NCBI GenBank assembly: GCA_964017185.1
Contig: OZ024874.1
Coordinates: 36,990,721-37,054,720, forward strand
Reading direction: 5' to 3'
Source: Rugalucina vietnamica
Lineage: Eukaryota > Mollusca > Bivalvia > Lucinida > Lucinidae
DNA: 64,000 nucleotides
Position numbers and translations under genes: made by a program. The first letter of the stretch is position 1; the number at the start of each line of letters is the position of its first letter. The notes beneath the pieces were generated by a model. That model was not told the DNA's origin. It did not search any database and worked only from the letters and a program-made list of their open reading frames with translations. Positions 1 to 64,000 of this stretch are shown here, one piece after another.

Positions 1-1622
1 GATAAAATTGTGTTTTCATCAACGAAGTTTTTATCATTTACATCCCAAATATCTTTTATTGATTTTATTTCGTTCTTGCTGAATAATTCAAACCATAACG
101 GAGTGTTATTATGCCTAATTCTATTATTACCGCATATATTTTCATCTAAAATAGATCTGAAATGGTTTGTCTGTAATTTATTTCTAAATAAAGCCCATGA
201 CTGTATTGCGTCTTTGTAAAACTGGGATGGGAAATTGATGGTTAGTCCTTTTAAGCTTGAACAATTATATAAGAAATTGTTGGAATTATATGTTTTGTCA
301 AAATGTTTAAGCCAGTATTTGCCTATCATGTTCCAGTGCTGCGTTTCAGAATTAACAATTTTATGAATGAATTTTATATGTTTAGCTCCTATAAAGGAAT
401 TCAGATTTATCATGTTCATACCACCGTTTTCGATATCTAAGCACATGGTTTGTTTATTTACTAACGGTTGTTTCCCGTCCCATAAGAAGTTCCATAATAT
501 TTTATCTATTTCTTTACTATCTGTTTTGGAATCGGGTTCATTTCTAGTTCATAGTTTATTTGTGACAGGAGAAATGTTTTGATAATCAGTATCTTGCCCT
601 TCAATGTTAGATCACGACTTTTCCAAATTTGGATGCAGTTTTTCATTTTCTTGATTTTTTCCATCCAAACTTCATGTTCTGGTATGTGATATCCATGATT
701 TATTCCTAAAGTTTTTACATATGTATTTGTCCATGATATTTCATTAAACTCAGGTTGTTTTGCTTTCCATGGCCCGATGTACATTGCCGTTGTTTTAGTT
801 TTATGAATTTTAGCTCCACTAGCTTTTTCAAATTTGTCGAAAATCTTAAAGCATTCCTTGACAGAATTCTCTGTTGAGTTGAAATATTGAGAGTCATCCA
901 CATATGCGCTTATTTTAACTTCAGCTGGTTCATCATTATCTGGATTTGGTAGAGGGAAACCAATAATATTATGATTGTTTCGAATTGTGCATGCTAATGG
1001 CTCTGCTTGCAAAATGTAAATTAATGGACTCAACGGACAGCCTTGACGCATTGAGCGACTAATTTGAAAATAAGAGCTTCTGAATCCGTTAGTTAGTATA
1101 CATGTTTTTGCATTTATATATATCATTTCAATCCATCTTATGAATTTTGGGCCAAAATTAAAACCATCCAGACATTTAAGTGCCCATCCCCATTCGACTC
1201 GATCGAAGGCTTTTTGATAGTCAAGGAATACAATGGATGAATTTATATTATTCTGCTCACTATAATTGTATAATATCTTGTAATAGTCGGTTTGCTTCTG
1301 CGATATTTCGGCCATTTACGTACCCTTTTTGATCTGAGTGGATAATCTTAGGAAGAAGAGGTTTTAAGCGTTCTGCAAGAAGTTTGGTTATTATCTTGTA
1401 ATCGACATTAAGCAGAGAAATAGGACGCCAGTTTGCAATATCCTCTCGTTCGCCTTTTTTATATAGAAGTGTTAACATTGCTCTGTATTGTGAAGATGAG
1501 AGTTTATTTGAGTTCAAAATATGCTTAACTACTTGTGTGAATTCTTCTTTTATTAAATACCAATAAGTTATATAAAATTCTGATACGATTCCATCGTCAC
1601 CTGGTGACTTGTTTAATTTCAA
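1..1622 (-). pseudogene. Reverse transcriptase and post-RT domain, frameshifted
   Basis: Would copy element RNA into DNA at the nicked target. Two main reading frames cover it: 1260-1622 holds the N-terminal RT blocks (K-S-P-G-D-D-G, then N-W-R-P-I-S-L-L) and 506-1315 holds the palm, with F-L-D-Y-Q-K-A-F-D-R-V-E-W, the R-Q-G-C-P-L-S-P block and the catalytic A-Y-V-D-D. The frames overlap at 1260-1315, so a frameshift separates them. A stop at 506 ends the second frame, yet the minus strand stays readable in another frame across 1-505 with a typical post-RT segment, marking another frameshift. All catalytic motifs survive; the gene is dead only through frame damage. Confidence 0.85.
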
Positions 1623-1639
1623 TTGCTTAATAACTTTGA

Positions 1640-2969
1640 AAATTTCTTCTTCTGTTGCATCCCTATCACAATAGAGTCTTTCCTGTTCAGTTAATCTTTT
1701 ATCAATATTTTGCAGGAAGTAGTTGGCGTCAACATTGCTATATCCATTTGATGTAAAGAGTGTTTTATAGAAAGTAACTTGTTCATTTAGTATTGTATGT
1801 ATATCTGACTTGTAAGTGCCATCTTCACATTTAATTTTACTCCAAGTTTTATCACTTGCATTTCTTTTTTCCGTATTTAAAAAGAATTTGGTTGATTTTT
1901 CGCCTTCTTCAAGTTTTAATTCTAGATCTTATTTTTGCTGCATGTGCTTGTTTTTCATAGAAATCTTTAATTAACTTTTGTAGTGTGTGTTTTTCTATTT
2001 TGTCGAGATTATTATCGGAGTCTTTTATTTCATTTATTCGCTTTTCATATTTTGTAATTGTATGTTTACTAATATTTATTGAACGGCTAGTTTCTATTGT
2101 TAATTGTTTGATATTATATTTAATCATTTGCCACCAAACCAATATATCTTGATAGTCTAAAATTTTGCGTTTCCATGTTAGCCATAAATGTTGTAAACTT
2201 TCGCGAAATTGTGCTGAGTTTATGGTCGCAACGTTCATTTTCCAAACACCAGGCCCTTGTGCAGTTTTTGAAAAACTGGTAGAGATAAAAGCAATATCAT
2301 GATCGCTGAAAGGGAAATGGACAATATTTACCGCATTTATTGCGTTATCACAACTGGTGTCGGTAGAAAGTAATCGATTCTTGATTTAGATGCACCTCGT
2401 GTAAATGTGAAAGATTTTTTATCTGGGTGTCGTCTTCGAAAAATGTCATATAGATTATTGTTTTGCATTAAAGTATGTAGCTCAGCACTCCCTTGGTCGT
2501 TTGAAATGTGAGCTGGTTCCCTGTCAAGCGAGCAGTTGGGTGCACAGTTAAAATCCCCTGCTATTACAGTAATAAGATTTATATCGATCAGATGAATTAA
2601 GTTATTTATAAATAATTTTCGTTCTGATGGATTGTTTGGCGCATAAATATTTATAATTTGAATTTCTTTATCATTTATTTGTATTTTAAGACAAATAATT
2701 CTACCGCTTTCATGCCCATTATGACAGAATTTTTATGGTTGATGTTTGTTTTATCAGGATTGCCACCCCTTTTGACGAGCGTGTTCCATTACACCATAAA
2801 CTTGTACCATTCCAATCGTGTGCCCACTCTTTTTCTTCATCGCTTTTAGCACAATGTGTTTCTTGCAGTAATATTATATCATGTTTCTAATTTTTAACCA
2901 GTTAAAGACATTTTGCCTTTTCCTATCATTTCTTAAACCGTTAACATTTATCGAACTGATAAGTACCAT
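1640..2969 (-). pseudogene. AP-type endonuclease and linker of the same LINE
   Basis: The endonuclease that nicks target DNA. An ATG at 2969 starts a frame reading into S-I-N-V-N-G-L-R; after a frameshift near 2880 it continues with L-L-Q-E-T-H. Further along come A-G-D-F-N (about 2545-2560), S-R-I-D-Y-F (about 2380) and S-D-H-D (about 2310), the four landmark motifs of the exonuclease/endonuclease/phosphatase fold in LINEs. Frameshifts separate the Q-E-T-H, G-D-F-N and S-D-H-D segments. The 109-residue stretch at 1909-2238, lysine-rich and probably coiled-coil, is the usual linker between endonuclease and RT. Confidence 0.8.
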
Positions 2970-3001
2970 TATATAAATTGGGTAAGATCTGCTGAGAAAC
3001 C

Positions 3002-3613
3002 TTACTGTTTATTCTGTTTTGGGGCGTGCTTGTCAGAAGGAGGTGTGTTTGACAGAACACTGCGATTACGTTTTTTACTGAAAGGTGTTTCATAGGCCAT
3101 GTCAGGGGTTAGACCACTATCAAAAAATGTTTGGATATTATCTTCAATAGCATCTGCACCTTTAGTGCTAACATGTACCCCATTAACATCACTTATGTCA
3201 TACATGGACCTGATTGGAACGCCTTTAAGAAGAAGGTCATCGTCGTTATTCACAAAATAGAGATACGGTTCTTTCTTTGTCAATTTACAAACATACTCAT
3301 TGACAGATTGAGCAGTGGAATTCATTGAGTTGATTGCAGGCGATTTGCCTTTTCTCTGAGGTATGCTTGAAAATGCTATCTCAGCACCAGGATATTGGCG
3401 ATGGGTTTGAGTAATTGCAGAAGAAACCTCAAGTATGACTTGATTCACGTCAGCTTTGTGTTTTCCAATATCATTTGTACCTAGGTGGATAGCTACGCGT
3501 TTCACTCGCCTGTTACTTGTTTTTGATTTTGCCTTAGTGAGAAGAGACCCGATCCCAGCCGCTGCAGCACCTGACTGTGAGATGTTTAAAACATCGGGAT
3601 CTAGTCAAGTTAT
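3002..3613 (-). pseudogene. ORF1-like protein with SGNH/GDSL-like fold
   Basis: An open stretch just upstream of the endonuclease start, separated by about 30 bp. It contains H-L-G-T-N-D (about residue 45 of the open frame), matching the G-x-N-D block of SGNH hydrolases, and near the C-terminus N-G-V-H-V-S-x-K-G, matching the usual D-G-V-H block. The Asp that normally precedes the His by three is Asn here, so esterase activity is doubtful. Esterase-type ORF1 proteins are known from LINEs, mainly CR1/L2 types. The conventional start lies upstream and is missing: the open frame begins after a TGA near 3613. The tail is basic (K-K-R-N-R), fitting nucleic-acid binding. Confidence 0.65.
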
Positions 3614-3624
3614 TTATAAGGACC

Positions 3625-3650
3625 TTTACAGGACCATTGGTCCTCTGGTT
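3625..3650 (-). repeat. Isolated 5' head of an F1 Helentron-like element
   Basis: Read on the minus strand this matches the first 26 bases of the F1 repeats seen at 22594, 26491, 28501 and 41502, including the palindrome GGACCAATGGTCC. The match stops abruptly and LINE sequence follows, so the rest of the F1 copy should lie beyond the left edge of the window. Confidence 0.75.
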
Positions 3651-5325
3651 AAATGCCTCAAACCATGTGACGTAACATTCCCGCCAAGAGTGTAATTATT
3701 ATGATGAAATAATTTATTGAATATGACACCAAAATAATGACAAGTAACGGCTATGTTGTAAAGTTATTATGTGATGGAATATTTTACGCATTAAATATGG
3801 TGTTAAACTTAATAAAAATATATCGTAACACGTTAAAGTATATCGAGTTCATAATAAATTATAGCATTTTCTCGACAAAAAGATAGCGATATACCATAAT
3901 ATTATTGTGTTTCTCGGCATAAATATATCACGAGAAATGAATATCAGGGGGGTACCTATACGCTTCCATACGCTCACACCACAACAATTTAGCCAACGTA
4001 TGAAAAATATCCAGTACGTTGTTTTACGTTGTTATACACTGTCCATTCTATGTTAAAATCCTGGAAAGGCTCTATCTTAACTTATACAAAACGTATGTCT
4101 AGCACATGAAACGTATGTCTAATGTAGGAGTAGCCTATTCATAACGTATCCCTAGCATAGCATGGCTTATAAAAGTGTACGCCCAGCCTAATCAAGTAAA
4201 GTGTTCGTGACTTATTAGGAGCGTATGCACAACGCACATCTGACGCATTCCAAACGTACGCACAGCGTGCTTCAAACGAACTCTACGTTCTTCAAAAAAA
4301 TGAGTCAAACATATATCCAGCAAAAAAGATAAAAATAAATAAATAAATACATAAATAAAAATGACTTAAGAAATCTGCTCATCTGATTATTAATGTGCGT
4401 TTTGTGAAGTTCTGATATCGTTTCTAAGAAGACTTTTTCACATCTGTTTCAATCTTTATTAAAACACTTCTTAAAGCTAAGAAAAAGTCTCCCATAACAA
4501 TATCTCATCAACTGTCCATTGCTACAAAATATGATTATTATAGGAAGCATATTGTGGAAACTACCTGGTTAAATTTCCTGTTACCTTTGATTTTAGTGTG
4601 GTAATTAGCGTAGTTTTGAAAGAAGACTTATTAAATGTATAACAATTCTTTGGCACTTTAAATGCCAACAATTTTATAAGGGACCATTGAATATAATAAA
4701 CTTTGAGGGCATCCAGTTCTTACAAAAGTGATCCTTTGGACAAATTATAACATAACAGTGTATACAATTTAGCCATATACCAAATTGTGCAGATTGATTT
4801 TGGTCGAGTATATTATTTTGATGCTTCCGTATGGCTGTTTAATCATGAAGACAGACCTTATTCCTGCCAAGTTTATATATAAAATCTCATTTACGCTTGG
4901 GCAATACGCTACGCGTAATTTGCGCATACGCTGAGTACGTTCTTCACGCGTTTAACATACGCTGCATACGTCACAAGTGCGTCAGGCAAACGTTCAATGC
5001 TTCACCATACGTTTGTTATAAGTAACACATAAGTCGGTGGTACACTGCTCGTATGCTGTTAATGCGTTATGCATACGTTTTTCAAACGCTAAACAAATAC
5101 CAAGGTGGGCTTTTGCGTGCATAGCAACGTTTGCGAACGTATGAATTACTTACAGGTACCGTTCATGGATTTACAACGTATTCGTTGCGCACGCCTTACT
5201 TAAGAGTACTGTATTATCTGTATGTCGGTTTATGTTTGAAATTACACAAAATTTCAGGACGTACACGATGTACGACAACGTATGCCAGCGTATTATATAG
5301 CGCCATTACCCGTAACTTATGTAAA
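3651..5325. other. Non-coding DNA with two TACG/CGTA-rich blocks
   Basis: No gene is recognised. Two blocks, about 3955-4320 and 4885-5320, are unusually dense in ACG, CGTA and ATACG motifs and flank an AT-rich centre with an (AAATA)-like stretch near 4330-4360. The blocks read in partly mirrored fashion, suggesting a decayed transposon with long degenerate inverted ends, but no precise termini were found. Confidence 0.4.
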
Positions 5326-5706
5326 ACCTTGAATACTCACACACCTTTATTGACTTCATAAGTTGTCTGCATCTGCATAATTGGTCAGGTCAGGATTTAT
5401 CTTTTCTAGATTGGTTCTGCTACCGGTAAACATGTAATCCGGTACAACCTGCACATGTGGGTAGATGGGGCGCATTAGCCTTGGAAGGTAGTTCATCTAG
5501 GAGTTTTAGTCTGGTCTCTACAAAAAACTAGAAATTGGCTGCTATGCCATAAACTAGCCTGTCACAACCTGGGTGACAGTAGCTTCTGCAGCGGAAGTCG
5601 ACATACTGGCTTTCCGGTGTTGCAGCAGTGGTCCAGCGGAGGAGCACATTCACATGTTGCCAACGGTGGAGCACACAGCCCAAGTCAGTAGGGAACGGCG
5701 GCGCTC

Positions 5707-6513
5707 TTGGACTGCCGAATAGTGTCCGAGTTGGTGAAAGGAAGGGCATCCTACCATAAAATCTTGCTACAAACAATCATGACAAGTCAAAATAAAGGAA
5801 AAAGCTCAGGCGGTGCCGGCAACCATAGAGTAGTCGGTAGTGTCTCCGGCTTGGCGGCTCGGGGGCGTGGAGCTGCAGGGTCGGGCCCTAGTGGCGAATC
5901 CAGCGAATGCCCAAAGTCCTTCCGTGTTGGCACACTCAATGTGGGCACGATGCGGTGGAAATCTAATGAAGTGGTGGAGACTGTGTCGCGGAGAAGAGTA
6001 GACCTGTGCTGTCTCCAAGAGACTAGGTGGAAAAGAGAAGGCGTAAAGCAGATAGATGGCAAAGATTCTCGCTTCAAACTCTTTTGGTCTGGAAATGACA
6101 TGGGCACTGGTGGTGTTGGAATTCTGCTTGCAGAGAAATGGTGGGAGAATGTATTTGAGGTTGTCCGAGTCTCAGACAGGATCATTCTCATTCGAATGAC
6201 CATTGGCGAGACAGTTTTTGTCTTTGTGTGTGTGTATGTACCACAAGCTAACCTGAGTGACTTTGAGAAGGACCGTTTCTACCAGGAGCTACAATCCACG
6301 GTAGCTAAAATCCCAGCCTCAGAACAACTTCTTGTCTGCGGAGACTGGAATGGGCACCTTGGCTCCCAGTCCACTGGGTTTGAAGAGGTACATGGCGGGC
6401 AAGCCATTGGAAAGAGGAATACAGAAGGAGAGAGAATATTAGAGTTTGCATTTGCTAACGACCTTCTGGTTGGTAACACCTGGTTTAAGAAGAAACCTAC
6501 CAGTCTGGGGTAG
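5707..6513 (+). pseudogene. AP endonuclease domain of the RTE-like LINE
   Basis: Nicks target DNA for target-primed reverse transcription. The likely start is the ATG at 5779, after which the protein reads M-T-S-Q-N-K-G-K. Motifs in order: G-T-L-N-V-G-T-M (about residue 55 from that ATG), C-C-L-Q-E-T-R-W, a V-C-V-Y-V-P strand and C-G-D-W-N-G-H, all of the exonuclease/endonuclease/phosphatase fold. The frame ends at 6513 through a frameshift at about 6490-6500. Beyond it, the next frame picks up Y-Q-S-G-V-A-A-T-Q-I-D-F, the expected T-Q-I-D-F block, at about 6500-6535. Confidence 0.88.
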
Positions 6514-7421
6514 CTGCTACCCAGATAGACTTCATCCTGTACCGGCGTAGCTTCAGGAAGCAGGTATCCAATGTAAAAGTCATCATTGGAGAGGAGTGTG
6601 CATCACAACATAGGCTGTTGATTGGAGACTTCAAAGTTTCTATCCCTCCTCAACCCAAGCGCAAGTTTGTGCCACGCATCAAGGTGTGGAAGCTAAAAGA
6701 CCAAGAGAAGCAAGCAGAGCTCTCTGAAGTGTTCAAAGCAAAAACACAAGAAAGACAGCTGTCACAGACATGCACAGTAAATGAGCGTTGGACTTCTCTG
6801 AAGGCCAATCTCCTGCAGGCTACAAAGGAAGTATGTGGTGTTTCCTCGAATCACCCATGGAGAAAGCAGACTTGGTGGTGGAACAAGCAGGTGGAGGAAG
6901 CAGTTAAGGAGAAACGTAGGTGCTTCAAGTTGTGGAAAGCTGGTGGCAGTCGGGCTGCATACAACTCAGCCAAGCGTGCGTCCAACCGTGCAGTGTACCA
7001 TGCCAAGAATGAGGCTGAGAAGGTTGCTCTCCAGAAAATAGATCCAAGATCTGCAGATGTGTATCGTCTGGCCAAGCAAATGAGACGTGACATCCAGGAT
7101 GTCATGGGAGAGAAACCTGTAAAGAATGATGAAGGCCTACTGTCACTAGATGAGGATGCAAAGAAAGAGGCTTGGAAAGAGCATTATGAGCGTCTCTTTA
7201 ATGTCGAATTCCCATGGAATCCAGAGGACCTGTCAGTGGAAAGCCCAGTTGAAGGCCCAAGCGAGCCGATCACCTTGGAGATGATCACAAAGGCCATCAA
7301 CAGCAGCTGGACCATCAGGTATCGTTGCTGAGATGCTGAAGCCGCTTGGTGAAGCTGGCGTAGCTGAGGTGCGTGATCTTATCGAGGACATCATCTCAGA
7401 AGGTTGCATCCCGATTGACTG
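6500..7421 (+). pseudogene. Endonuclease C-terminus, linker and RT N-terminus
   Basis: Continues the LINE polyprotein in a second frame. It includes the end of the endonuclease, a long Lys/Arg-rich linker (W-W-W-N-K-Q-V-E-E-A-V) and the start of the RT (L-E-M-I-T-K-A-I). A frameshift near 7310 moves the reading to another frame, where G-P-S-G-I-V-A-E-M-L-K is found, ending at a TGA near 7421. The segment that normally follows in this family (lysine-rich strand and N-Y-R block) is absent before the next frame begins, which indicates an internal deletion. Confidence 0.8.
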
Positions 7422-7424
7422 ACG

Positions 7425-8216
7425 ATGAAAGTACTGGAGCGTGTAGTAGAAGGACTCATCCGGCAAAGAGTTGAGATTGATGAGATGCAGTGTGGCTTTA
7501 TGTCAGGTCGTGGCACTACAGATGCGATTTTCATTGTCCGTCAACTACAAGAGAAGCATTTAGCTGCTAACAAGCTGCTCTACATGGCCTTCGTTGATCT
7601 GGAGAAAGCATTCGATCGGGCCCCACGGGATGTCATCTGGTGGGCAATGCGAACACTAGGAATCGACGAGTGGCTAGTTCGCCTTGTCCAGTCCATGTAT
7701 AAAGACGTGAGAAGTAGGGTAAGAGTTGGCAGTGGATACAGTGAGGAGTTTGGTGTCAAAGTAGGTGTTCATCAGGGATCTGTCCTAAGTCCGCTACTCT
7801 TCATCATAGTGCTAGAGGCTTTATCCAGAGAGTTCCGAACAGGCTGCCCTTGGGAGCTGTTGTATGCAGATGACTTGATGATTAGTGCTGAGTCCATGGA
7901 GGAACTACTGGTTAAGCTGAAGACATGGAAAGCAGAGATGGAGAGGAAAGGCCTTCGAGTGAACATGGGGAAGACAAAGATCATGGTCTCTGGCCCCAAT
8001 CTGGACCTTCTGAAAAAATCTGGAAAGGATCCCTGTAGCGTCTGTCAGACAGGTGTAGGAAGAAATGCTATCTTCTGTGGTGGCTTCTTGTCCTGGATCC
8101 ACAAGAAATGCAGTGGAATCAAAGGCCCCTTACGCCCTGACCCTGATTTCAGATGTGCTCGCTGTCTGGGAAAGGCACGTCCAATAGATGGAAGATGTGA
8201 AGGAGGTTCAGGTTGA
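7425..8216 (+). pseudogene. Reverse transcriptase palm plus Cys/His zinc finger
   Basis: Catalytic RT core. Motifs: M-K-V-L-E-R-V at the start, Q-C-G-F-M-S-G-R-G-T-T-D-A, F-V-D-L-E-K-A-F-D-R-A-P, V-H-Q-G-S-V-L-S-P-L-L-F and the catalytic L-Y-A-D-D. After the palm, residues about 200-250 hold a Cys/His cluster (C-S-V-C, a W-I-H-K-K-C block, C-A-R-C) resembling a PHD or RING-like finger, a known addition in some invertebrate RTE-group elements. The frame breaks near 8190-8216. Confidence 0.85.
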
Positions 8217-8837
8217 TGACGAAACAGTTGAGGCTGGTCCAGAGTTCTGTTATCTAGGAGACATGCTTTCTGCTGGTGGTGGTTGTGAACTGGCTGCAGT
8301 TACGCGTTGCAAATCCGCTTGGGGCAAGTTCCGACAGCTACTCCCCCTCCTCACCAACCGCCATCTGCCACTTTTGACTAGAATACGAGTGTATTCAACT
8401 TGCGTGAGAAGTGTTATGCTGCATGCGGCAGAAACATGGGTCATGACTGTGGCTACACTTAACCGCCTACGGTGCAATGACCGTGCGATGATCCGCTGGA
8501 TCTGTAATGTCAAGGCGAATGATGAAGTAAGCTCAGACTCCCTTCTCTCGAAGCTTGGACTCCAGGATATAGATGTGGTGCTTCGCTCCAGCAGAATGAG
8601 ATGGTATGGACACGTAGAGCGCAGCAAAGGCTGGATTGCTCAAGTACGCAAGGTAAACATAGTTGCACAGAAAAGATCTGGCAAGCCAAGGGAATCATGG
8701 GATGAAGTGTTGTTAGACGACAGAAAAAAGCTAGGAATGGATACTCTGATCCTCAGAATCGCTCAGAGTGGAGAGGTCGTCTAAGAAGGAGACTTGTCAA
8801 ACAAGTCCAACCCTCTGTGGAGGACAACGGACTATAA
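8188..8837 (+). pseudogene. C-terminal domain of the RTE-like reverse transcriptase
   Basis: The thumb and tail of the LINE protein in a shifted frame. Landmarks are F-C-Y-L-G-D-M-L, A-A-E-T-W, D-R-A-M-I-R-W-I-C, R-M-R-W-Y-G-H-V-E-R and the G-K-P-R-E-S-W-D block, all characteristic of RTE-group C-termini. A frameshift near 8745 truncates this frame at 8784. In the next frame the expected W-R-G-R-L-R-R-R-L tail runs to a TAA at 8835-8837, just before the (ATG)n tail. Confidence 0.85.
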
Positions 8838-9565
8838 AACGGATATGATGATGATGATGATCTGCAAAGTTTCAGGTCTCAGGCTACAATAGTTTCCAAA
8901 CCCAGTGATTTCTGAGAAAACCATAATTTTAATTTTGATATTCAAATGACCTTGGGTCAAGGTCAAGACATGACCTTGGCCTTCATTAATTACTTACCTT
9001 CACAGACTCCATTAGTTGTCTGCATCTAGCAACTTTCAGGTCTCAGGCTGCAACAGTTTCCAAAATATCCATTATTTTCGCCTTTTCCCATGTAAAAGCC
9101 TATGTTTCCAAAATTGACCTTGCCGTAAAATAGGTCAAGGTCATCCTACGGTCATCATTTCAACACACTATGATGGGCTGGAGTCTCAAATGCTACATAC
9201 CAAGTTTCGCGAAAATCGGCCAGTCGGTTCTGGAGAAGAAGATTTTTGTGTGTTTTTCACCATAGTTGGGCATGGCGGCCATCTTGGTCATGTGACCCGA
9301 ATTTCGCGATCAAACTTTTGTTCCCCCTATCCATGGACGCTCCACATAAAATTTCACTTTGATTGGCCAAGCAGTTTCAGAGAAGAAGATCTTTGAAAAG
9401 TGTGTATGGACGACAGACTGGCCAAGGTCAAGAGATGACCTTGAACTAAATTAATCACATACCTTCATCTACTCCATTAGTTGTTTGCATCTACCACTTT
9501 TCAGGTCTCAGGCTGCAACAGTTTTCAAAAAATCCATTGTTTCACTTTTTCCATGTAAAAGCTAA

Positions 9566-10003
9566 CCAGAGGACCAATGGTCCTGTAAACGCTCACCTGA
9601 GACCTGAGATATATACATGTACCAATAAACTTGTAAGACTAGAATGGTACAATGCATGTATATAACCCAAGGGCAGGGTCAGAATAACTCCTAGAGTCAA
9701 TGTCTTTTTCAAATCATAAAAATTCAGTCCATTTGCCAATTAACTGCAAGTTTTGTCCTTCAAATGACATTTTAACAATTTGCTCATTTCAAATGCATGG
9801 GCGATCTAAGTTGACCTTCCCAGTGTCATGATTTATATAAAATTTTGTAGACCGCTGTTCCTTAATGCTTCATGCAAAGTTTCAAAATCATAGGCCTTCT
9901 GGTTCTGAAGAAGAAGATTTAAAAAAAAAAAAATTGCTATTTATAGCCATGGCGGCCATCTTGGTCATGTGACCTTGACCATTTATATAAAAAGGTACAA
10001 GTA
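9566..10003 (+). mobile_element. Truncated F1-type Helentron-like element
   Basis: Begins with the F1 head (CCAGAGGACCAATGGTCC, then CGCTCACCTGAG) and contains one diverged core with a GGTTCTGAAGAAGAAGAT block and CCATCTTGGTCATGTGACC. It stops where a minus-strand F3-headed segment begins, and has no microsatellite or tail. Confidence 0.7.
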
Positions 10004-10416
10004 GGCAAAGATCAGGAAAAGGCGCAATCAGAAAAAGATTCCCACTCCAAAAACCGAGGTGGGAAAAAACCAAACTAACAATCAGGTACTTATATCATGA
10101 AACATATCGTAAGCCGAGAATGAGCAGCTATTTTCCCAATAGGTGGCCACTCAGTTACCTTAACTTAAAAATATGAAAACATACATAAGGCGCCAATAGC
10201 ACAAAATTTTTTTCACACACCAAGACATAAAACAAAAAGAACCACCACAGAAGTATCGACTTGGAACGATCAGTAACACAAAGTTACTGGCGGGCTTAAA
10301 CCGGTTTTACATGGTCATAACCTCACCCTCAGCTTCTGCAGTGGTTCATAACTTTCATTTCCATTGCCTGTACTTGTTGATTCTCAGGTGAGCGATCGTT
10401 GCCTTTGGGCTACTTG
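10003..10416 (-). mobile_element. F3-headed Helentron-like fragment, minus strand
   Basis: Read on the minus strand from 10416 it starts AA|CAAGTAGCCCAAAGGC, then CGATCGCTCACCTGAG, matching the F3 head at 48149. The left end near 10003 carries a short inverted echo (CAAGTAGGCAAAG on the plus strand). No coding content. Confidence 0.6.
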
Positions 10417-10984
10417 TTAAAATATATCAAACCTAGAACGTCATCTATAATATAAACGGCAATGACCATGTATTGAAGAGTTGTTTTCCAGTCTTTCTAG
10501 TAACCCCTGTCAAACTTGTAAACACAAAATCTATTGGCTATCTTAAAAATGCTGTAAATTTGTCATAATTATTTTTTTAATTATATACTTCTTCATGCAC
10601 ATCTACAATATATCTGGAACATATCAGTAAAGTATCAAAAGGGAACATTGAAAGCTGTAAGAGGAGTTGATTTCACAAAGTATGCACTTTCAGCACTAGG
10701 TCAAACATGTATAGATATAAAAAGTCTCATAACTCTTGCAAAACTGAACATTTGGCCCCTAAATTCATTAGACATATCACATATGTAGTCTGATGGTGCA
10801 AGTGTGGTGAAAATTTGAACAACATTGGGCAAAAACTACTTCAGAAGTCTGTCCAAATGTTGACGGAAAGGCAGAATGACTACACTGAAAACAGTATACA
10901 CCCCTAAAACTCTGTTTTGCCGAGGGGGGGGGGGGGGGGGGGGCAGATGAAATTATTTTATCACTGTAGTATTCATACACTTGT
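10417..10984. other. Intergenic DNA, nothing recognised
   Basis: AT-rich, no credible reading frame or repeat match within the window. It ends in a G homopolymer of about 21-22 bases near 10923-10943. Confidence 0.6.
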
Positions 10985-11394
10985 TAGAGAATGATCTTTG
11001 CAAAGTTCCCGGACATATTCTATTGTTGCCGAATTATTTTATCTGGGCTGCTGAGTCAACTGTCATGTTGGTTGTCTCTGGATAACCAGTTTGACTTGTG
11101 TAATCTATGAAACGGCATCAAATGTGATAATTATCTTGAATCACAGATTTCATATTTCCCAAATGTACACCTACATGTATGTGAAACATTCGTACTATTC
11201 TGTCTCATTTAGGAAATGTGACATATTTGTATATGTTCAGTTGTTATGAAGTTGTGATTTATGCACCAGTTGCTTGTATCCACAGTCACTATTTGGCTGG
11301 GGAATAGATGCGCTTTTAGCTTTCCAATTTTATGAAATGTGACTTATGTACATGTATGTTCAATTTCATTATTTTTACGAAGGTTTAATTTATG
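10985..11394 (+). repeat. Dispersed repeat, copy A
   Basis: Aligns in reverse complement with about 40420-40860. Shared blocks include GGTTGTCTCTGGATAACCAG (11070-11090), GTTTGACTT, AATGTGACATATTTGT and AATTTATGC, in the same order. No protein is encoded. Confidence 0.7.
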
Positions 11395-12067
11395 CTCAAA
11401 TGCTCAAGGGCAGCTAACTCCGCAGCCCATGGTCGGATTTGGTTGAATTTCAAACTCATCCGAGCTCTAATGTATGTTGTCATTCCTAGCAAGTATGAAA
11501 AAGATCCAACTGAAATTAGCGGAGATAATGACCTGTGTTGACAATGTTTTCTCCATCTAACGTCTATGGAGTTATCTCTTGCTATTGCAATCAGAGTTCT
11601 GATTTGATCTGCTTCAAAATCTAATTAAATGCAGGGAATCCCCCACCACAATGATGCTTCTGATAAAGTTTGATTGCAATCAGCCTATTGGTCTCCCAAG
11701 AAATACATGTTTGAAAGTGTGGACGCACAGACGGACAGAAGCCGGCTCGATTACTATACTACAAGCTCACCTTGTGAGGCCTCGGCTTAGGTGAGCTAAA
11801 AGTGAAGCCGCTACAGTTACTACATTATAACCTTATGGGAGGTGTGTGTTGCCATGGAAACCAGAGTCCTAATCCAACCTGCTTCAAAACCTAATGCATG
11901 CAATCCCCAACCCCAATGATGCTTCAAATAAAATTTGATTGCAATCCACTGACTAGTTGCAGACATATTTGTATTTGAAAGTGTGAACGGACACTCGGAC
12001 AGATGACAGCTCGGGGTCCAATCATATAGTAAGATCGCCTTGTGAGCCTTCCGCTTAGGTGAGCTAA
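11395..12067 (+). mobile_element. F3 Helentron-like element, 5'-truncated, two tails
   Basis: One F3 core (AAGGGCAGCTAACTCCGCAG then AACTCATCCGAG) is followed by the terminal module ending in a hairpin and GGTGAGCTAA at 11799. A second terminal module follows at about 11830-12067, again with a (GGAC)-type microsatellite remnant and GTGAGCTAA. The second tail may be a separate truncated copy or a duplicated end. Confidence 0.7.
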
Positions 12068-13390
12068 GAAAGAGATCTGCATAAATGGTCAGTAACTACT
12101 TCCAAGTGTGCAACCAGTTCAATTTTTTATCAAAGTTTGCAGGAAATGGTCTTCGCAAAGTGGTCTATGCGTAAATCTTAAAACATGTAGCAGGTTATAA
12201 TAATAATGAGCCTGTGTGTGAGAAAACAATTTGGGTTCCGACCAGGTCCCACACAAACCGGGCTGTACAGTCACAGAAGACAGCTAGAAGCTTGAAATTT
12301 CTGATTTAGAAAGAAGAGAAAGGATCTCGGAAGACTATATAGGTTTTCCGCCCAAAGTTTGTGTGTTTCTGGCAGCTTCTGTGTCAATTTTAAAGAAAAA
12401 GTGTTGCCTTCTCCGTAAAATTAACAGTTTGATTAACGCAACAACATGACAGAAACCTTTTAATGTTACATACCTGCAGCATAAATCTGTGCCAGAGGGA
12501 GGGGGTCAGATTTTATCGAAAAATTATTTTGTCAGGAAACAACTTTTTTGCCATAGATTATCAAGAAAATAATACAATATGTTGATTGCAAACTAAAATT
12601 GTGGGTAGAAACTATTTATGGACTAATAACTGATACATCATGTTTATCAGAATTGTAATTCTAAATAACACTGCCCATCACTTTTGCAAAAACCTGTACC
12701 TCATATATACTGTGCAAAAATGTTAAGCAACGTTTACTTTGAACAGTGACTCCATACGTTTTGTCATATGTTTGTAGACATTAGGGAAGTTCTTCTGACA
12801 GAGCCTTGCATGTATCAAATTAAGGTAAAACCAATAGTTGTGTGGCGCTAATATAACATTAGGTTTTAAGTCCACGGACCAACATCTCAAATAAAACATA
12901 AACCGTCAAAAATTTAGAAACATTATTTTGCACAGTATATTTATATGCATTGTAACGTGTACACTTAATGTGTAAACCTGTTAAAATAGGACAAATAGTC
13001 TGTTCATTCAGGTAGAACATACATATACAGTATATTTCCATAGCCTTGGTACATAACAAACAATAGAGCTGAGCCCGTTTATCGGTTTTTGGGCTTTTTG
13101 ACAGCCTTCCCCCCCCCTTGCCCAAACATGACAATTTGATATAATAATATGTCCTTTACAAAAATACAGTTGTGTTCAAAATATTTTGATTGGGCAAGGG
13201 GGGCGGGGACATCGACTTATAAAAAGTTTCCTATTTCCTATATGATCCTATATAAAACTTAAACCTTATAAAAGATTTTGTCCAATTTCTAAAGAAGTCA
13301 CTTCTTGACTTACACACAACATTACATGTCTAAATATAACAGAAACTTACTTTTCAACTGTAATAGACTTCATTTATGGCTATTTCAAAA
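12068..13390. other. Intergenic DNA with a MITE fragment
   Basis: At about 12205-12330 there is a diverged, one-sided copy of the ATATGAGCC MITE seen at 26166 and 56320 (GAGCCTGTGTGTGAGAAAAC, then GGGCTGTACAGTCACAGAAG). The rest is AT-rich with no gene or repeat recognised. Confidence 0.5.
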
Positions 13391-15039
13391 CTAGAATTGT
13401 CAGAGAATCTGACTATAGCCCCGCTTCTCAGCTTTTTTGCAGGGTGAAAAAAACAATCATGACAGGTAACTATCACAAGCTAGATCTCGTCAATATTGAT
13501 GCATACAAAATTTGGTCTGATTATGTCAATTCGTTCTCAAGATATTGAGCAGAAACGAAATTCTGACCTCAATAAATGGCCATAACTCCGTCAAAATTTT
13601 GTGAAAAATGACGGGTAACAATCCTAAGCTAGATCTTCTCAATGATGACGTGCATACAAAATTTGGTTCGATTCTGTCAATTCGTTCTCAAGATATTTAG
13701 CGGAAACGAAATTCTGACGTCAATCAAGGGCTGTAACTCCGTCAAAATTTTGCGAAAAATAAAGGGTAACAAATCCAAGCTAGATCTTGTCAATGATGAC
13801 GTGCATAAAAAATTTGGTCGGATTCTGTCATTTCGTTCTCAAGATATTGAGCGGAAACGAAATTCTGACGTCAATTAAGGGCCGTTACTCCGTCAAAATT
13901 TTGCGAAAAATGACGGGTAACAATCCCAAGCTAGATCTTGTCAATGTTGATGTGCACACAAAATTTGGTCAGATTCTGTCAATTGGTTCTCAAGATATTG
14001 AGCGGAAACGAAATTCTGACGTCAATCAAGGGCCGTAACTCCGTCAAAATTTTGAAAAAAATGACGGGTAACAATCCCAAGCTAGATCTTGTCAATGATG
14101 ACGTGCATACAAAATTTGGTCGGATTCTGTCAATTCGTTCTCAAGATATTGAGCGGAAACGAAATTCTGACGTCAATAAAGGGCTGTAACTCCGTCAAAA
14201 TTTTGCGAAAAATGACGGGTAACAATCCCAAGCTAGATCTTGTCAATGATGACAAGCATACAAAATTTGGTCGGATTCTGTCAATTCGTTCTCAAGATAT
14301 TGAGCGGAAACGAAATTCTGACGTCAATCAAGGGCCGTAACTCCGTCAAAATTTTGCGAAAAATGAAGGGTAACTATCCAAAGCTAGATCTTGTTAATGA
14401 TGACGTGCATACAAAATTTGGTCGGATTCTGTCAATTCGTTCTCAAGATATTGAGCGGAAACGAAATTCTGACGTCAATTAAGGGCCGTAACTCCGTCAA
14501 AATTTTGCGAAAAATAATGGGTAACAATCCCAAGCTAGATCTTGTCAATGTTGATGTGCACACAAAATTTGGTCGGATTCTGTCAATTCGTTCTCAAGAT
14601 ATTGAGCGGAAACGAAATTCTGACGTCAATCAAGGGCCGTAACTCCGTCAAAATTTTGCGAAAAATGACGGGTAACAATCCCAAGCTAGATCTTGTCAAT
14701 GATGATGTGCATACAAAATTTGGTCGGATTCTGTCGATTCGTTCTCAAGATATTGAGCGGAAACGAAATTCTGATGTCAATATAGGGCCATCCAAGGGCA
14801 ACAAGGGCAATAACTCTTCTGCAAATTTGGGGAAACTGACATGCATTTACACATAAGAAGATATTGTCAATACTGATGCATATGCCAAATTTGGTTAAAG
14901 TCTAACAACTGGTTCTCAAGTTATGTGAGGTAATGGAATGAGGGAATGACGGAAAAACGGAATAACAGAATAACGGAACTACGGAAGGACAGGGTGAATC
15001 CAGTATAGCCCCCACTTTTTCAAAGCGGGGCTATAATAA
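13391..15039 (+). mobile_element. F4 Helentron-like element
   Basis: Starts AA|CTAGAATTGTCAGAG, with subterminal CTATAGCCCCGCT. It holds about nine cores of 151 bp, then an ACGGAA-type microsatellite (about 14940-14990), and ends with a hairpin and AGCGGGGCTATAATAA. The head and tail sequences CTATAGCCCCGCT and AGCGGGGCTATA are inverted copies. This is the pearl/Helentron-associated layout with sequence unrelated to F1-F3. No protein is encoded. Confidence 0.75.
13440..14800 (+). repeat. 151-bp tandem repeat array (F4 cores)
   Basis: About nine units repeat at exactly 151-bp spacing in the centre (13787, 13938, 14089, 14240, 14391, 14542). Each unit contains GCTAGATCTTGTCAATG, AAATTTGGTCGGATTCTGTC and GTTCTCAAGATATTGAGCGG. 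Reading frames of about 83 codons in each unit are by-products of the repeat. Confidence 0.9.
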
Positions 15040-15241
15040 GGGTAGCCAATATAATTGGCAATTACCTTGTCAAGTTCATGAAATACATCAGGTGTCCTGT
15101 TGACAACTTGACCTGAGGAGTTGGTAAATCAATTGAATTGGTCTAGAGATAATTCCCCGATAATTTATTCCTAGTGTACAAGTTTACAAAAGGAGGTGTG
15201 AAGAGATCATTGTCAAAGGGGAGAAAATTGCCTTATATCAA
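15040..15241. other. Spacer between F4 and F5 elements
   Basis: About 200 bp without gene, repeat or site that I recognise. Confidence 0.6.
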
Positions 15242-16003
15242 CAAGAACTCCGCGGAGGTCGATATCGCACCTGCATCGGGCAAAGTCAATAGACAGTGAA
15301 ATATAGTTCAAGGGAACCGGGTCAAGGTGCATACTTGAAGGGCGTATCAAGGACAATTACTATGCAATGTTTCAGACTTGCAGCTATCTCTGATGTCGAG
15401 AAAACCAAACTTCGACGTAAAAATTTTCAAAGTCAGTGGACCGTGAAATATAGGTCAAGGGCACCGGGTTAAGGTGCCTGCTTGAAGGGTATGTCAAGGA
15501 CAATTACTATGCAAGGTTTCAGACTTGCAGCTATCTCTGATGTCGAGAAAACCAAACTTCGACGTAAAAATTTTCAAAGTCAGTGGACCGTGAAATATAG
15601 GTCAAGGGCACCGGGTTAAGGTGCGTGCTTGAAGGGTATGTCAAGGACAATTACTATGCAAGGTTTCAGACTTGCAGCTACCTCTGATGTCGAGAAAACC
15701 AAACTTCTACGTAAATGTTGACAAAACTTCGACGTAAAAATTTTCAAAGTCAGTGGACCGTGAAATATAGGTCAAGGGCACCAGGTTAAGGTGCGTGCTT
15801 GATGGGTATGTCAGGGACAATTACTATGCAAGGTTTCAGACTCGCAGCTATCACTGATGTCGAGAAAACTAAACTTCGACGTAAATGTTGACGGACGGAC
15901 GAACGAACGAACGGACGAACGTACGTACGGACGGACGGAAATTTGAACTCCTATATCGCACCCTGCTATAAGCAGGGCACCCTGCTATAAGCAGGTGCGA
16001 TAA
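15242..16003 (+). mobile_element. F5 Helentron-like element, copy 1
   Basis: Begins CAAGAACTCCGCGGAGG, then subterminal ATATCGCACCTGC. Several cores of about 147-170 bp follow (AAATTTTCAAAGTCAGTGG at 15421, about 15568 and about 15738), then GACGGACGGACGAACG microsatellite, and a terminal hairpin CACCCTGCTATAAGCAGG with GTGCGATAA. The hairpin is present twice in tandem here (about 15958-16000). The head and tail inverted pair is ATCGCACCTGC / GCAGGTGCGAT. Confidence 0.8.
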
Positions 16004-16136
16004 AAATATTACACCATGTAATACTTTCCATGATAATAATATACACCATGTATTGAAAAGCAGCAATTTTGTCAATGTTCGCTCACCTGAGTAAATGCTT
16101 GTTAGCTCACCTGAGCTGAAGAGGCAAACATGAGCT

Positions 16137-16860
16137 TATAGTCGCTCAGCTGAAACTGATTTTGGAAAATAAAATTACCTTATCGTTTGGAAGGATGAAT
16201 TTGGTCTCAAATTAAAGATAATTGATTGTACTTTCAAAATCCGGTTGTCGTAGTGTCAATAAAATGTAGCGTCATATCAGAAAAAGGGGTGATAACTCTG
16301 TATTTAGTAAAATTAAAAATTGCCCGTTCGGATGGAAAAATGTAAAAATATTTTTATTCGATTTCGGTTTTGAGCCTTTGATTATATTTTCGTTTTGTAC
16401 ATTGATATGTCGACACATTGTGGTTGTTTTGATTTTTTTTTGTGCCTTTCAACATAGTTACGCTTTAACGGCCAGTAACGTACGTAACACGGTAGAAATT
16501 TTGATTTTGACGTCTTGCGTTTTTTATACAGAGTAAAGTATTTTAGATATACCAATAATTTTGTATCTATGTAATGTATCTATGCAGTGTGTAGACGTTT
16601 CCATTTTTCGCTATTGTATCTCTCCATGTTGTCAGTACGCTTTTAAAAACCCAACCCATTCTTGAAAAGTAACGATTTTTCGACCGTAAATCGTCATTCG
16701 ATAGATAATAACTTATAGATTCACGTGTATATTTTTCGAATTACCACGAGAAAATTGATAAACTTGAAAGAATTGTTTTATTTTCCAGTTTAAAGGGGAA
16801 TAAATGATAAAATGGGCTTCTTGGTGTACATGTATATGGTCACGTAGACTACGTGCTTGC
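16137..16860 (+). repeat. Left inverted arm of the large element
   Basis: Pairs with 22260-22593 and 25029-25418 read in reverse. Shared blocks, outermost first: CGCTCAGCTGAAA, AAATAAAATTACC, GAATTTGGTCTCAAATTAAAG, CGACGTC/GACGTC region, CCCATTCTTGAAAA and TATATGGTCACGTAGACTAC. A second diverged copy of the ATCGTTCGGA-type block occurs at about 16945, mirrored near 22165. Confidence 0.8.
16475..16488. repeat. 14-bp palindromic motif family (first of nine)
   Basis: GTAACGTACGTAAC. Variants of the palindrome GTWACNNNNGTWAC occur at 17211, 17627, 18020, 20204, 20355, 21163, 21889 and 25063, all within the large inverted-repeat element. Copies at 16475/25063 and 17211/21889 lie at mirrored distances from the element ends. 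It may be a protein-binding site; no function is shown by the sequence. Confidence 0.7.
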
Positions 16861-19393
16861 AGACAAATATAAACACAATTAGTAAATACAGAATAAATTC
16901 AGCATTCCCTATAAAGGCGTTATGCTAATCCGGGGTTCATTACCTTATCGTTCGGATGGGGAAGTTTAGTCTAAAATGAAAGATGGGTGTCGCCTGGAAT
17001 ATTTGATTGTTTTGCGCCCCAAAACATTGTAGCGTAATTTGACAAATATGGGCACACATCTCTTTCTCAAGCGTATTCATTTTTGGTGCATGGTTACAAA
17101 ACCAATTTGAAACCGATTCGTAAATTGGCTTTTCTTCCCAATTCTTCCTGACTCAATAACTATATACTCATATAGAAATATGTATAGAGCTTCAAGGTGC
17201 ATTCTGAGATGTTACATATGTTACTTTATAAAAAGGACATGGGTCGGCCGATAAAAACAGTTTTAAGTTTTTACAATTTGCGTTTTTTTTATTTGTTCTA
17301 GTATTCATGTTATTCATATCAAAATACAGTTGTATCGGTTACATCATACAGTGTATCGGTTACAAAATAGATTTAATGGAAACACTTCAAACAAAATACT
17401 ACGAATCTATCTTTGACATATATTTCATAATATGTCGTTGAACACTTCGACCCCTATTGAAAAGCTGGAAGATTTAAAGTCGCCCTTCAACCATTTTGCA
17501 CAAATAAGAGCTATTTTCAATATCTTCCCTCTTGGTAAAACTGGGACAATTCTCTTACAACGTTTAAATAATTTCAAGAAAGAGGTTTCCTAGAGAAATA
17601 ACGTATTTCAGTAAGAGCTACGCCATGTAACATACGTAACATTTCTTAATTGCATCAATGCATGTATTGAACATACAGTACCCAATAGGATGCGTCTACT
17701 TAGCAAGAATCTTAAACTGTTACTAAATATATCATATCGATTTATCAGGAAATTGTATTGTTTTAACTAAAACCACGTGTAACACTGAATTTGATTTAAG
17801 CAGAATGAGTAAACGGGATCAACCTTGCTTACATCATACACACATGCGAATAATCAAAGAACATGTTGCTTGCAAAGATATCGTTTTGAGATATATTATA
17901 TAACGTTTAAGGAATAATGACTTAATGGTAGTGTGTATTTAATTTGATAAAACCGAATAATTGCATCGATTTCTCGGCATTCTGTACTTACTAAATTGAA
18001 AAACTGACTAAATTGAAATGTTACGCGCGTAACACCATAAAGTAAAATGACAAATACAAAGCATAACATGACATGAAATAAACAGCAAAAGAAAGAAAGA
18101 GGGAAAGAATGAAAGAAAGAATTTGAGAAAGAAGGAAAAACACGTTATTGAATTTTATTTAAAGGTAAATTGTGCGCATATACAATAAACATGTACTCTG
18201 GGTGATATCAAGATCTACTTTGCATCCCAGGATAATTGCTCATGGGTGCAAATTTGTTATTCTGAATACAAAATAGATATCAAAGTTAAGTTTCTTATAT
18301 CAAGTTAAGAATGACTAATGCTGCCATTTTATAGACACCACCAATTAACAATTTATTTGCTTTTTAAATGTTGTAAACATATAATATTTATATGAAGTCA
18401 TTGAGTTAAATGTATTTATCTTTGGATAGCCATACCCCTTCCCAAACTGACACTCTTCCACTGGTATCACTGAAGTATTGCGCACAATATTCAAATATTA
18501 TCCCCGAAACCTCAATCGTTTTAGCAGAATGATTTTGTCTTAAGTATAAAACAATTGAAAGCTCAATCTTTATAATATTTTCCTTTATGTTCAAAAAGTA
18601 ACATGTACAACACATTTATTAGAATTTCATAATTGTCTCACTACGTTTTTTTTTTTTCCTTAAAACACTGTGATCCCTTATGTATTTGACCAAAGCCGCC
18701 ACTTCATATACCAAGATAGTTCATTTTATATCAAAAGAAAGAATTAAATGATACAATGATACTTTAAGTAATAAAATTATCCAAATTTGCGATCTCGTAT
18801 CATGGTATATAATATTAGCCTTGATAATAATTATCAAGGGAATGAGTTTCCTTCTTAACATACTAAAAACTTTCAGGAAAAATGAAAGGTAGCTTTTCGG
18901 TCTCCGTTTGCCTACTTTTACCTTTCTGTGTATCATGACAGTATCACAATTGGAACGAATTCCTGTTTGTATTTTTTTTTCACAAAGATGCTTTGTTACA
19001 AGCTATTATACCAACAGGTGTTTTGCTATTAAAGGTTTTGTTTTTACATGCAATGTATGTTGTGTTGCTAAATTATGAAATTCTGCTTCATCAAAAGCAA
19101 CTTTGTCATATTCATTTAAAGGGAAATGCAATAAGTTTCATTTTATTTGTAAGCGTTAAGGAGAGGTTCAGTAATGTGAATTGTGTGAAAAATGACTTAC
19201 AACACATACAGCTTTTCCTTATTCTTTAAATCGGTTGCTAATTCTTCTATCCCGGCACTCCAATGCATTTCTATAACGTTGTAGCTTACTTAAAATTACA
19301 TAACAACATAACAAACACAGATAAAATACCTGCTCAATTTCATTTAAGTCAATAAAATATGAATCCTTATTCAATAGCACCATTTAATAAAAA
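16861..19393. other. Interior of the large element, left part
   Basis: AT-rich with no gene recognised. It contains three copies of the 14-bp palindrome, a purine-rich GAAAGAAAG tract near 18085-18130 and a poly-T near 18645. Short open frames (for example 18721-18936 and 18993-19229) show no family features. Confidence 0.6.
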
Positions 19394-20432
19394 CAAGAAC
19401 TCCGCGGAGGTCGATATCGCACCTGCATCGGGCAAAATACACATTACTATGCAAGGTTTCACACTCACAGCTATCACTGATGCAGAGAAAACCAAACTTC
19501 GACTTAAAAATTAACAAAGTCAATGGACCGTGAAATATAGGTCAAAGTCAGTGGGTCAAGGTGCGTGCTTGAAGGGTATGTCAAGGACAATTACTATGCA
19601 AGGCTTCACACTCACAGCTATCACTGATACAGAGAAAACGGAACTTCGACGTAAAAATTAACAAAGTCAATGGACCTTGAAATATAGGTCAAGGTTAGCG
19701 GGTCAAGGTGCGTGCTTGAAGGGTATGTCAAGGACAATTACTATGCAAGGTTTCACAATCCTAGCTATCACTGATGCAGAGAAAACGGAACTTCGACGTA
19801 AAAATTAACAAAGTCAATGGACCGTAAAATATAGGTCAAGGTCAGCGGGTCAAGGTGCGTGCTTGAAGGGTATGTCAAGGACAATTACTATGCAAGGTTT
19901 CACAATCCTAGCTATCAGTGATGCAGAGAAAACCAAACTTCGACGTAAAAATTAACAAAGTCAATGGACCGTGAAATATAGGTCAAGGTGCGTGCTTGAA
20001 GGGTATGTCAAGGACAATTACTATGCAAGGTTTCACAATCCTAGCTATCACTTATGTAGAGAAAACCAAACTTCGACGTAAATGTTGACGGACGGACGGA
20101 CGAATGAACGAACGAACGGACGGACGGACGGATGGAAATTTGGACTCCTATATCGCACCCTGCTATAAGCAGGTGCGATAATAAGCTTCTGTATTAGTAT
20201 TGTGTAACATACGTACCATAATTTAGTAATTTGTTTGTACAATTTAACATATAAGTTTGCTTAATCATGTCGAGAACTTCATTAAAGTCAATAAAATACG
20301 AATCCTTATTCAATAGCACCATTTAATAAAAATAAGCTTCTGTATTAGTATTGTGTAACATACGTACCATAATTTAGTAATTTGTTTGTACAATTTAACA
20401 TATAAGTTTGCTTAATCATGTCGAGAACTTAA
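19339..20432 (+). repeat. 154-bp tandem duplication, one copy interrupted
   Basis: The unit 20279-20432 is an uninterrupted copy of the sequence made by joining 19339-19393 to 20182-20278. Both end in CTTAATCATGTCGAGAACTT. The first copy contains the F5 insertion and the second acts as the unoccupied site. Confidence 0.85.
19394..20181 (+). mobile_element. F5 Helentron-like element, copy 2
   Basis: Same head (CAAGAACTCCGCGGAGG), subterminal ATATCGCACCTGC, about four cores, GACGGACGGACGGACG microsatellite and terminal hairpin as copy 1, here with a single hairpin. Comparison with the empty copy at 20279-20432 places the insertion in AATAAAAA^TAAGC with no clear target duplication (two bases of ambiguity). 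Confidence 0.88.
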
Positions 20433-22259
20433 GGAGCGTATATAATGTAAAAGAAGCCATTCTTACAAAGAGACGACAATTTCATCCCAATACTTTATAG
20501 TAAGTGTTACGCGTTAGTGATGTCGCTGATATGATTTCAATACTGCTTGTTTCACATATAACTGTTCGTTACCTTCACTATATCTACAGTAAATTGACTA
20601 AAATCAAAGTTATTAAGAGGTTAACGTCAGTGGATTGGAAACAATCGTGCCCAAAGTGGTTTCTCTTATTTTGTAATCAAGTTTAAGGTTCTGTTGATAT
20701 GCTATAAAACATGTATGTGTAAACAATTAACAGTGCAAGGTTATCTACGATACGCATAGGAATATTATTATACTAAGTAAATATCTATTAAGTAAACATC
20801 TCTTATTAAGTAAACATCTCTTTGAATGTACGTTTTGAAATGATTTCATGTTTTCGCTATCATGGTAACAGCGTGGGCTTAGATTCAGATTAGTAATATA
20901 TCAAACAATGACCATATCCGTATCTCTAGATGCTGATTAGGCCCTGCCATGCCAGTTGGAAATAATTGCGTACAGTAAACCATTGCTATCATTCTTGATA
21001 AAAACGGAACAATAACTGCACACAGTAAACCTGAGATTGAAACAATGAATCTTATATTTGGAAAGGGCACATGGATACACTTTATTCTAAATATTTTAAA
21101 TAACTCCAATGACTTCACACAGTGAAGAAAGTAAATAAAATGTAACATATCATGTTTTGTGTGTAACGTATGTAACACAAATTAAAATGCTGCTTCAGGA
21201 CATATCGGTTTCACTGAACTCCAAAATAGAACCAAATTACAAAGAAAAAAAACCCCTATAGAACTAAGAATAAAATGTAGGCTTTATAGTCATACTCTTA
21301 TCTGGGTCTAAACTTCTATGTTAGGCTATACAAGTCGTCAAACCACTATGCTACAAAATAGTGTAGAGGAAAATACAAACGACGACGGCAACAGCATTGC
21401 ATTTAAATCGAATAAGTATATTTTGGTAAACGGAAACTGCATTAAATGATTGAACGGACCTTAAACTTACTTTGATCCTGAAATTAAACTGTATGCAATG
21501 CTTAACTGTTTTATTAATGCGAATGTAGTTTACGTAACCATTTGAAAAAGACTACTTTGTACTTTACACTTCAGCTTTTTTCTCTCCTCCGTCGCGGTCG
21601 CGGACCGTGTTCCGAACTTTCTGATCTGGTAAAGGCCAACATTTTTATTTAATAACTTTCTAGAGTGGCGAAGTATCCATTTCTACACAGAAAGCGGTAT
21701 AATTCAAGAATGTGGTAGGTGAATTAACAATGGTAAACGATATAGAAAAGATCATTGGTAAAGTAAATTATTCATTGCAAAGGCTTATAAACAGCATTTT
21801 CATGTACATTTTATTTTAGTACGCTATGAAATATTTTATCTTATAGAGAAATTGCATCGCATGGCTCCAATTCAGTGTATAATAATGTGTTACATATGTT
21901 ACGCTTCGTTATGGCAGTAGCGTACGTTCTTAAAATGTTTGAACCAATTACAATGTGCAGACAAATGATTGTATGATGAAACAAATTTAACACAGTGATC
22001 AAAATTGAAAAGAATAAATGATATATCAACCTTCCAATATTCCAACGTGTCATTTAGGATTTAACCCAATAAAGAGGTATCTATCTGCCCTGTCCTGGTT
22101 TAGTGCTACACATTTTTTCAAAGAACAATCACTTTTCTTTAATTTATGACGAAATGTCTCCTTCTGGACGATGGGGTATAGTTTCGTTTCAAAATCATGT
22201 TCATGTATGGGCCTATCTATGGGGGCCCGAATGTTTAGTGTTTTGTCTTCTGTATGCAC
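20433..22259. other. Interior of the large element, right part
   Basis: AT-rich, no gene recognised. It holds palindromes at 21163 and 21889 and a degenerate half site near 21527. The reading frames at 20885-21178 (minus) and 22050-22259 (minus) have no recognisable domain; the second overlaps mirrored arm sequence. Confidence 0.6.
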
Positions 22260-25200
22260 ACATGTAGTCTACGTGACCATATACATTTTGAAGCCTATTT
22301 CATTATTCAATTCTCCAAAAATGTTAAAAAGATTTTGATTTGAGCCAGTATATCCATTCCTCGCAGTAAATTAAAAGACATACATGTTTATCCATAAGTT
22401 TTTCTCTACCGAATGAGAAATTGAACTTCGTAAAACGGCATTTTTCAAGAATGGGTGGGTCACTTTAAAACGCACTAACAAGGTTTAGAGATGTCCCAGC
22501 GGAAATATGAGAACATTTACGTGCTTCCCACTGACTGAGCCTTATATAGATAGAAAATCATTGGTATACCTAAAATACTGTAGTTTGTATAAACCAGAGG
22601 ACCAATGGTCCTGTAAACGATCACCTGAGATCTGCTGCATATACCAATAAACATGTTTGAATATTATGGTATTCAACTCCAGTGCAGGGGCAGATGAAGC
22701 ACTTGGGCCATTTTCTTTTTTTCAGAATCTTCAATATTCTGTCCATTTGGCAATTTCCTGCTGGCTTTTCCCTTCAAATGACATTTTAACAGTTTTCCCA
22801 ATTCAAATGCATAGGCAAAAAATGTTGACCTTGCCATAAACTTGGTCAAGGTCATCACAGGGTCATGATTTATATATACATTGTAGTACTTTAGCCATCG
22901 ATGCTTCACGCCAAGTTTCCTTGAAATCAGTTGATTGGTTTCAGAGAAGAAGATTTTTAATGGGTTTTTACCATATATGAGCATGGCGGCCATCTTTGTC
23001 ATGTGACCTAGATTATTTATATACACATTGATTCCCCCATTCTATAGATGTTTCACATAAAATTTGGCTTTGATTGGCCAAGCGGTTTCAGAGGAGAAGA
23101 CATTTGAATATTATGGAAATATACATGTATATTACCCCGGGTGGGGGCACACGAGCTCCTGTGGTCCAATTTTTTTCAGAATCATTAATATTCAGTCCTA
23201 TTTCCCATTTCCTGCAAGACTTTCACTTTAAATTACATTTTAAAAGTTTTCCCCATTCAAATGCCTTGGCGACCTATGTTGACCTTGCCGTAAAATAGGT
23301 CAAGGTCATCACAGGGTCATGATTTATACATACATTGAAGTGCATGAGCCATCGATGCTTCATGCCAGGTTTCCTTGAAATGAGTCAACCAGTTCTGGAG
23401 AAGAAGATTTTTGAAGGGTTTTTACCATATATGGGCATGGTGGCCATATTGGTCATGTGACCTGGATTTTTTATATACATATTGGTTCCCCCTTCCTATT
23501 GATGCTTCACATAAAATTTGGCTTTGATTGGCCAAGTGGTTTCAGAGGAGAAGACGTTTGAATATTATGGAGATATACATGTATATTGCCCCGGGGTGGG
23601 GGAACATGAGCCCCTGGGGTCCAATTTTTTTCAGAATCATTAATATTCAGTCCTAATGCCCATTTCCTGCAAGACTTTCACTTTACATGACATTTTAAAA
23701 GTTTTCCCCATTCAAATGCCTTGGCGACCTATGTTGACCTTGCCGTAAAATAGGTCAAGGTCATCACAGGGTCAAGATTTATACATCCATTGCAGTGCTT
23801 GAGCCATCGATGCTTTATGCCAGGTTTCGTTGAAATCGGTCAACCAGTTCTGGAGAAGAAGATTTTTGAAGGGTTTTTACCATATATGGGCATGGTGGCC
23901 ATCTTGGTCATGTGACCTGGATTTTTTATATACATATTGGTTCCCCCTTCCTATTGATGCTTCACATAAAATTTGGCTTTGATTGGCCAAGTGGTTTCAG
24001 AGGAGAAGACGTTTGAATATTATGGAGATATACATGTATATTGCCCCGGGGTGGGGGAACATGAGCCCCTGGGGTCCATTTTTTTTTTTCAGAATCATTA
24101 ATATTCAGTCCTAATGCCCATTTCCTGCAAGACTTTCACTTTACATGACATTTTAAAAGTTTTCCCCATTCAAATGCATTGGCAACCTATGTTGACCTTG
24201 CCGTAAAATAGGTCAAGGTCATCACAGGGTCAAGATTTATACATACATTGTAGTGCTTGAGCCATCGATGCTTTATGCCAGGTTTCGTTGAAATCGGTCA
24301 ACCAGTTCTGGAGAAGAAGATTTTTGAAGGGTTTTTACCATATATGGGCATGGTGGCCATCTTGGTCATGTGACCTGGATTTTTTATATACATGTTGGTT
24401 CCCCCTTCCTATTGATGCTTCACATAAAATTTGGCTTTGATTGGCCAAGTGGTTTCAGAGGAGAAGACGTTTGAATATTATGGAGATATACATGTATATT
24501 GCCCCGGGGTGGGTGAACATGAGCCCCTGGCGTCCAATTTTTTTCAGAATCATTAATATTCAGTCCTAATGCCCATTTCCTGTAAGACTTTCACTTTAAA
24601 TGACATTTTAAAAGTTTTCCCCATTCAAATGCATTGGCAACCTATGTTGACCTTGCCGTAAAATAGGTCAAGGTCATCACAGGGTCATGATTTATATATA
24701 CATTGTAGTGCTTGAGCCATTAATGCTTCATGCCAAATTTCGTTGAAATCGGTCCACCGGTTCAGGAGAAGAAGATTTTTGAAGGGTTTTTACCATATAT
24801 GGGCATGGCAGCCATCTTGGTCATGTGACCTGAATTTCTTATATTCACATTGGTTCCCCCTTCCTAATGATGCTTCATATAAAATTTGGCTTTGATTGGC
24901 CAAGCGGTTTCAGAGGAGAAGATCTTTGAAATTGTGGATGGACGGACGACGGACGGACGACGGACGGACGCCGGATCATGGCCATCCTATAAGCTCACCT
25001 TGAGAGCCTAACGGCTCAGGTGAGCTAAAAACGCAAGACGTCAAATTCAAAATTTTTGCAAGGTTACATACGTTACCGGCCGTTAAAGAGTCATTGAAAA
25101 ATCACAAACAGTTTAAATCAACCACATTATGTCGACAAATTATTGTACAATATGAAAATATAATCAAAAGCTCGAAACCGAAATCGAATAAAAATATTTT

Positions 25201-25418
25201 TGACGTTTTCGTATCCCCATGGGCAATTCTTAATTTTAACGAATACAGAGTTATCTCCCCTTTTTCTGATATGACGCTACACTTTTTTGACACTACGACA
25301 ACCAGATTCTGAAAGAACAATCAATTATCTTTAATTTGAGACCAAATTCATCCTTCCGAACGATGAGGTAATTTTATTTGCGATTTAGGGCTTGTTTGAA
25401 TTTCAGCTGAGCGGCTAT
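22260..25418 (-). repeat. Right inverted arm, split by an F1 insertion
   Basis: Read on the minus strand it matches the left arm. The F1 element at 22594-25028 sits in a run of six A (three on each side), the counterpart of six T at the matching place in the left arm (about 16519-16525). Confidence 0.8.
22594..25028 (+). mobile_element. F1 Helentron-like element with about five cores
   Basis: Head CCAGAGGACCAATGGTCC, then ATCACCTGAGATCTGCTGC. Five cores of about 440-465 bp begin at TTGAATATTATGG (22649, 23106, 23549, 24013, 24470), each with TGACCTTGCCGTAAAATAGG and CCATCTTGGTCATGTGACC. They are followed by a GGACGGACGAC microsatellite (24940-24970) and a tail hairpin ending GGCTCAGGTGAGCTAA. 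It is the cleanest multi-core copy in the window. No protein is encoded. Confidence 0.88.
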
Positions 25419-26165
25419 TATGGAATATTACTTAAATCTAGTTGCATGATGAAACCTTAGGTTTTCAGGAAACAATATAATATGAAATAAATAGGTTTTA
25501 CCTATTGCCGTGCATCCTAAACACACAACAATGAAAACTTTAAAATAAAATAATATAAATGCTATGCAATAAATGATCTTACACGAGTACTTATTTCACA
25601 ACTCACCAAAGTATTCTTAAATAAGTTTCATATGATATGACCATGAGTGTTAGATATCGGAAATACCGAAATACCTTACCATAATAATGTAGAAAAAAAT
25701 TGCACCCTTTAAGTGTTCAACGTCAGAAACCCAGAGATGCACAAGGTGCAGGGTGCTAAAAGTGCAATAAGCAACTTATTGTATGGTTCGTCCGTGTGTA
25801 CGAGCGATAACCACTCCCTTAGAGCTTGTGTAGATAAAAAAAATGGCTTTGGTTGGCCAAGGGATTTCAGAGAAGAAGATTTTTGAAAATGTAACTGTAC
25901 GGACGCACGCCGACTCGAGTACCATCCTATAAGCTATCCATGAGCATTCGGCTCAGGTCAGCTAAAATCGTTGAATTTTGCAACAGAAAATGCAAAATAA
26001 ATACTGTCTATTGTGAAACTATACAAGGGATAATTTGACTAATTACTCCCTGGTAAGTTTCTGCCATTCCCCACTTTTGCATTTTGGATTTAGTCAAACA
26101 AAAATGAAAGTTTCATTCTTTATTAAGATAATCATGTGATAAACATTAAAGAACAATTAATTTTC
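25419..26165. other. Intergenic DNA with an F1 3' fragment
   Basis: At about 25838-25967 a diverged F1 end is present (GGCTTTGGTTGGCCAAG, GAGAAGAAGATTTTTGAAAA, a short CGGACGCACGCC run and CGGCTCAGGTCAGCTAA). The rest shows nothing recognisable. Confidence 0.6.
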
Positions 26166-26406
26166 ATATATGAGCCGCCGCATCAGAAAACCAACAATCT
26201 GCATATGCGAAACCAAAGGCACAGGTCAGATGTGCAGTAACTGTACAGCTGATCAGCGCCTTTCTTTTCAGTACAGAAATAGTAAAATCCCTCTTCCTGT
26301 TAAATCAAATTTTCAAGCTTCTTAAATCTAGGACTGTACAGACAGATATTTGTCAGGCCTGGTAAGAAACCCAGATTGTTGGTTTTCTCATGCGAAGGCT
26401 CATATA
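26166..26406. mobile_element. MITE with about 35-bp inverted ends
   Basis: Left end ATATATGAGCCGCCGCATC, then AGAAAACCAACAATCTG; the right end is its inverted copy, CAGATTGTTGGTTTTCTCATG then GGCTCATATA. The interior is also partly self-complementary. Related, more diverged copies are at 55391, 56320 and, one-sided, at 12205 and 28240. Confidence 0.85.
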
Positions 26407-26490
26407 CGACACCTGACACCCTGATAAATTATTTGATACAAACATCCAACTATCAAACACAATCACAGATCAGCTTAATCACATACAAAA

Positions 26491-28093
26491 CCAGAGGACC
26501 AATGGTCCTGTAAACGCTCACCTGAGATCTGCTTCATATACCAATAAACATATTTGAATATTATGGTATTTAACCCCAGTGCAGGGGCATGAAGCCCTTG
26601 GGCCATTTTCTTTTTTCAGAATAATCAATATTCTGTCCATTTGCCAATTTCCTGCTGATTTTCCCCTTCAAATAACATTTTAAAAGCAGATGAGCCCCTG
26701 GGGTCCATTTTTTTCAGAAGCATTAAATTTCAGTCCTACTGCCCTTTTCCTGAAAGACTTTCACTTAAAATGACATTTTAAAAGTTTTCCCCATTCAAAT
26801 GCATTGACGACCTATGTTAACCTTGCCATAAATTAGGTCAAGACTTCATGCAAAGTTTCGTTGAAATCGGTTCACCGGTTCTGGAGAAGAAGATATTTTA
26901 AGGGTTTTTACCATTTATGGGCATAGCGGCCATCTTGTTCATGTGACCTGGATTATTTATATATACATTGATTCCCACTTCCTATAGATGCTTCATATAA
27001 AATTTGGCTTTGATTGGCCAAGTGGTTTCAGAGAAAAGATCTTTGATAAGTGTGTATGGACGACAGACCGGCCAAGGTCAAGAGATGACCTTGACCTAAA
27101 TTAATCATATGCCTTCATGTAATCCATTAGTTGTTTGCATCTACCACTTTTCAGATCTCAGGCTGCAATAGTTTTCAAAAAATAGCTAATTTCCGCTTTT
27201 CCCATTATAAGTCTATGGAAACTTAAAGGTACCATAGCAACCAGAGTTCTTATCCCACTGGAATAAAAAACACAAATTATGTAGAGGCTACTGTCAGGAA
27301 CATGTATACAAAGTACAGGATTCATCCACTTGACAGTTTCTGAGGAGAAGATTTTTGAATGTTTTTTCTCAAAATTTTGCCCTTTATGGGGCCCCAACAA
27401 CCAATTAAAATAAAGGATTAGGACAAAACTCGCAAGAAACGTCAAACACTACTCAAAAAACATTCAGTCTGCAAAAACAAAATTCAAATGTCTGCAATAT
27501 TAGCGGAAAAATAGCCAATTTCCACTTTTCCCATCATAAGTCTATGGAAACTTTAAGTTGCCATAGCAACCAGAGTTCTTATCCGCCTGGAATAAAAAAC
27601 ACAAATTATGTAGAGGCCACTGTCAGAAACATGTATGCAAAGTATAGGCTTTATCCCCTTGACAGTTTCTGAGAAGAAGATTTTTGAATGTTTTTCGAAA
27701 TTTTGCCCTATATGGGGCCCCTGCAACCAATCAAAATGAAGGATTAGGACAAAAGTCACATGAAACGTAGAGGACTACTCAATAAACATTTCTGCAAAAA
27801 CAAAATTCAAATATCTCCAACAAGACAGCAAAAACTGGCAATTTTCACTTTTTTCCATTATAAGTCTATGGGAAGCATAAGTTGCCATAGCAACCAGAGT
27901 CCTTATCCGATCAAAACAAAAAACACAATTATTCTTTCCCCCTGCCTGTAGATGGTGTATGTATAATATGAGAACAATCGGCCCAGAGGTTTCAGAGAAG
28001 ATCTTTGAAATTGTGAACGAGGACAGACGGACGGACGCCGGAGCATGGGTATACTATAAGCTCACCTATGAGCCTTCGGCTCAGGTGAGCTAA
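26491..28093 (+). mobile_element. F1 Helentron-like element with mosaic cores
   Basis: F1 head at 26491 and F1 cores to about 27050. It then switches to F2-type sequence (ACGACAGACCGGCCAAGGTC, CTCAGGCTGCAATAG) and to a third core type with CCATTATAAGTCTATGG repeated at about 27200, 27530 and 27855. It ends with GGACGGACGCC and a hairpin tail finishing GGCTCAGGTGAGCTAA. The mixture suggests template switching between related elements. Confidence 0.8.
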
Positions 28094-28500
28094 CAAATCA
28101 GCCTGATTACTTTTCATTGCATAATTAAATCAAATCAAAGGCCCTGATAGTACATGTATGTGTGAGTGAGAGCTTCCCTGGTATTGACTGACCTGCGTCA
28201 TCTGAAAAACTGTATTTTTGCATAGCTGTTCAATCCCTATAACGTTTGTTAACCCAAATTTCCAAATCTAGAGCTATTTTCTGTGGTTGTATAATAGCTT
28301 TCGGATCTGGTCAAAACACCCAGGACCTGGTCAGAACAACCAAATACCAATTTTCTCATAACACAGCTCATACATTTATACTTTCTAAGAACAATGTACT
28401 GCTCATGATGCATTTACAGTGTGATAAACTAGATGGTAACGTGGCAATTCTCATTTATATTGGGTAGTCATAAAATTTAAAAAAAATAAATAAAGAGAAA
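28094..28500. other. Spacer with a MITE half
   Basis: About 28240-28375 resembles the right half of the ATATGAGCC MITE (GGACCTGGTCAGAACAACC, then TTTTCTCATAACACAGCTCAT). No gene. Confidence 0.45.
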
Positions 28501-30178
28501 CCAGAGGACCAATGGTCCTGTAAACGCTCACCTGAGATCTGCTGCATATACCAATAAACATGCTTGAATATTATGGTATTTAATCCCAGTGCAGGGGCAG
28601 ATGAAGCCCTTGGGCCATTTTCTTTTTCAGAATAATCAATATTTTGTCCATTTGCCAATTTCCTGCTGGCTTTTTCCTTCAAATGACATTTTATCAGTTA
28701 TTCCCATTCAAATGCATTGGCAATGCAGGGTCATGATTTATATATACATTGTAGTACTTGAGCCATCGATGCTTCAAGCCAAGTTTCCTTGAAATCGGTC
28801 CATTGGTTCCGGAGAAGAAGATTTTTGAGAGATTTTTACCATATATGGGCCTGGCAGCCATGTGACCTGGATTATTTATATACACATTGATTACCCCATC
28901 CTATAGATGCTTCACATAAAATTTGGCTTTGATTGGCCAAGTGGTTTCAGAGGAGCAGATGTTTGAATATTATGGAGATAGACATGTATATTGCCCCGGG
29001 GTGGGGGCATATGAGCCCCTGTGGTCCATTTTTGTCAGAATCATTAATAGTCAGTCCTAATGCCCATTTCCTGCAAGACTTTCACTTTAAATGACATTTT
29101 AAAAGTTTTCCCCATTCAAATGCACTGGCGACCTATGTTGACCTTGCCATTAAATAGGTCAAGGTCATCACAGGGTCATGATTTATATATACATTGTAGT
29201 GCTTTAGCCATCGATGTTTCATGCCAAGTTTCATTGAAATTGGTCCACCGGTTCCAGAGAAAAAGATTTTTGAAGGGTTTTTACCATATATGGGCATGGT
29301 GGCCATCTTGGTCATGTGTCCTGGATAATTTATAAACACATTGGTTATCCTTTCCTATTGATGCTTTACATAAAATTTGGCTTTGATTGGTCAAGCGGTT
29401 TCAGAGGAGCAGACGTTTGAATATAGTGAAGATATACATGTATATTGCCCCGGGATGGGGGCACATGAGCCCCTGGAGTCCATTTTTTTTTTAGAATCAT
29501 TAATATTCAGTCCTACTGCCCATTTCCTGCAAGACTTTCACTTTAAATGACATTTTTAAAGTTTTCCCCATTCAAATGCATTGGCGACCTATGTTGACCT
29601 TGCCGTAAAATAGGTCAAGGTCATCACAGGGTCATGATTTATATACACATTGTAGTGCTTTAGCCATCGATGCTTCATGCCAAGTTTCATTGAAATTGGT
29701 TTACCGGTTCCAGAGAAAAAGATTTTTGAAGGGTTTTTACCATATATGGGCATGGCTTTCACTTTAAATGACATTTTAAAAGTTTTCCCCATTCAAATGC
29801 ATCGGTGACCTATGTTGACCTTGCTGTAAAATAGGTCAAGGTCATCACAGGGTCATAATTTATATACACATTGTAGTGCTTGAGCCAATGATGCTTCATG
29901 CCATGTTTCGTTGAAATCGGTCCACTGGTTCGGGAGAAGATTTTTGAAGGGTTTTTACCATATATGGGCATGGCGGCCATCTTGGTCATGTGACCTGGAT
30001 TTCTTATATACACATTGGTTCCCCCTCCCTATAGATGCTTCATATAAAATTTGGCTTTGATTGGCCAAGCGGTTTCAGAGGAGAAGATCTTTGAAATTGT
30101 GGATGGACGACGGACGGACAGCGGATCATGGCCATCCTATAAGCTCACCTTGTGAGCCTAACGGCACAGGTGAGCTAA
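28501..30178 (+). mobile_element. F1 Helentron-like element
   Basis: Head at 28501, about four cores (one internally shortened near 29760), a GGACGACGGACGGACAGC microsatellite near 30104 and a hairpin tail ending GTGAGCTAA at 30178. No protein is encoded. Confidence 0.85.
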
Positions 30179-30189
30179 AAAAAAAAGAC

Positions 30190-30901
30190 ATCAAACTATG
30201 ACCAAAGCAAACTTTGAAATCCGTCCACCAGTTCTGGAGAAGATTTTTGAAGAGTTTTTATCGTATATGGGCATGGCGGCCATCTTGGTAATGTGACCTA
30301 GATTATTTATATGCACATTGATTCCCCCATTCTATAGATGCTTCACATAAAATTTGGCTTTGATTGGTCAAGCAGTTTCACAGGAGATGTGCGAATATTA
30401 TGGTAATATACATATACAATACCCCGGGGTGGGGGCAGATGAGGCCCTTGGGCCCAATTTTGTTTTCAGAATCATTAATATTCAGTCCTACTGCCCATTT
30501 CCTGCAAGACTTTCACTTTAAATGACTTTTTAAAAGTTTTCTCCATTCAAATGCATTGGGGACCTATGTTGACCTTGCCGTAAAATAGGTCAAGGCCATC
30601 AATGCTTCATGCCAAGTTTCTTTGAAATCGGTCCACCGGTTCTGGAGAAGATTTTTGAAGGGTTTTTACTATATATGGGCATAGTGGCCATCTTGGTCAT
30701 GTGACCTGGATTTCTTATATACACATTGGTTCCCCCTTCCTATAGATGCTTCATGTAAAATTTGGCTTTGATTGGCCAAGTGGTTTCAGAGGAGAAGATC
30801 TTTGAAATTGTGGACGGACGACGACGACAAGTGACGGACGGACGCCAGAGAATGGCTATCCTATAAGCTCACCATATGAGCCTTCGGCTCAGGTGAGCTA
30901 A
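30190..30901 (+). mobile_element. F1 element, 5'-truncated
   Basis: Starts inside a core (AAATCCGTCCACCAGTTCTGG), has about one and a half further cores, then GACGGACGGACGCC and a hairpin tail ending CGGCTCAGGTGAGCTAA at 30901. It lacks a head. Confidence 0.8.
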
Positions 30902-31367
30902 AAAAAGGCAAATAGAACACACTTTGTGGGTATTCATTAAAATCATGAATTTAAACAATTTATTCATCAACCCTCAATACAATCAAAAGTGTGACTACGT
31001 TTCAGAAATAGGCAACATTTTGTAACCCTTATTAAAGTCTCTTGTCACCCTCATTAAAGTCTAAAGGTAAACAAAGTCATCAAAATAAAATCAACCAACA
31101 ATTATGATAACAAACATCGATTTTTTGGTCAAAATTGATAATTTTGTTTATATCCAATCGAATTTGTGTGCCTTGATTTTTCATCAAAAATATCATAAAC
31201 TTAAGAATCGCCTATATCAACAACTGTGGGCTTCAGCAAATATTTAATATCTCAAATAAACAGTACAGTTGGCGAAATAAGGCCGTCTCTCGCCAAGCAC
31301 TGCCCTACCAGACTCTATATCAGACTGCTCAGGCGGAGTGCAGCAATTGTGTTCAGCTAGTTCCAGC
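30902..31367. other. Intergenic, possibly 3' flank of the recombinase exon
   Basis: AT-rich, no repeat recognised. It follows the stop of the minus-strand recombinase exon and might hold its 3' untranslated region. Confidence 0.4.
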
Positions 31368-31738
31368 TTAGGTTTCATAGGGCACTAGATTTTCCTTTGG
31401 AGGATCTAATACAGCAGCTACTCGCTTCTGAATTTCACTTGAAGCAACCTTATACTTCTGTACACTTTTCTCAGATCTATGTCCAGTCCTTTGCATTATT
31501 TCTTGCTCATCCACCCCTGCCATGTAGAGCTGTGTCACACACGTTCTTTTACCGCTATGATTGGTATAATTCCCAGAAAGTTCAGCATGTGCCCATATTA
31601 CTTTTATCATGTTTTTATGTTTATTTACTCCAATGACTTGATTGCCATAGCGTATAGGGAGTCCAGCTAGTGGTCTTCGGTAGAAAGCGCCTCTATTTAA
31701 CGCCACCAAATATTTCTTAAAAGATCTGCAATTGGTTT
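31368..31738 (-). CDS. Crypton-type tyrosine recombinase, C-terminal exon
   Basis: C-terminal catalytic half of a tyrosine recombinase of the Crypton/DUF3504 group, whose members cut and rejoin DNA through a tyrosine. Visible residues: N-H-S-G-K-R-T (second catalytic Arg region), R-T-G-H-R-S (His-x-x-Arg-like box) and V-Q-K-Y-K, with Tyr as the likely nucleophile. The reading continues upstream to E-T-N-C-R-S-F-K-K-Y-L. A polypyrimidine tract ends at CAG (31746-31744), but using it leaves an in-frame TGA; the next AG (31740-31739) avoids it. The first catalytic Arg domain is not found nearby. It could be a transposon remnant or a domesticated gene. Confidence 0.7.
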
Positions 31739-31764
31739 CTCATCTGAAAAAAAAAAAAACCATC

Positions 31765-31935
31765 AAGAAGACATGTCCGTGAAATAAATACCCCCTTGAA
31801 CCCCTATTTTATACAGTAAAACAGGAGTTTACAGGGATGTGTCTATCCAAAGCATAGATTGTGGGTACTCATTAAAACCGCCTCAGCGAGGCGGTTCTCA
31901 CGTGTGCCTACAATTAATGTTTTGAGCACATAAAA
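31765..31935. mobile_element. Palindromic MITE, copy 1
   Basis: Contains CATAGATTGTGGGTAC, a centre AACCGCCTCAGCGAGGCGG and a mirrored arm (CCTACAATTAATGTTTTGA). Related copies lie at 34485 and 34890. It forms a near-complete hairpin with no coding capacity. Confidence 0.7.
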
Positions 31936-32104
31936 TAAACATATCATAATTTTTCTAATGAGATTTCAATTTTTACAGAGCTGCAATGATCTCAATTTCA
32001 ATTTTTCGTATAAATGCTAGGAATCGGACTATTTGGTACAATTTAATTCAGACATCAGTTCCACTTGTTTACACTAATTATTTCTATAATATTTACTGTT
32101 CAAA

Positions 32105-32265
32105 CATGGGCGGATCCAGAGGGGGGGACAGGGGGTCCCCCCCCCCCTCCCCTGGAATTGCCAGATTATTTGTTTTTGCCATGTTGAAATTTTCCGTCAG
32201 ATGGGGACTCAGACCCCTTCTGGGAATTTGCACCCCCCCTGGGAAAATTTTCTGGATCCGCGCAT
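32105..32265. mobile_element. Short MITE with GCGGATCCAGA ends
   Basis: Ends GGGCGGATCCAGAGGGGG and TCTGGATCCGCGCATG are inverted copies. The interior is G-rich on one side and C-rich on the other. A half copy is at 37873. The apparent 128-codon frame across it is spurious. Confidence 0.65.
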
Positions 32266-32600
32266 GCCAAACACGATCTTTCAGAATCTTTTTTTTCAAA
32301 ATAGTTACTTCCCTTGCTGACATTTTCTCAAATTTATTTTCTCCACGGGAAATTCTTGGATTTTTTTTTTAATTTCAATACAGGTTTTCATTCTATTTAT
32401 GTGACAACTTTTTGAACGTGACAGAATGACACAAAAGGGTGAATTTATAAACACAGTTTCTGAAATACGAGCCATGTTGGCATGACATTCAATGACAAAA
32501 TATAACAAAAAGATACATACCATTTAGGCTGTAATGTCTTATCCGTTTGTTAGAGAGTTTCAAGTCCTTTTAGCCCCCTTTGTACGTTTTGGAGCTTTGT

Positions 32601-32889
32601 CTACTGAACTCGACATAAATTCCATGGGCGATAGGGTTCGAGTTCTTTCTTCCGCCCTTCCACCACAAATCTGCTCAAATAATGGTTCATCTGCTCCACT
32701 GTCATTAACTGTATTTCCGGCACGAATTCAGGTCCAGCAGCATTTCTCCAAGAGGAAAAGACCCCTGCAGCCCAGTTTGTGTTTTTCTTTGTGTTTCTGT
32801 TCTTATGGTTCTCTATGAGCTGACGGATCTCATAATCGGATACTGTCGGCACAAATCGGGATGTGGCGGTTTCAGCAACAGTGGCATCG
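32601..32889 (-). CDS. Crypton-type recombinase, N-terminal core-binding exon
   Basis: Encodes the N-terminal DNA-binding segment typical of Crypton-derived recombinases: D-Y-E-I-R-Q-L-I-E-N, then N-T-K-K-N-T-N-W-A, and M-T-V-E-Q-M-N-H-Y-L-S-R-F-V. A splice acceptor (TTTTAG at 32890-32891) precedes an open frame starting D-A-T-V-A-E-T. It lies 0.86 kb upstream of the C-terminal exon on the same strand, so both may belong to one gene, but the central catalytic part is not visible between them. The 3' boundary of the exon is uncertain; the frame reaches a stop at 32601. Confidence 0.65.
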
Positions 32890-32999
32890 CTAAAACAAAA
32901 ATATAAATATCAAAGATTTTCGTTTTATCAAAAGGTGTTAACTGAAATTTTAAATTGTTACAGCTTATAAAACCGCTGTTACATCTTGGACCGTATATC

Positions 33000-33185
33000 T
33001 ATTTTTCCTTATATTTGGCGGTTCTAGCGTGTACCCTAGATCTATGACCAATCAGTACTTTATGTGGGCAGAAACAAGAGAACCCCGAGAAAACCACCTG
33101 GCACACCCGCAAGCAGAACTTGGCTTGTCTCACACATGCTAGTGGATAATTTCCTGTCATAAAAAGTGTTATGAACACACATGAC
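33000..33185 (-). mobile_element. SINE fragment, minus strand
   Basis: Read on the minus strand it matches the body of the SINE at 44498 (GACAAGCCAAGTTCTGCTTG, then CAGGTGGTTTTC). The tRNA-derived head is missing and the 3' part diverges. Confidence 0.75.
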
Positions 33186-33239
33186 ATGTATTATCACTTT
33201 TATGGGAATATGAGATGTAATTGATGACGTATGTAATAA

Positions 33240-34217
33240 GAGCTGTCGCAGGACAGCGTAGCTCGCCTGACTTGTGCTTTGTCACTAAATCTATTAATTC
33301 TACGACCAAATACATTGACCTCATTGTCACTCAGGTGGGTTGTGATGGTACAGCATAAAACTTCAGACCAATATCTACCAACATGCTAAGTTCAACTTGA
33401 TCCATCTACATATTCAAGAGATATAGACTTATAAAAACTTTAACCAAACACTCTAACACAAACTTTCTAAGTCCGTAACCTTGAACTCAAGGTCACCCAG
33501 GTGGGTCATGATGGTACAGCATAAAACTTCAGACCAATATCTACCAACATGCAAAGTATCAACTTGATCCCTCTACATATTCAAGAGATATAGACTTATA
33601 AAAACTTTAACCAAAAACTCTAACACAAAATTTTTAAGTCCGTAACCTTGACCTCAAGGTCACCCAGGTGGGTCATGATGGTACAGAATAAAACGTCAGA
33701 CCAATATGTACCAACATGCAAAGTATCAACCTGATCCATCAACAACTTCAAGAGATATAGACTTATAAAAATTTTAACCAAAAACTTTAACCAAAAATTT
33801 CAAAGTCTGTGACCTTGAACTCAAGGTCACCCAGGTGGGTCACGATGGTACAGCATAAAACTTCATACCAATATCTACCAACATGCAAAGTATCAACTTG
33901 ATCCCTCTACATATTCAAGAGATATAGACTTATAAAAACTTTAACCAAAAACTCTAACACAAAATTTCTAAGTCCGTGACCTTGACCTCAAGGTCACCCA
34001 GGTGGGTCATGATGGTACAGCACAAAACTTCAGACCAATATCTACCAACATGCAAAGTATCAACTTGATCCATCTACAACTTCAAGAGATATAGACTCAT
34101 AAAAACTTTAACCAAAAACTTTAACATTTTGAGCAACGCCGACGCCGACGCTAACGCCAACGCCGACGCCGGGGTGACTGCAATAGCTCTTCCTGTACTT
34201 TCGTACAGGCGAGCTAA
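33240..34217 (+). mobile_element. F6 Helentron-like element
   Basis: Head AGCTGTCGCAGGACAGCG, then TAGCTCGCCTGA. About five cores of roughly 165-180 bp (CACCCAGGTGGGTCATGATGG, CAAGAGATATAGACTTATAA) are followed by a (GACGCC)n microsatellite at about 34137-34172 and a terminal hairpin CCTGTACTTTCGTACAGG with CGAGCTAA. The head and tail pair TAGCTCGCCTG / CAGGCGAGCTA is inverted. The layout is the same as F1-F5, with unrelated sequence. Confidence 0.8.
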
Positions 34218-34324
34218 AAACAATGTAAATTTTCCTTGAAAATATGAATATTACACTCATGGTTATTTCCATATATATCCGTATGAAACTTATTGTTGCT
34301 TTGTATAGAGGCGTACAATTTTTC

Positions 34325-34476
34325 AGTCATGTCAGGATGGACCCAACTCTTCCTGGGTTTTACCAGTACTGTAGGGAGTTAATGTGTCTTGCTCAAGGAC
34401 ACAACAAGGTGACGCATGTGGGGATTGAAACCAGGACCTCTCTATTCGGAGTTCCACACTCTACCACTATGCCATC
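34325..34476 (-). mobile_element. tRNA-related SINE, minus strand
   Basis: Read on the minus strand from 34476: an A-box-like TAGTGGTAGAG and a B-box-like GGTTTCAATCC, followed by the SINE-body string TGTCCTTGAGCAAGACAC. It is a different SINE family from the one at 44498. Confidence 0.7.
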
Positions 34477-34484
34477 ACAAAAAC

Positions 34485-34675
34485 ATGTCCGTGTAATGTA
34501 TACCCCCTTGAACCCCACTTTCATATAGCAAAACTGGGGTATGCAGGGGTATATCTATTTTTCTTATTTTTGCTTCAAATCATAGATTGTGGGTTCTCGT
34601 TAGAAACGCCTCGCCGAGGCGATTCTAAAGTGTATCCATAATCTAAGTTTTGAGCAATAATAAGAAAAATATCAA
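34485..34675. mobile_element. Palindromic MITE, copy 2
   Basis: Shares ATACCCCCTTGAACCCC, CATAGATTGTGGGT and the self-complementary centre CGCCTCGCCGAGGCG with the copies at 31765 and 34890. Confidence 0.75.
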
Positions 34676-34889
34676 TTTTTCAGCTGAAAATGTTCAATTT
34701 TTAAAGCTCAAAAAATCTGTATATTGCATCATGGGCAAGTTTTCGTAATGCCATTGTCATGATTGTACTCCCTATAAAATGTATTAAATTAATGCAAGAT
34801 GCTGGGGTGGGATTAATGCTTCGTGATCAATGTAACATTACTATCACTGAAAAACTTAAATATCTTGCATAACATCAGAAATAACATAT

Positions 34890-35070
34890 CAATGATATGT
34901 ATACCCCCATAAACCCCACTTCTATATATAGAGAAACTGGAGTTTGCAGGCGGTATACCTATCTTTCTTATTTTTTATACAAAACATAGATTGTGGGTGT
35001 TAGAAATGCCTAGCCAAGGCGGTTCTAACATGTACCCACAACCTATGTTTTGAGAAAAAACATCAATATT
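34890..35070. mobile_element. Palindromic MITE, copy 3
   Basis: ATGTATACCCCCATAAACCCC, CATAGATTGTGGGTGTTAG, centre GCCTAGCCAAGGCGG, then the mirrored ACCCACAACCTATGTTTTGA. The centre is more decayed than in copy 2. Confidence 0.75.
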
Positions 35071-35647
35071 TTTCCAATGAAATTTTCAATTTTTACGGCT
35101 GAAAAGAATCTAGAGATGTGTATTATATCCATGGTAAAGTTTTCATATTAATGATGGATAAAGACCATAGCTGTATGTTTCAATGTTTCATTCCAAGGTT
35201 AAAAGGATAGTAAACAAAACTTACCCAAATTACTCTGTAACTGTTTCACCAGTCTAACTACAGTACTTTTAACCTCCGTGAATCACTACAAAATAGAAAA
35301 ACAAATAGAGAATCTTACACTGGAAAATAACAACATCATATGATAATTCTAACACACCTCACCTATATTACACGTGTTATAATATTGTGCAATAATTTCA
35401 CTGGGCCAATAAGCGTAATTACTTTGCGCCTTCTGTGATATCAGCTATTCCATCAAGCAGCGTTAGACGGGGTAACGTGGTTTTAGAGCATAAAAAATGC
35501 AATAAATGTGTAAATACCTGCTTAACAGTCAAATATTTGGCGGAGATATCTACAATGCAATTGCGGAAAGCTGAACGATATTGACATTTTCAGTGACTTA
35601 TTCCGTTTATTGTGTGTTAGAATCGTAATAGATTAGCTTAAGTACAT
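35071..35647. other. Intergenic DNA, nothing recognised
   Basis: AT-rich with no gene, SINE head or inverted termini seen. Confidence 0.55.
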
Positions 35648-35758
35648 GTGAATTGTTGAGTAATTATTCAGTTTTTTTAGTCAGTTGTAAGAATATGCAT
35701 TTGTGATTTGATCCTCTTTACTGATCTCCAAACAGTAAATTATTACTCAACAATTCAC
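35648..35758. repeat. 111-bp element with 17-bp perfect inverted ends
   Basis: GTGAATTGTTGAGTAAT at 35648 and its exact inverse at 35742-35758. It is a small hairpin-forming MITE or solo transposon ends. Confidence 0.7.
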
Positions 35759-35885
35759 TGCTAGAGCTGATCCAAGAGTGATCAGCATTCAGCAGTCAAA
35801 CAGCTGGTATTCCACAGCTCCTGAGGTATTAAATGGTCAGAAATTGATCGACTCGGTAAACCATAAAAAAAGATATATCTGCTTA

Positions 35886-36590
35886 AGCCCCTATCTCACT
35901 GGAATGCGACAACTGGAGACTAGTTCGTGAATAGTTTGCCACTATTTTTCGACAAAATTTAAAGATACAAACACAACATTCACGTTGCAGTCTCACTGAA
36001 TGGACGTTTATGAAACAAATTCGGGAGTTTCAATCTAATTATTAGATTGAAACTCCCAAATTTGTTTCATTAAATTTTGAAAATATATCTCGCGACTGTC
36101 GCACGATAGTCACGAGACATTCATGAGAGTGTCTCCCGACTTTCCCACGAATGTAGCTTATTTTCATTTTTATTCGTATAACAGTTGCGTGACATTGGAA
36201 TGAATGTTGCTTAGTTTTATTTTCTCGCCAGATAGTCGCGAGGTGTTCGCATTTTTTTTTCAAGTCTGTTGCGCGAACTTCATACCACACTCGCACGACA
36301 TTCATACGAGCGTCGCAAAAATTTTGCATTGTAAATTTGCCAAAGTTTTGCGGCGACAAGTTCGCGACACTCCCACGAACATCCCACGAGTAGCGTGACA
36401 GTCTTGCAAAATATTTTGGTGAAAAAACTCGCATAAAATTTTTAAACAAGTTTAAAAATTTCATGACCAGTTCGCGACACATGAAATACTTGTGACACTC
36501 GTGCAACACTGGTACGAATGTTGTGTGAAAGTCCGCGACAAAATTCGCAAAACAGTCGCCAGAAATTCGCATGCCAGTGAGATACTAGCT
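35886..36590. mobile_element. Harbinger-like MITE with TTA target duplication
   Basis: Ends AGCCCCTATCTCACTGG and CCAGTGAGATACTAGCT are inverted (CTCACTGG exact, then ATGCGA / TCGCAT). TTA flanks both sides (35883-35885, 36591-36593); a 3-bp TWA duplication suggests PIF/Harbinger. A long palindrome centred near 36041 (GGGAGTTTCAATCTAAT and its inverse) lies inside, and motifs such as CACGAATGT and CGCGACACTC recur. The 176-codon minus-strand frame 36042-36572 is composed of these repeats and is not a convincing protein. Confidence 0.65.
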
Positions 36591-37650
36591 TTAAATATCT
36601 GATAGTTTTGTCTTATGTTATGCAATCAGTATTGAAATTTTTGAAACGAAAGAAAGAGTATGCAGGGTATATACAGCAGAAATTAAGGTGGAATATATTG
36701 ATATGCTCAACTATTACGTTGACTTGAGAAGACGCCCCCCCCTTATAAGTCTGCATGCGGCCACTTTAATTGACCAAAGCCAACATCTAGAAGAGAACAG
36801 TAGGGCTAGATCTATTGGTTAAAGATTACCAATTTTAATATAGCGTATGGAAAACTTCTCAACCCATCAAATTATTATTTAGCTGACAGAATGCGGGAAT
36901 TCTTTTTCAGACCATAGACTAGTCCCGGAAGGTCGAACAATGTTTGGTTGGTATATATGGAAGCTAATATGGCGGCGCCCATGGTCAACCGTCTTGTATT
37001 TGTTAAATTTCAAAATAAAGAAGAGAGAATATTTCAGAGGATTGAAAAACATGAGAAAATGCATCAAAGAAACAAGAAAAAGTAACAAAATCCCCCCACC
37101 CCCTGATCATCGCTTTTCGATTAATCCAATGTATTATTATAAAGGACCAGGAAATATTTTCAACACTGTTGGTCATACCAGAGAACTGCCAGGTTAACAG
37201 TCCCTGGTCATACATGGTCCGGCGAAACCATTCAGAACTATGATATCAGGGAAATGACATCAGACAAATTGATGTGTATCGAAGCATAAAGTCTATAGTC
37301 TCCGATTGAAGTCGGTCTATAATTGACATCTGCGCACGCAGAGCCAAGGGAGACAATGCGATTAACAGATTATACTTTATTTTTTGTTCTTCTGTCATTC
37401 CATTGACATTCTTTATATCGGACTGCAATGCACAAGTTTATGAGATGGGAATAGCTTGTACTCAGCGAAATCAATGCAATATTTAGCTGTCTGCTTGAAA
37501 ATTTTGTCTTATGTTATGCAATTCAATATTCTGAGGTGATGATCAGAAATTGATCGACTCAGTATCTGAAGAAAGAAAAGAAAGAAACAAGTCTATAATG
37601 AAACGAAACATAATCCTCGCGAGAGGGTGCTGCAGTATATATAGAAAGAA
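36591..37650. other. Intergenic DNA with local duplications
   Basis: Segments recur locally: TTTTGTCTTATGTTATGCAA at about 36608 and 37503, GACGCC...CTTTAATTGACCA at about 36731 and 38535, and the SINE-tail-like string TCAGAAATTGATCGACTC at 35833 and 37541. No gene recognised. Confidence 0.5.
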
Positions 37651-38169
37651 CAGGGTTCCCACGGGCACTGGAAAACCTGGAAAATGGCTAAAAAAAATTC
37701 CATGCATGGAAAAGTCATGGAATTTGAAAAATGATTAAATATCATGGAAAAATCATGGAATTTTGTTATGAAATGCCAGTTTGGATGTCTTTGGGATTCT
37801 TTTTTTTTTCCTCGCTCCCTTTGCTCGCTCGATAAGCATTGATAAATAAAGTTCTGTTTTTCAAAAGAACCATGCGCGGATCCAGAGGGGGGGACCGGGG
37901 GTCCGGACCCCCCTGGAATTTGAAATTTTACCTAAAAAAAGGTAATTTTGGGATTTTTGTCTTCATCAAGAAACGAAATAATACATGTACCTTGAAGTAA
38001 GTTACTCTTGCAATATAATTATAATCTATTCTTGCCTTGTTATAAAGTGTTATATGACCAAAAAATAAATAAATAAACAGAAAAATTAGTCCTGGAAATT
38101 TAACTCCAATCATGGAGTTATCATGGAAAAGTCATGGAATTTTATTTTATACTTTCCGTGGAAACCCTG
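37651..38169. mobile_element. hAT-like MITE
   Basis: Starts CAGGGTTCCCACGGGC and ends TTCCGTGGAAACCCTG, inverted copies with the CAGGG start usual for hAT elements. GAAAGAA lies on both sides and may be a decayed 8-bp duplication. The interior has repeated TCATGGAAAAATCATGGAA strings. A G/C-rich fragment with the GCGCGGATCCAGA end (about 37873-37925) is nested inside. Confidence 0.7.
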
Positions 38170-38214
38170 AAAGAAGGAAAGAGAGGGCAATTTCATCATG
38201 CAGAGTGTTTCTTG

Positions 38215-38517
38215 TGCTAGAGGTCCCGGGTTCGATCCCCGCCGGCGGCGAGGAAAATTTGTTGGTCCGAACTTGATTCCCTTCGTGTCATTTGCAGGAA
38301 TGACATGATACAGTGCGCCGTCCTTCAGATCGGGACGTTAACTGGAGCCCCCCTGTGCAGGGACAGTCATCCCCTGTGCAGGTTAAAGATCCCTACACAG
38401 GTTCTATCCTCATGCATGTAGGCTCATCCTGCAAAACACACCAGAGTGTACAATGTACACCTCCCAAGAATAATCAGAAATTGATTGATGGGAGTAACAG
38501 GAAAACAAAACAAAAAT
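38215..38517 (+). mobile_element. SINE, B-box retained, 5'-truncated
   Basis: A B-box-like GGTTCGATCC (38230) is followed by a SINE body with CAGATCGGGACGTTAACTGG and GGTTAAAGATCCC, and a tail with ATAATCAGAAATTGATTGAT. The A box region is degraded. This is a third SINE type in the window. Confidence 0.7.
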
Positions 38518-39400
38518 GATTATTACATAAAGAAGACGCCATATGTGTCCGCTTTAATTGACCATAGCCAACATCTAAAACTGTAGCCAAAGGTCCTAGT
38601 TGTACGAGTATTATACAGATTTGGGATCGCACAAATCGGGTGTTGTTGGCAAGACTAAAGATTACGCTGGACGTGATGCTCAGGTCGGGTGTCGCGCTAA
38701 CGCGCGACCCCCTCTGTCACGTTACCTATGACAAATCGTTTTGAGTGACAAGTCTGTTCAGTTATCAAATAAACACCTGAAAAAGTGCTCTGTCTGTCGC
38801 TTTTAAACTTCAAAAATGGCGGCGGTAAACAGCTGATAGACGACCTCTGTCAGTGGGCGGAGCATGCCAATGCGCATTGCGCAGTCGAAAGATATTAGCC
38901 CGCTTTTCTGGCGAGTTCATTCAAAAGATCATCTTTGATTGGACGATTGGGGGCATGCGCGAGGGTGTTTCCGCGGTCCGTGCAAGACGCAGTCTCGTGA
39001 TCTAAACCACACTTTGCATGCAATGGATTATGGGAATTTAGACATACGATGAGTGGGAAGAAAGCAAAGTACTCCGCATATATTTTCAATATGCCGTGAC
39101 AGGGTTGCACCCAATTATACAGGGCGCGGCCATTTAATGAATCAGTCCGAGTCCTTCGGTTCTTTTCCTTATCCTTTTGACAGACACTTTCTTGGAGCCT
39201 AAGTACAACGTATAACGTGCAACCTAAAGGATGCACGTATAAGAATACATGGCATCATTCTCATGTATAATTTGCCAATGAAGCGAGATATCTGATTAGA
39301 CAATGTTAATCGATATTAGGTTGGAAACCCATCATCATGACTTATGTTGACTGATGACACTGACTGTGAAAGACCAATTCCAGATAGTCATCCTGTGCAT
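38518..39400. other. CpG-richer intergenic DNA
   Basis: More CpG than its surroundings (38680-39000) and a small hairpin TCGCGCTAACGCGCGA near 38690. A minus-strand frame of 113 codons (38895-39236) resembles no family I know. It could hold a promoter or first exon, but no evidence decides. Confidence 0.35.
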
Positions 39401-40300
39401 TTGAGTTGCATTACACAAAAAGAAAAGATCTCAGCTGCATCGTTAACATGAGCTGCATGGTTACATCAACTGCAGGGTACATATAACCATGCTGCTTTGT
39501 CGAGCTGCATGTTTCACATTTCAAAAAAAACTTAAATTATTGGTACCAAATCCTCACAACCCATGATGCATTGGTATGGGTATCAATTTTTTTTCTCAAA
39601 AAAACCTACATTGTAAATCATTGGTACCAAAGCCTCACAACCCATGATGCTTTGGTAGCAGTGACAAATTTCAGTCAGATATTTCATATTCCTGTACGAA
39701 ATGTGCATGCATTCAAAATTTATGTTACATTCATGCCTATCCATCACATTTAAATAAACACCGTCTGAAGTGTTTCCCATTCCGGTTCAATTTTTCATAT
39801 TTTTCGTGTGTTTTTACCAATTTTTCACACATCTAAATTTACTTACGTAAAAATTTGGTTCCAATTTTTCAGATCTGAGAATAATTTATTTAAACTTGTG
39901 AAACAACTTGTAGCATTTATGCCTATCCATAACATTGATCTGAAACACAATCTAAAGTGTATTTGCCTTCGATTCCAATTTCAATGCTTCACAGATAGGA
40001 TTTGTACCAATTATTCACATATCAAATGTGTAATCAAATGTGTAAAAATTTGGTACCTGCAGTCTTCACTTCAAGGTTACCTAAGTGCGGGATTTAACCT
40101 GACTTGAGATTGAAACATGTGCCATGTTTTTAATTTTCCACCAGTACATTGTCACATCAATTCAAATTAACTAATTAGTTGTTACAAAATTTTCACATTG
40201 AATTTACTGTCCCTACATTTAACTGCAGACATTCAAGTCCCTCCCCCCTTCATATTTGTTTTTCATCAGAACAACTTCCCACTGTTGTTCCTCACTATTG
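39400..40300. repeat. Local direct repeats, non-coding
   Basis: About 95-bp spaced repeats of ATTGGTACCAA..CCTCACAACCCATGATGC occur at 39540 and 39622. Further strings of ACCAATTTTTCACA and ATGCCTATCCATCACAT type recur to about 40050. No gene. Confidence 0.5.
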
Positions 40301-40870
40301 TTAGCCCCTGGTGGTGGGGCTTTTAGCAGGGATTTTACCACAAATTTGACACCGCCATGCCAGGCCTTTAGCAGAGTTTTTAGAATACAATTTTTAAAAG
40401 CCCTGCTATTCCCGGGACCTATAGTGACAGTGGATACAAATGACTGGTGCATAAATTACACCTTCGTAAAAACAATGAATTGAGCATACATAAATGTCAC
40501 AATTCCAAAAATAGAAAAATTGAAAGCCACACTATTCCCCAGCCCCATAGTAATTGGATACAAATGACTGCATAAATTTCACCTTCAGAAAACTAAACAT
40601 ACACAAATATGTCACAATTCCTTAATGTGACATATTGGTACCAATTTTTCACATAGGTGTTCATCCAAGGGGAATATGAAATTTGTTATTCAACGTAATC
40701 ATCACATTTGATTCTGCTTCATAAATTACAAAAGTCAAACTGGTTATCCAGAGACAACCAACACGACTGAGACCAACCAACCCAGATGAAATCAATGTGC
40801 AACAATAGGTTACGTCCGGGAACAACTTCCTTCAAAAGATCATTCCCAACAGGTTTTGGAATACTACCCA
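40300..40870 (-). repeat. Dispersed repeat, copy B
   Basis: Reverse-complement match to 10985-11394, extended on its left by a second internal copy of the GGATACAAATGACTG block (40432 and 40555). A third piece near 40890-40930 repeats GTGTTGGTTGTCCCTAG. Confidence 0.7.
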
Positions 40871-41501
40871 TAAATTGATTTCATCTGTGTTGGTTATTCC
40901 CATTCGTGTTGGTTGTCCCTAGATAACCAGCGTGCATGTCCTCTCGTTAATGATTCTAAAATTTCAAACTTGTAGCAATCTTCTGTTGTTGCACATTCAG
41001 TTTTGTTTTGGACCTTATGGTAAAACCTGAAGACAAGTTTTCTCATGGTGTGACCCATAATACCTTAATATGGGTCATTATCAGCTTTGACTCTAACACC
41101 AGGTAAAAGATTACACTATGAATTGTTAAGAAGCAATTGAGATGAGAATGAACTTGACCAAAATGTTATGAATTTCATTAGCAAGTTGCTCTGGTTGCAA
41201 TCATGTTGACAGTTGAGCTGTCTACCGCTATTGTGAAACGGCTATAAGTGCCTGGAACTTGTGAAGATTTCTTGGGCAATCTTACTTAAGAAATCTTCCG
41301 AGATCCTTGTTCTATCCGAGTAACAAAAACAAAGGCTTTGATCAGCTTGACATTTACTGCAAAGCTGAACTGCGCCTTTGTTTTCACATTGGCAAAAATC
41401 CGGTTTTCTCACTCATATACTAAAGGACTTTGAAAACGCCTCCCTGTACACTGGTTAATCATTTGCATAAAATTTCCTTAAAAGTGAGCGGGTGTATAAA
41501 A
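40871..41501. other. Spacer with hairpin and MITE remnant
   Basis: A hairpin of GAAGATTTCTT and AAGAAATCTTC lies at about 41263-41300. From about 41320 to 41420 the sequence resembles the right half of the ATATGAGCC MITE (TTTTCTCACTCATATAC). No gene. Confidence 0.45.
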
Positions 41502-42989
41502 CCAGAGGACCAATGGTCCTGTAAACGCTCACCTGAGATCTGCTGTATATACGAATGTTATAGAAAGTAGTCCCAGTATAGGGGCAGATGAAGCCCTTGG
41601 GCCATTTTTTTTTTCAGAATAATCAATATACTGTCCATACAAGTTTTTCCCTTCAAATGACATTTTAACATTTTACCCATTCAAATACATAGGCAACCCA
41701 TGTTGACCTTGCCTTAAAATAGGTCAAGGTCATCACAGGGTCATGACTTATACATACATTGTAGTACTTGAGTCATCGATGCTTCATGCCAAGTTTCTTC
41801 GAAATTGGTCCACTGGTTCCGGAGAAGAAGATTTTTGAAGGGTTTATACCATATATGGGCATGGCGGCCATCTTGGTCATGTGACCTTGATTATTTATAT
41901 ACACATTAATTCCCCCATTCTATAGATGCTTCACATGAAATTTGGCTTTGATTGGCCAAGCGGTTTCAGAGGAGAAGATGTTTGAATATTATGGTAATAT
42001 ACATGTATAATGCCCCGGGGCTGTGGCAAATGAGCCCCTGGGGTCCAATTTTTTTTTCAGAATCATTAATATTCAGTCCTACAGCCCATTTCCTGCAAGA
42101 CTTTCACTTTAAATGACATTTTAAAAGTTTTCCCCATTCAAATGCATTGGCGACCTATGTTGACCTTGCTGTAAAATAGGTCAAGGTCATACAACGGTCA
42201 TAATCTATAATCACACTGTAGTACTTCAGTCCCCGATGCTTCATGCCAAGTTTTGTCGAAATCGGTCCGTTGGTTCAGGAGAAGAAGAATTTTAAAGGGT
42301 TTTTACCATATATGGGCATGGCGGGCATCTTGGTCATGTGACCTGGATTATTTATAAACACATTGGTTCCCCCTTCCCACAGATGCTTCCTATAAAATTG
42401 GGCTTTGATTGGCCAAGTGGTTTCAGAGAAAAAGATCTTTGAATATTTTTGTAATATATATGTATATTGCCCCGGGGTGGGGGCAGACCAACCCCTGAGG
42501 TCCAAATTTTTTTCAGAATTACCTACCTTCAGTCCATTTGCCCATTTCCTGCAAGATTTGCCTTTCAAATGACATTTTAACAATTTTCTCCATTCAAATG
42601 CATGGGCTACCTATGTTGACCTTGCCGTAAAATAGGTCAAGGTCATCCAAAGGTCATAATTTATAAACACATTATAGTACTCTAGACCCCGATGCTTCAT
42701 GCCAAGTTTCATTGAAATCGGTCCAGTGGTTCCGGACAAGAAGAATTTTAAAGGGTTTTTACCATATATGGGCATGGCGGCCATCTTGGTCATGTGACCT
42801 GGATTATTTATAAACAAATTGATTCCCCCCTCCCATAGATGCTTCCTATAAAATTGGGCTTTGATTAGCAAAGTGGTTTCAGAGAAGAAGATCTTTGAAT
42901 ATTTTTGTAATATATATGTATATTGCCCCGGGGTGGGGGCAGACCAACCCCTGGGGTCCAAATTTTTGTCAGAATTACCCGTCTGTAGA

Positions 42990-43240
42990 AAGTCCATAGA
43001 TTCCATGGACATCCTGGACATTTTCCATGGAATCAATGGACATTGTCCATGGAATCTATGGAATGTGTGGACAATGTCCATGGAACCCATGGAATGTGTG
43101 GACAATGTCCATGGAATCCAGGGACAATGTCCAGGGTACTGTGGACATTGTCCATGGAATTTTTCCAGCATCTCCTCAATAAAGAGTGGACAAATTCCAT
43201 AGACATTGTACACTGTCGTCCATGGACAATTTCCACTCTT
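42990..43240. repeat. CCATGGACATTGTCCATGG array, left end
   Basis: About nine variants of the palindrome TCCATGGACATTGTCCATGG at 20-40 bp spacing, with fillers such as GGAATCTATGGAATGTGTGG. Frames on both strands through this array are artefacts of the palindromes. Confidence 0.85.
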
Positions 43241-43839
43241 AGAATTACCCATAATCCCATGATATCTGACATCACTTCCTTTTCCTGTTTCACATAATTT
43301 TAAAAAGTAAACAGAAATCTAGTCTGAACAAATCTTCAAACATCTAAGGCATCAGAATGCCAGCAAGCGAGAAACTTGAAGAATATACTGCAGACAGACT
43401 CAGAGATGCTAAATGAAAGAGAAAACTGCAAAAACAATGATGGGAACTGGTCAAGATAAAGCTTTTGTAGAAAGCATGTGGGGAATGAAAGAACATTTCT
43501 AGACAGATAAATTGATAAAAGCTAGGAGTTGCAAAAACAAGATTGTTACACTTGCTGCCTTGCAGGTAAGCATTTTAGAAACTGATGTTAAAATATGAAA
43601 AAAACATGTATGTGCATGTTGTATTTATCGTACTGCAGAAGTGTCTGGTTGGGGCATGTTAGATTTCATAATTTGGCCTGAATGAGAAGTCATTTTCAGA
43701 AAGACTTCCCGTCTGTAGAAAGTCCATAGATTCCTCTTGCTTCATGGTTGATACTAGACTGTTGGCTACCTTGTTGAGAAAGAGCTAGTCATCTTGCTCT
43801 TGGTGCATGTTGTACATGTAATAATTATTCTTATATTTA

Positions 43840-44733
43840 AGACACAGAACAATATCTTACATTTAGACACAGAAAATGATCATAACATTCATTTTAAAAT
43901 CCCAACCCAGAAAAGATCTTTTTCCCCCCGCCTGGTGTCTGGGTTGGGATTTTAAAATCAATGTTATGATCAATTTCTGTGTCTGTGTCTTTCAATTTTA
44001 AGATCCCAATCCAGAACTTCAAAATCCATAACATTAATTTGTCCAGCTTTTCTGTCCCACCTGGTGTCTGGGTTGGGATTTTAAAATTAATGTTTAGATC
44101 AATTTTTGTGTCTTAAATTCTTACATTTAAGACACAAAAATTGATCACAAAATTAATTTGTGCATCTTTTCTGTTCCACCTGGTGTCTGGTTTGGGATTT
44201 TAAAAATTAATGTTATGATCAATTTCTGTGTCTTAATTTCTTACATTGTAATTAATGTTAAGATCAATTTCTGTCCCTTAAGAATTTATGTTGTACATAT
44301 AATTGTGCATCTTTTCTGTCCCGCCTGGTGTCTGATTTGGGATTTTAAAAATAAGGATATGATCAATATCTGATGATGAATTTCAATGTCTTAAATTCTT
44401 ACATTTAAGACACAGAAATTGATCATAACATTAATTTGTACAGCTTTTCTGTCCCGCCTGGTGTCTGGGTTGGGATTTTAAAATTAATGTTTTGATCGGC
44501 GGCCCCCGTGGCCGAGTGGTTAAGGTCGCTGACTTCAGTGCTCTTAATCATTCGATCATCTCACCGCTGTGGGTTCGCGCCTCGCTCGGGGCACGAATCA
44601 CATGTGGGACAAGCCAAGTTCTGCTTGTGGGTGTGTCAGGTGGTTTTTCCCCGGGTACTCCGGTTTTCGCCCCACCTACCGATTGATTCGTCTCGATATG
44701 AGTGAAAAAGCTTGAAGGGACGTAAAACTGAAT

Positions 44734-44774
<41 letters not shown>

Positions 44775-44925
44775 TTTTGATCAATTTTTGTGTCTTAAAT
44801 TCTTACATTTAAGACACAAAAATTGATCACAATATTAATTTGTGCATCTTTTCTGTTCCGCCTGGTGTCTGGTTTGGGATTTTAAAAATTAATGTTATGA
44901 TCAATTTCTGTGTCTTAAATTTCTT
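43840..44925. repeat. Tandem hairpin repeat, about six units
   Basis: Each unit of about 110-130 bp reads ACACAGAAATTGATCATAAC, a middle TCTGTCCCGCCTGGTGTCTGG, GGGATTTTAAAATTAATGTT and the mirrored GATCAATTTCTGTGTCTTAA, so each can fold on itself. Units lie near 43855, 43990, 44130, 44270, 44400 and 44810. One unit is split by the SINE at 44498. Confidence 0.8.
44498..44770 (+). mobile_element. tRNA-derived SINE with target duplication
   Basis: A Leu/Ser-like tRNA head with A box TGGCCGAGTGGTTAAGG (44510) and B box GGGTTCGCGCC (44571) is followed by a body with CAAGCCAAGTTCTGCTTG and CAGGTGGTTTTTCCCCGGG, and a poly-A of about 35. The duplication AATGTTTTGATC flanks it at 44486-44497 and 44771-44782. 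The exact duplication and long poly-A suggest a young insertion, transcribed internally by RNA polymerase III. Confidence 0.92.
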
Positions 44926-45139
44926 AATCAAATTTATTACAATTAAAATATAGAAATCAAATTAATTACAATTGAAATATAGTTCTTTTGCACTGGAATT
45001 TTGTTTGCTTTTAATAACAACTGTCAACAAGAGATACTGTTAGTGTTAACCAGAGATGCATCTTGCCATAATGTGCATGAAAGCAATATGATTCAAATGT
45101 CTTCTCAGGGTTTACACTGCACAGCCATCTGCTATATAT

Positions 45140-45540
45140 CAGTGGACAATGTCCATGGATTTTGACCACAGTGTACCTGGACAAATTCCATGGACATTGT
45201 CCATGGAACTTTTCCATGGACATTGTCCATGGAACTTTTCCATGGATATTGTCCATGGAACTTTTCCATGGACATTGTCCATGGATTTTGTCCACTGATT
45301 CCCTGGACAATCTCCATGGACTGTGGAAAAAGTCCATGGATTCCATGGAAAAGTTCCATGGACATACTGGAAAAATTCCACGGACATACTGGAAAAACTC
45401 CATGGACATTTTCCATGGATTCACTGGAAATTGTCCAGTGTTTTCGTTCCAATACTCCAGCCGGACAATGTCCATGGATTCCATGGACTTTGTCCACTGA
45501 TTCCATGGATTTTTTCCACTGGTTCCATGGACTTTCTACA
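45140..45540. repeat. CCATGGACATTGTCCATGG array, right end
   Basis: A longer array of the same palindrome (about twelve variants, for example at 45145, 45190, 45217, 45244, 45268), merging into the terminal inverted repeat at 45529. The 155-162 codon frames on both strands are by-products. Confidence 0.85.
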
Positions 45541-46028
45541 GACGGGTACCTACCTTCAGTCCATTTGCCCATTTCCTGCAAGATTTGCCTTTCAAATGAC
45601 ATTTTTACAATTTTCCCCATTCAAATGCATGGGCGTCCCATGTTGACCTTGCCGTAAAATAGGTCAAGGTCATCCAAAGGTCGTAATTTATAAACACATT
45701 GTAGTACTCTAGACCCCGATGCTTCATGCCAAGTTTTGTTGAAATCGGTCCAGTGGTTCCGGAGAAGAAGAATTTTGAAGGGCTTTTACCATATATGGGC
45801 TTGGCGGCCATCTTGGTCATGTGACCTGGATTATTTATAAACACATTGGTTCCCCCTTCCCATAGATGCTTCATATAAAATTGGGCTTTGATTGGCCAAG
45901 CGGTTTCAGAGAAGAAGATCTTTGAAAATGGTGGACGACGGACGGACGGACGACGGACGACAGACGGACACCGGATCATGGACATCCTATAAGCTCACCT
46001 TGTGAGCCTACCGGCGCAGGTGAGCTAA

Positions 46029-46360
46029 TAAACATAGTATTGCTTACCTCAGCACCATAAACAATATTTTTAACAATTCATGTAGTATCTGATGTATATT
46101 TTCTGACCCCATAGCTTGTTTTTCTTGAATTCTGGGTAATGCTTGAATTCATTGTGTGACGTCAATGACTGTTGGAGTTAAGTGACTGTGCTTTTCAGTT
46201 TAAAAAATATTTCTGCTGATCTGTCCTGTATTCTGAGAGTAAGAATCAATTAAACAAGTAAGGCATTTTCAAAGTCCTATATAGTGTAGGTATAAAGCTT
46301 TTCCAAGTTACCGACTAAACATTTTCCTCTTAGTATACCTTTGTGCATCTAAAATTGCAA
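46029..46360 (-). other. Probable 3' flank of the host gene
   Basis: Follows the stop codon of the minus-strand exon. No clear polyadenylation signal, repeat or other feature was seen. Confidence 0.4.
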
Positions 46361-47163
46361 CTAATGATAATCTAAAGGCTCTGATTTTATAATGATATCA
46401 AATGGTTTGTCTGTTTCTGCACTCTGAGGCAAAGCAGCATCTGACCGCAATACCTTGCTTTCATCATAACTATTAGTCACAGAATCTGCAAATACAGCTG
46501 CATCCAGGGAGAAATTGTCGGGATGGAGATGTCTAGGAGAATCTCTCTCGGAATGTCTGTCATATTCCATTGTTGCATCACTAGTTTCACTATCATAGTC
46601 ATGTGGTTCCACTTTGATATCAAAACTACCTTCTTTCTCTGAAGAGTCTTGAGGGGAAGATAACCCACCTGACTCTGAATGTTGAGAGGCTTTGAAAAGA
46701 TTCATGGGAACTGGGTTTGGTGATGAATCTCTAGATTTCAGTGGTTGGCCTGGTTTTCTAGGGTGTTTACCCACAACACGAGATACATTAGTCACTGATG
46801 AGCTAGGGGATGTATTGTGTCTGGAAGAACTTGTTACTGTCACACTCGCTTGTGGTGTTGACTGTACAGGTGATATGTGAACAACTTTTGATGTTGGTAC
46901 CATTGTCACACCAGAGGAAGTTTTGAAGACCGGTGTAGCATTACTGGGAATGGCAGAAGTTGGCATCAGGAACATGATCTGATTGTGAGGTGGCTCTGGT
47001 ATAGATGGTGCTACGACTCCTCTAGAAGTGTCCGTGCTAGAAGAGCCATATGGGCGGTACGACTGATCATGTTTCAGCACATTTTGTTCATCAGTTTCAA
47101 AACCACTGCTGATCAAATACTTAGTGCCTCCAATAATGTCACGGGCTGACAGGAAATACTTCC
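46361..47163 (-). CDS. Terminal exon of an unidentified host nuclear protein
   Basis: A last coding exon of 266 codons ending in TAG at 46361-46363. It begins after a T-rich tract and CAG acceptor (47166-47164). The N-terminal part reads G-K-Y-F-L-S-A-R-D-I-I-G-G-T-K-Y-L-I and looks like the end of a folded domain. The remainder is Ser/Pro/Thr-rich and disordered, with two sumoylation-type motifs, I-K-V-E-P (about residue 192) and I-K-S-E-P near the C-terminus, common in transcription regulators. I do not recognise the family. The exon starts in phase 1 and joins in frame to the candidate exon at 54311-54395. It is the best host coding sequence here. Confidence 0.75.
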
Positions 47164-47344
47164 CTGAAAAAACAAAAAAAAAAAAAAAAAAAAAACATAT
47201 CAATGACCAATTTGGACTTTGACAACAGCAAGCCAAATTGACTTCAAATCATTTCAAGCTGTAAATATTGTGCTATTAAATGGTTTTTAACAGTTTTCTT
47301 GCACAAAAACAAGAAGTAAAATTCACTGCAGGATCATTAAACCT
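47164..47344 (-). other. Intron with T-rich acceptor tract
   Basis: Immediately upstream of the host exon on the minus strand; the acceptor tract is a poly-T of about 20 with one G interruption. The putative intron extends to 54310 and is filled with transposable elements. Confidence 0.55.
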
Positions 47345-48148
47345 GTAAATGCTCACCTAAAACCAGAGGACCAAAACTCCTGAGATCTGGGATATGCGAC
47401 CTCAGCTGACCTTGCCATAAAATAAGTCAAGCTCATCCCAGGGTCATGATTTATATAAACTTTGTACAGCTCCTCTCCCTGATGCTTCATGCCCAGTTTC
47501 AAAACATAGGCCTTCTGGTTCTGGAGAAGAAGATTTTTAAAAGTTTTTGCTATTTATAGCCATGGTGGCCATCTTGGTCATGTGACCTTAACCATTTATA
47601 TAAACTTTCAGTCTACTTTCCTAAGAATGCTCCTCGTGAAGTTTGGCTTTGATTGACCAAGCCGTTTTGGAGAAGATCTTTGAATATTATAGTAGTATAC
47701 ATGTATACCCTGAGGTGGGGGGGGGGGGGGGGCAGACCTGCCACCTGGGTCCATTTTTTTTTCAGAATCATAAATCTTCAGTCCATTTGCCCATTTCCTT
47801 AAAGTTTTTCCCTTCAAATGACATTTTGACAATTTGACAGGGTGAGGCCATTTTTGACCCCAGGGGCAAGACTGGCCAGATTTAAGCCATGCTCCTCATG
47901 TTGCATACAAGGTATACATGTTTGATCACAGGGGCATGATTGGCAAGATTTGTGTATGGCGCCATATAGCACTGTTGGATACTTAATATACAAGCTTTGT
48001 GTATTGTGGTATCAGAGAAGAGACTTTTCATGTTTTTCCCATTATAAGCCTATGGCAGATACTCTCACCCCCTGGGATGTATGGACCCCAGGGACATGGT
48101 TGTCAAGATTTATAAAGAGGGTTTCTACACATAGCTACACACAAAATA
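47345..48148 (+). mobile_element. Diverged F1-type segment and a CCCCAGGGGCA core
   Basis: A damaged F1 head (CCAGAGGACCAAAACTCC at 47362) is followed by one F1 core to about 47835, including a G run near 47718. Then comes a different core type with GACCCCAGGGGCAAGACTGG, also seen near 53940-54030. No tail before the F3 head. Confidence 0.6.
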
Positions 48149-49544
48149 CAAGTAGCGCAAGGGCAACGATCGCTCACCTGAGAGTCAACAAGTACAGTCA
48201 CTGGACAAAGTGTTTTTTTGTTGTTTTTTTTTTTCGAAGATCTGATCAAAATTGAAGATGCTGGAGTGGCCACAACACTTAAAATTGATTTTTAAAACAT
48301 TCAAGGGCAGCTGACTCCGCAGGTCAGGGTCGAATCTGGCTCAAATTCGAACTCATCCAAGATGTTATGGCTATCTTTGTTTCTTCAAAGAGTGGCCACA
48401 ATACAAAAATTGATTTTTCAAACACTAAAGGGCAGCTAACTCCGCAGTAAGTGGTCAGATCGGCCGAAATTCAGACTCATCCGAGATATTGTAGTTATTC
48501 TTGTTACCTGCAAGAATGAAGAAGATCCACTGAAAAACAAAGATGCTAGAGTGGTCATAAACACAAAACATTGATTTTTCAAACACTCAAAGGCAGAGAA
48601 CTCCGCAGCCAGAGGTCAAATCTGGTCGAAATTCAAACTCATCTGAGATATTGTAATTATCCTTGCTACCCGCAAGAATGAAGAAGATCCACTGAAAAAC
48701 AAAGATGCTAGAATGGCCACAACACAAAATATTGATTTTTCAAACACTCAAGGGCAGATAACTCTGCAGTCAGAGGTCGAATCTGGTCGAAATTCGAACT
48801 CATCCGAGATATTACGGATGTCTTTGTCACTTCCAACAATAAAGAAGATCCGAATAACAAGAGGACCAATGGTCCTGTAAACGCTCACCTGAGATCTGCT
48901 GTATATACGAATGATATAGAAAATAGTCCCAGTATAGGGGCAGATGAAGCCCTTGGGCCATTTTTTTTTTCAGAATAATCAATATACTGTCCATACAAGC
49001 TTTTTCCTTCAAATGACATTTTAACAGTTTACCCATTCAAATACATAGGCAACCCATGTTCACCTTGCCTTAAAATATGTCAAGGTCATCACAGGGTCAT
49101 GATTTATACATACATACATTGTAGTACTTGAGTCATCTATGCTTCATGCCAAGTTTCTTCAAATCGGTCCACCGGTTCCGGAGAAGAAGATTTTTGAAGG
49201 GTTTATACCATATATGGGCATAGCGGCCATCTTGGTCATGTGACCTGGATTATTTATATACACATTGATTCCCCCATTCTATAGATGCTTCATATGAAAT
49301 TTGACTTTGATTGGCCAAGCGGTTTCAGAGGAAAGGATGTTTGAATATTATGGTAATATACATGTATAATGCCCCGGGGCTGGGTCAAATGAGTCCCTGG
49401 GGTCCAATTTTTTTTCAGAATCATTAATATTCAGTCCTACTGCCCATTTCCTGCAAGACTTTCACTTAAAACGACATTTTAAAATTTTTCCCCATTCAAA
49501 TGCATTGGCGACCTATGTTGACCTTGCCGTAAAATATGTCAAGG

Positions 49545-50057
49545 CAGTACCTTAATTAGGCTGCGTATTTGCGTAATTACCCAATTAAAATATGAAAAAA
49601 CGCAATTAATAACTATCTGGTTGCGTGAGAAAACGCAAAAGAAATCGACGATACGCAATACCGGAAAAATCAATTGCGTACCGGTTTTTATCGGTGTGTG
49701 CCGCACAACGGCTTACGCCGTCTACATTAAACAAAAATGTCATTGGACATGCGCAAATCGATCGATTGGAAGCCATTTCTTTTCTGTTTTTTCGTTGGTT
49801 GACTGCGATTTTAGTTAATTCTCTCAACCAATCAATGTTTCCCTTTTATTTTATGCTATGCAAAAGCGAAAGTAGAAGAAAATAAGGAAAGTACACCTCG
49901 AACATCATTTTTACCAAATTGTTTTCCATTTTACCCAATTGATTGAAAATAGAGTGCACAACAGAATTGAACTTACCCAATTAAATTCCAGATACGCAAT
50001 TGAATGAAAAAGGGGTGCGTAAATACCCTATAGACTAAAAAATTAATTAAGGTACTG
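49545..50057. mobile_element. hAT-like MITE nested in F1
   Basis: Ends CAGTACCTTAATTA and TAATTAAGGTACTG are exact inverses; GTCAAGG flanks both sides (49538-49544 and 50058-50064), close to the 8-bp duplication of hAT elements. The interior has mirrored GCGTAATTACCCAATTAAA-type strings. Overlapping open frames at 49606-49885 show no domain. Confidence 0.75.
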
Positions 50058-50485
50058 GTCAAGGTCATCCAAAGGTCATAATTTATAAACACATTGTAGT
50101 ACTCTAGTCCCCGATGCTTCATGCCAAGTTTCGTTGAAATCGGTCCAGTGTTCGTTGAAATCGGCATGGTGGCCATCTTGGTCATGTGACCTGGATTATT
50201 AAGAAACAAGTTGGTTCCCCCTTCCTATAGATGCTTCATATAAAATTTGGCTTTGATTGGCCAAGTGGTTTCAGAGAAGAAGATCTTTGAATATTTTTGT
50301 AATATACATGTATATTGCGCCAGGGTGGGGGCAGACCAACCCCTAGGGTCCAAATGTTTTTCAGAATTACCTACCTTCAGTCCATTTGCCCATTTCCTGC
50401 AAGATTTGCCTTTCAAATGACATTTTAACAAATTTCTCCATTCAAATGCATGGGCGACCTATGTTGACCTTGTAAATACATTGTA

Positions 50486-52087
50486 CAGTACAGTCAGCGT
50501 GATGTTTATATCTCTCACGCTTACGAACGTGGAATTTCGCATGTCACGTGACTTTTTTCCGTGGATTTTGCGTGGAATAAGCGTGGATTTTGCGTGAGTT
50601 TTGCGAGGAAGTAGCGTGAGGTTTGCGTGGAATTAGGAGACGAAACGTGGAACTGCTTAACTGTAGCGTGAAACGAAACGTGGAAAGGATTAAGAGAGTT
50701 GCGTGAGATATCTACAGTCCCACGCTCGCTCACGCTTCCCACGTTCGTTTCACGCTCAGGAAAAAGGGACATGAAAAAAGTGTTATTTTTCATTTTTTAT
50801 ATATTTATGTATATGTCTCTTGTCAACCAAAATAAAAGCAGTGAAGTCATTTGCACCGCTGAAAGTCTGGAACTTTGCCGCGTACGGACATGTACATGTA
50901 CTGTTCAGTATGGTGTGTTACATTTCCGAAACAAAGAAGACACGCGCAAACGTAGTTTGTGTTTGTATTTTCTATACTTTCTTTTGTTTTCGTTTTTTTT
51001 TTTAACTTTTTTTTTCTAACGTTTCAAATGTCAAAGATATTCTTGCATTTTATCAGTTATCACACAAACTGAATTGTGTGTTTGTTTGATTAGGATAATT
51101 TATAACTTTATGCACCAAATTAGCGTTGTTAATTATAACTTAGAGACTATGTCGCTTATTAATCCTGTGTAAAAGAATACCTTGATTTTGTTGACTTTGG
51201 TAAATGCTTGAAAGATAAAACAATATGTTAAAGGGAATCAGAACTCTTGTAGGGGCATTATACCGACTCTTAAGATGAAATTAAGATGAATTAATTGCAT
51301 GTAAATTTAATTGTAACGTGCATCGTAATTTATGATTAAATGATACATGTACATGTAGCAAGGTGCTTGAACCGTATTACATGTAGGTCGAGCTTTAATT
51401 GACGTAAGGCATCTTAGAGAATACGAAAGACGCATTTATTTGAGAGATGTTCTGCAAAACAACAAACCGGGGTGCTCATCTTTTCTTATGGCAAAAGTAT
51501 CAGATATAAATGTACAATGTTCTGCATCTAAAACCGCGGCAGTCAGAAATGCACCACGCTGCTAAATAATATTTAAAAGTGCAAATTTTCACATCACTTA
51601 ATCTACGATGATAATTGAATCAACACTGAATAACATATTGCTCAGACTGCAACTCGTGTATTTACGTGCAGCCGCTTTGTTGTACAAGTGTAACTATCAT
51701 TCGGTATTTGTACAGGTTTGCCGTCATCATACTTAGTTGCCGACCTCGTACTTAGGATAAATAAATTAAATATATATTATATATTTAATTTGGTCATAAA
51801 ACTTTAATAAATTTTACCCTTTTGAACAAGACGAAACGATAATCCTTTTCTCGCATGTTTCTTAATCCTTTCCTTAATGAACGTGGAAAGCGTGAGCAAG
51901 CGTGGAACTGCTTATATCTCACGCAACTCACACGCTTCTTGCGAGGAATGAACGTGGACATAGCGTGGAACAAGCGTGGATTTTGCGAGGAATGAGCGAG
52001 GGTTTTGCGTGGGTTTTGCGTGGAACTTAATCCTTTTTTCTTTCGTGCGTGAGCGCGAAGGATATAAACATCACGCTGACTGTACTG
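50486..52087. mobile_element. Tc1/mariner-like non-autonomous element nested in F1
   Basis: Ends CAGTACAGTCAGCGTGATG, continuing TTTATATC, and its inverse, flanked by TA (50484-50485, 52088-52089). Both subterminal regions (50515-50760 and 51880-52050) are packed with GCGTGGATTTTGCGTG-like repeats. The AT-rich interior has no transposase. A short stretch of the host F1 core next to the left end is missing. Confidence 0.8.
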
Positions 52088-53793
52088 TAGTACTCTAGTC
52101 CCCGATGCTTCATGCCAAGTTTCGTTGAAATCGGTCCACCGGTTCCGGAGAAGAAGAATTTTGAAGGGTATTTACCATATATAGGCATGGCGGCCATCTT
52201 GGTCATGTGACCTGGATTATTTATAAACACATTGGTTCCCTCTTCCCATAGATGCTTCATATAAAATTTGGCTTTAATTGGCCAAGCGGTTTCAGAGAAG
52301 AAGATCTTTGAAAATGGTGGACGACGACGGACGCCGGACGCCGGATCATGGCCATCCTATAAGCTCACCTTGTGAGCCTAACGGCTCAGGTGAGCTAAAA
52401 ATGAAGGCGCTAGAGTGGCCACAACACTAAATATTGATTTTTCACACAGTCAAGGGCAGATAACTCTGTAGTCAAGAGTCGGATCTAGCTGAAATTCGAA
52501 CTCATCCCAGATGTTATGGCTATCCTTATTACTTCCAAGTATGAAGAAGATCTGATCAAAATTGAAGGCGCTAGAGTGGCCACAACACAAAATATTGATT
52601 TTTCAAACACTCAAGGGCAGATAACTCCGCAGTCAGAGGTCGGATCTGGTCGAAATTCGAACTCCTTCGAGATATTATGGATGTCCTTGTTACTTCCAAG
52701 AATAAAGAAGATCCAAATAAAAATGAAGGCGCTAGAGTGGCCGCAACACTACATATTGATTTTACACACAGTCAAGGGCAGATAACTCTGCAGTCAAGGG
52801 TCGGATCTGACTGAAATTCAAACTCATCCGAGATGTTATGACTATCCTTGTTACTTCCAAGTAAGAAGAAGATCCAATCAAAATTGAAGGCGCTAGAGTG
52901 GCCACAATACAAAATATTGATTTTTCAAACACTCAAGGGCAAATAACTCCGCAGTCAGAGGTCGGATCTGGTCGAAAATGTCCTTGTTACTTCCAAGAAT
53001 AAAGAAGATCTGATTAAAAATGAAGGCGCTAGAGTGGCCACAACACTAAATATTGATTTTTCACGCAGTCAGGGGCAGATAACTCTGCATTCAAGGGTCG
53101 GATCTGGCTGAAATTCGAATTCATACGATATATTATGGCTATCCTTGTTACTTCCAAATATGAAGAAGATCCGATCAAAATTGAAGGCGCTAGAGAGGCC
53201 ACAACACAAAATAATGATTTTTCAAACACTCAAGGGCAGCTAACTCCACAGTCAGAGGTCGGATGTAGCTGAAATTCGAACCCATCCGAAATATTATAGT
53301 TGTACTTGTTACCTGCAAGAATGGAGAAGATCCACTGAAAAATAATGGCGCTAGAGTGGCCACAACATTTTTCCCATTATAAGTCTATGGGGATTTTTCC
53401 AGACACTCAAGGGCAGCTAACTCTGCAATCTGAGGTTGAACCTAGCCGAAATTCGATCTCATCCGAGATGTTATGGTTGTCCTTGTTACCTGCAAGAATG
53501 AAGAAGATCCAATCAAAAATGAAGTTGCTAGAGTGGCCACAACATTTTCCCCATTATAACTCAATGGGAGCTATCTGTTGCCATGGAAACCAGAGTTCTG
53601 ATCCGACCTGGCCCAAAACCTAATGCAACCTTTACCCCTCCTCAATGATGCTTCAGATAAAATTTGATTGCGATTGGACTTTGTTGTCTTAGAGATATTC
53701 AAGATTGAAATTGTGAACGGACGGACGGATGGACGCCGGCTCGACTACTATACTATAAGCTCAACTTGTGAGCCTTCCGCTCAGGTGAGCTAA

Positions 53794-54237
53794 TAAATGT
53801 GCTGAGCCATTTTTTTTACCCAGGAGGCATGATTAGCAGGGTTTATGGTGAGCTATGACATTGCTGTAGAAGGTTTGAGTCTTGTGGTTCATATATTTTG
53901 CATGTATTTCCCATTATAAGCTTATGCTTATAAATGGAAGATAATGATGCCCCTGGGGCATGGCCAATTTTGACCACAGGGGCATGCCGCCCCTGGGGAT
54001 TGGCCGGTATGGACACCAGGGGCATGGTAGGCAGGATCTATAAAGAGGTTAAGTAGTAATAGACACACAAAATATAAAAGCTTCTGGGTCTTGTGGTTTT
54101 TTCCCATCGTAGCTAGCTAAAATTTGATTGCAATTGGCCCAGTAGCCTTTTAGAGATATTTCTGTTTTTAGAAACTCACACATGGAGGCAGGGATGGACG
54201 CCAGCTCAAGTCCCATCCTTCGGCTCAGGTGAGCTGA
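53794..54237 (+). mobile_element. Helentron-like 3' fragment
   Basis: A CCCCTGGGGCATGG-type core (53940-54030) and an end with GGATGGACGCCAGCTC and CGGCTCAGGTGAGCTGA at 54221-54237. It lacks a head and has an eroded tail. Confidence 0.55.
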
Positions 54238-54310
54238 ATAAACTGTTTATAAATACTCAATTAGTTGAAATTGCAGGTGTACAGCTCCGTTTCAAAAGTC
54301 TAGTACATAC

Positions 54311-54395
54311 CGATTTGTTTCATAAGTAATGGCATAGCAGGACCAGAACTCGAAGCTTTGCCAAATGTTATTGGGTGTTTGCAGGTAATGTCAAA
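54311..54395 (-). CDS. Candidate internal exon of the host gene
   Basis: On the minus strand an open stretch reads F-D-I-T-C-K-H-P-I-T-F-G-K, then S-G-P-A-M-P-L-L-M-K-Q-I and ends ATCG before a consensus donor GTATGT (54310-54305). The split Gly codon (G plus GG) joins in frame to the exon at 47163, giving M-K-Q-I-G-K-Y-F-L-S. The acceptor is less sure; CAAG at 54399-54396 is the nearest candidate and lacks a strong pyrimidine tract. Support comes from the second, inverted copy where coding positions are preserved. The product is unidentified. Confidence 0.55.
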
Positions 54396-55142
54396 CTTGA
54401 TACATAAAACTATTCAGTGATTGTAACATTTTAGATTTTGATAGATATATTTATAAACTGTAACACATTAAAATGACAAGCAAAATATCATAACTTCAGG
54501 GATACAAATATCAACTTTAACATTGATTACATACACTTCAAGAAAGTTTTAACCAAAAAAGGATTATATCGCTATATTGGCTTATCACCCAGCATACTAC
54601 ACCTAACATAAAATTTGGTCTATCCTGGGTATATTTAAGTTTATTGAAGCTTGAAATATTGCACCTATATAGCAGTGGTACACCACATTATACAATCAGT
54701 CAGTGTTTGATAAAGAATTACACATACAACCGTTTGTTTTTACATATAACACATGTCAAACTGTTGATTATAAATATTTAATCAAAAGAAAGCCGCTCGA
54801 AAAGGTACTGGGACACAAAATTGTGAAACGACAGTCCAAACAAGGTAAGGCAGTCTAGAAGGATGCAAGAATTCAAGCTTCAATAACAACGAATGTACAT
54901 AGGGTAGACCAAATATTATGTAAGGTGCAGTCTCCTTGACGCTTTGTCATTTTATTGGAATAATAAATTTTCTGTTCAAAATTTTCTGTAATTCGAGAAA
55001 TGAATGTTAACATTGATATTTGTGTCACAGAAATTATGTTATTTCGTTTATCATATTTTATGTGTTATTATCTTTTTATATATCAATCAAAATCTAAATG
55101 ATTACAAACAATGAATAATGCTATGTATTAGGATTGAATTAG

Positions 55143-55232
55143 CGAAATCCATTCAAATCTGCAAACACCCAATCAAATTTGGCAAATCTTCAAGTACGGG
55201 TACTGCTATGCCATTACTTATGAAACAAATCG
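55143..55232 (+). pseudogene. Inverted second copy of the candidate exon
   Basis: Plus-strand counterpart: I-C-K-H-P-I-K-F-G-K, S-S-S-T-G-T-A-M-P-L-L-M-K-Q-I, then the donor GTATGT at 55233. The reading frame is intact and the last 11 residues are identical to the minus-strand copy. It points away from the terminal exon at 46361-47163, so it cannot join that transcript as oriented; it may serve another gene on the plus strand or be a relic. Confidence 0.5.
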
Positions 55233-55390
55233 GTATGTACTAAACTTATGCAACAGAGCTGTAGATAACCAAAGCCGCTAATTTTAAGCCACTAACTTAT
55301 CCTTTTAAATGATAAAATGCCAAAACTTTTTGTTGACATTTTAACATTTAAAAGCAGGATAAATTTTATGCTCAGCCAAGTTGATCATGA

Positions 55391-55595
55391 AAAATGAGCC
55401 ACACCACAAAAAAAAACAGGATTTTTGCCTATGCGAAAACAAAGGTGCAGATCAGCTTTGCAGTAACTGCAAAGTTAGTACCGGATAGTACTATCTCTCT
55501 TCTTCTTAAATCCGAAATTTCAAGCTTCTAGCCTGCTTCTGTGACTGTACAGGTTGGTTTGTGTCAGACCTGGTTTTCTCGCGTCACAGCTCAAA
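55391..55595. mobile_element. Diverged MITE of the ATATGAGCC family
   Basis: Left ATGAGCCACACCACAAAAAA, right TTTTCTCGCGTCACAGCTCA, with inner CTTCTAGCCTGC..CTGTGACTGTACAGG that also pairs internally. No coding capacity. Confidence 0.6.
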
Positions 55596-55604
55596 TGTTT
55601 TATA

Positions 55605-56130
55605 ACCTTTGGTCTGATCTTTACGCACCTTTCTATCACCTTTGGCCTGATCATTACCCACTTTTCTATAACCGTGGGGGCTTGATCATTACCCACCTTT
55701 CTATAACCTTGGGCCTGATCATTACCAACTTTTCTATAACCTTGGGTCTGATCATTACCCACTTTTCTATAACCTTTGGCTTGATCATTACCCACTTTTC
55801 TATTACCTTGGGCCTGATCATTACCCACTTTTCTATAACCTTGGGCCTGATCATTACCCACTTTTCTATAACCTTGGGCTTAATCATTACCCACTTTTCT
55901 ATAACCTTCGCCTGATCATTACCCACTTTTCTATAACCTTGGGCTTGATCATTACCCACTTTTCTATAACCTTGAGCCTGATCATTACCCACTTTTCTAT
56001 AACCTTGGGCTTGATCATTACCCACTTTTCTATAACCTTGGGCCTGATCATTACCCACTTTTCTATAACCTTGGGTCTGATCATTACCCACTTTTCTATA
56101 ACCTTTGGCTTGATCATTACGCACCTTTCT
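55605..56130. repeat. 33-bp minisatellite, about 16 units
   Basis: Unit CTGATCATTACCCACTTTTC continuing TATAACCTTGGGC, nearly uniform. Because 33 is divisible by three, several frames stay open on both strands (the minus strand reads an 11-residue G-N-D-Q-A-Q-G-Y-R-K-V repeat). No start, splice or domain evidence supports a protein. Confidence 0.9.
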
Positions 56131-56319
56131 TCCCATCTTCAAGTTTTAGGGTTTTCATCCACTTCAGAAGGCTTTTGAACCTCGTCTTACTAACACTCAG
56201 CATAGAAAGGATCCTAAATATCTCTGACTTGGCATCTTTAATATCTAGAAAGAAGAAAACACACTATATCTCAGGTGCAACCCTGTAGCTTAGTGCCAAT
56301 TCAAACATGATACAAGGAC

Positions 56320-56535
56320 CAAGAATATATGAGCCACACCATGAGAAAACAAACAATGTGGTTTTTGAACAGGTCCAACTCAAACGGAGCTGTACAAGCA
56401 CAGAAGCTGGCTAGAGGCTGGAAATTTTGGATTTAGAAAGTAGATATTGTACTATCGGTGTAGCGAAAACAAAGGCAGTTACTGTGTCTTTGTTTTTGTA
56501 TGCAATATGCTGTTTTTCTCATGACAGGGCTCATA
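56320..56535. mobile_element. MITE of the ATATGAGCC family
   Basis: Left ATATATGAGCCACACCATG, then AGAAAAC; right TTTTTCTCATGACAGGGC, then TCATATT: inverted ends. The interior has GGAGCTGTACAAGCACAGAAG and AAAACAAAGGCAGTTACTG, as in the copies at 12205 and 55391. Confidence 0.7.
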
Positions 56536-56574
56536 TTTGAATGCTTGAAATTATAAATGCCTATGAACTTGAAA

Positions 56575-57410
56575 AATGGGCTGCCAAGTGAGGCATGCAT
56601 TTTAATGCCAAAAAATGTTATATCTTGTCTATCCGCCAAAAATCATCAAGGTTCTAACAACTAGACAGTGAAATTCTCCAGGAAGTAAACTCATCTCCAA
56701 ACCTAGGAATTACAATATCTAATGACTTAAAGTGGAAAATTCATATTACTAACATTGTGAAAACAGCAAATTCAACACTGGGATTTTTATGCCGTAATCT
56801 TAAGTACTGTCCAATGGAATGTAAAAGATTAGCATACATGGCGCTAGTACGATCAACTTTGGAGTACAGTGCTATAGTTTGGGATCCGTATCAACAACAA
56901 GACATTCAGTCACTTGAAAAAATACAGAGACTTGCTGCAAGATTTATCAAAAATGACTCAAGATTCGAAGGGTGCGTAAGGGAGATGCTCAAGGACCTGA
57001 AGTTACAACCACTACAACAACGCAGACTGGAATCAATACTGGTTATGCTATATAAAACTGTTAGGGGTATGGTTCCGGCAATCAATGCTGACGAGGTATT
57101 TATTCCAATTAGGAACAAACGACAAATCCGAGCAAAAAAAACACCAAGATTATTACACATCTAACTTTGTGAATAAATACACTCAAAACAACTCCGAGTG
57201 TTATAAAGTACCTGAATCAAAAACAGATCAATTCAGAAACTCTTTCTTTGTGAAAACTACCAGTGACTGGAACTGTTCGTCAGATGACCATATTCGCGCA
57301 GAGACAGTCAACAGCTTTAAAACAGCTGTCCATTCGTATGTAACTAATCAATAAATGTGCACACCCGCGGTTAAAGTTTCAGAATTGGTCCTACAGTCAA
57401 CCAATAAAGA
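56575..57410 (+). pseudogene. CR1/Jockey-like LINE, 3' RT fragment
   Basis: The C-terminal part of a non-LTR reverse transcriptase. Landmarks are F-N-A-K-K-C near 56605 and L-G-I-T-I-S-N-D-L-K-W before the frame 56757-57164, which reads A-N-S-T-L-G-F-L-C-R-N-L, L-V-R-S-T-L-E-Y, V-W-D-P-Y and Q-R-L-A-A-R-F-I. A shifted frame (57170-57354) continues with F-R-N-S-F-F-V-K-T-T-S-D-W-N and ends at TAA, 57352-57354. The catalytic palm is missing; 5' truncation is the rule for this group. A short ATACAGATACATATGAC end follows near 57400-57424. Confidence 0.85.
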
Positions 57411-57908
57411 TACAGATACATATGACAAATTCATGGGCCATTTGCTTTGGAGGGTATTTGGTTGGAGACACCTTTGATCCTTTATTAGTTTGCTCTGGTG
57501 GTTTACATGTACTGTGTAAGACTCACAAAGGCAAAATGTTACTCTCCTGATTACATCCAGTTCCATTCCGAAAGTCGTGAAAAATTCATAAATAAAATCT
57601 AAAACACAATTTTAGATAGCTGATTAGCATTTACAGAGGAGGCGAACCAAAGTTCTCAAATTAATAATAAAGCAAATTTCAGGACTTTGTTGAAATGTTC
57701 AGATTCCGGTTAAAAGAATACTGAATTTATTGCTCTGCCTCTATAAAAATTCAGGAAAAACAAAGATTAACATATAGTTTACATGCAATATCTTGAAGCA
57801 TTTATTCACATTTCACCACATGCATTAAACTTTGTTTGTCCTAGATTTTTGGCAAGCATTTCATGTGATAATTTTGTGTACCCTCTAAAATTGTGTGGCA
57901 ACCTCCAA
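57411..57908. other. Intergenic DNA, nothing recognised
   Basis: AT-rich; no gene or repeat seen. Confidence 0.55.
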
Positions 57909-59559
57909 CCAGAGGACCATTGGTCCTGAGAACGCTCACCTGAAGCCTGATCTTGGAATTATATTAAGTCATCATGAAACGACCTTGACCTTGAATACTC
58001 ACACACCTTTATTGACTTCATAAGTTGTCTGCAACTGCAAAGTTTCAGGTCTCAGGCCGCAATAGTTTCCAAACCCAGTGATTTCTGAGAAAACCATAAT
58101 TTTAATTTTGATATTTGAATGACCTTGGGTCAAGGTCAAGAAATTACCTTGACCTTCATTAATTACTTCATTAACTCCATTAGTTGTCTGCATCTAGCAA
58201 CTTTCAGGTCTCAGGCTGCAACAGTTTCCAAAATATCCATTGGTTTCGCCTTTTCCCATGTAAAAGCATATGTTTCGAAAATTGACCTTGCCGTAAAATA
58301 GGTCAAGGTCATCCTAGTGTCATCATTTCAACAAACTATGATGGGCTGGAGTCCCAAATGCTACATAACAAGTTTCGCGAATATCGGCCAGCCGGTTCTG
58401 GAGAAGAAGATTTTTGAGTGTTTTTACCATAGTTGGGCATGGTGGCCATCTTGGTCATGTGACCCAAATTTCATGATCAAACTTTCGTCTCCCTACCCAT
58501 GGATGCTCCACATAAAATTTCACTTTGATTGGCTGAACAGTTTCAGAGAAGAAGATCTTTGAAAAGTATGTATGGACGACAGACTGGCCAAGGTCAAGAG
58601 ATGACCTTGACCTAAATTAATCACATACCTTCATCTACTCCATTAGTTGTTTGCATCTACCACTTTTCAGGTCTCAGGCTGCGACAGTTTTTAAAAAAAT
58701 CCATAATTTCACTTTTTCCCATGTAAAAGCCTGTTTCCAAAATTGACCTTGCCGTAAAATAGGTCAAGGTCATCCTATGATCATCATTTGATCAAACTAT
58801 GATGGGCTGGAGTCCCAAATGCTACATACCAAGTTTCATGAAAATCGGAATGCCGGTTCTTTGAGTGGTTTTTACCATATATGGGCGTGGCGGCCATCTT
58901 GGTCATGTGACCTGTATTTCGCTATCAAACTTTCGTTCCCCTACCCATGGATGCTCCACATAAAATTTCGCTTTGATTAGCCAAGCAGTTTCAGAGAAGA
59001 GGATCTTTGAAAAGCGTGTATGGAAGACAGACTGGCCAAGGTCAATAGATGACCTTTACTTAAATTAATCACATACCTTCATCTACTCCATTAGTTGTTT
59101 GCATCTACCACTTTTCAGGCCTCAGACTGCAATGGTTATCAAAAAATCCATAATTTTCACTTTTTCCCATGTAAAAGCCTATGTTTCCAAATTTGACCTT
59201 GCCGTAAAATAGGTCAAGGTCATCCCAGGGTCATCATTTGCGCAAACTGTGACGGGCTAGAGTCCCCGATGCTACATACCAATTTTGGTGGAAATCAGCC
59301 CGCTGGTTCTGCAGAAGAAGATTTTTGGTGGTTTTTACCATATATGGGCATTGCGGCCATCTTGGTCATGTGATCAAGATCCCGCGAACAAACTTTCGTT
59401 CCCCCTACCCATGGATGCTCTACACAAAATTTGGCTTTCATTGGCCAAGCGGTTTCAGAGAAGAAAATCTTTGAAATTGTGGACGGACGACGACAGACGG
59501 ACGACGGAGCATGCCATCCTATAAGCTCACCTTGTGAGTCTTCGGCTCAGGTGAGCTAA
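57909..59559 (+). mobile_element. F2 Helentron-like element, complete
   Basis: Head CCAGAGGACCATTGGTCC, then ACGCTCACCTGAAGCC. It has an entry module with CACACCTTTATTGACTTC, three cores with CTCAGGCTGCAA, TGACCTTGCCGTAAAATAGG and CCATCTTGGTCATGTGA, then GGACGGACGACGACAGACGG and a hairpin tail ending CGGCTCAGGTGAGCTAA at 59559. The next element begins at the following base. Confidence 0.87.
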
Positions 59560-59766
59560 CCAGAGGACCATTGGTCCTGAGAACGCTCACCTGAAGCCTG
59601 ATCTTGGAGTATTAAGTCATCATGAAATGACCTTGACCTTGAATACTCACACACCTTTATTGACTTCACAAGTTGTCTGCATCTGAAAAGTTTCAGGTCT
59701 CAGGCTGCAATAGTTTCCAAACCCAGTGATTTCTGAGAAAACCATAATTTTAATTTTGATATTTAA

Positions 59767-60710
59767 GGATGTTCGCTGCCAATGAAAAAGTATTCAAACT
59801 TTTTTTCTAACCCCTCTTTTTTGATTCCAAAATACAACACAAGACATTTGATAACAGAATAAATATAGGGTAGTGTGCATTTTTTCAAGCTACAGGCCTC
59901 TGAATGAGACCTCTGAGCACCATGTTTTAAATTTAGTAAAATTAATTTATTTTTTAATTCTTTGAAAGATAGCTGTCTTTAACAAACATATACTGAGAAT
60001 GCTTTCAAAAGTCATAGTATTTACGTATTACAGACTATTTTAGACCAAAAGCAAAGAAAAATTTGCAACTTGAAGTGGATGACAAATTCTTACGATTTAT
60101 TTTCCAACCCTACCCCCATACTTGAAAAGTCGGAAAATAGCAATATTTTGAAATATGCCAAACCCATATTTGTTGATTCAAACTTTTTCTTGTATTTTCA
60201 CATAACATAGAACTTGGTAATATTGTTCGAATAAAAGAAAGAAATATATAGGGTAGTGTGCATATAAGAGCGAACCAACAACCTGAAAATCGCCATTTTC
60301 GGCCTTTTTTCGGCTGTTTTATTTCTTAAAGCCCATTTCATTAAACCACCTAAAATTTTATAACCAGCACACCAAAGACCCAAAGACTGACTTAGAAGAC
60401 CATGTACACATATACTGCAGCTAAAATAAACATCGAACTAGTGCAATTAATTTGAAGATGTGTAATATTCAAGTTTAATCTACCCTACCCCCTAAATCTT
60501 ACTGACAACTAAAATTTTCTGAAATATTGCAGAAAATGGGGTGAAAAAATGAAGTTTCTTAGATTGATAATTTTCATGGCTCATTCAATGCATATAATCA
60601 ATATGTATCCAAATATAAAATATTAGGAAAATATCTTCAACCGTTTACGAGATATTCAACAAAAGAAAAACCGGAAGTTCCGAAATGTCAAATGTTAGCA
60701 GCGAACATCC
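59767..60710. mobile_element. TTAA-flanked non-autonomous transposon 1
   Basis: Ends GGATGTTCGCTGC and GCAGCGAACATCC (exact 13-bp inverted pair) between TTAA at 59763-59766 and 60711-60714. The AT-rich interior contains a direct repeat ATAGGGTAGTGTGCAT (59865 and 60248). No transposase. The TTAA target is the piggyBac hallmark. Confidence 0.8.
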
Positions 60711-60714
60711 TTAA

Positions 60715-61439
60715 CCCTTGCCGCGCGGTGAACGACTAAAGTCGTACCCGAATGTAAGGTCTGTCAACGCGGCAAACAACTGAGGTCGTTTTTCTCCCTA
60801 CTTTCGTTTTCGATCGAGTCTGACCGTGGAATACAATGGGAGGACCCATTTTATAATACAGACTTCATCAATAGGCCCTGTACTGAGCATATGTAAAGTT
60901 TATACGGAACATATAATGGAATTTTTTGTTATGCGGAATGAAATCAATAAAATATTACTTTCCTTTTGGATTTCATTCATGAATTTGCAATGGCGGACAC
61001 AGGAAATATTGCCGATATGGGGGTGATAAAAAGTTGAATATTACTTCAAAATAATGACTTTGACAAGGATTTCTTGTGTTTTGGATGTCAGAGGATATGA
61101 ATAAGGTAAATTGAATTGGAAATATCTCCCGTCATCATCTTTTTTCGTACGAAATTAGCTTTCGTAACAGATTTGAAATGGAAATTTTGATTTTTTTCGG
61201 CGAAGTTGACTTGTTGTGTCATTGCTACAAGTATTATTCACAGACATCCATTTATAATTTTTGGTTTATTTGATAGATAATTCAATGGCCTTTCGATCTA
61301 TTATTTGGTTTTTCAATGTAGCTTGTTTGTGAAAGAAGTTATAAGGGTTTAAACACAAACAGTAGAAAATCACAAAATGGCTCCGACTTTGTCAGCGGTG
61401 AGCACCCAATCGGTAAAATATTTTGACGCGTGGTAAGGG
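60715..61439. mobile_element. piggyBac-like MITE (TTAA-flanked transposon 2)
   Basis: Ends CCCTTGCCGCGCG and CGCGTGGTAAGGG, a 13-bp inverted pair with two mismatches, between TTAA at 60711-60714 and 61440-61443. The CCCTT start and TTAA target are typical of piggyBac. A subterminal CGACTAAAGTCGT palindrome follows the left end. No transposase. Confidence 0.83.
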
Positions 61440-62949
61440 TTAAATGACCTTGGGTCAAGGTCACCAAATGACCTTGGCCATCATTAATTACTTACCTTCA
61501 TTGACTCAATTAGTTGTCTGCATCTAGCAACTTTCAGGTCTCAGGCTGCAACAGTTTCCAAAATATCCATTGTTTTCACCTCTTCCCATGTAAAAGCCTA
61601 TGTTTCCAAAATTGACCTTGCCGTAAAATAGGTCAAGGTCATCCTAGGGTCATCATTTCAACAAACTATGATGGACTGGAGTCCCAAATGCTATATACCA
61701 AGTTTCGCGTAAATCCGCCTGCCGGTTCTGGAGAAGAAGATTGTTGAGTGGTTTTTACCATAGTTGGGCATGGCGGCCAACTTGGTCATGTGACCTGCAT
61801 TTCGCGATCACACTTTCTTCCCCCTACCCATGGACGCTCCACATAAAATTTCACTTTGATTGGCCAAGCAGTTTCAGAGAAGAAGATCTTTGAAAAGTGT
61901 GTATGGACGACAGACTGGCCAAGGTCAAGAGATGACCTTGACCTCAATTAATCACATACCTTCATCTACTCCATTAGTTGTTTGCAGGTGTTTGCAGGTC
62001 TCAGGCTGCAACAGTTTTCAAAAAATCCATAGTTTTCACTTTTCCCATGTAAAAGCCTATGTTTCCAAAATTGAAATTGCCCTAAAATAGGTCAAGGTCA
62101 TCCTAGGTTCATCATTTGATCAAACAATGATGGGCTGGAGTCCCAAATGCTACATACCAAGTTTCATGAAAATTGGCCTGCCTGTTCTGGAGAAGAAGAT
62201 TTTTGAGTGGTTTTTACCATATATGGTGGCGTGGCGGCCATCTTGGTCATGTGACCTGGATTTCCCGATCAAACTTTCGTCTCCCCTACCCATGGATGCT
62301 CCACATAAAATTTCACTTTGATTGGCCAAGTTTCAGAGAAGAAGATCTTTGAAAAGTGTGTATGGACGACAGACAGGCCAAGGTCAAGAGATGACCTTGA
62401 CCTAAATTAATCACATACCTTCATCTACTCCATTGGTTGTTTGCATCTACCACTTTTCAGGCCTCAGGCTGCAATAGTTTTCAAAAAATCCATAGTTTTC
62501 ACTTTTTCCCATGTAAAAGCCTATGTTTCCAAAATTGATATTGCCCTAAAATAGGTCAAGGTCATCCTATGGTCATCATTTGATCAAACTATGATGGGCT
62601 GGAGTTCCAAATGCTACATACCAAGTTTCAAGAAAATCGGCCAGCTGGTTCTGGAGAAGAAGATTTTTGAGTGGTTTTTTCCATATATGGGCGTGGCGGC
62701 CATCTTGGTCATGTGACCTGGATTTCGCAATCAAACTTTCGTCTCCCCTACCTATGGATGTTCCACATAAAATTTCACTTTGATTGGCCAAGCAGTTTCA
62801 GAGAAGAAGATCTTTGAAAGTGTGTATGGACGACAGACTGGCCAAGGTCAAGAGATGACCTTGACCTAAATTAAACACATACCTTCATCTACTCCATTAG
62901 TTGTTTGCATCTACCACTTTTCAGGCCTCAGGCTGCAATAGTTTTCAAA

Positions 62950-64000
62950 CCAGAGGACCACTGGTCCTGAGAACGCTCACCTGAAGCCTGATCTTGGAGT
63001 ATTAAGTCATCATGAAATGACCTTGACCTTGAATACTCACACACCTTTATTGACTTCAAAGGTTGTCTGCATCTGCAAAGTTTCAGGTCTCAGGCTGCAA
63101 TAGTTTCCAAACCAAGTGATTTCTGAGAAAACCATAATTTCAATTTTGATTATTAAATGACCTTGGGTCAAGGTCAACAAATGACCTTGGCCTTCATTAA
63201 TTACTTACCTTCATTGACTCCATTAGTTGTCTGCATCTAGCAACTTTCAGGTCTCAGGCTGCAACAGTTTCCAAAATATCCATTGTTTTCGCCTTTTCTC
63301 ATGTAAAAGCCTATGTTTCCAAAATTGACCTTGCCGTAAAATAGGTCAAGGTCATCCAAGGGTCATCATTTTATCAAACTATGATGGGCTGAAGTCCCCG
63401 ATTCTACATACCAAGTTTCGCGTAAATCGGCCAGCCGGTTCTGGAGAAGACTTTTGAGTGGTTTTTACTATAGTTGGGCATGGCGGCCAACTTGGTCATG
63501 TGACCCGCATTTCGCGATCACACTTTCTTCCCCCTACCCATGGACGCTCCACATAAAATTTCACTTTGATTGGCCAAGCAGTTTCAGAGAAGAAGATCTT
63601 TGAAAAGTGTGTATGGACGACAGACTGGCCAAGGTCAAGAGATGACCTTGACCTAAATTAATCACATACCTTCATCTACTCCATTGGTTGTTTGCATCTT
63701 CCACTTTTCAGGCCTCAGGCTGCAATATTTTTCAAAAAATCCATAGTTTTCACTTTTTCCCATGTAAAAGCCTATGTTTCCAAAATCGACATTGCCGTAA
63801 AATAGGTCAAGGTCATCTTATGGTCATCATTTGATCAAATTATGATGGGCTGGAGTCCCAAATGCTACATACCAAGTTTCATGAAAATCGGCCAGCTGGT
63901 TCTGGAGAAGAAGATTTTTGAGTGGTTTTTACCATATATGGGCGTGGCGGCCATCTTGGTCATGTGACCTGGATTTTGCAATCAAACTTTCGTCTCCCCT
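62950..64000 (+). mobile_element. F2 Helentron-like element, cut by window end
   Basis: Head CCAGAGGACCACTGGTCC, the F2 entry module and at least two cores, identical in order to the copy at 57909. Its tail lies beyond the window. Confidence 0.85.

Follow-up and report, generated by a model that had tools for sequence, protein, structure and literature searches.

The 64,000-nt stretch of Rugalucina vietnamica DNA analysed here (assembly GCA_964017185.1, contig OZ024874.1, 36,990,721-37,054,720, forward strand), referred to below as the window, contains the repeat families F1-F3, F4, F5 and F6, and raises the question of what these elements are and what has moved them. A sequence-only reading had assigned them a common plan, related them to bivalve pearl and Helentron-associated elements, and proposed one replication machinery for all. 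Every element that it listed was found, at most a few bases from its given position; F6 lies where expected, but its common left edge (AATAAG) is at about 33236, 4 bases to the left of 33240 (Table 1). We conclude, with a probability of roughly 90%, that F1-F6 are HINEs, that is, non-autonomous Helentrons moved by rolling-circle replication, each an offshoot of its own autonomous Helentron. Elements of this kind are already known; the novelty lies in the parents and in a leader as the origin of two "satellite" cores.

Architecture and orientation of the families

The plan common to F1-F3, F4, F5 and F6 is that published for the HINEs of mites, flies and oysters. With regard to orientation, the sequence-only reading was wrong: the 5' and 3' ends were swapped, the Rep ORF of both the F1 and the F4 partner runs opposite to the sense that it assumed, and canonically the elements are on the minus strand. 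Its "5' start" is the canonical 3' end, where a palindrome, which adjoins this end in all four families, had been overlooked. Its "terminal hairpin ending in TAA" does mark a structure, but this consists of the 5' subterminal inverted motif (subTIR) plus an inverted repeat (IR), followed by the microsatellite.

The subTIR had been described as 11-13 bp long, which holds for F2 (11 bp), F4 (13 bp), F5a and F5b (12 bp) and F6 (11 bp), but in F1 and F3 only 9 bp are exact, as mismatches interrupt the match; overall, the families were scored as having the subTIR of at least 11 bp that characterizes HINEs. When the two 60-nt ends were shuffled 1000 times and the longest exact inverted match was scored, the observed length was reached 7 times for F1, 12 times for F3, once for F6, and never for F2, F4, F5a or F5b. 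The palindrome alone is not rare in such shuffles for F5 (117 and 109 per 1000) and F6 (57), and is rarer for F1-F4 (16, 3, 7 and 17). As in HINEs, an IR complementary to the 5' subTIR is accompanied by the 3' palindrome, the IR of F6 being interrupted. Central tandem repeats and a microsatellite, also expected of HINEs, were both detected with TRF. The cores are present in six of the seven elements (F1, 455 bp; F3, 456 bp; F4, 151 bp; F5a, 147/170 bp; F5b, 147 bp; F6, 167 bp) but absent from F2, and the microsatellite in five (F1, F5a, F5b, F6 and, weakly, F4) but not in F2 or F3. A 3' terminus TCTNRTT is common to the four families (CTCTGGTT, TTCTAGTT, TTCTTGTT and CTCTTATT), a resemblance noticed post hoc in these very data.

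A generic structural scan of the window returned 48 candidates, compared with 1-7 in six shuffles, yet it also returned 48 in the reversed sequence and did not pick up F6. Because palindromic tandem arrays dominate, the scan is non-discriminating, and the case therefore depends on genome-wide copies.

Table 1. HINEs of the window, their parts and related features (window positions).
Feature	Type	Position	Strand	Description
F1	HINE	22592..25031	-	canonical 5' end at the 25031 side, TTTTTAGCTCACCTGAG with IR
F1 microsatellite	GTCC	24940-24975	-	inside F1
F1 tandem core	455-bp monomer	22716-24938	-	inside F1
F1 3' side			-	3' subTIR, then palindrome (22598-22612), then 3' end CTCTGGTT; inside F1
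F2	HINE, F1 family	26488..28097	-	interior includes a stretch of another repeat; no TRF array
F3	HINE, F1 family	28498..30180	-	456-bp core 28726-29755
F4	HINE	13385..15039	-	5' subTIR TATAGCCCCGCTT with IR; TTCCGT-type microsatellite
F4 interior and 3' side	151-bp core	13459-14789		3' subTIR and palindrome GTCAGATTCTCTGAC; 3' end TTCTAGTT
F5a	HINE	15241..16006	-	5' subTIR TATCGCACCTGC with IR (duplicated); GACG microsatellite 15890-15939
F5a interior and 3' side	147/170-bp core			palindrome CTCCGCGGAG; 3' end TTCTTGTT
F5b	second F5 HINE	19393..20182	-	147-bp core 19443-20082; GACG microsatellite 20087-20136
F5b empty site		20280..20460	.	second copy of the F5b flanks, element absent
F6	HINE	33236..34219	-	5' subTIR TAGCTCGCCTG with interrupted IR; GGCGTC microsatellite 34136-34171
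F6 interior and 3' side	167-bp core	33315-34126		palindrome GCTGTCCTGCGACAGC; 3' end CTCTTATT
F1-family end pair	structural candidate by its ends	48858..52401	-	beyond the span of the listed elements
F1-family end pair	structural candidate by its ends	57908..59561	-	beyond the span of the listed elements; encloses a 448-bp tandem array

Genome-wide boundaries and target sites

The 3' end of F5 occurs at 1394 + 1385 = 2,779 places in the genome (at most 2 mismatches) and that of F6 at 1736 + 1776 = 3,512 places (at most 1 mismatch, pattern with free positions), while the reversed-pattern controls gave 0 in both cases. The boundaries hold genome-wide: judged by inspection of aligned ends, with the window's own copies counted in, the two end points were encountered again in all 8 F5 loci and in 29 of 30 F6 loci, the thirtieth (L070) having one end cut short. 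After removal of flanking Ts, a target duplication of at least 3 bp was found in none of the 8 F5 and none of the 29 F6 loci, and at least 5 Ts precede the 5' end in 8/8 and 26/29 of them, respectively. The window also contains an empty site of F5b, whose junction at 20332/20333 (AATAAAAA|TAAGCTTC) has no target site duplication and shows insertion beside a T-run on the canonical strand. The F5 and F6 loci and this empty site thus display the insertion into TT or a T-run without target site duplication that is typical of HINEs. The combination that defines canonical Helitrons (5' TC, 3' CTRR, A^T target, no endonuclease) was not found; the families are set apart by a 5' T-run followed by TAGC, TATA or TATC, by the T-run target and by the presence of an endonuclease, and the CTGG and CTAG at the 3' ends of two of the four families fit CTRR once the last TT is ignored.

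Autonomous partners of F1 and F4

The proposed kinship with Helentron-associated and pearl-like elements was borne out, and F1 and F4 each have a Rep-bearing partner that possesses the two ends of the family and a tandem core related to its own; in both partners, as in Helentrons, Rep and a PIF1 helicase are fused to an AP-type endonuclease. The F4 partner is a Helentron of about 16.85 kb in the same genome, possessing both ends, the microsatellite, a 151-bp array between microsatellite and ORF, and an ORF with Helitron_like_N, PIF1 and Exo_endo_phos domains. F4 is 86% identical to its 5' region over 1578 bp and matches its 3' end at 38 of 38 nt; F4 is nearly the initial 1.6 kb of its parent joined to the last 38 bases. 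In a tree of one HINE and one parent copy, the F4 monomers group with parental monomer A12, which falls among them, so that they do not form a strict group; their similarity to the parent's monomers is 0.860, compared with 0.839 among the parent's own. Seven F4-type ends have a flank unlike that of the offshoots, four of which are near no listed Rep and one of which has an F1-type Rep 13.4 kb upstream of it.

The F1 partner is a 13.9-kb Helentron of the same genome (C7:11862309-11876243), and a second copy at C4 is 95-100% identical to it wherever pieces of both were read and aligned; the two copies share both F1-type ends and a 454-bp array. This array, related to the F1 core, lies between microsatellite and ORF. 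The C7 ORF encodes 2621 aa with Herpes_teg_N, DUF6570, Helitron_like_N, PIF1 and Exo_endo_phos domains, the endonuclease being barely above the Pfam cut-off (24.9 vs 24.5). F1 matches this partner in 5' end, microsatellite type and core, and by eye in 33 of 36 nt of the 3' end, a similarity under the BLAST cut-offs used. Given that the core is only about 80% identical and that the 3' end is under those cut-offs, the C7 copy is not the immediate source of F1. Among 79 autonomous-type F1 3' ends, 52 were located downstream of one of the 150 listed Rep domains, at a distance of 6.1-12.5 kb (3 of the 52 places had been used in designing the pattern); the corresponding counts were 0 for the upstream side, 0 for the opposite strand, and 0, 0, 0, 1 and 0 after five shifts. 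The other 27 ends have no listed Rep nearby, and 98 of the 150 Rep domains are unlinked to any such end; these counts cover the 150 listed domains, the part scored out of 409 first-look candidates.

The search for a Rep-bearing Helentron with the ends of each family thus succeeded for F1 and F4; for F5 and F6, no autonomous element was matched in end-pattern tests against the 150 listed Rep domains, which cover part of the Rep lineages. The Rep genes at 30 loci of this assembly fall into about ten groups, of which the F1- and F4-type groups had their ends read. With one mismatch allowed, the F5 pattern had 5 matches, none near a listed Rep; at the single first match, the flank resembles an offshoot with 7 bases missing, and this candidate was rejected. 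The F6 pattern had 5 matches and yielded no partner. A relaxed F6 pattern was poorly positioned, excluding only one offshoot base, and therefore counted mostly offshoots: of its 85 exact places, only one, at C15, is at most 20 kb downstream of a listed Rep. This end, 11.8 kb downstream of the Rep domain, was also rejected, as the 0.7 kb read there is ordinary F6 core and the same Rep place has an F1-type 3' end at the predicted spot. No Rep coding sequence was detected in the window by tblastn with both partner proteins, and Rfam gave 0 matches at gathering scores. In IMG/VR, the F1 motif had 0 matches, and the F5 end motif matched 2 contigs over 19 bases each, with no further F5 homology. We nevertheless infer that F5 and F6 once had the same kind of partner.

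Mechanism, origin of the cores and relation to known systems

According to the HINE interpretation, Rep would nick the 5' end, comprising the T-run and the subTIR with its complementary IR, and one strand would be displaced through the microsatellite and then the tandem core, as far as a stop formed by the 3' subTIR, the palindrome and the terminal TCTNRTT. The displaced strand would then enter a T-run, leaving the target unduplicated. Each family appears to have arisen by internal deletion from an autonomous Helentron of its own, which presumably mobilises it; the F1 and F4 parents in this genome encode Rep, PIF1 helicase and endonuclease, and agree with their families in both ends, in the type of microsatellite and in having a related leader array.

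These leader arrays suggest where the dispersed "satellite" DNA originates. A tentative reading, to which we give slightly less than even odds, is that autonomous bivalve Helentrons have long had the satellite-like array as a native component of their 5' leader, and that offshoots recur as replication or repair skips from the array to the terminal ~40 bases with the 3' stop signal. If so, much dispersed "satellite DNA" of such genomes would derive from the amplification of Helentron leaders and not from the capture of host satellite, and the parental Rep lineage could be read from every HINE core. The converse, that Helentrons acquired the cores by capturing host satellite DNA (filler-DNA model), is one of two scenarios in the published description of oyster HINEs (PMC7492417), and the F5 and F6 cores have no link to an autonomous leader. 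We consider it rather unlikely, since the F1 and F4 arrays occupy the same place in the autonomous element, past the microsatellite and ahead of the ORF, and the F4 array is more diverse in the parent than in the single offshoot compared; capture long ago by an autonomous ancestor is compatible with these observations.

It is still less probable that one autonomous Helentron lineage with interchangeable terminal signals mobilises all four families. The subTIR, palindrome and TCTNRTT are common to all four, CNCCTG is contained in the subTIRs of three, and F5 and F6 reached thousands of copies, yet a partner of theirs was not found near the 150 listed Rep domains. The notion of one machinery for all families is unsupported, however, because the F1 and F4 partners are different lineages, their Rep proteins being 30.6% identical over 2164 aa. 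By BLAST, F1 matches only the 5' region of the F1 partner, and F4 only the 5' region and 3' end of its own, with no cross-match; with the 3' end of F1 compared by eye, each family matches its own partner at both ends. A reading of the repeats as MITE-like, as TIR transposons or as simple satellite arrays, with no relation to rolling-circle elements, is hardly credible: inverted subterminal motifs and tandem arrays are present, but the ends are asymmetric, target duplications are absent from the loci and the empty site, and Rep/helicase partners with the same ends contradict this for F1 and F4.

Among the closest counterparts of the HINEs described here is Cg_HINE of Crassostrea gigas (Vojvoda Zeljko 2020, PMC7492417), which has in common with them a 5' subTIR (there 11-12 bp) accompanied by a complementary IR, microsatellites (GTCY, for example), central repeats of 138-181 bp, a 3' subTIR followed by a palindrome, T-rich insertion sites without target site duplication, and unrelated families side by side. 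In contrast to those repeats, the F1 monomers have 455 bp. According to the portion of that article consulted, oyster HINEs with satellite-like arrays could not be related to an autonomous element, and another oyster study (PMC7992393) detected none, whereas for F1 and F4 the same assembly contains autonomous partners whose Rep frames are open, whose ends match and whose leaders include a related core. The origin of a HINE core, captured satellite or own sequence, can thereby be compared directly, and partner specificity becomes testable.

The features described for HINE/DINE-1 and Helentrons in the sections of Thomas 2014 (PMC4067079) that we used are likewise present: subTIRs, an IR near the 5' subTIR, a 3' stem-loop, a microsatellite, a TT target, and a parent with Rep, helicase and endonuclease and with ends in common. 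The distance from the 3' subTIR to the end is about 38-60 bp in mite HINEs and about 23-26 bp by eye here, and tandem repeats, reported there for HINE copies, occur here in the autonomous leader too. As described in part of the literature, bivalve pearl elements (CvA, CvE, CvG) and MgE also have short arrays of ~160-bp repeats between conserved ends. Finally, the N-terminal Herpes_teg_N-like domain of the F1 partner, in frame with Rep, helicase and endonuclease, resembles that of the VTD-containing Helentrons, as far as these are described in the excerpt of PMC9741609 consulted.

Autonomous partners of F1 and F4

This analysis linked two families of HINEs (non-autonomous Helentrons) in the window (C6:36990721-37054720; assembly of 1.09 Gb in 47 contigs) to autonomous Helentrons elsewhere in the same genome. 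By comparison with the oyster literature, the repeat types suggest a bivalve. The common HINE plan, its microsatellite and its T-rich target had already been published (PMC7492417, PMC4067079), as had the plan's occurrence in several unrelated families within one bivalve genome (PMC7492417). Oyster HINEs could reportedly not be related to ten autonomous candidates (PMC7492417), and no autonomous element was reported in another oyster assembly (PMC7992393). We found no report of a central array in the leader of an autonomous bivalve Helentron, in accessible literature that included few subscription journals and preprints. The parent-offshoot links and the leader array are therefore what is new here, the kind of these families being already known.

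The Rep family search scored 150 Helitron_like_N places out of 409 candidates, many of them within open frames of more than 2,000 aa; Rep is described as an HUH-type nuclease (PMC9741609). Reading outward from two copies of the F1 partner, on contigs C7 and C4 (95-100% identity in aligned pieces), revealed a 5' start with TTTTTAGCTCACCTGAGCCGAAGGCTCACAGGTGAGCTTATAG, GTCCGTC repeats, a 454-bp tandem array about 80% identical to the F1 core, and a 3' end, CTCAGGTGAGCGTTTATAGGACCAATGGTCCTCTGGT, beyond which the two loci diverge. This 3' end differs from that of F1 at 3 of 36 positions and from those of F2 and F3 at 2; BLAST gave no match for the F1 3' end at the cut-offs used. The C7 copy measures 13,935 bp and encodes a frame of 2621 aa with Herpes_teg_N-like, DUF6570, Helitron_like_N, PIF1 helicase and C-terminal Exo_endo_phos domains, an order that corresponds to the Helentron arrangement. 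Herpes-tegument-like deubiquitinase domains were already known in Helentrons (PMC9741609).

An exact pattern for the autonomous-type F1 3' end, built from three places (C7, C4 and C15), occurs at 79 places in the genome. When the 150 listed Rep domains were searched for at 0-15 kb, 52 of these ends were found 6.1-12.5 kb downstream of one on the same strand. The controls gave 0 upstream, 0 on the opposite strand and, for five position shifts, 0 in four and 1 in one. The remaining 27 ends have no listed Rep nearby; no end of this type is linked to 98 of these 150 domains.

With regard to F4, seven 3' ends genome-wide have an upstream flank other than that of the offshoot, the HINE. Two of them (C5 and C7) are found downstream of related Rep places, at distances of 4.9 and 5.4 kb; both share 38 exact bases with F4, and over the final 158 bp they show 88% identity, with homology halting at one common point. 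Another, on C6, has a Rep place 13.4 kb upstream of it, and four have no listed Rep nearby, one of which (C13) carries the same upstream tag. A tighter count of autonomous-type ends gave three exact places and two with two mismatches. Read leftward, the F4 partner on C7 shows the F4 5' end (TATAGCCCCGCTTTGGAAAAGTGGGGCTATACTGGATTCACCCTGTCC), TTCCGTGA repeats, a 151-bp array in which 26 complete monomers were counted, and then a frame spanning 3257 aa or more (3536 aa in the Rep family search) with DUF6570, Helitron_like_N, PIF1 and Exo_endo_phos domains. It spans approximately C7:53327424 to 53344273, about 16.85 kb including 799 unread bases. F4 matches its start at 86% over 1578 bp and then its last 38 bases.

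Lysine-rich, internally repeated stretches precede DUF6570 in both partners (locus L071:1460-4999 and locus L077); by eye, some 700 aa of the F4 partner are taken up by a repeat unit of about 26-27 residues.

Specificity, probable descent and proposed mobilisation

Between the two partners, F1 matched only the 5' region of the F1 partner, and F4 only the 5' region and 3' end of the F4 partner. The proteins of the two partners are 30.6% identical over 2164 aa. F5a and F6 had no match in either element; an F5-like fragment of 64 bp occurs outside, in the flank past the F1 partner's end. Identity is 0.935 among the monomers of the F4 HINE, 0.860 between these and the parent's monomers, and 0.839 among the parent's own. 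In a midpoint-rooted tree of one offshoot and one parent, given without support values, the offshoot monomers fall alongside parental monomer A12, inside the range of the parent's monomers, and form no strict group. For this one pair, the pattern fits an F4 offshoot derived from part of the parent's array.

Given that the partners encode Rep, a helicase and an endonuclease, the best interpretation of the ends is in terms of rolling-circle transposition, with nicking at the 5' end and a signal to stop at the 3' end. Since ends and array are shared, we infer that the partners mobilise the offshoots, as was likewise done for mite and fly elements in Thomas 2014 (PMC4067079).

Autonomous Helentrons with matching family ends, which the sequence-only reading proposed to look for, were found for F1 and F4; end-pattern searches found none for F5 or F6. 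This negative result is weak evidence that none exists, because ends were read only for the F1- and F4-type Rep lineages and because the tests presuppose near-identical 3' ends and a differing upstream flank. A C15 candidate for the F6 partner was checked and rejected.

Orientation, ends and target site

The seven elements named from sequence alone are real, and a program re-found their inverted subterminal motifs, which exceed the shuffle length in all seven (equalled in 0 to 12 of 1000 shuffles). Tandem cores and microsatellites were also recovered, except that TRF reported no array in F2 and no microsatellite in F2 or F3. In the published plan, the 5' end carries a subterminal inverted motif (subTIR) with a complementary inverted repeat and the opposite end a 3' subTIR followed by a palindrome (PMC4067079, PMC7492417); in oyster HINEs a microsatellite follows the 5' pair (PMC7492417). 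All seven elements fit this plan on the minus strand, so the 5' and 3' ends were interchanged in the sequence-only reading, which also overlooked the palindrome. In both partners the Rep ORF runs in the same sense as the elements so oriented.

Ends of the HINE families and other features of the window
Feature	Position	Strand	Description
F1-F3 ends		minus	5' TTTTTAGCTCACCTGAGCC..GGTGAGCT + GTCC repeats; palindrome after 3' subTIR AGGACCATTGGTCCT; 3' terminus CTCTGGTT
F4 ends		minus	5' TATAGCCCCGCTT.. + TTCCGT repeats; palindrome GTCAGATTCTCTGAC; 3' terminus TTCTAGTT
F5 ends		minus	5' TATCGCACCTGC.. + CGTC repeats; palindrome CTCCGCGGAG; 3' terminus TTCTTGTT
F6 ends		minus	5' TAGCTCGCCTG.. + GGCGTC repeats; palindrome GCTGTCCTGCGACAGC; 3' terminus CTCTTATT
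Large block	16140-25413		~9.3 kb, ending in ~360-bp inverted repeats, 85% identical
Inverted repeats of block	16167-16524; 25027-25379
Phage_integrase (tyrosine-recombinase-like) fragment and weak QRICH1 match	31368-31739; 32601-32909	minus
Non-LTR-type retrotransposon remnant	506-1315	minus	Reverse transcriptase frame (RVT_1)
Non-LTR-type retrotransposon remnant	7419-8216	plus	Reverse transcriptase frame (RVT_1)
Palindromic TCCATGGA-type unit	43001-43160; 45186-45535		Two arrays ~2 kb apart
33-bp tandem repeat	55601-56130		16 copies; repetitive reading frame open on both strands

The target site was assessed at F5 and F6 loci. Their 3' ends occur at 2,779 (F5, up to 2 mismatches) and 3,512 places (F6, up to 1 mismatch outside the free positions of the pattern), and reversed patterns gave 0. 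By eye, and with window copies included, both end points recur with differing flanks in 8/8 F5 and 29/30 F6 loci, the odd one (L070) being a shortened copy. At least five Ts precede the 5' end in 8/8 F5 and 26/29 F6 loci; once Ts were stripped, a shared flank of 3 bp or more was found in 0/8 and 0/29. F5b lies in a short tandem duplication: one copy is occupied, and the other is an empty site with its junction between ..CACCATTTAATAAAAA and TAAGCTTCTG.. at 20332/20333. In the occupied copy, F5b stands between the same flanks as at the empty site and target duplication is absent, the insertion point being uncertain by 1-2 bases because A/T is common to element and target.

Other repeats in the window

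F5b and F1 are nested inside the large block, which is flanked by TTA at either side, by eye, and is possibly a large TIR (PIF/Harbinger-like) element. All nine GTAACATACGTAAC-like palindromes of the window (up to 2 mismatches) fall inside it, and the window's ORF listing holds no ORF above 122 aa there. The Phage_integrase match scored 26.8 bits, below the cut-off of 27.1; with the weak QRICH1 match, it looks Crypton-like. In the plus-strand retrotransposon remnant, a sub-threshold PHD-finger match lies behind the reverse transcriptase.
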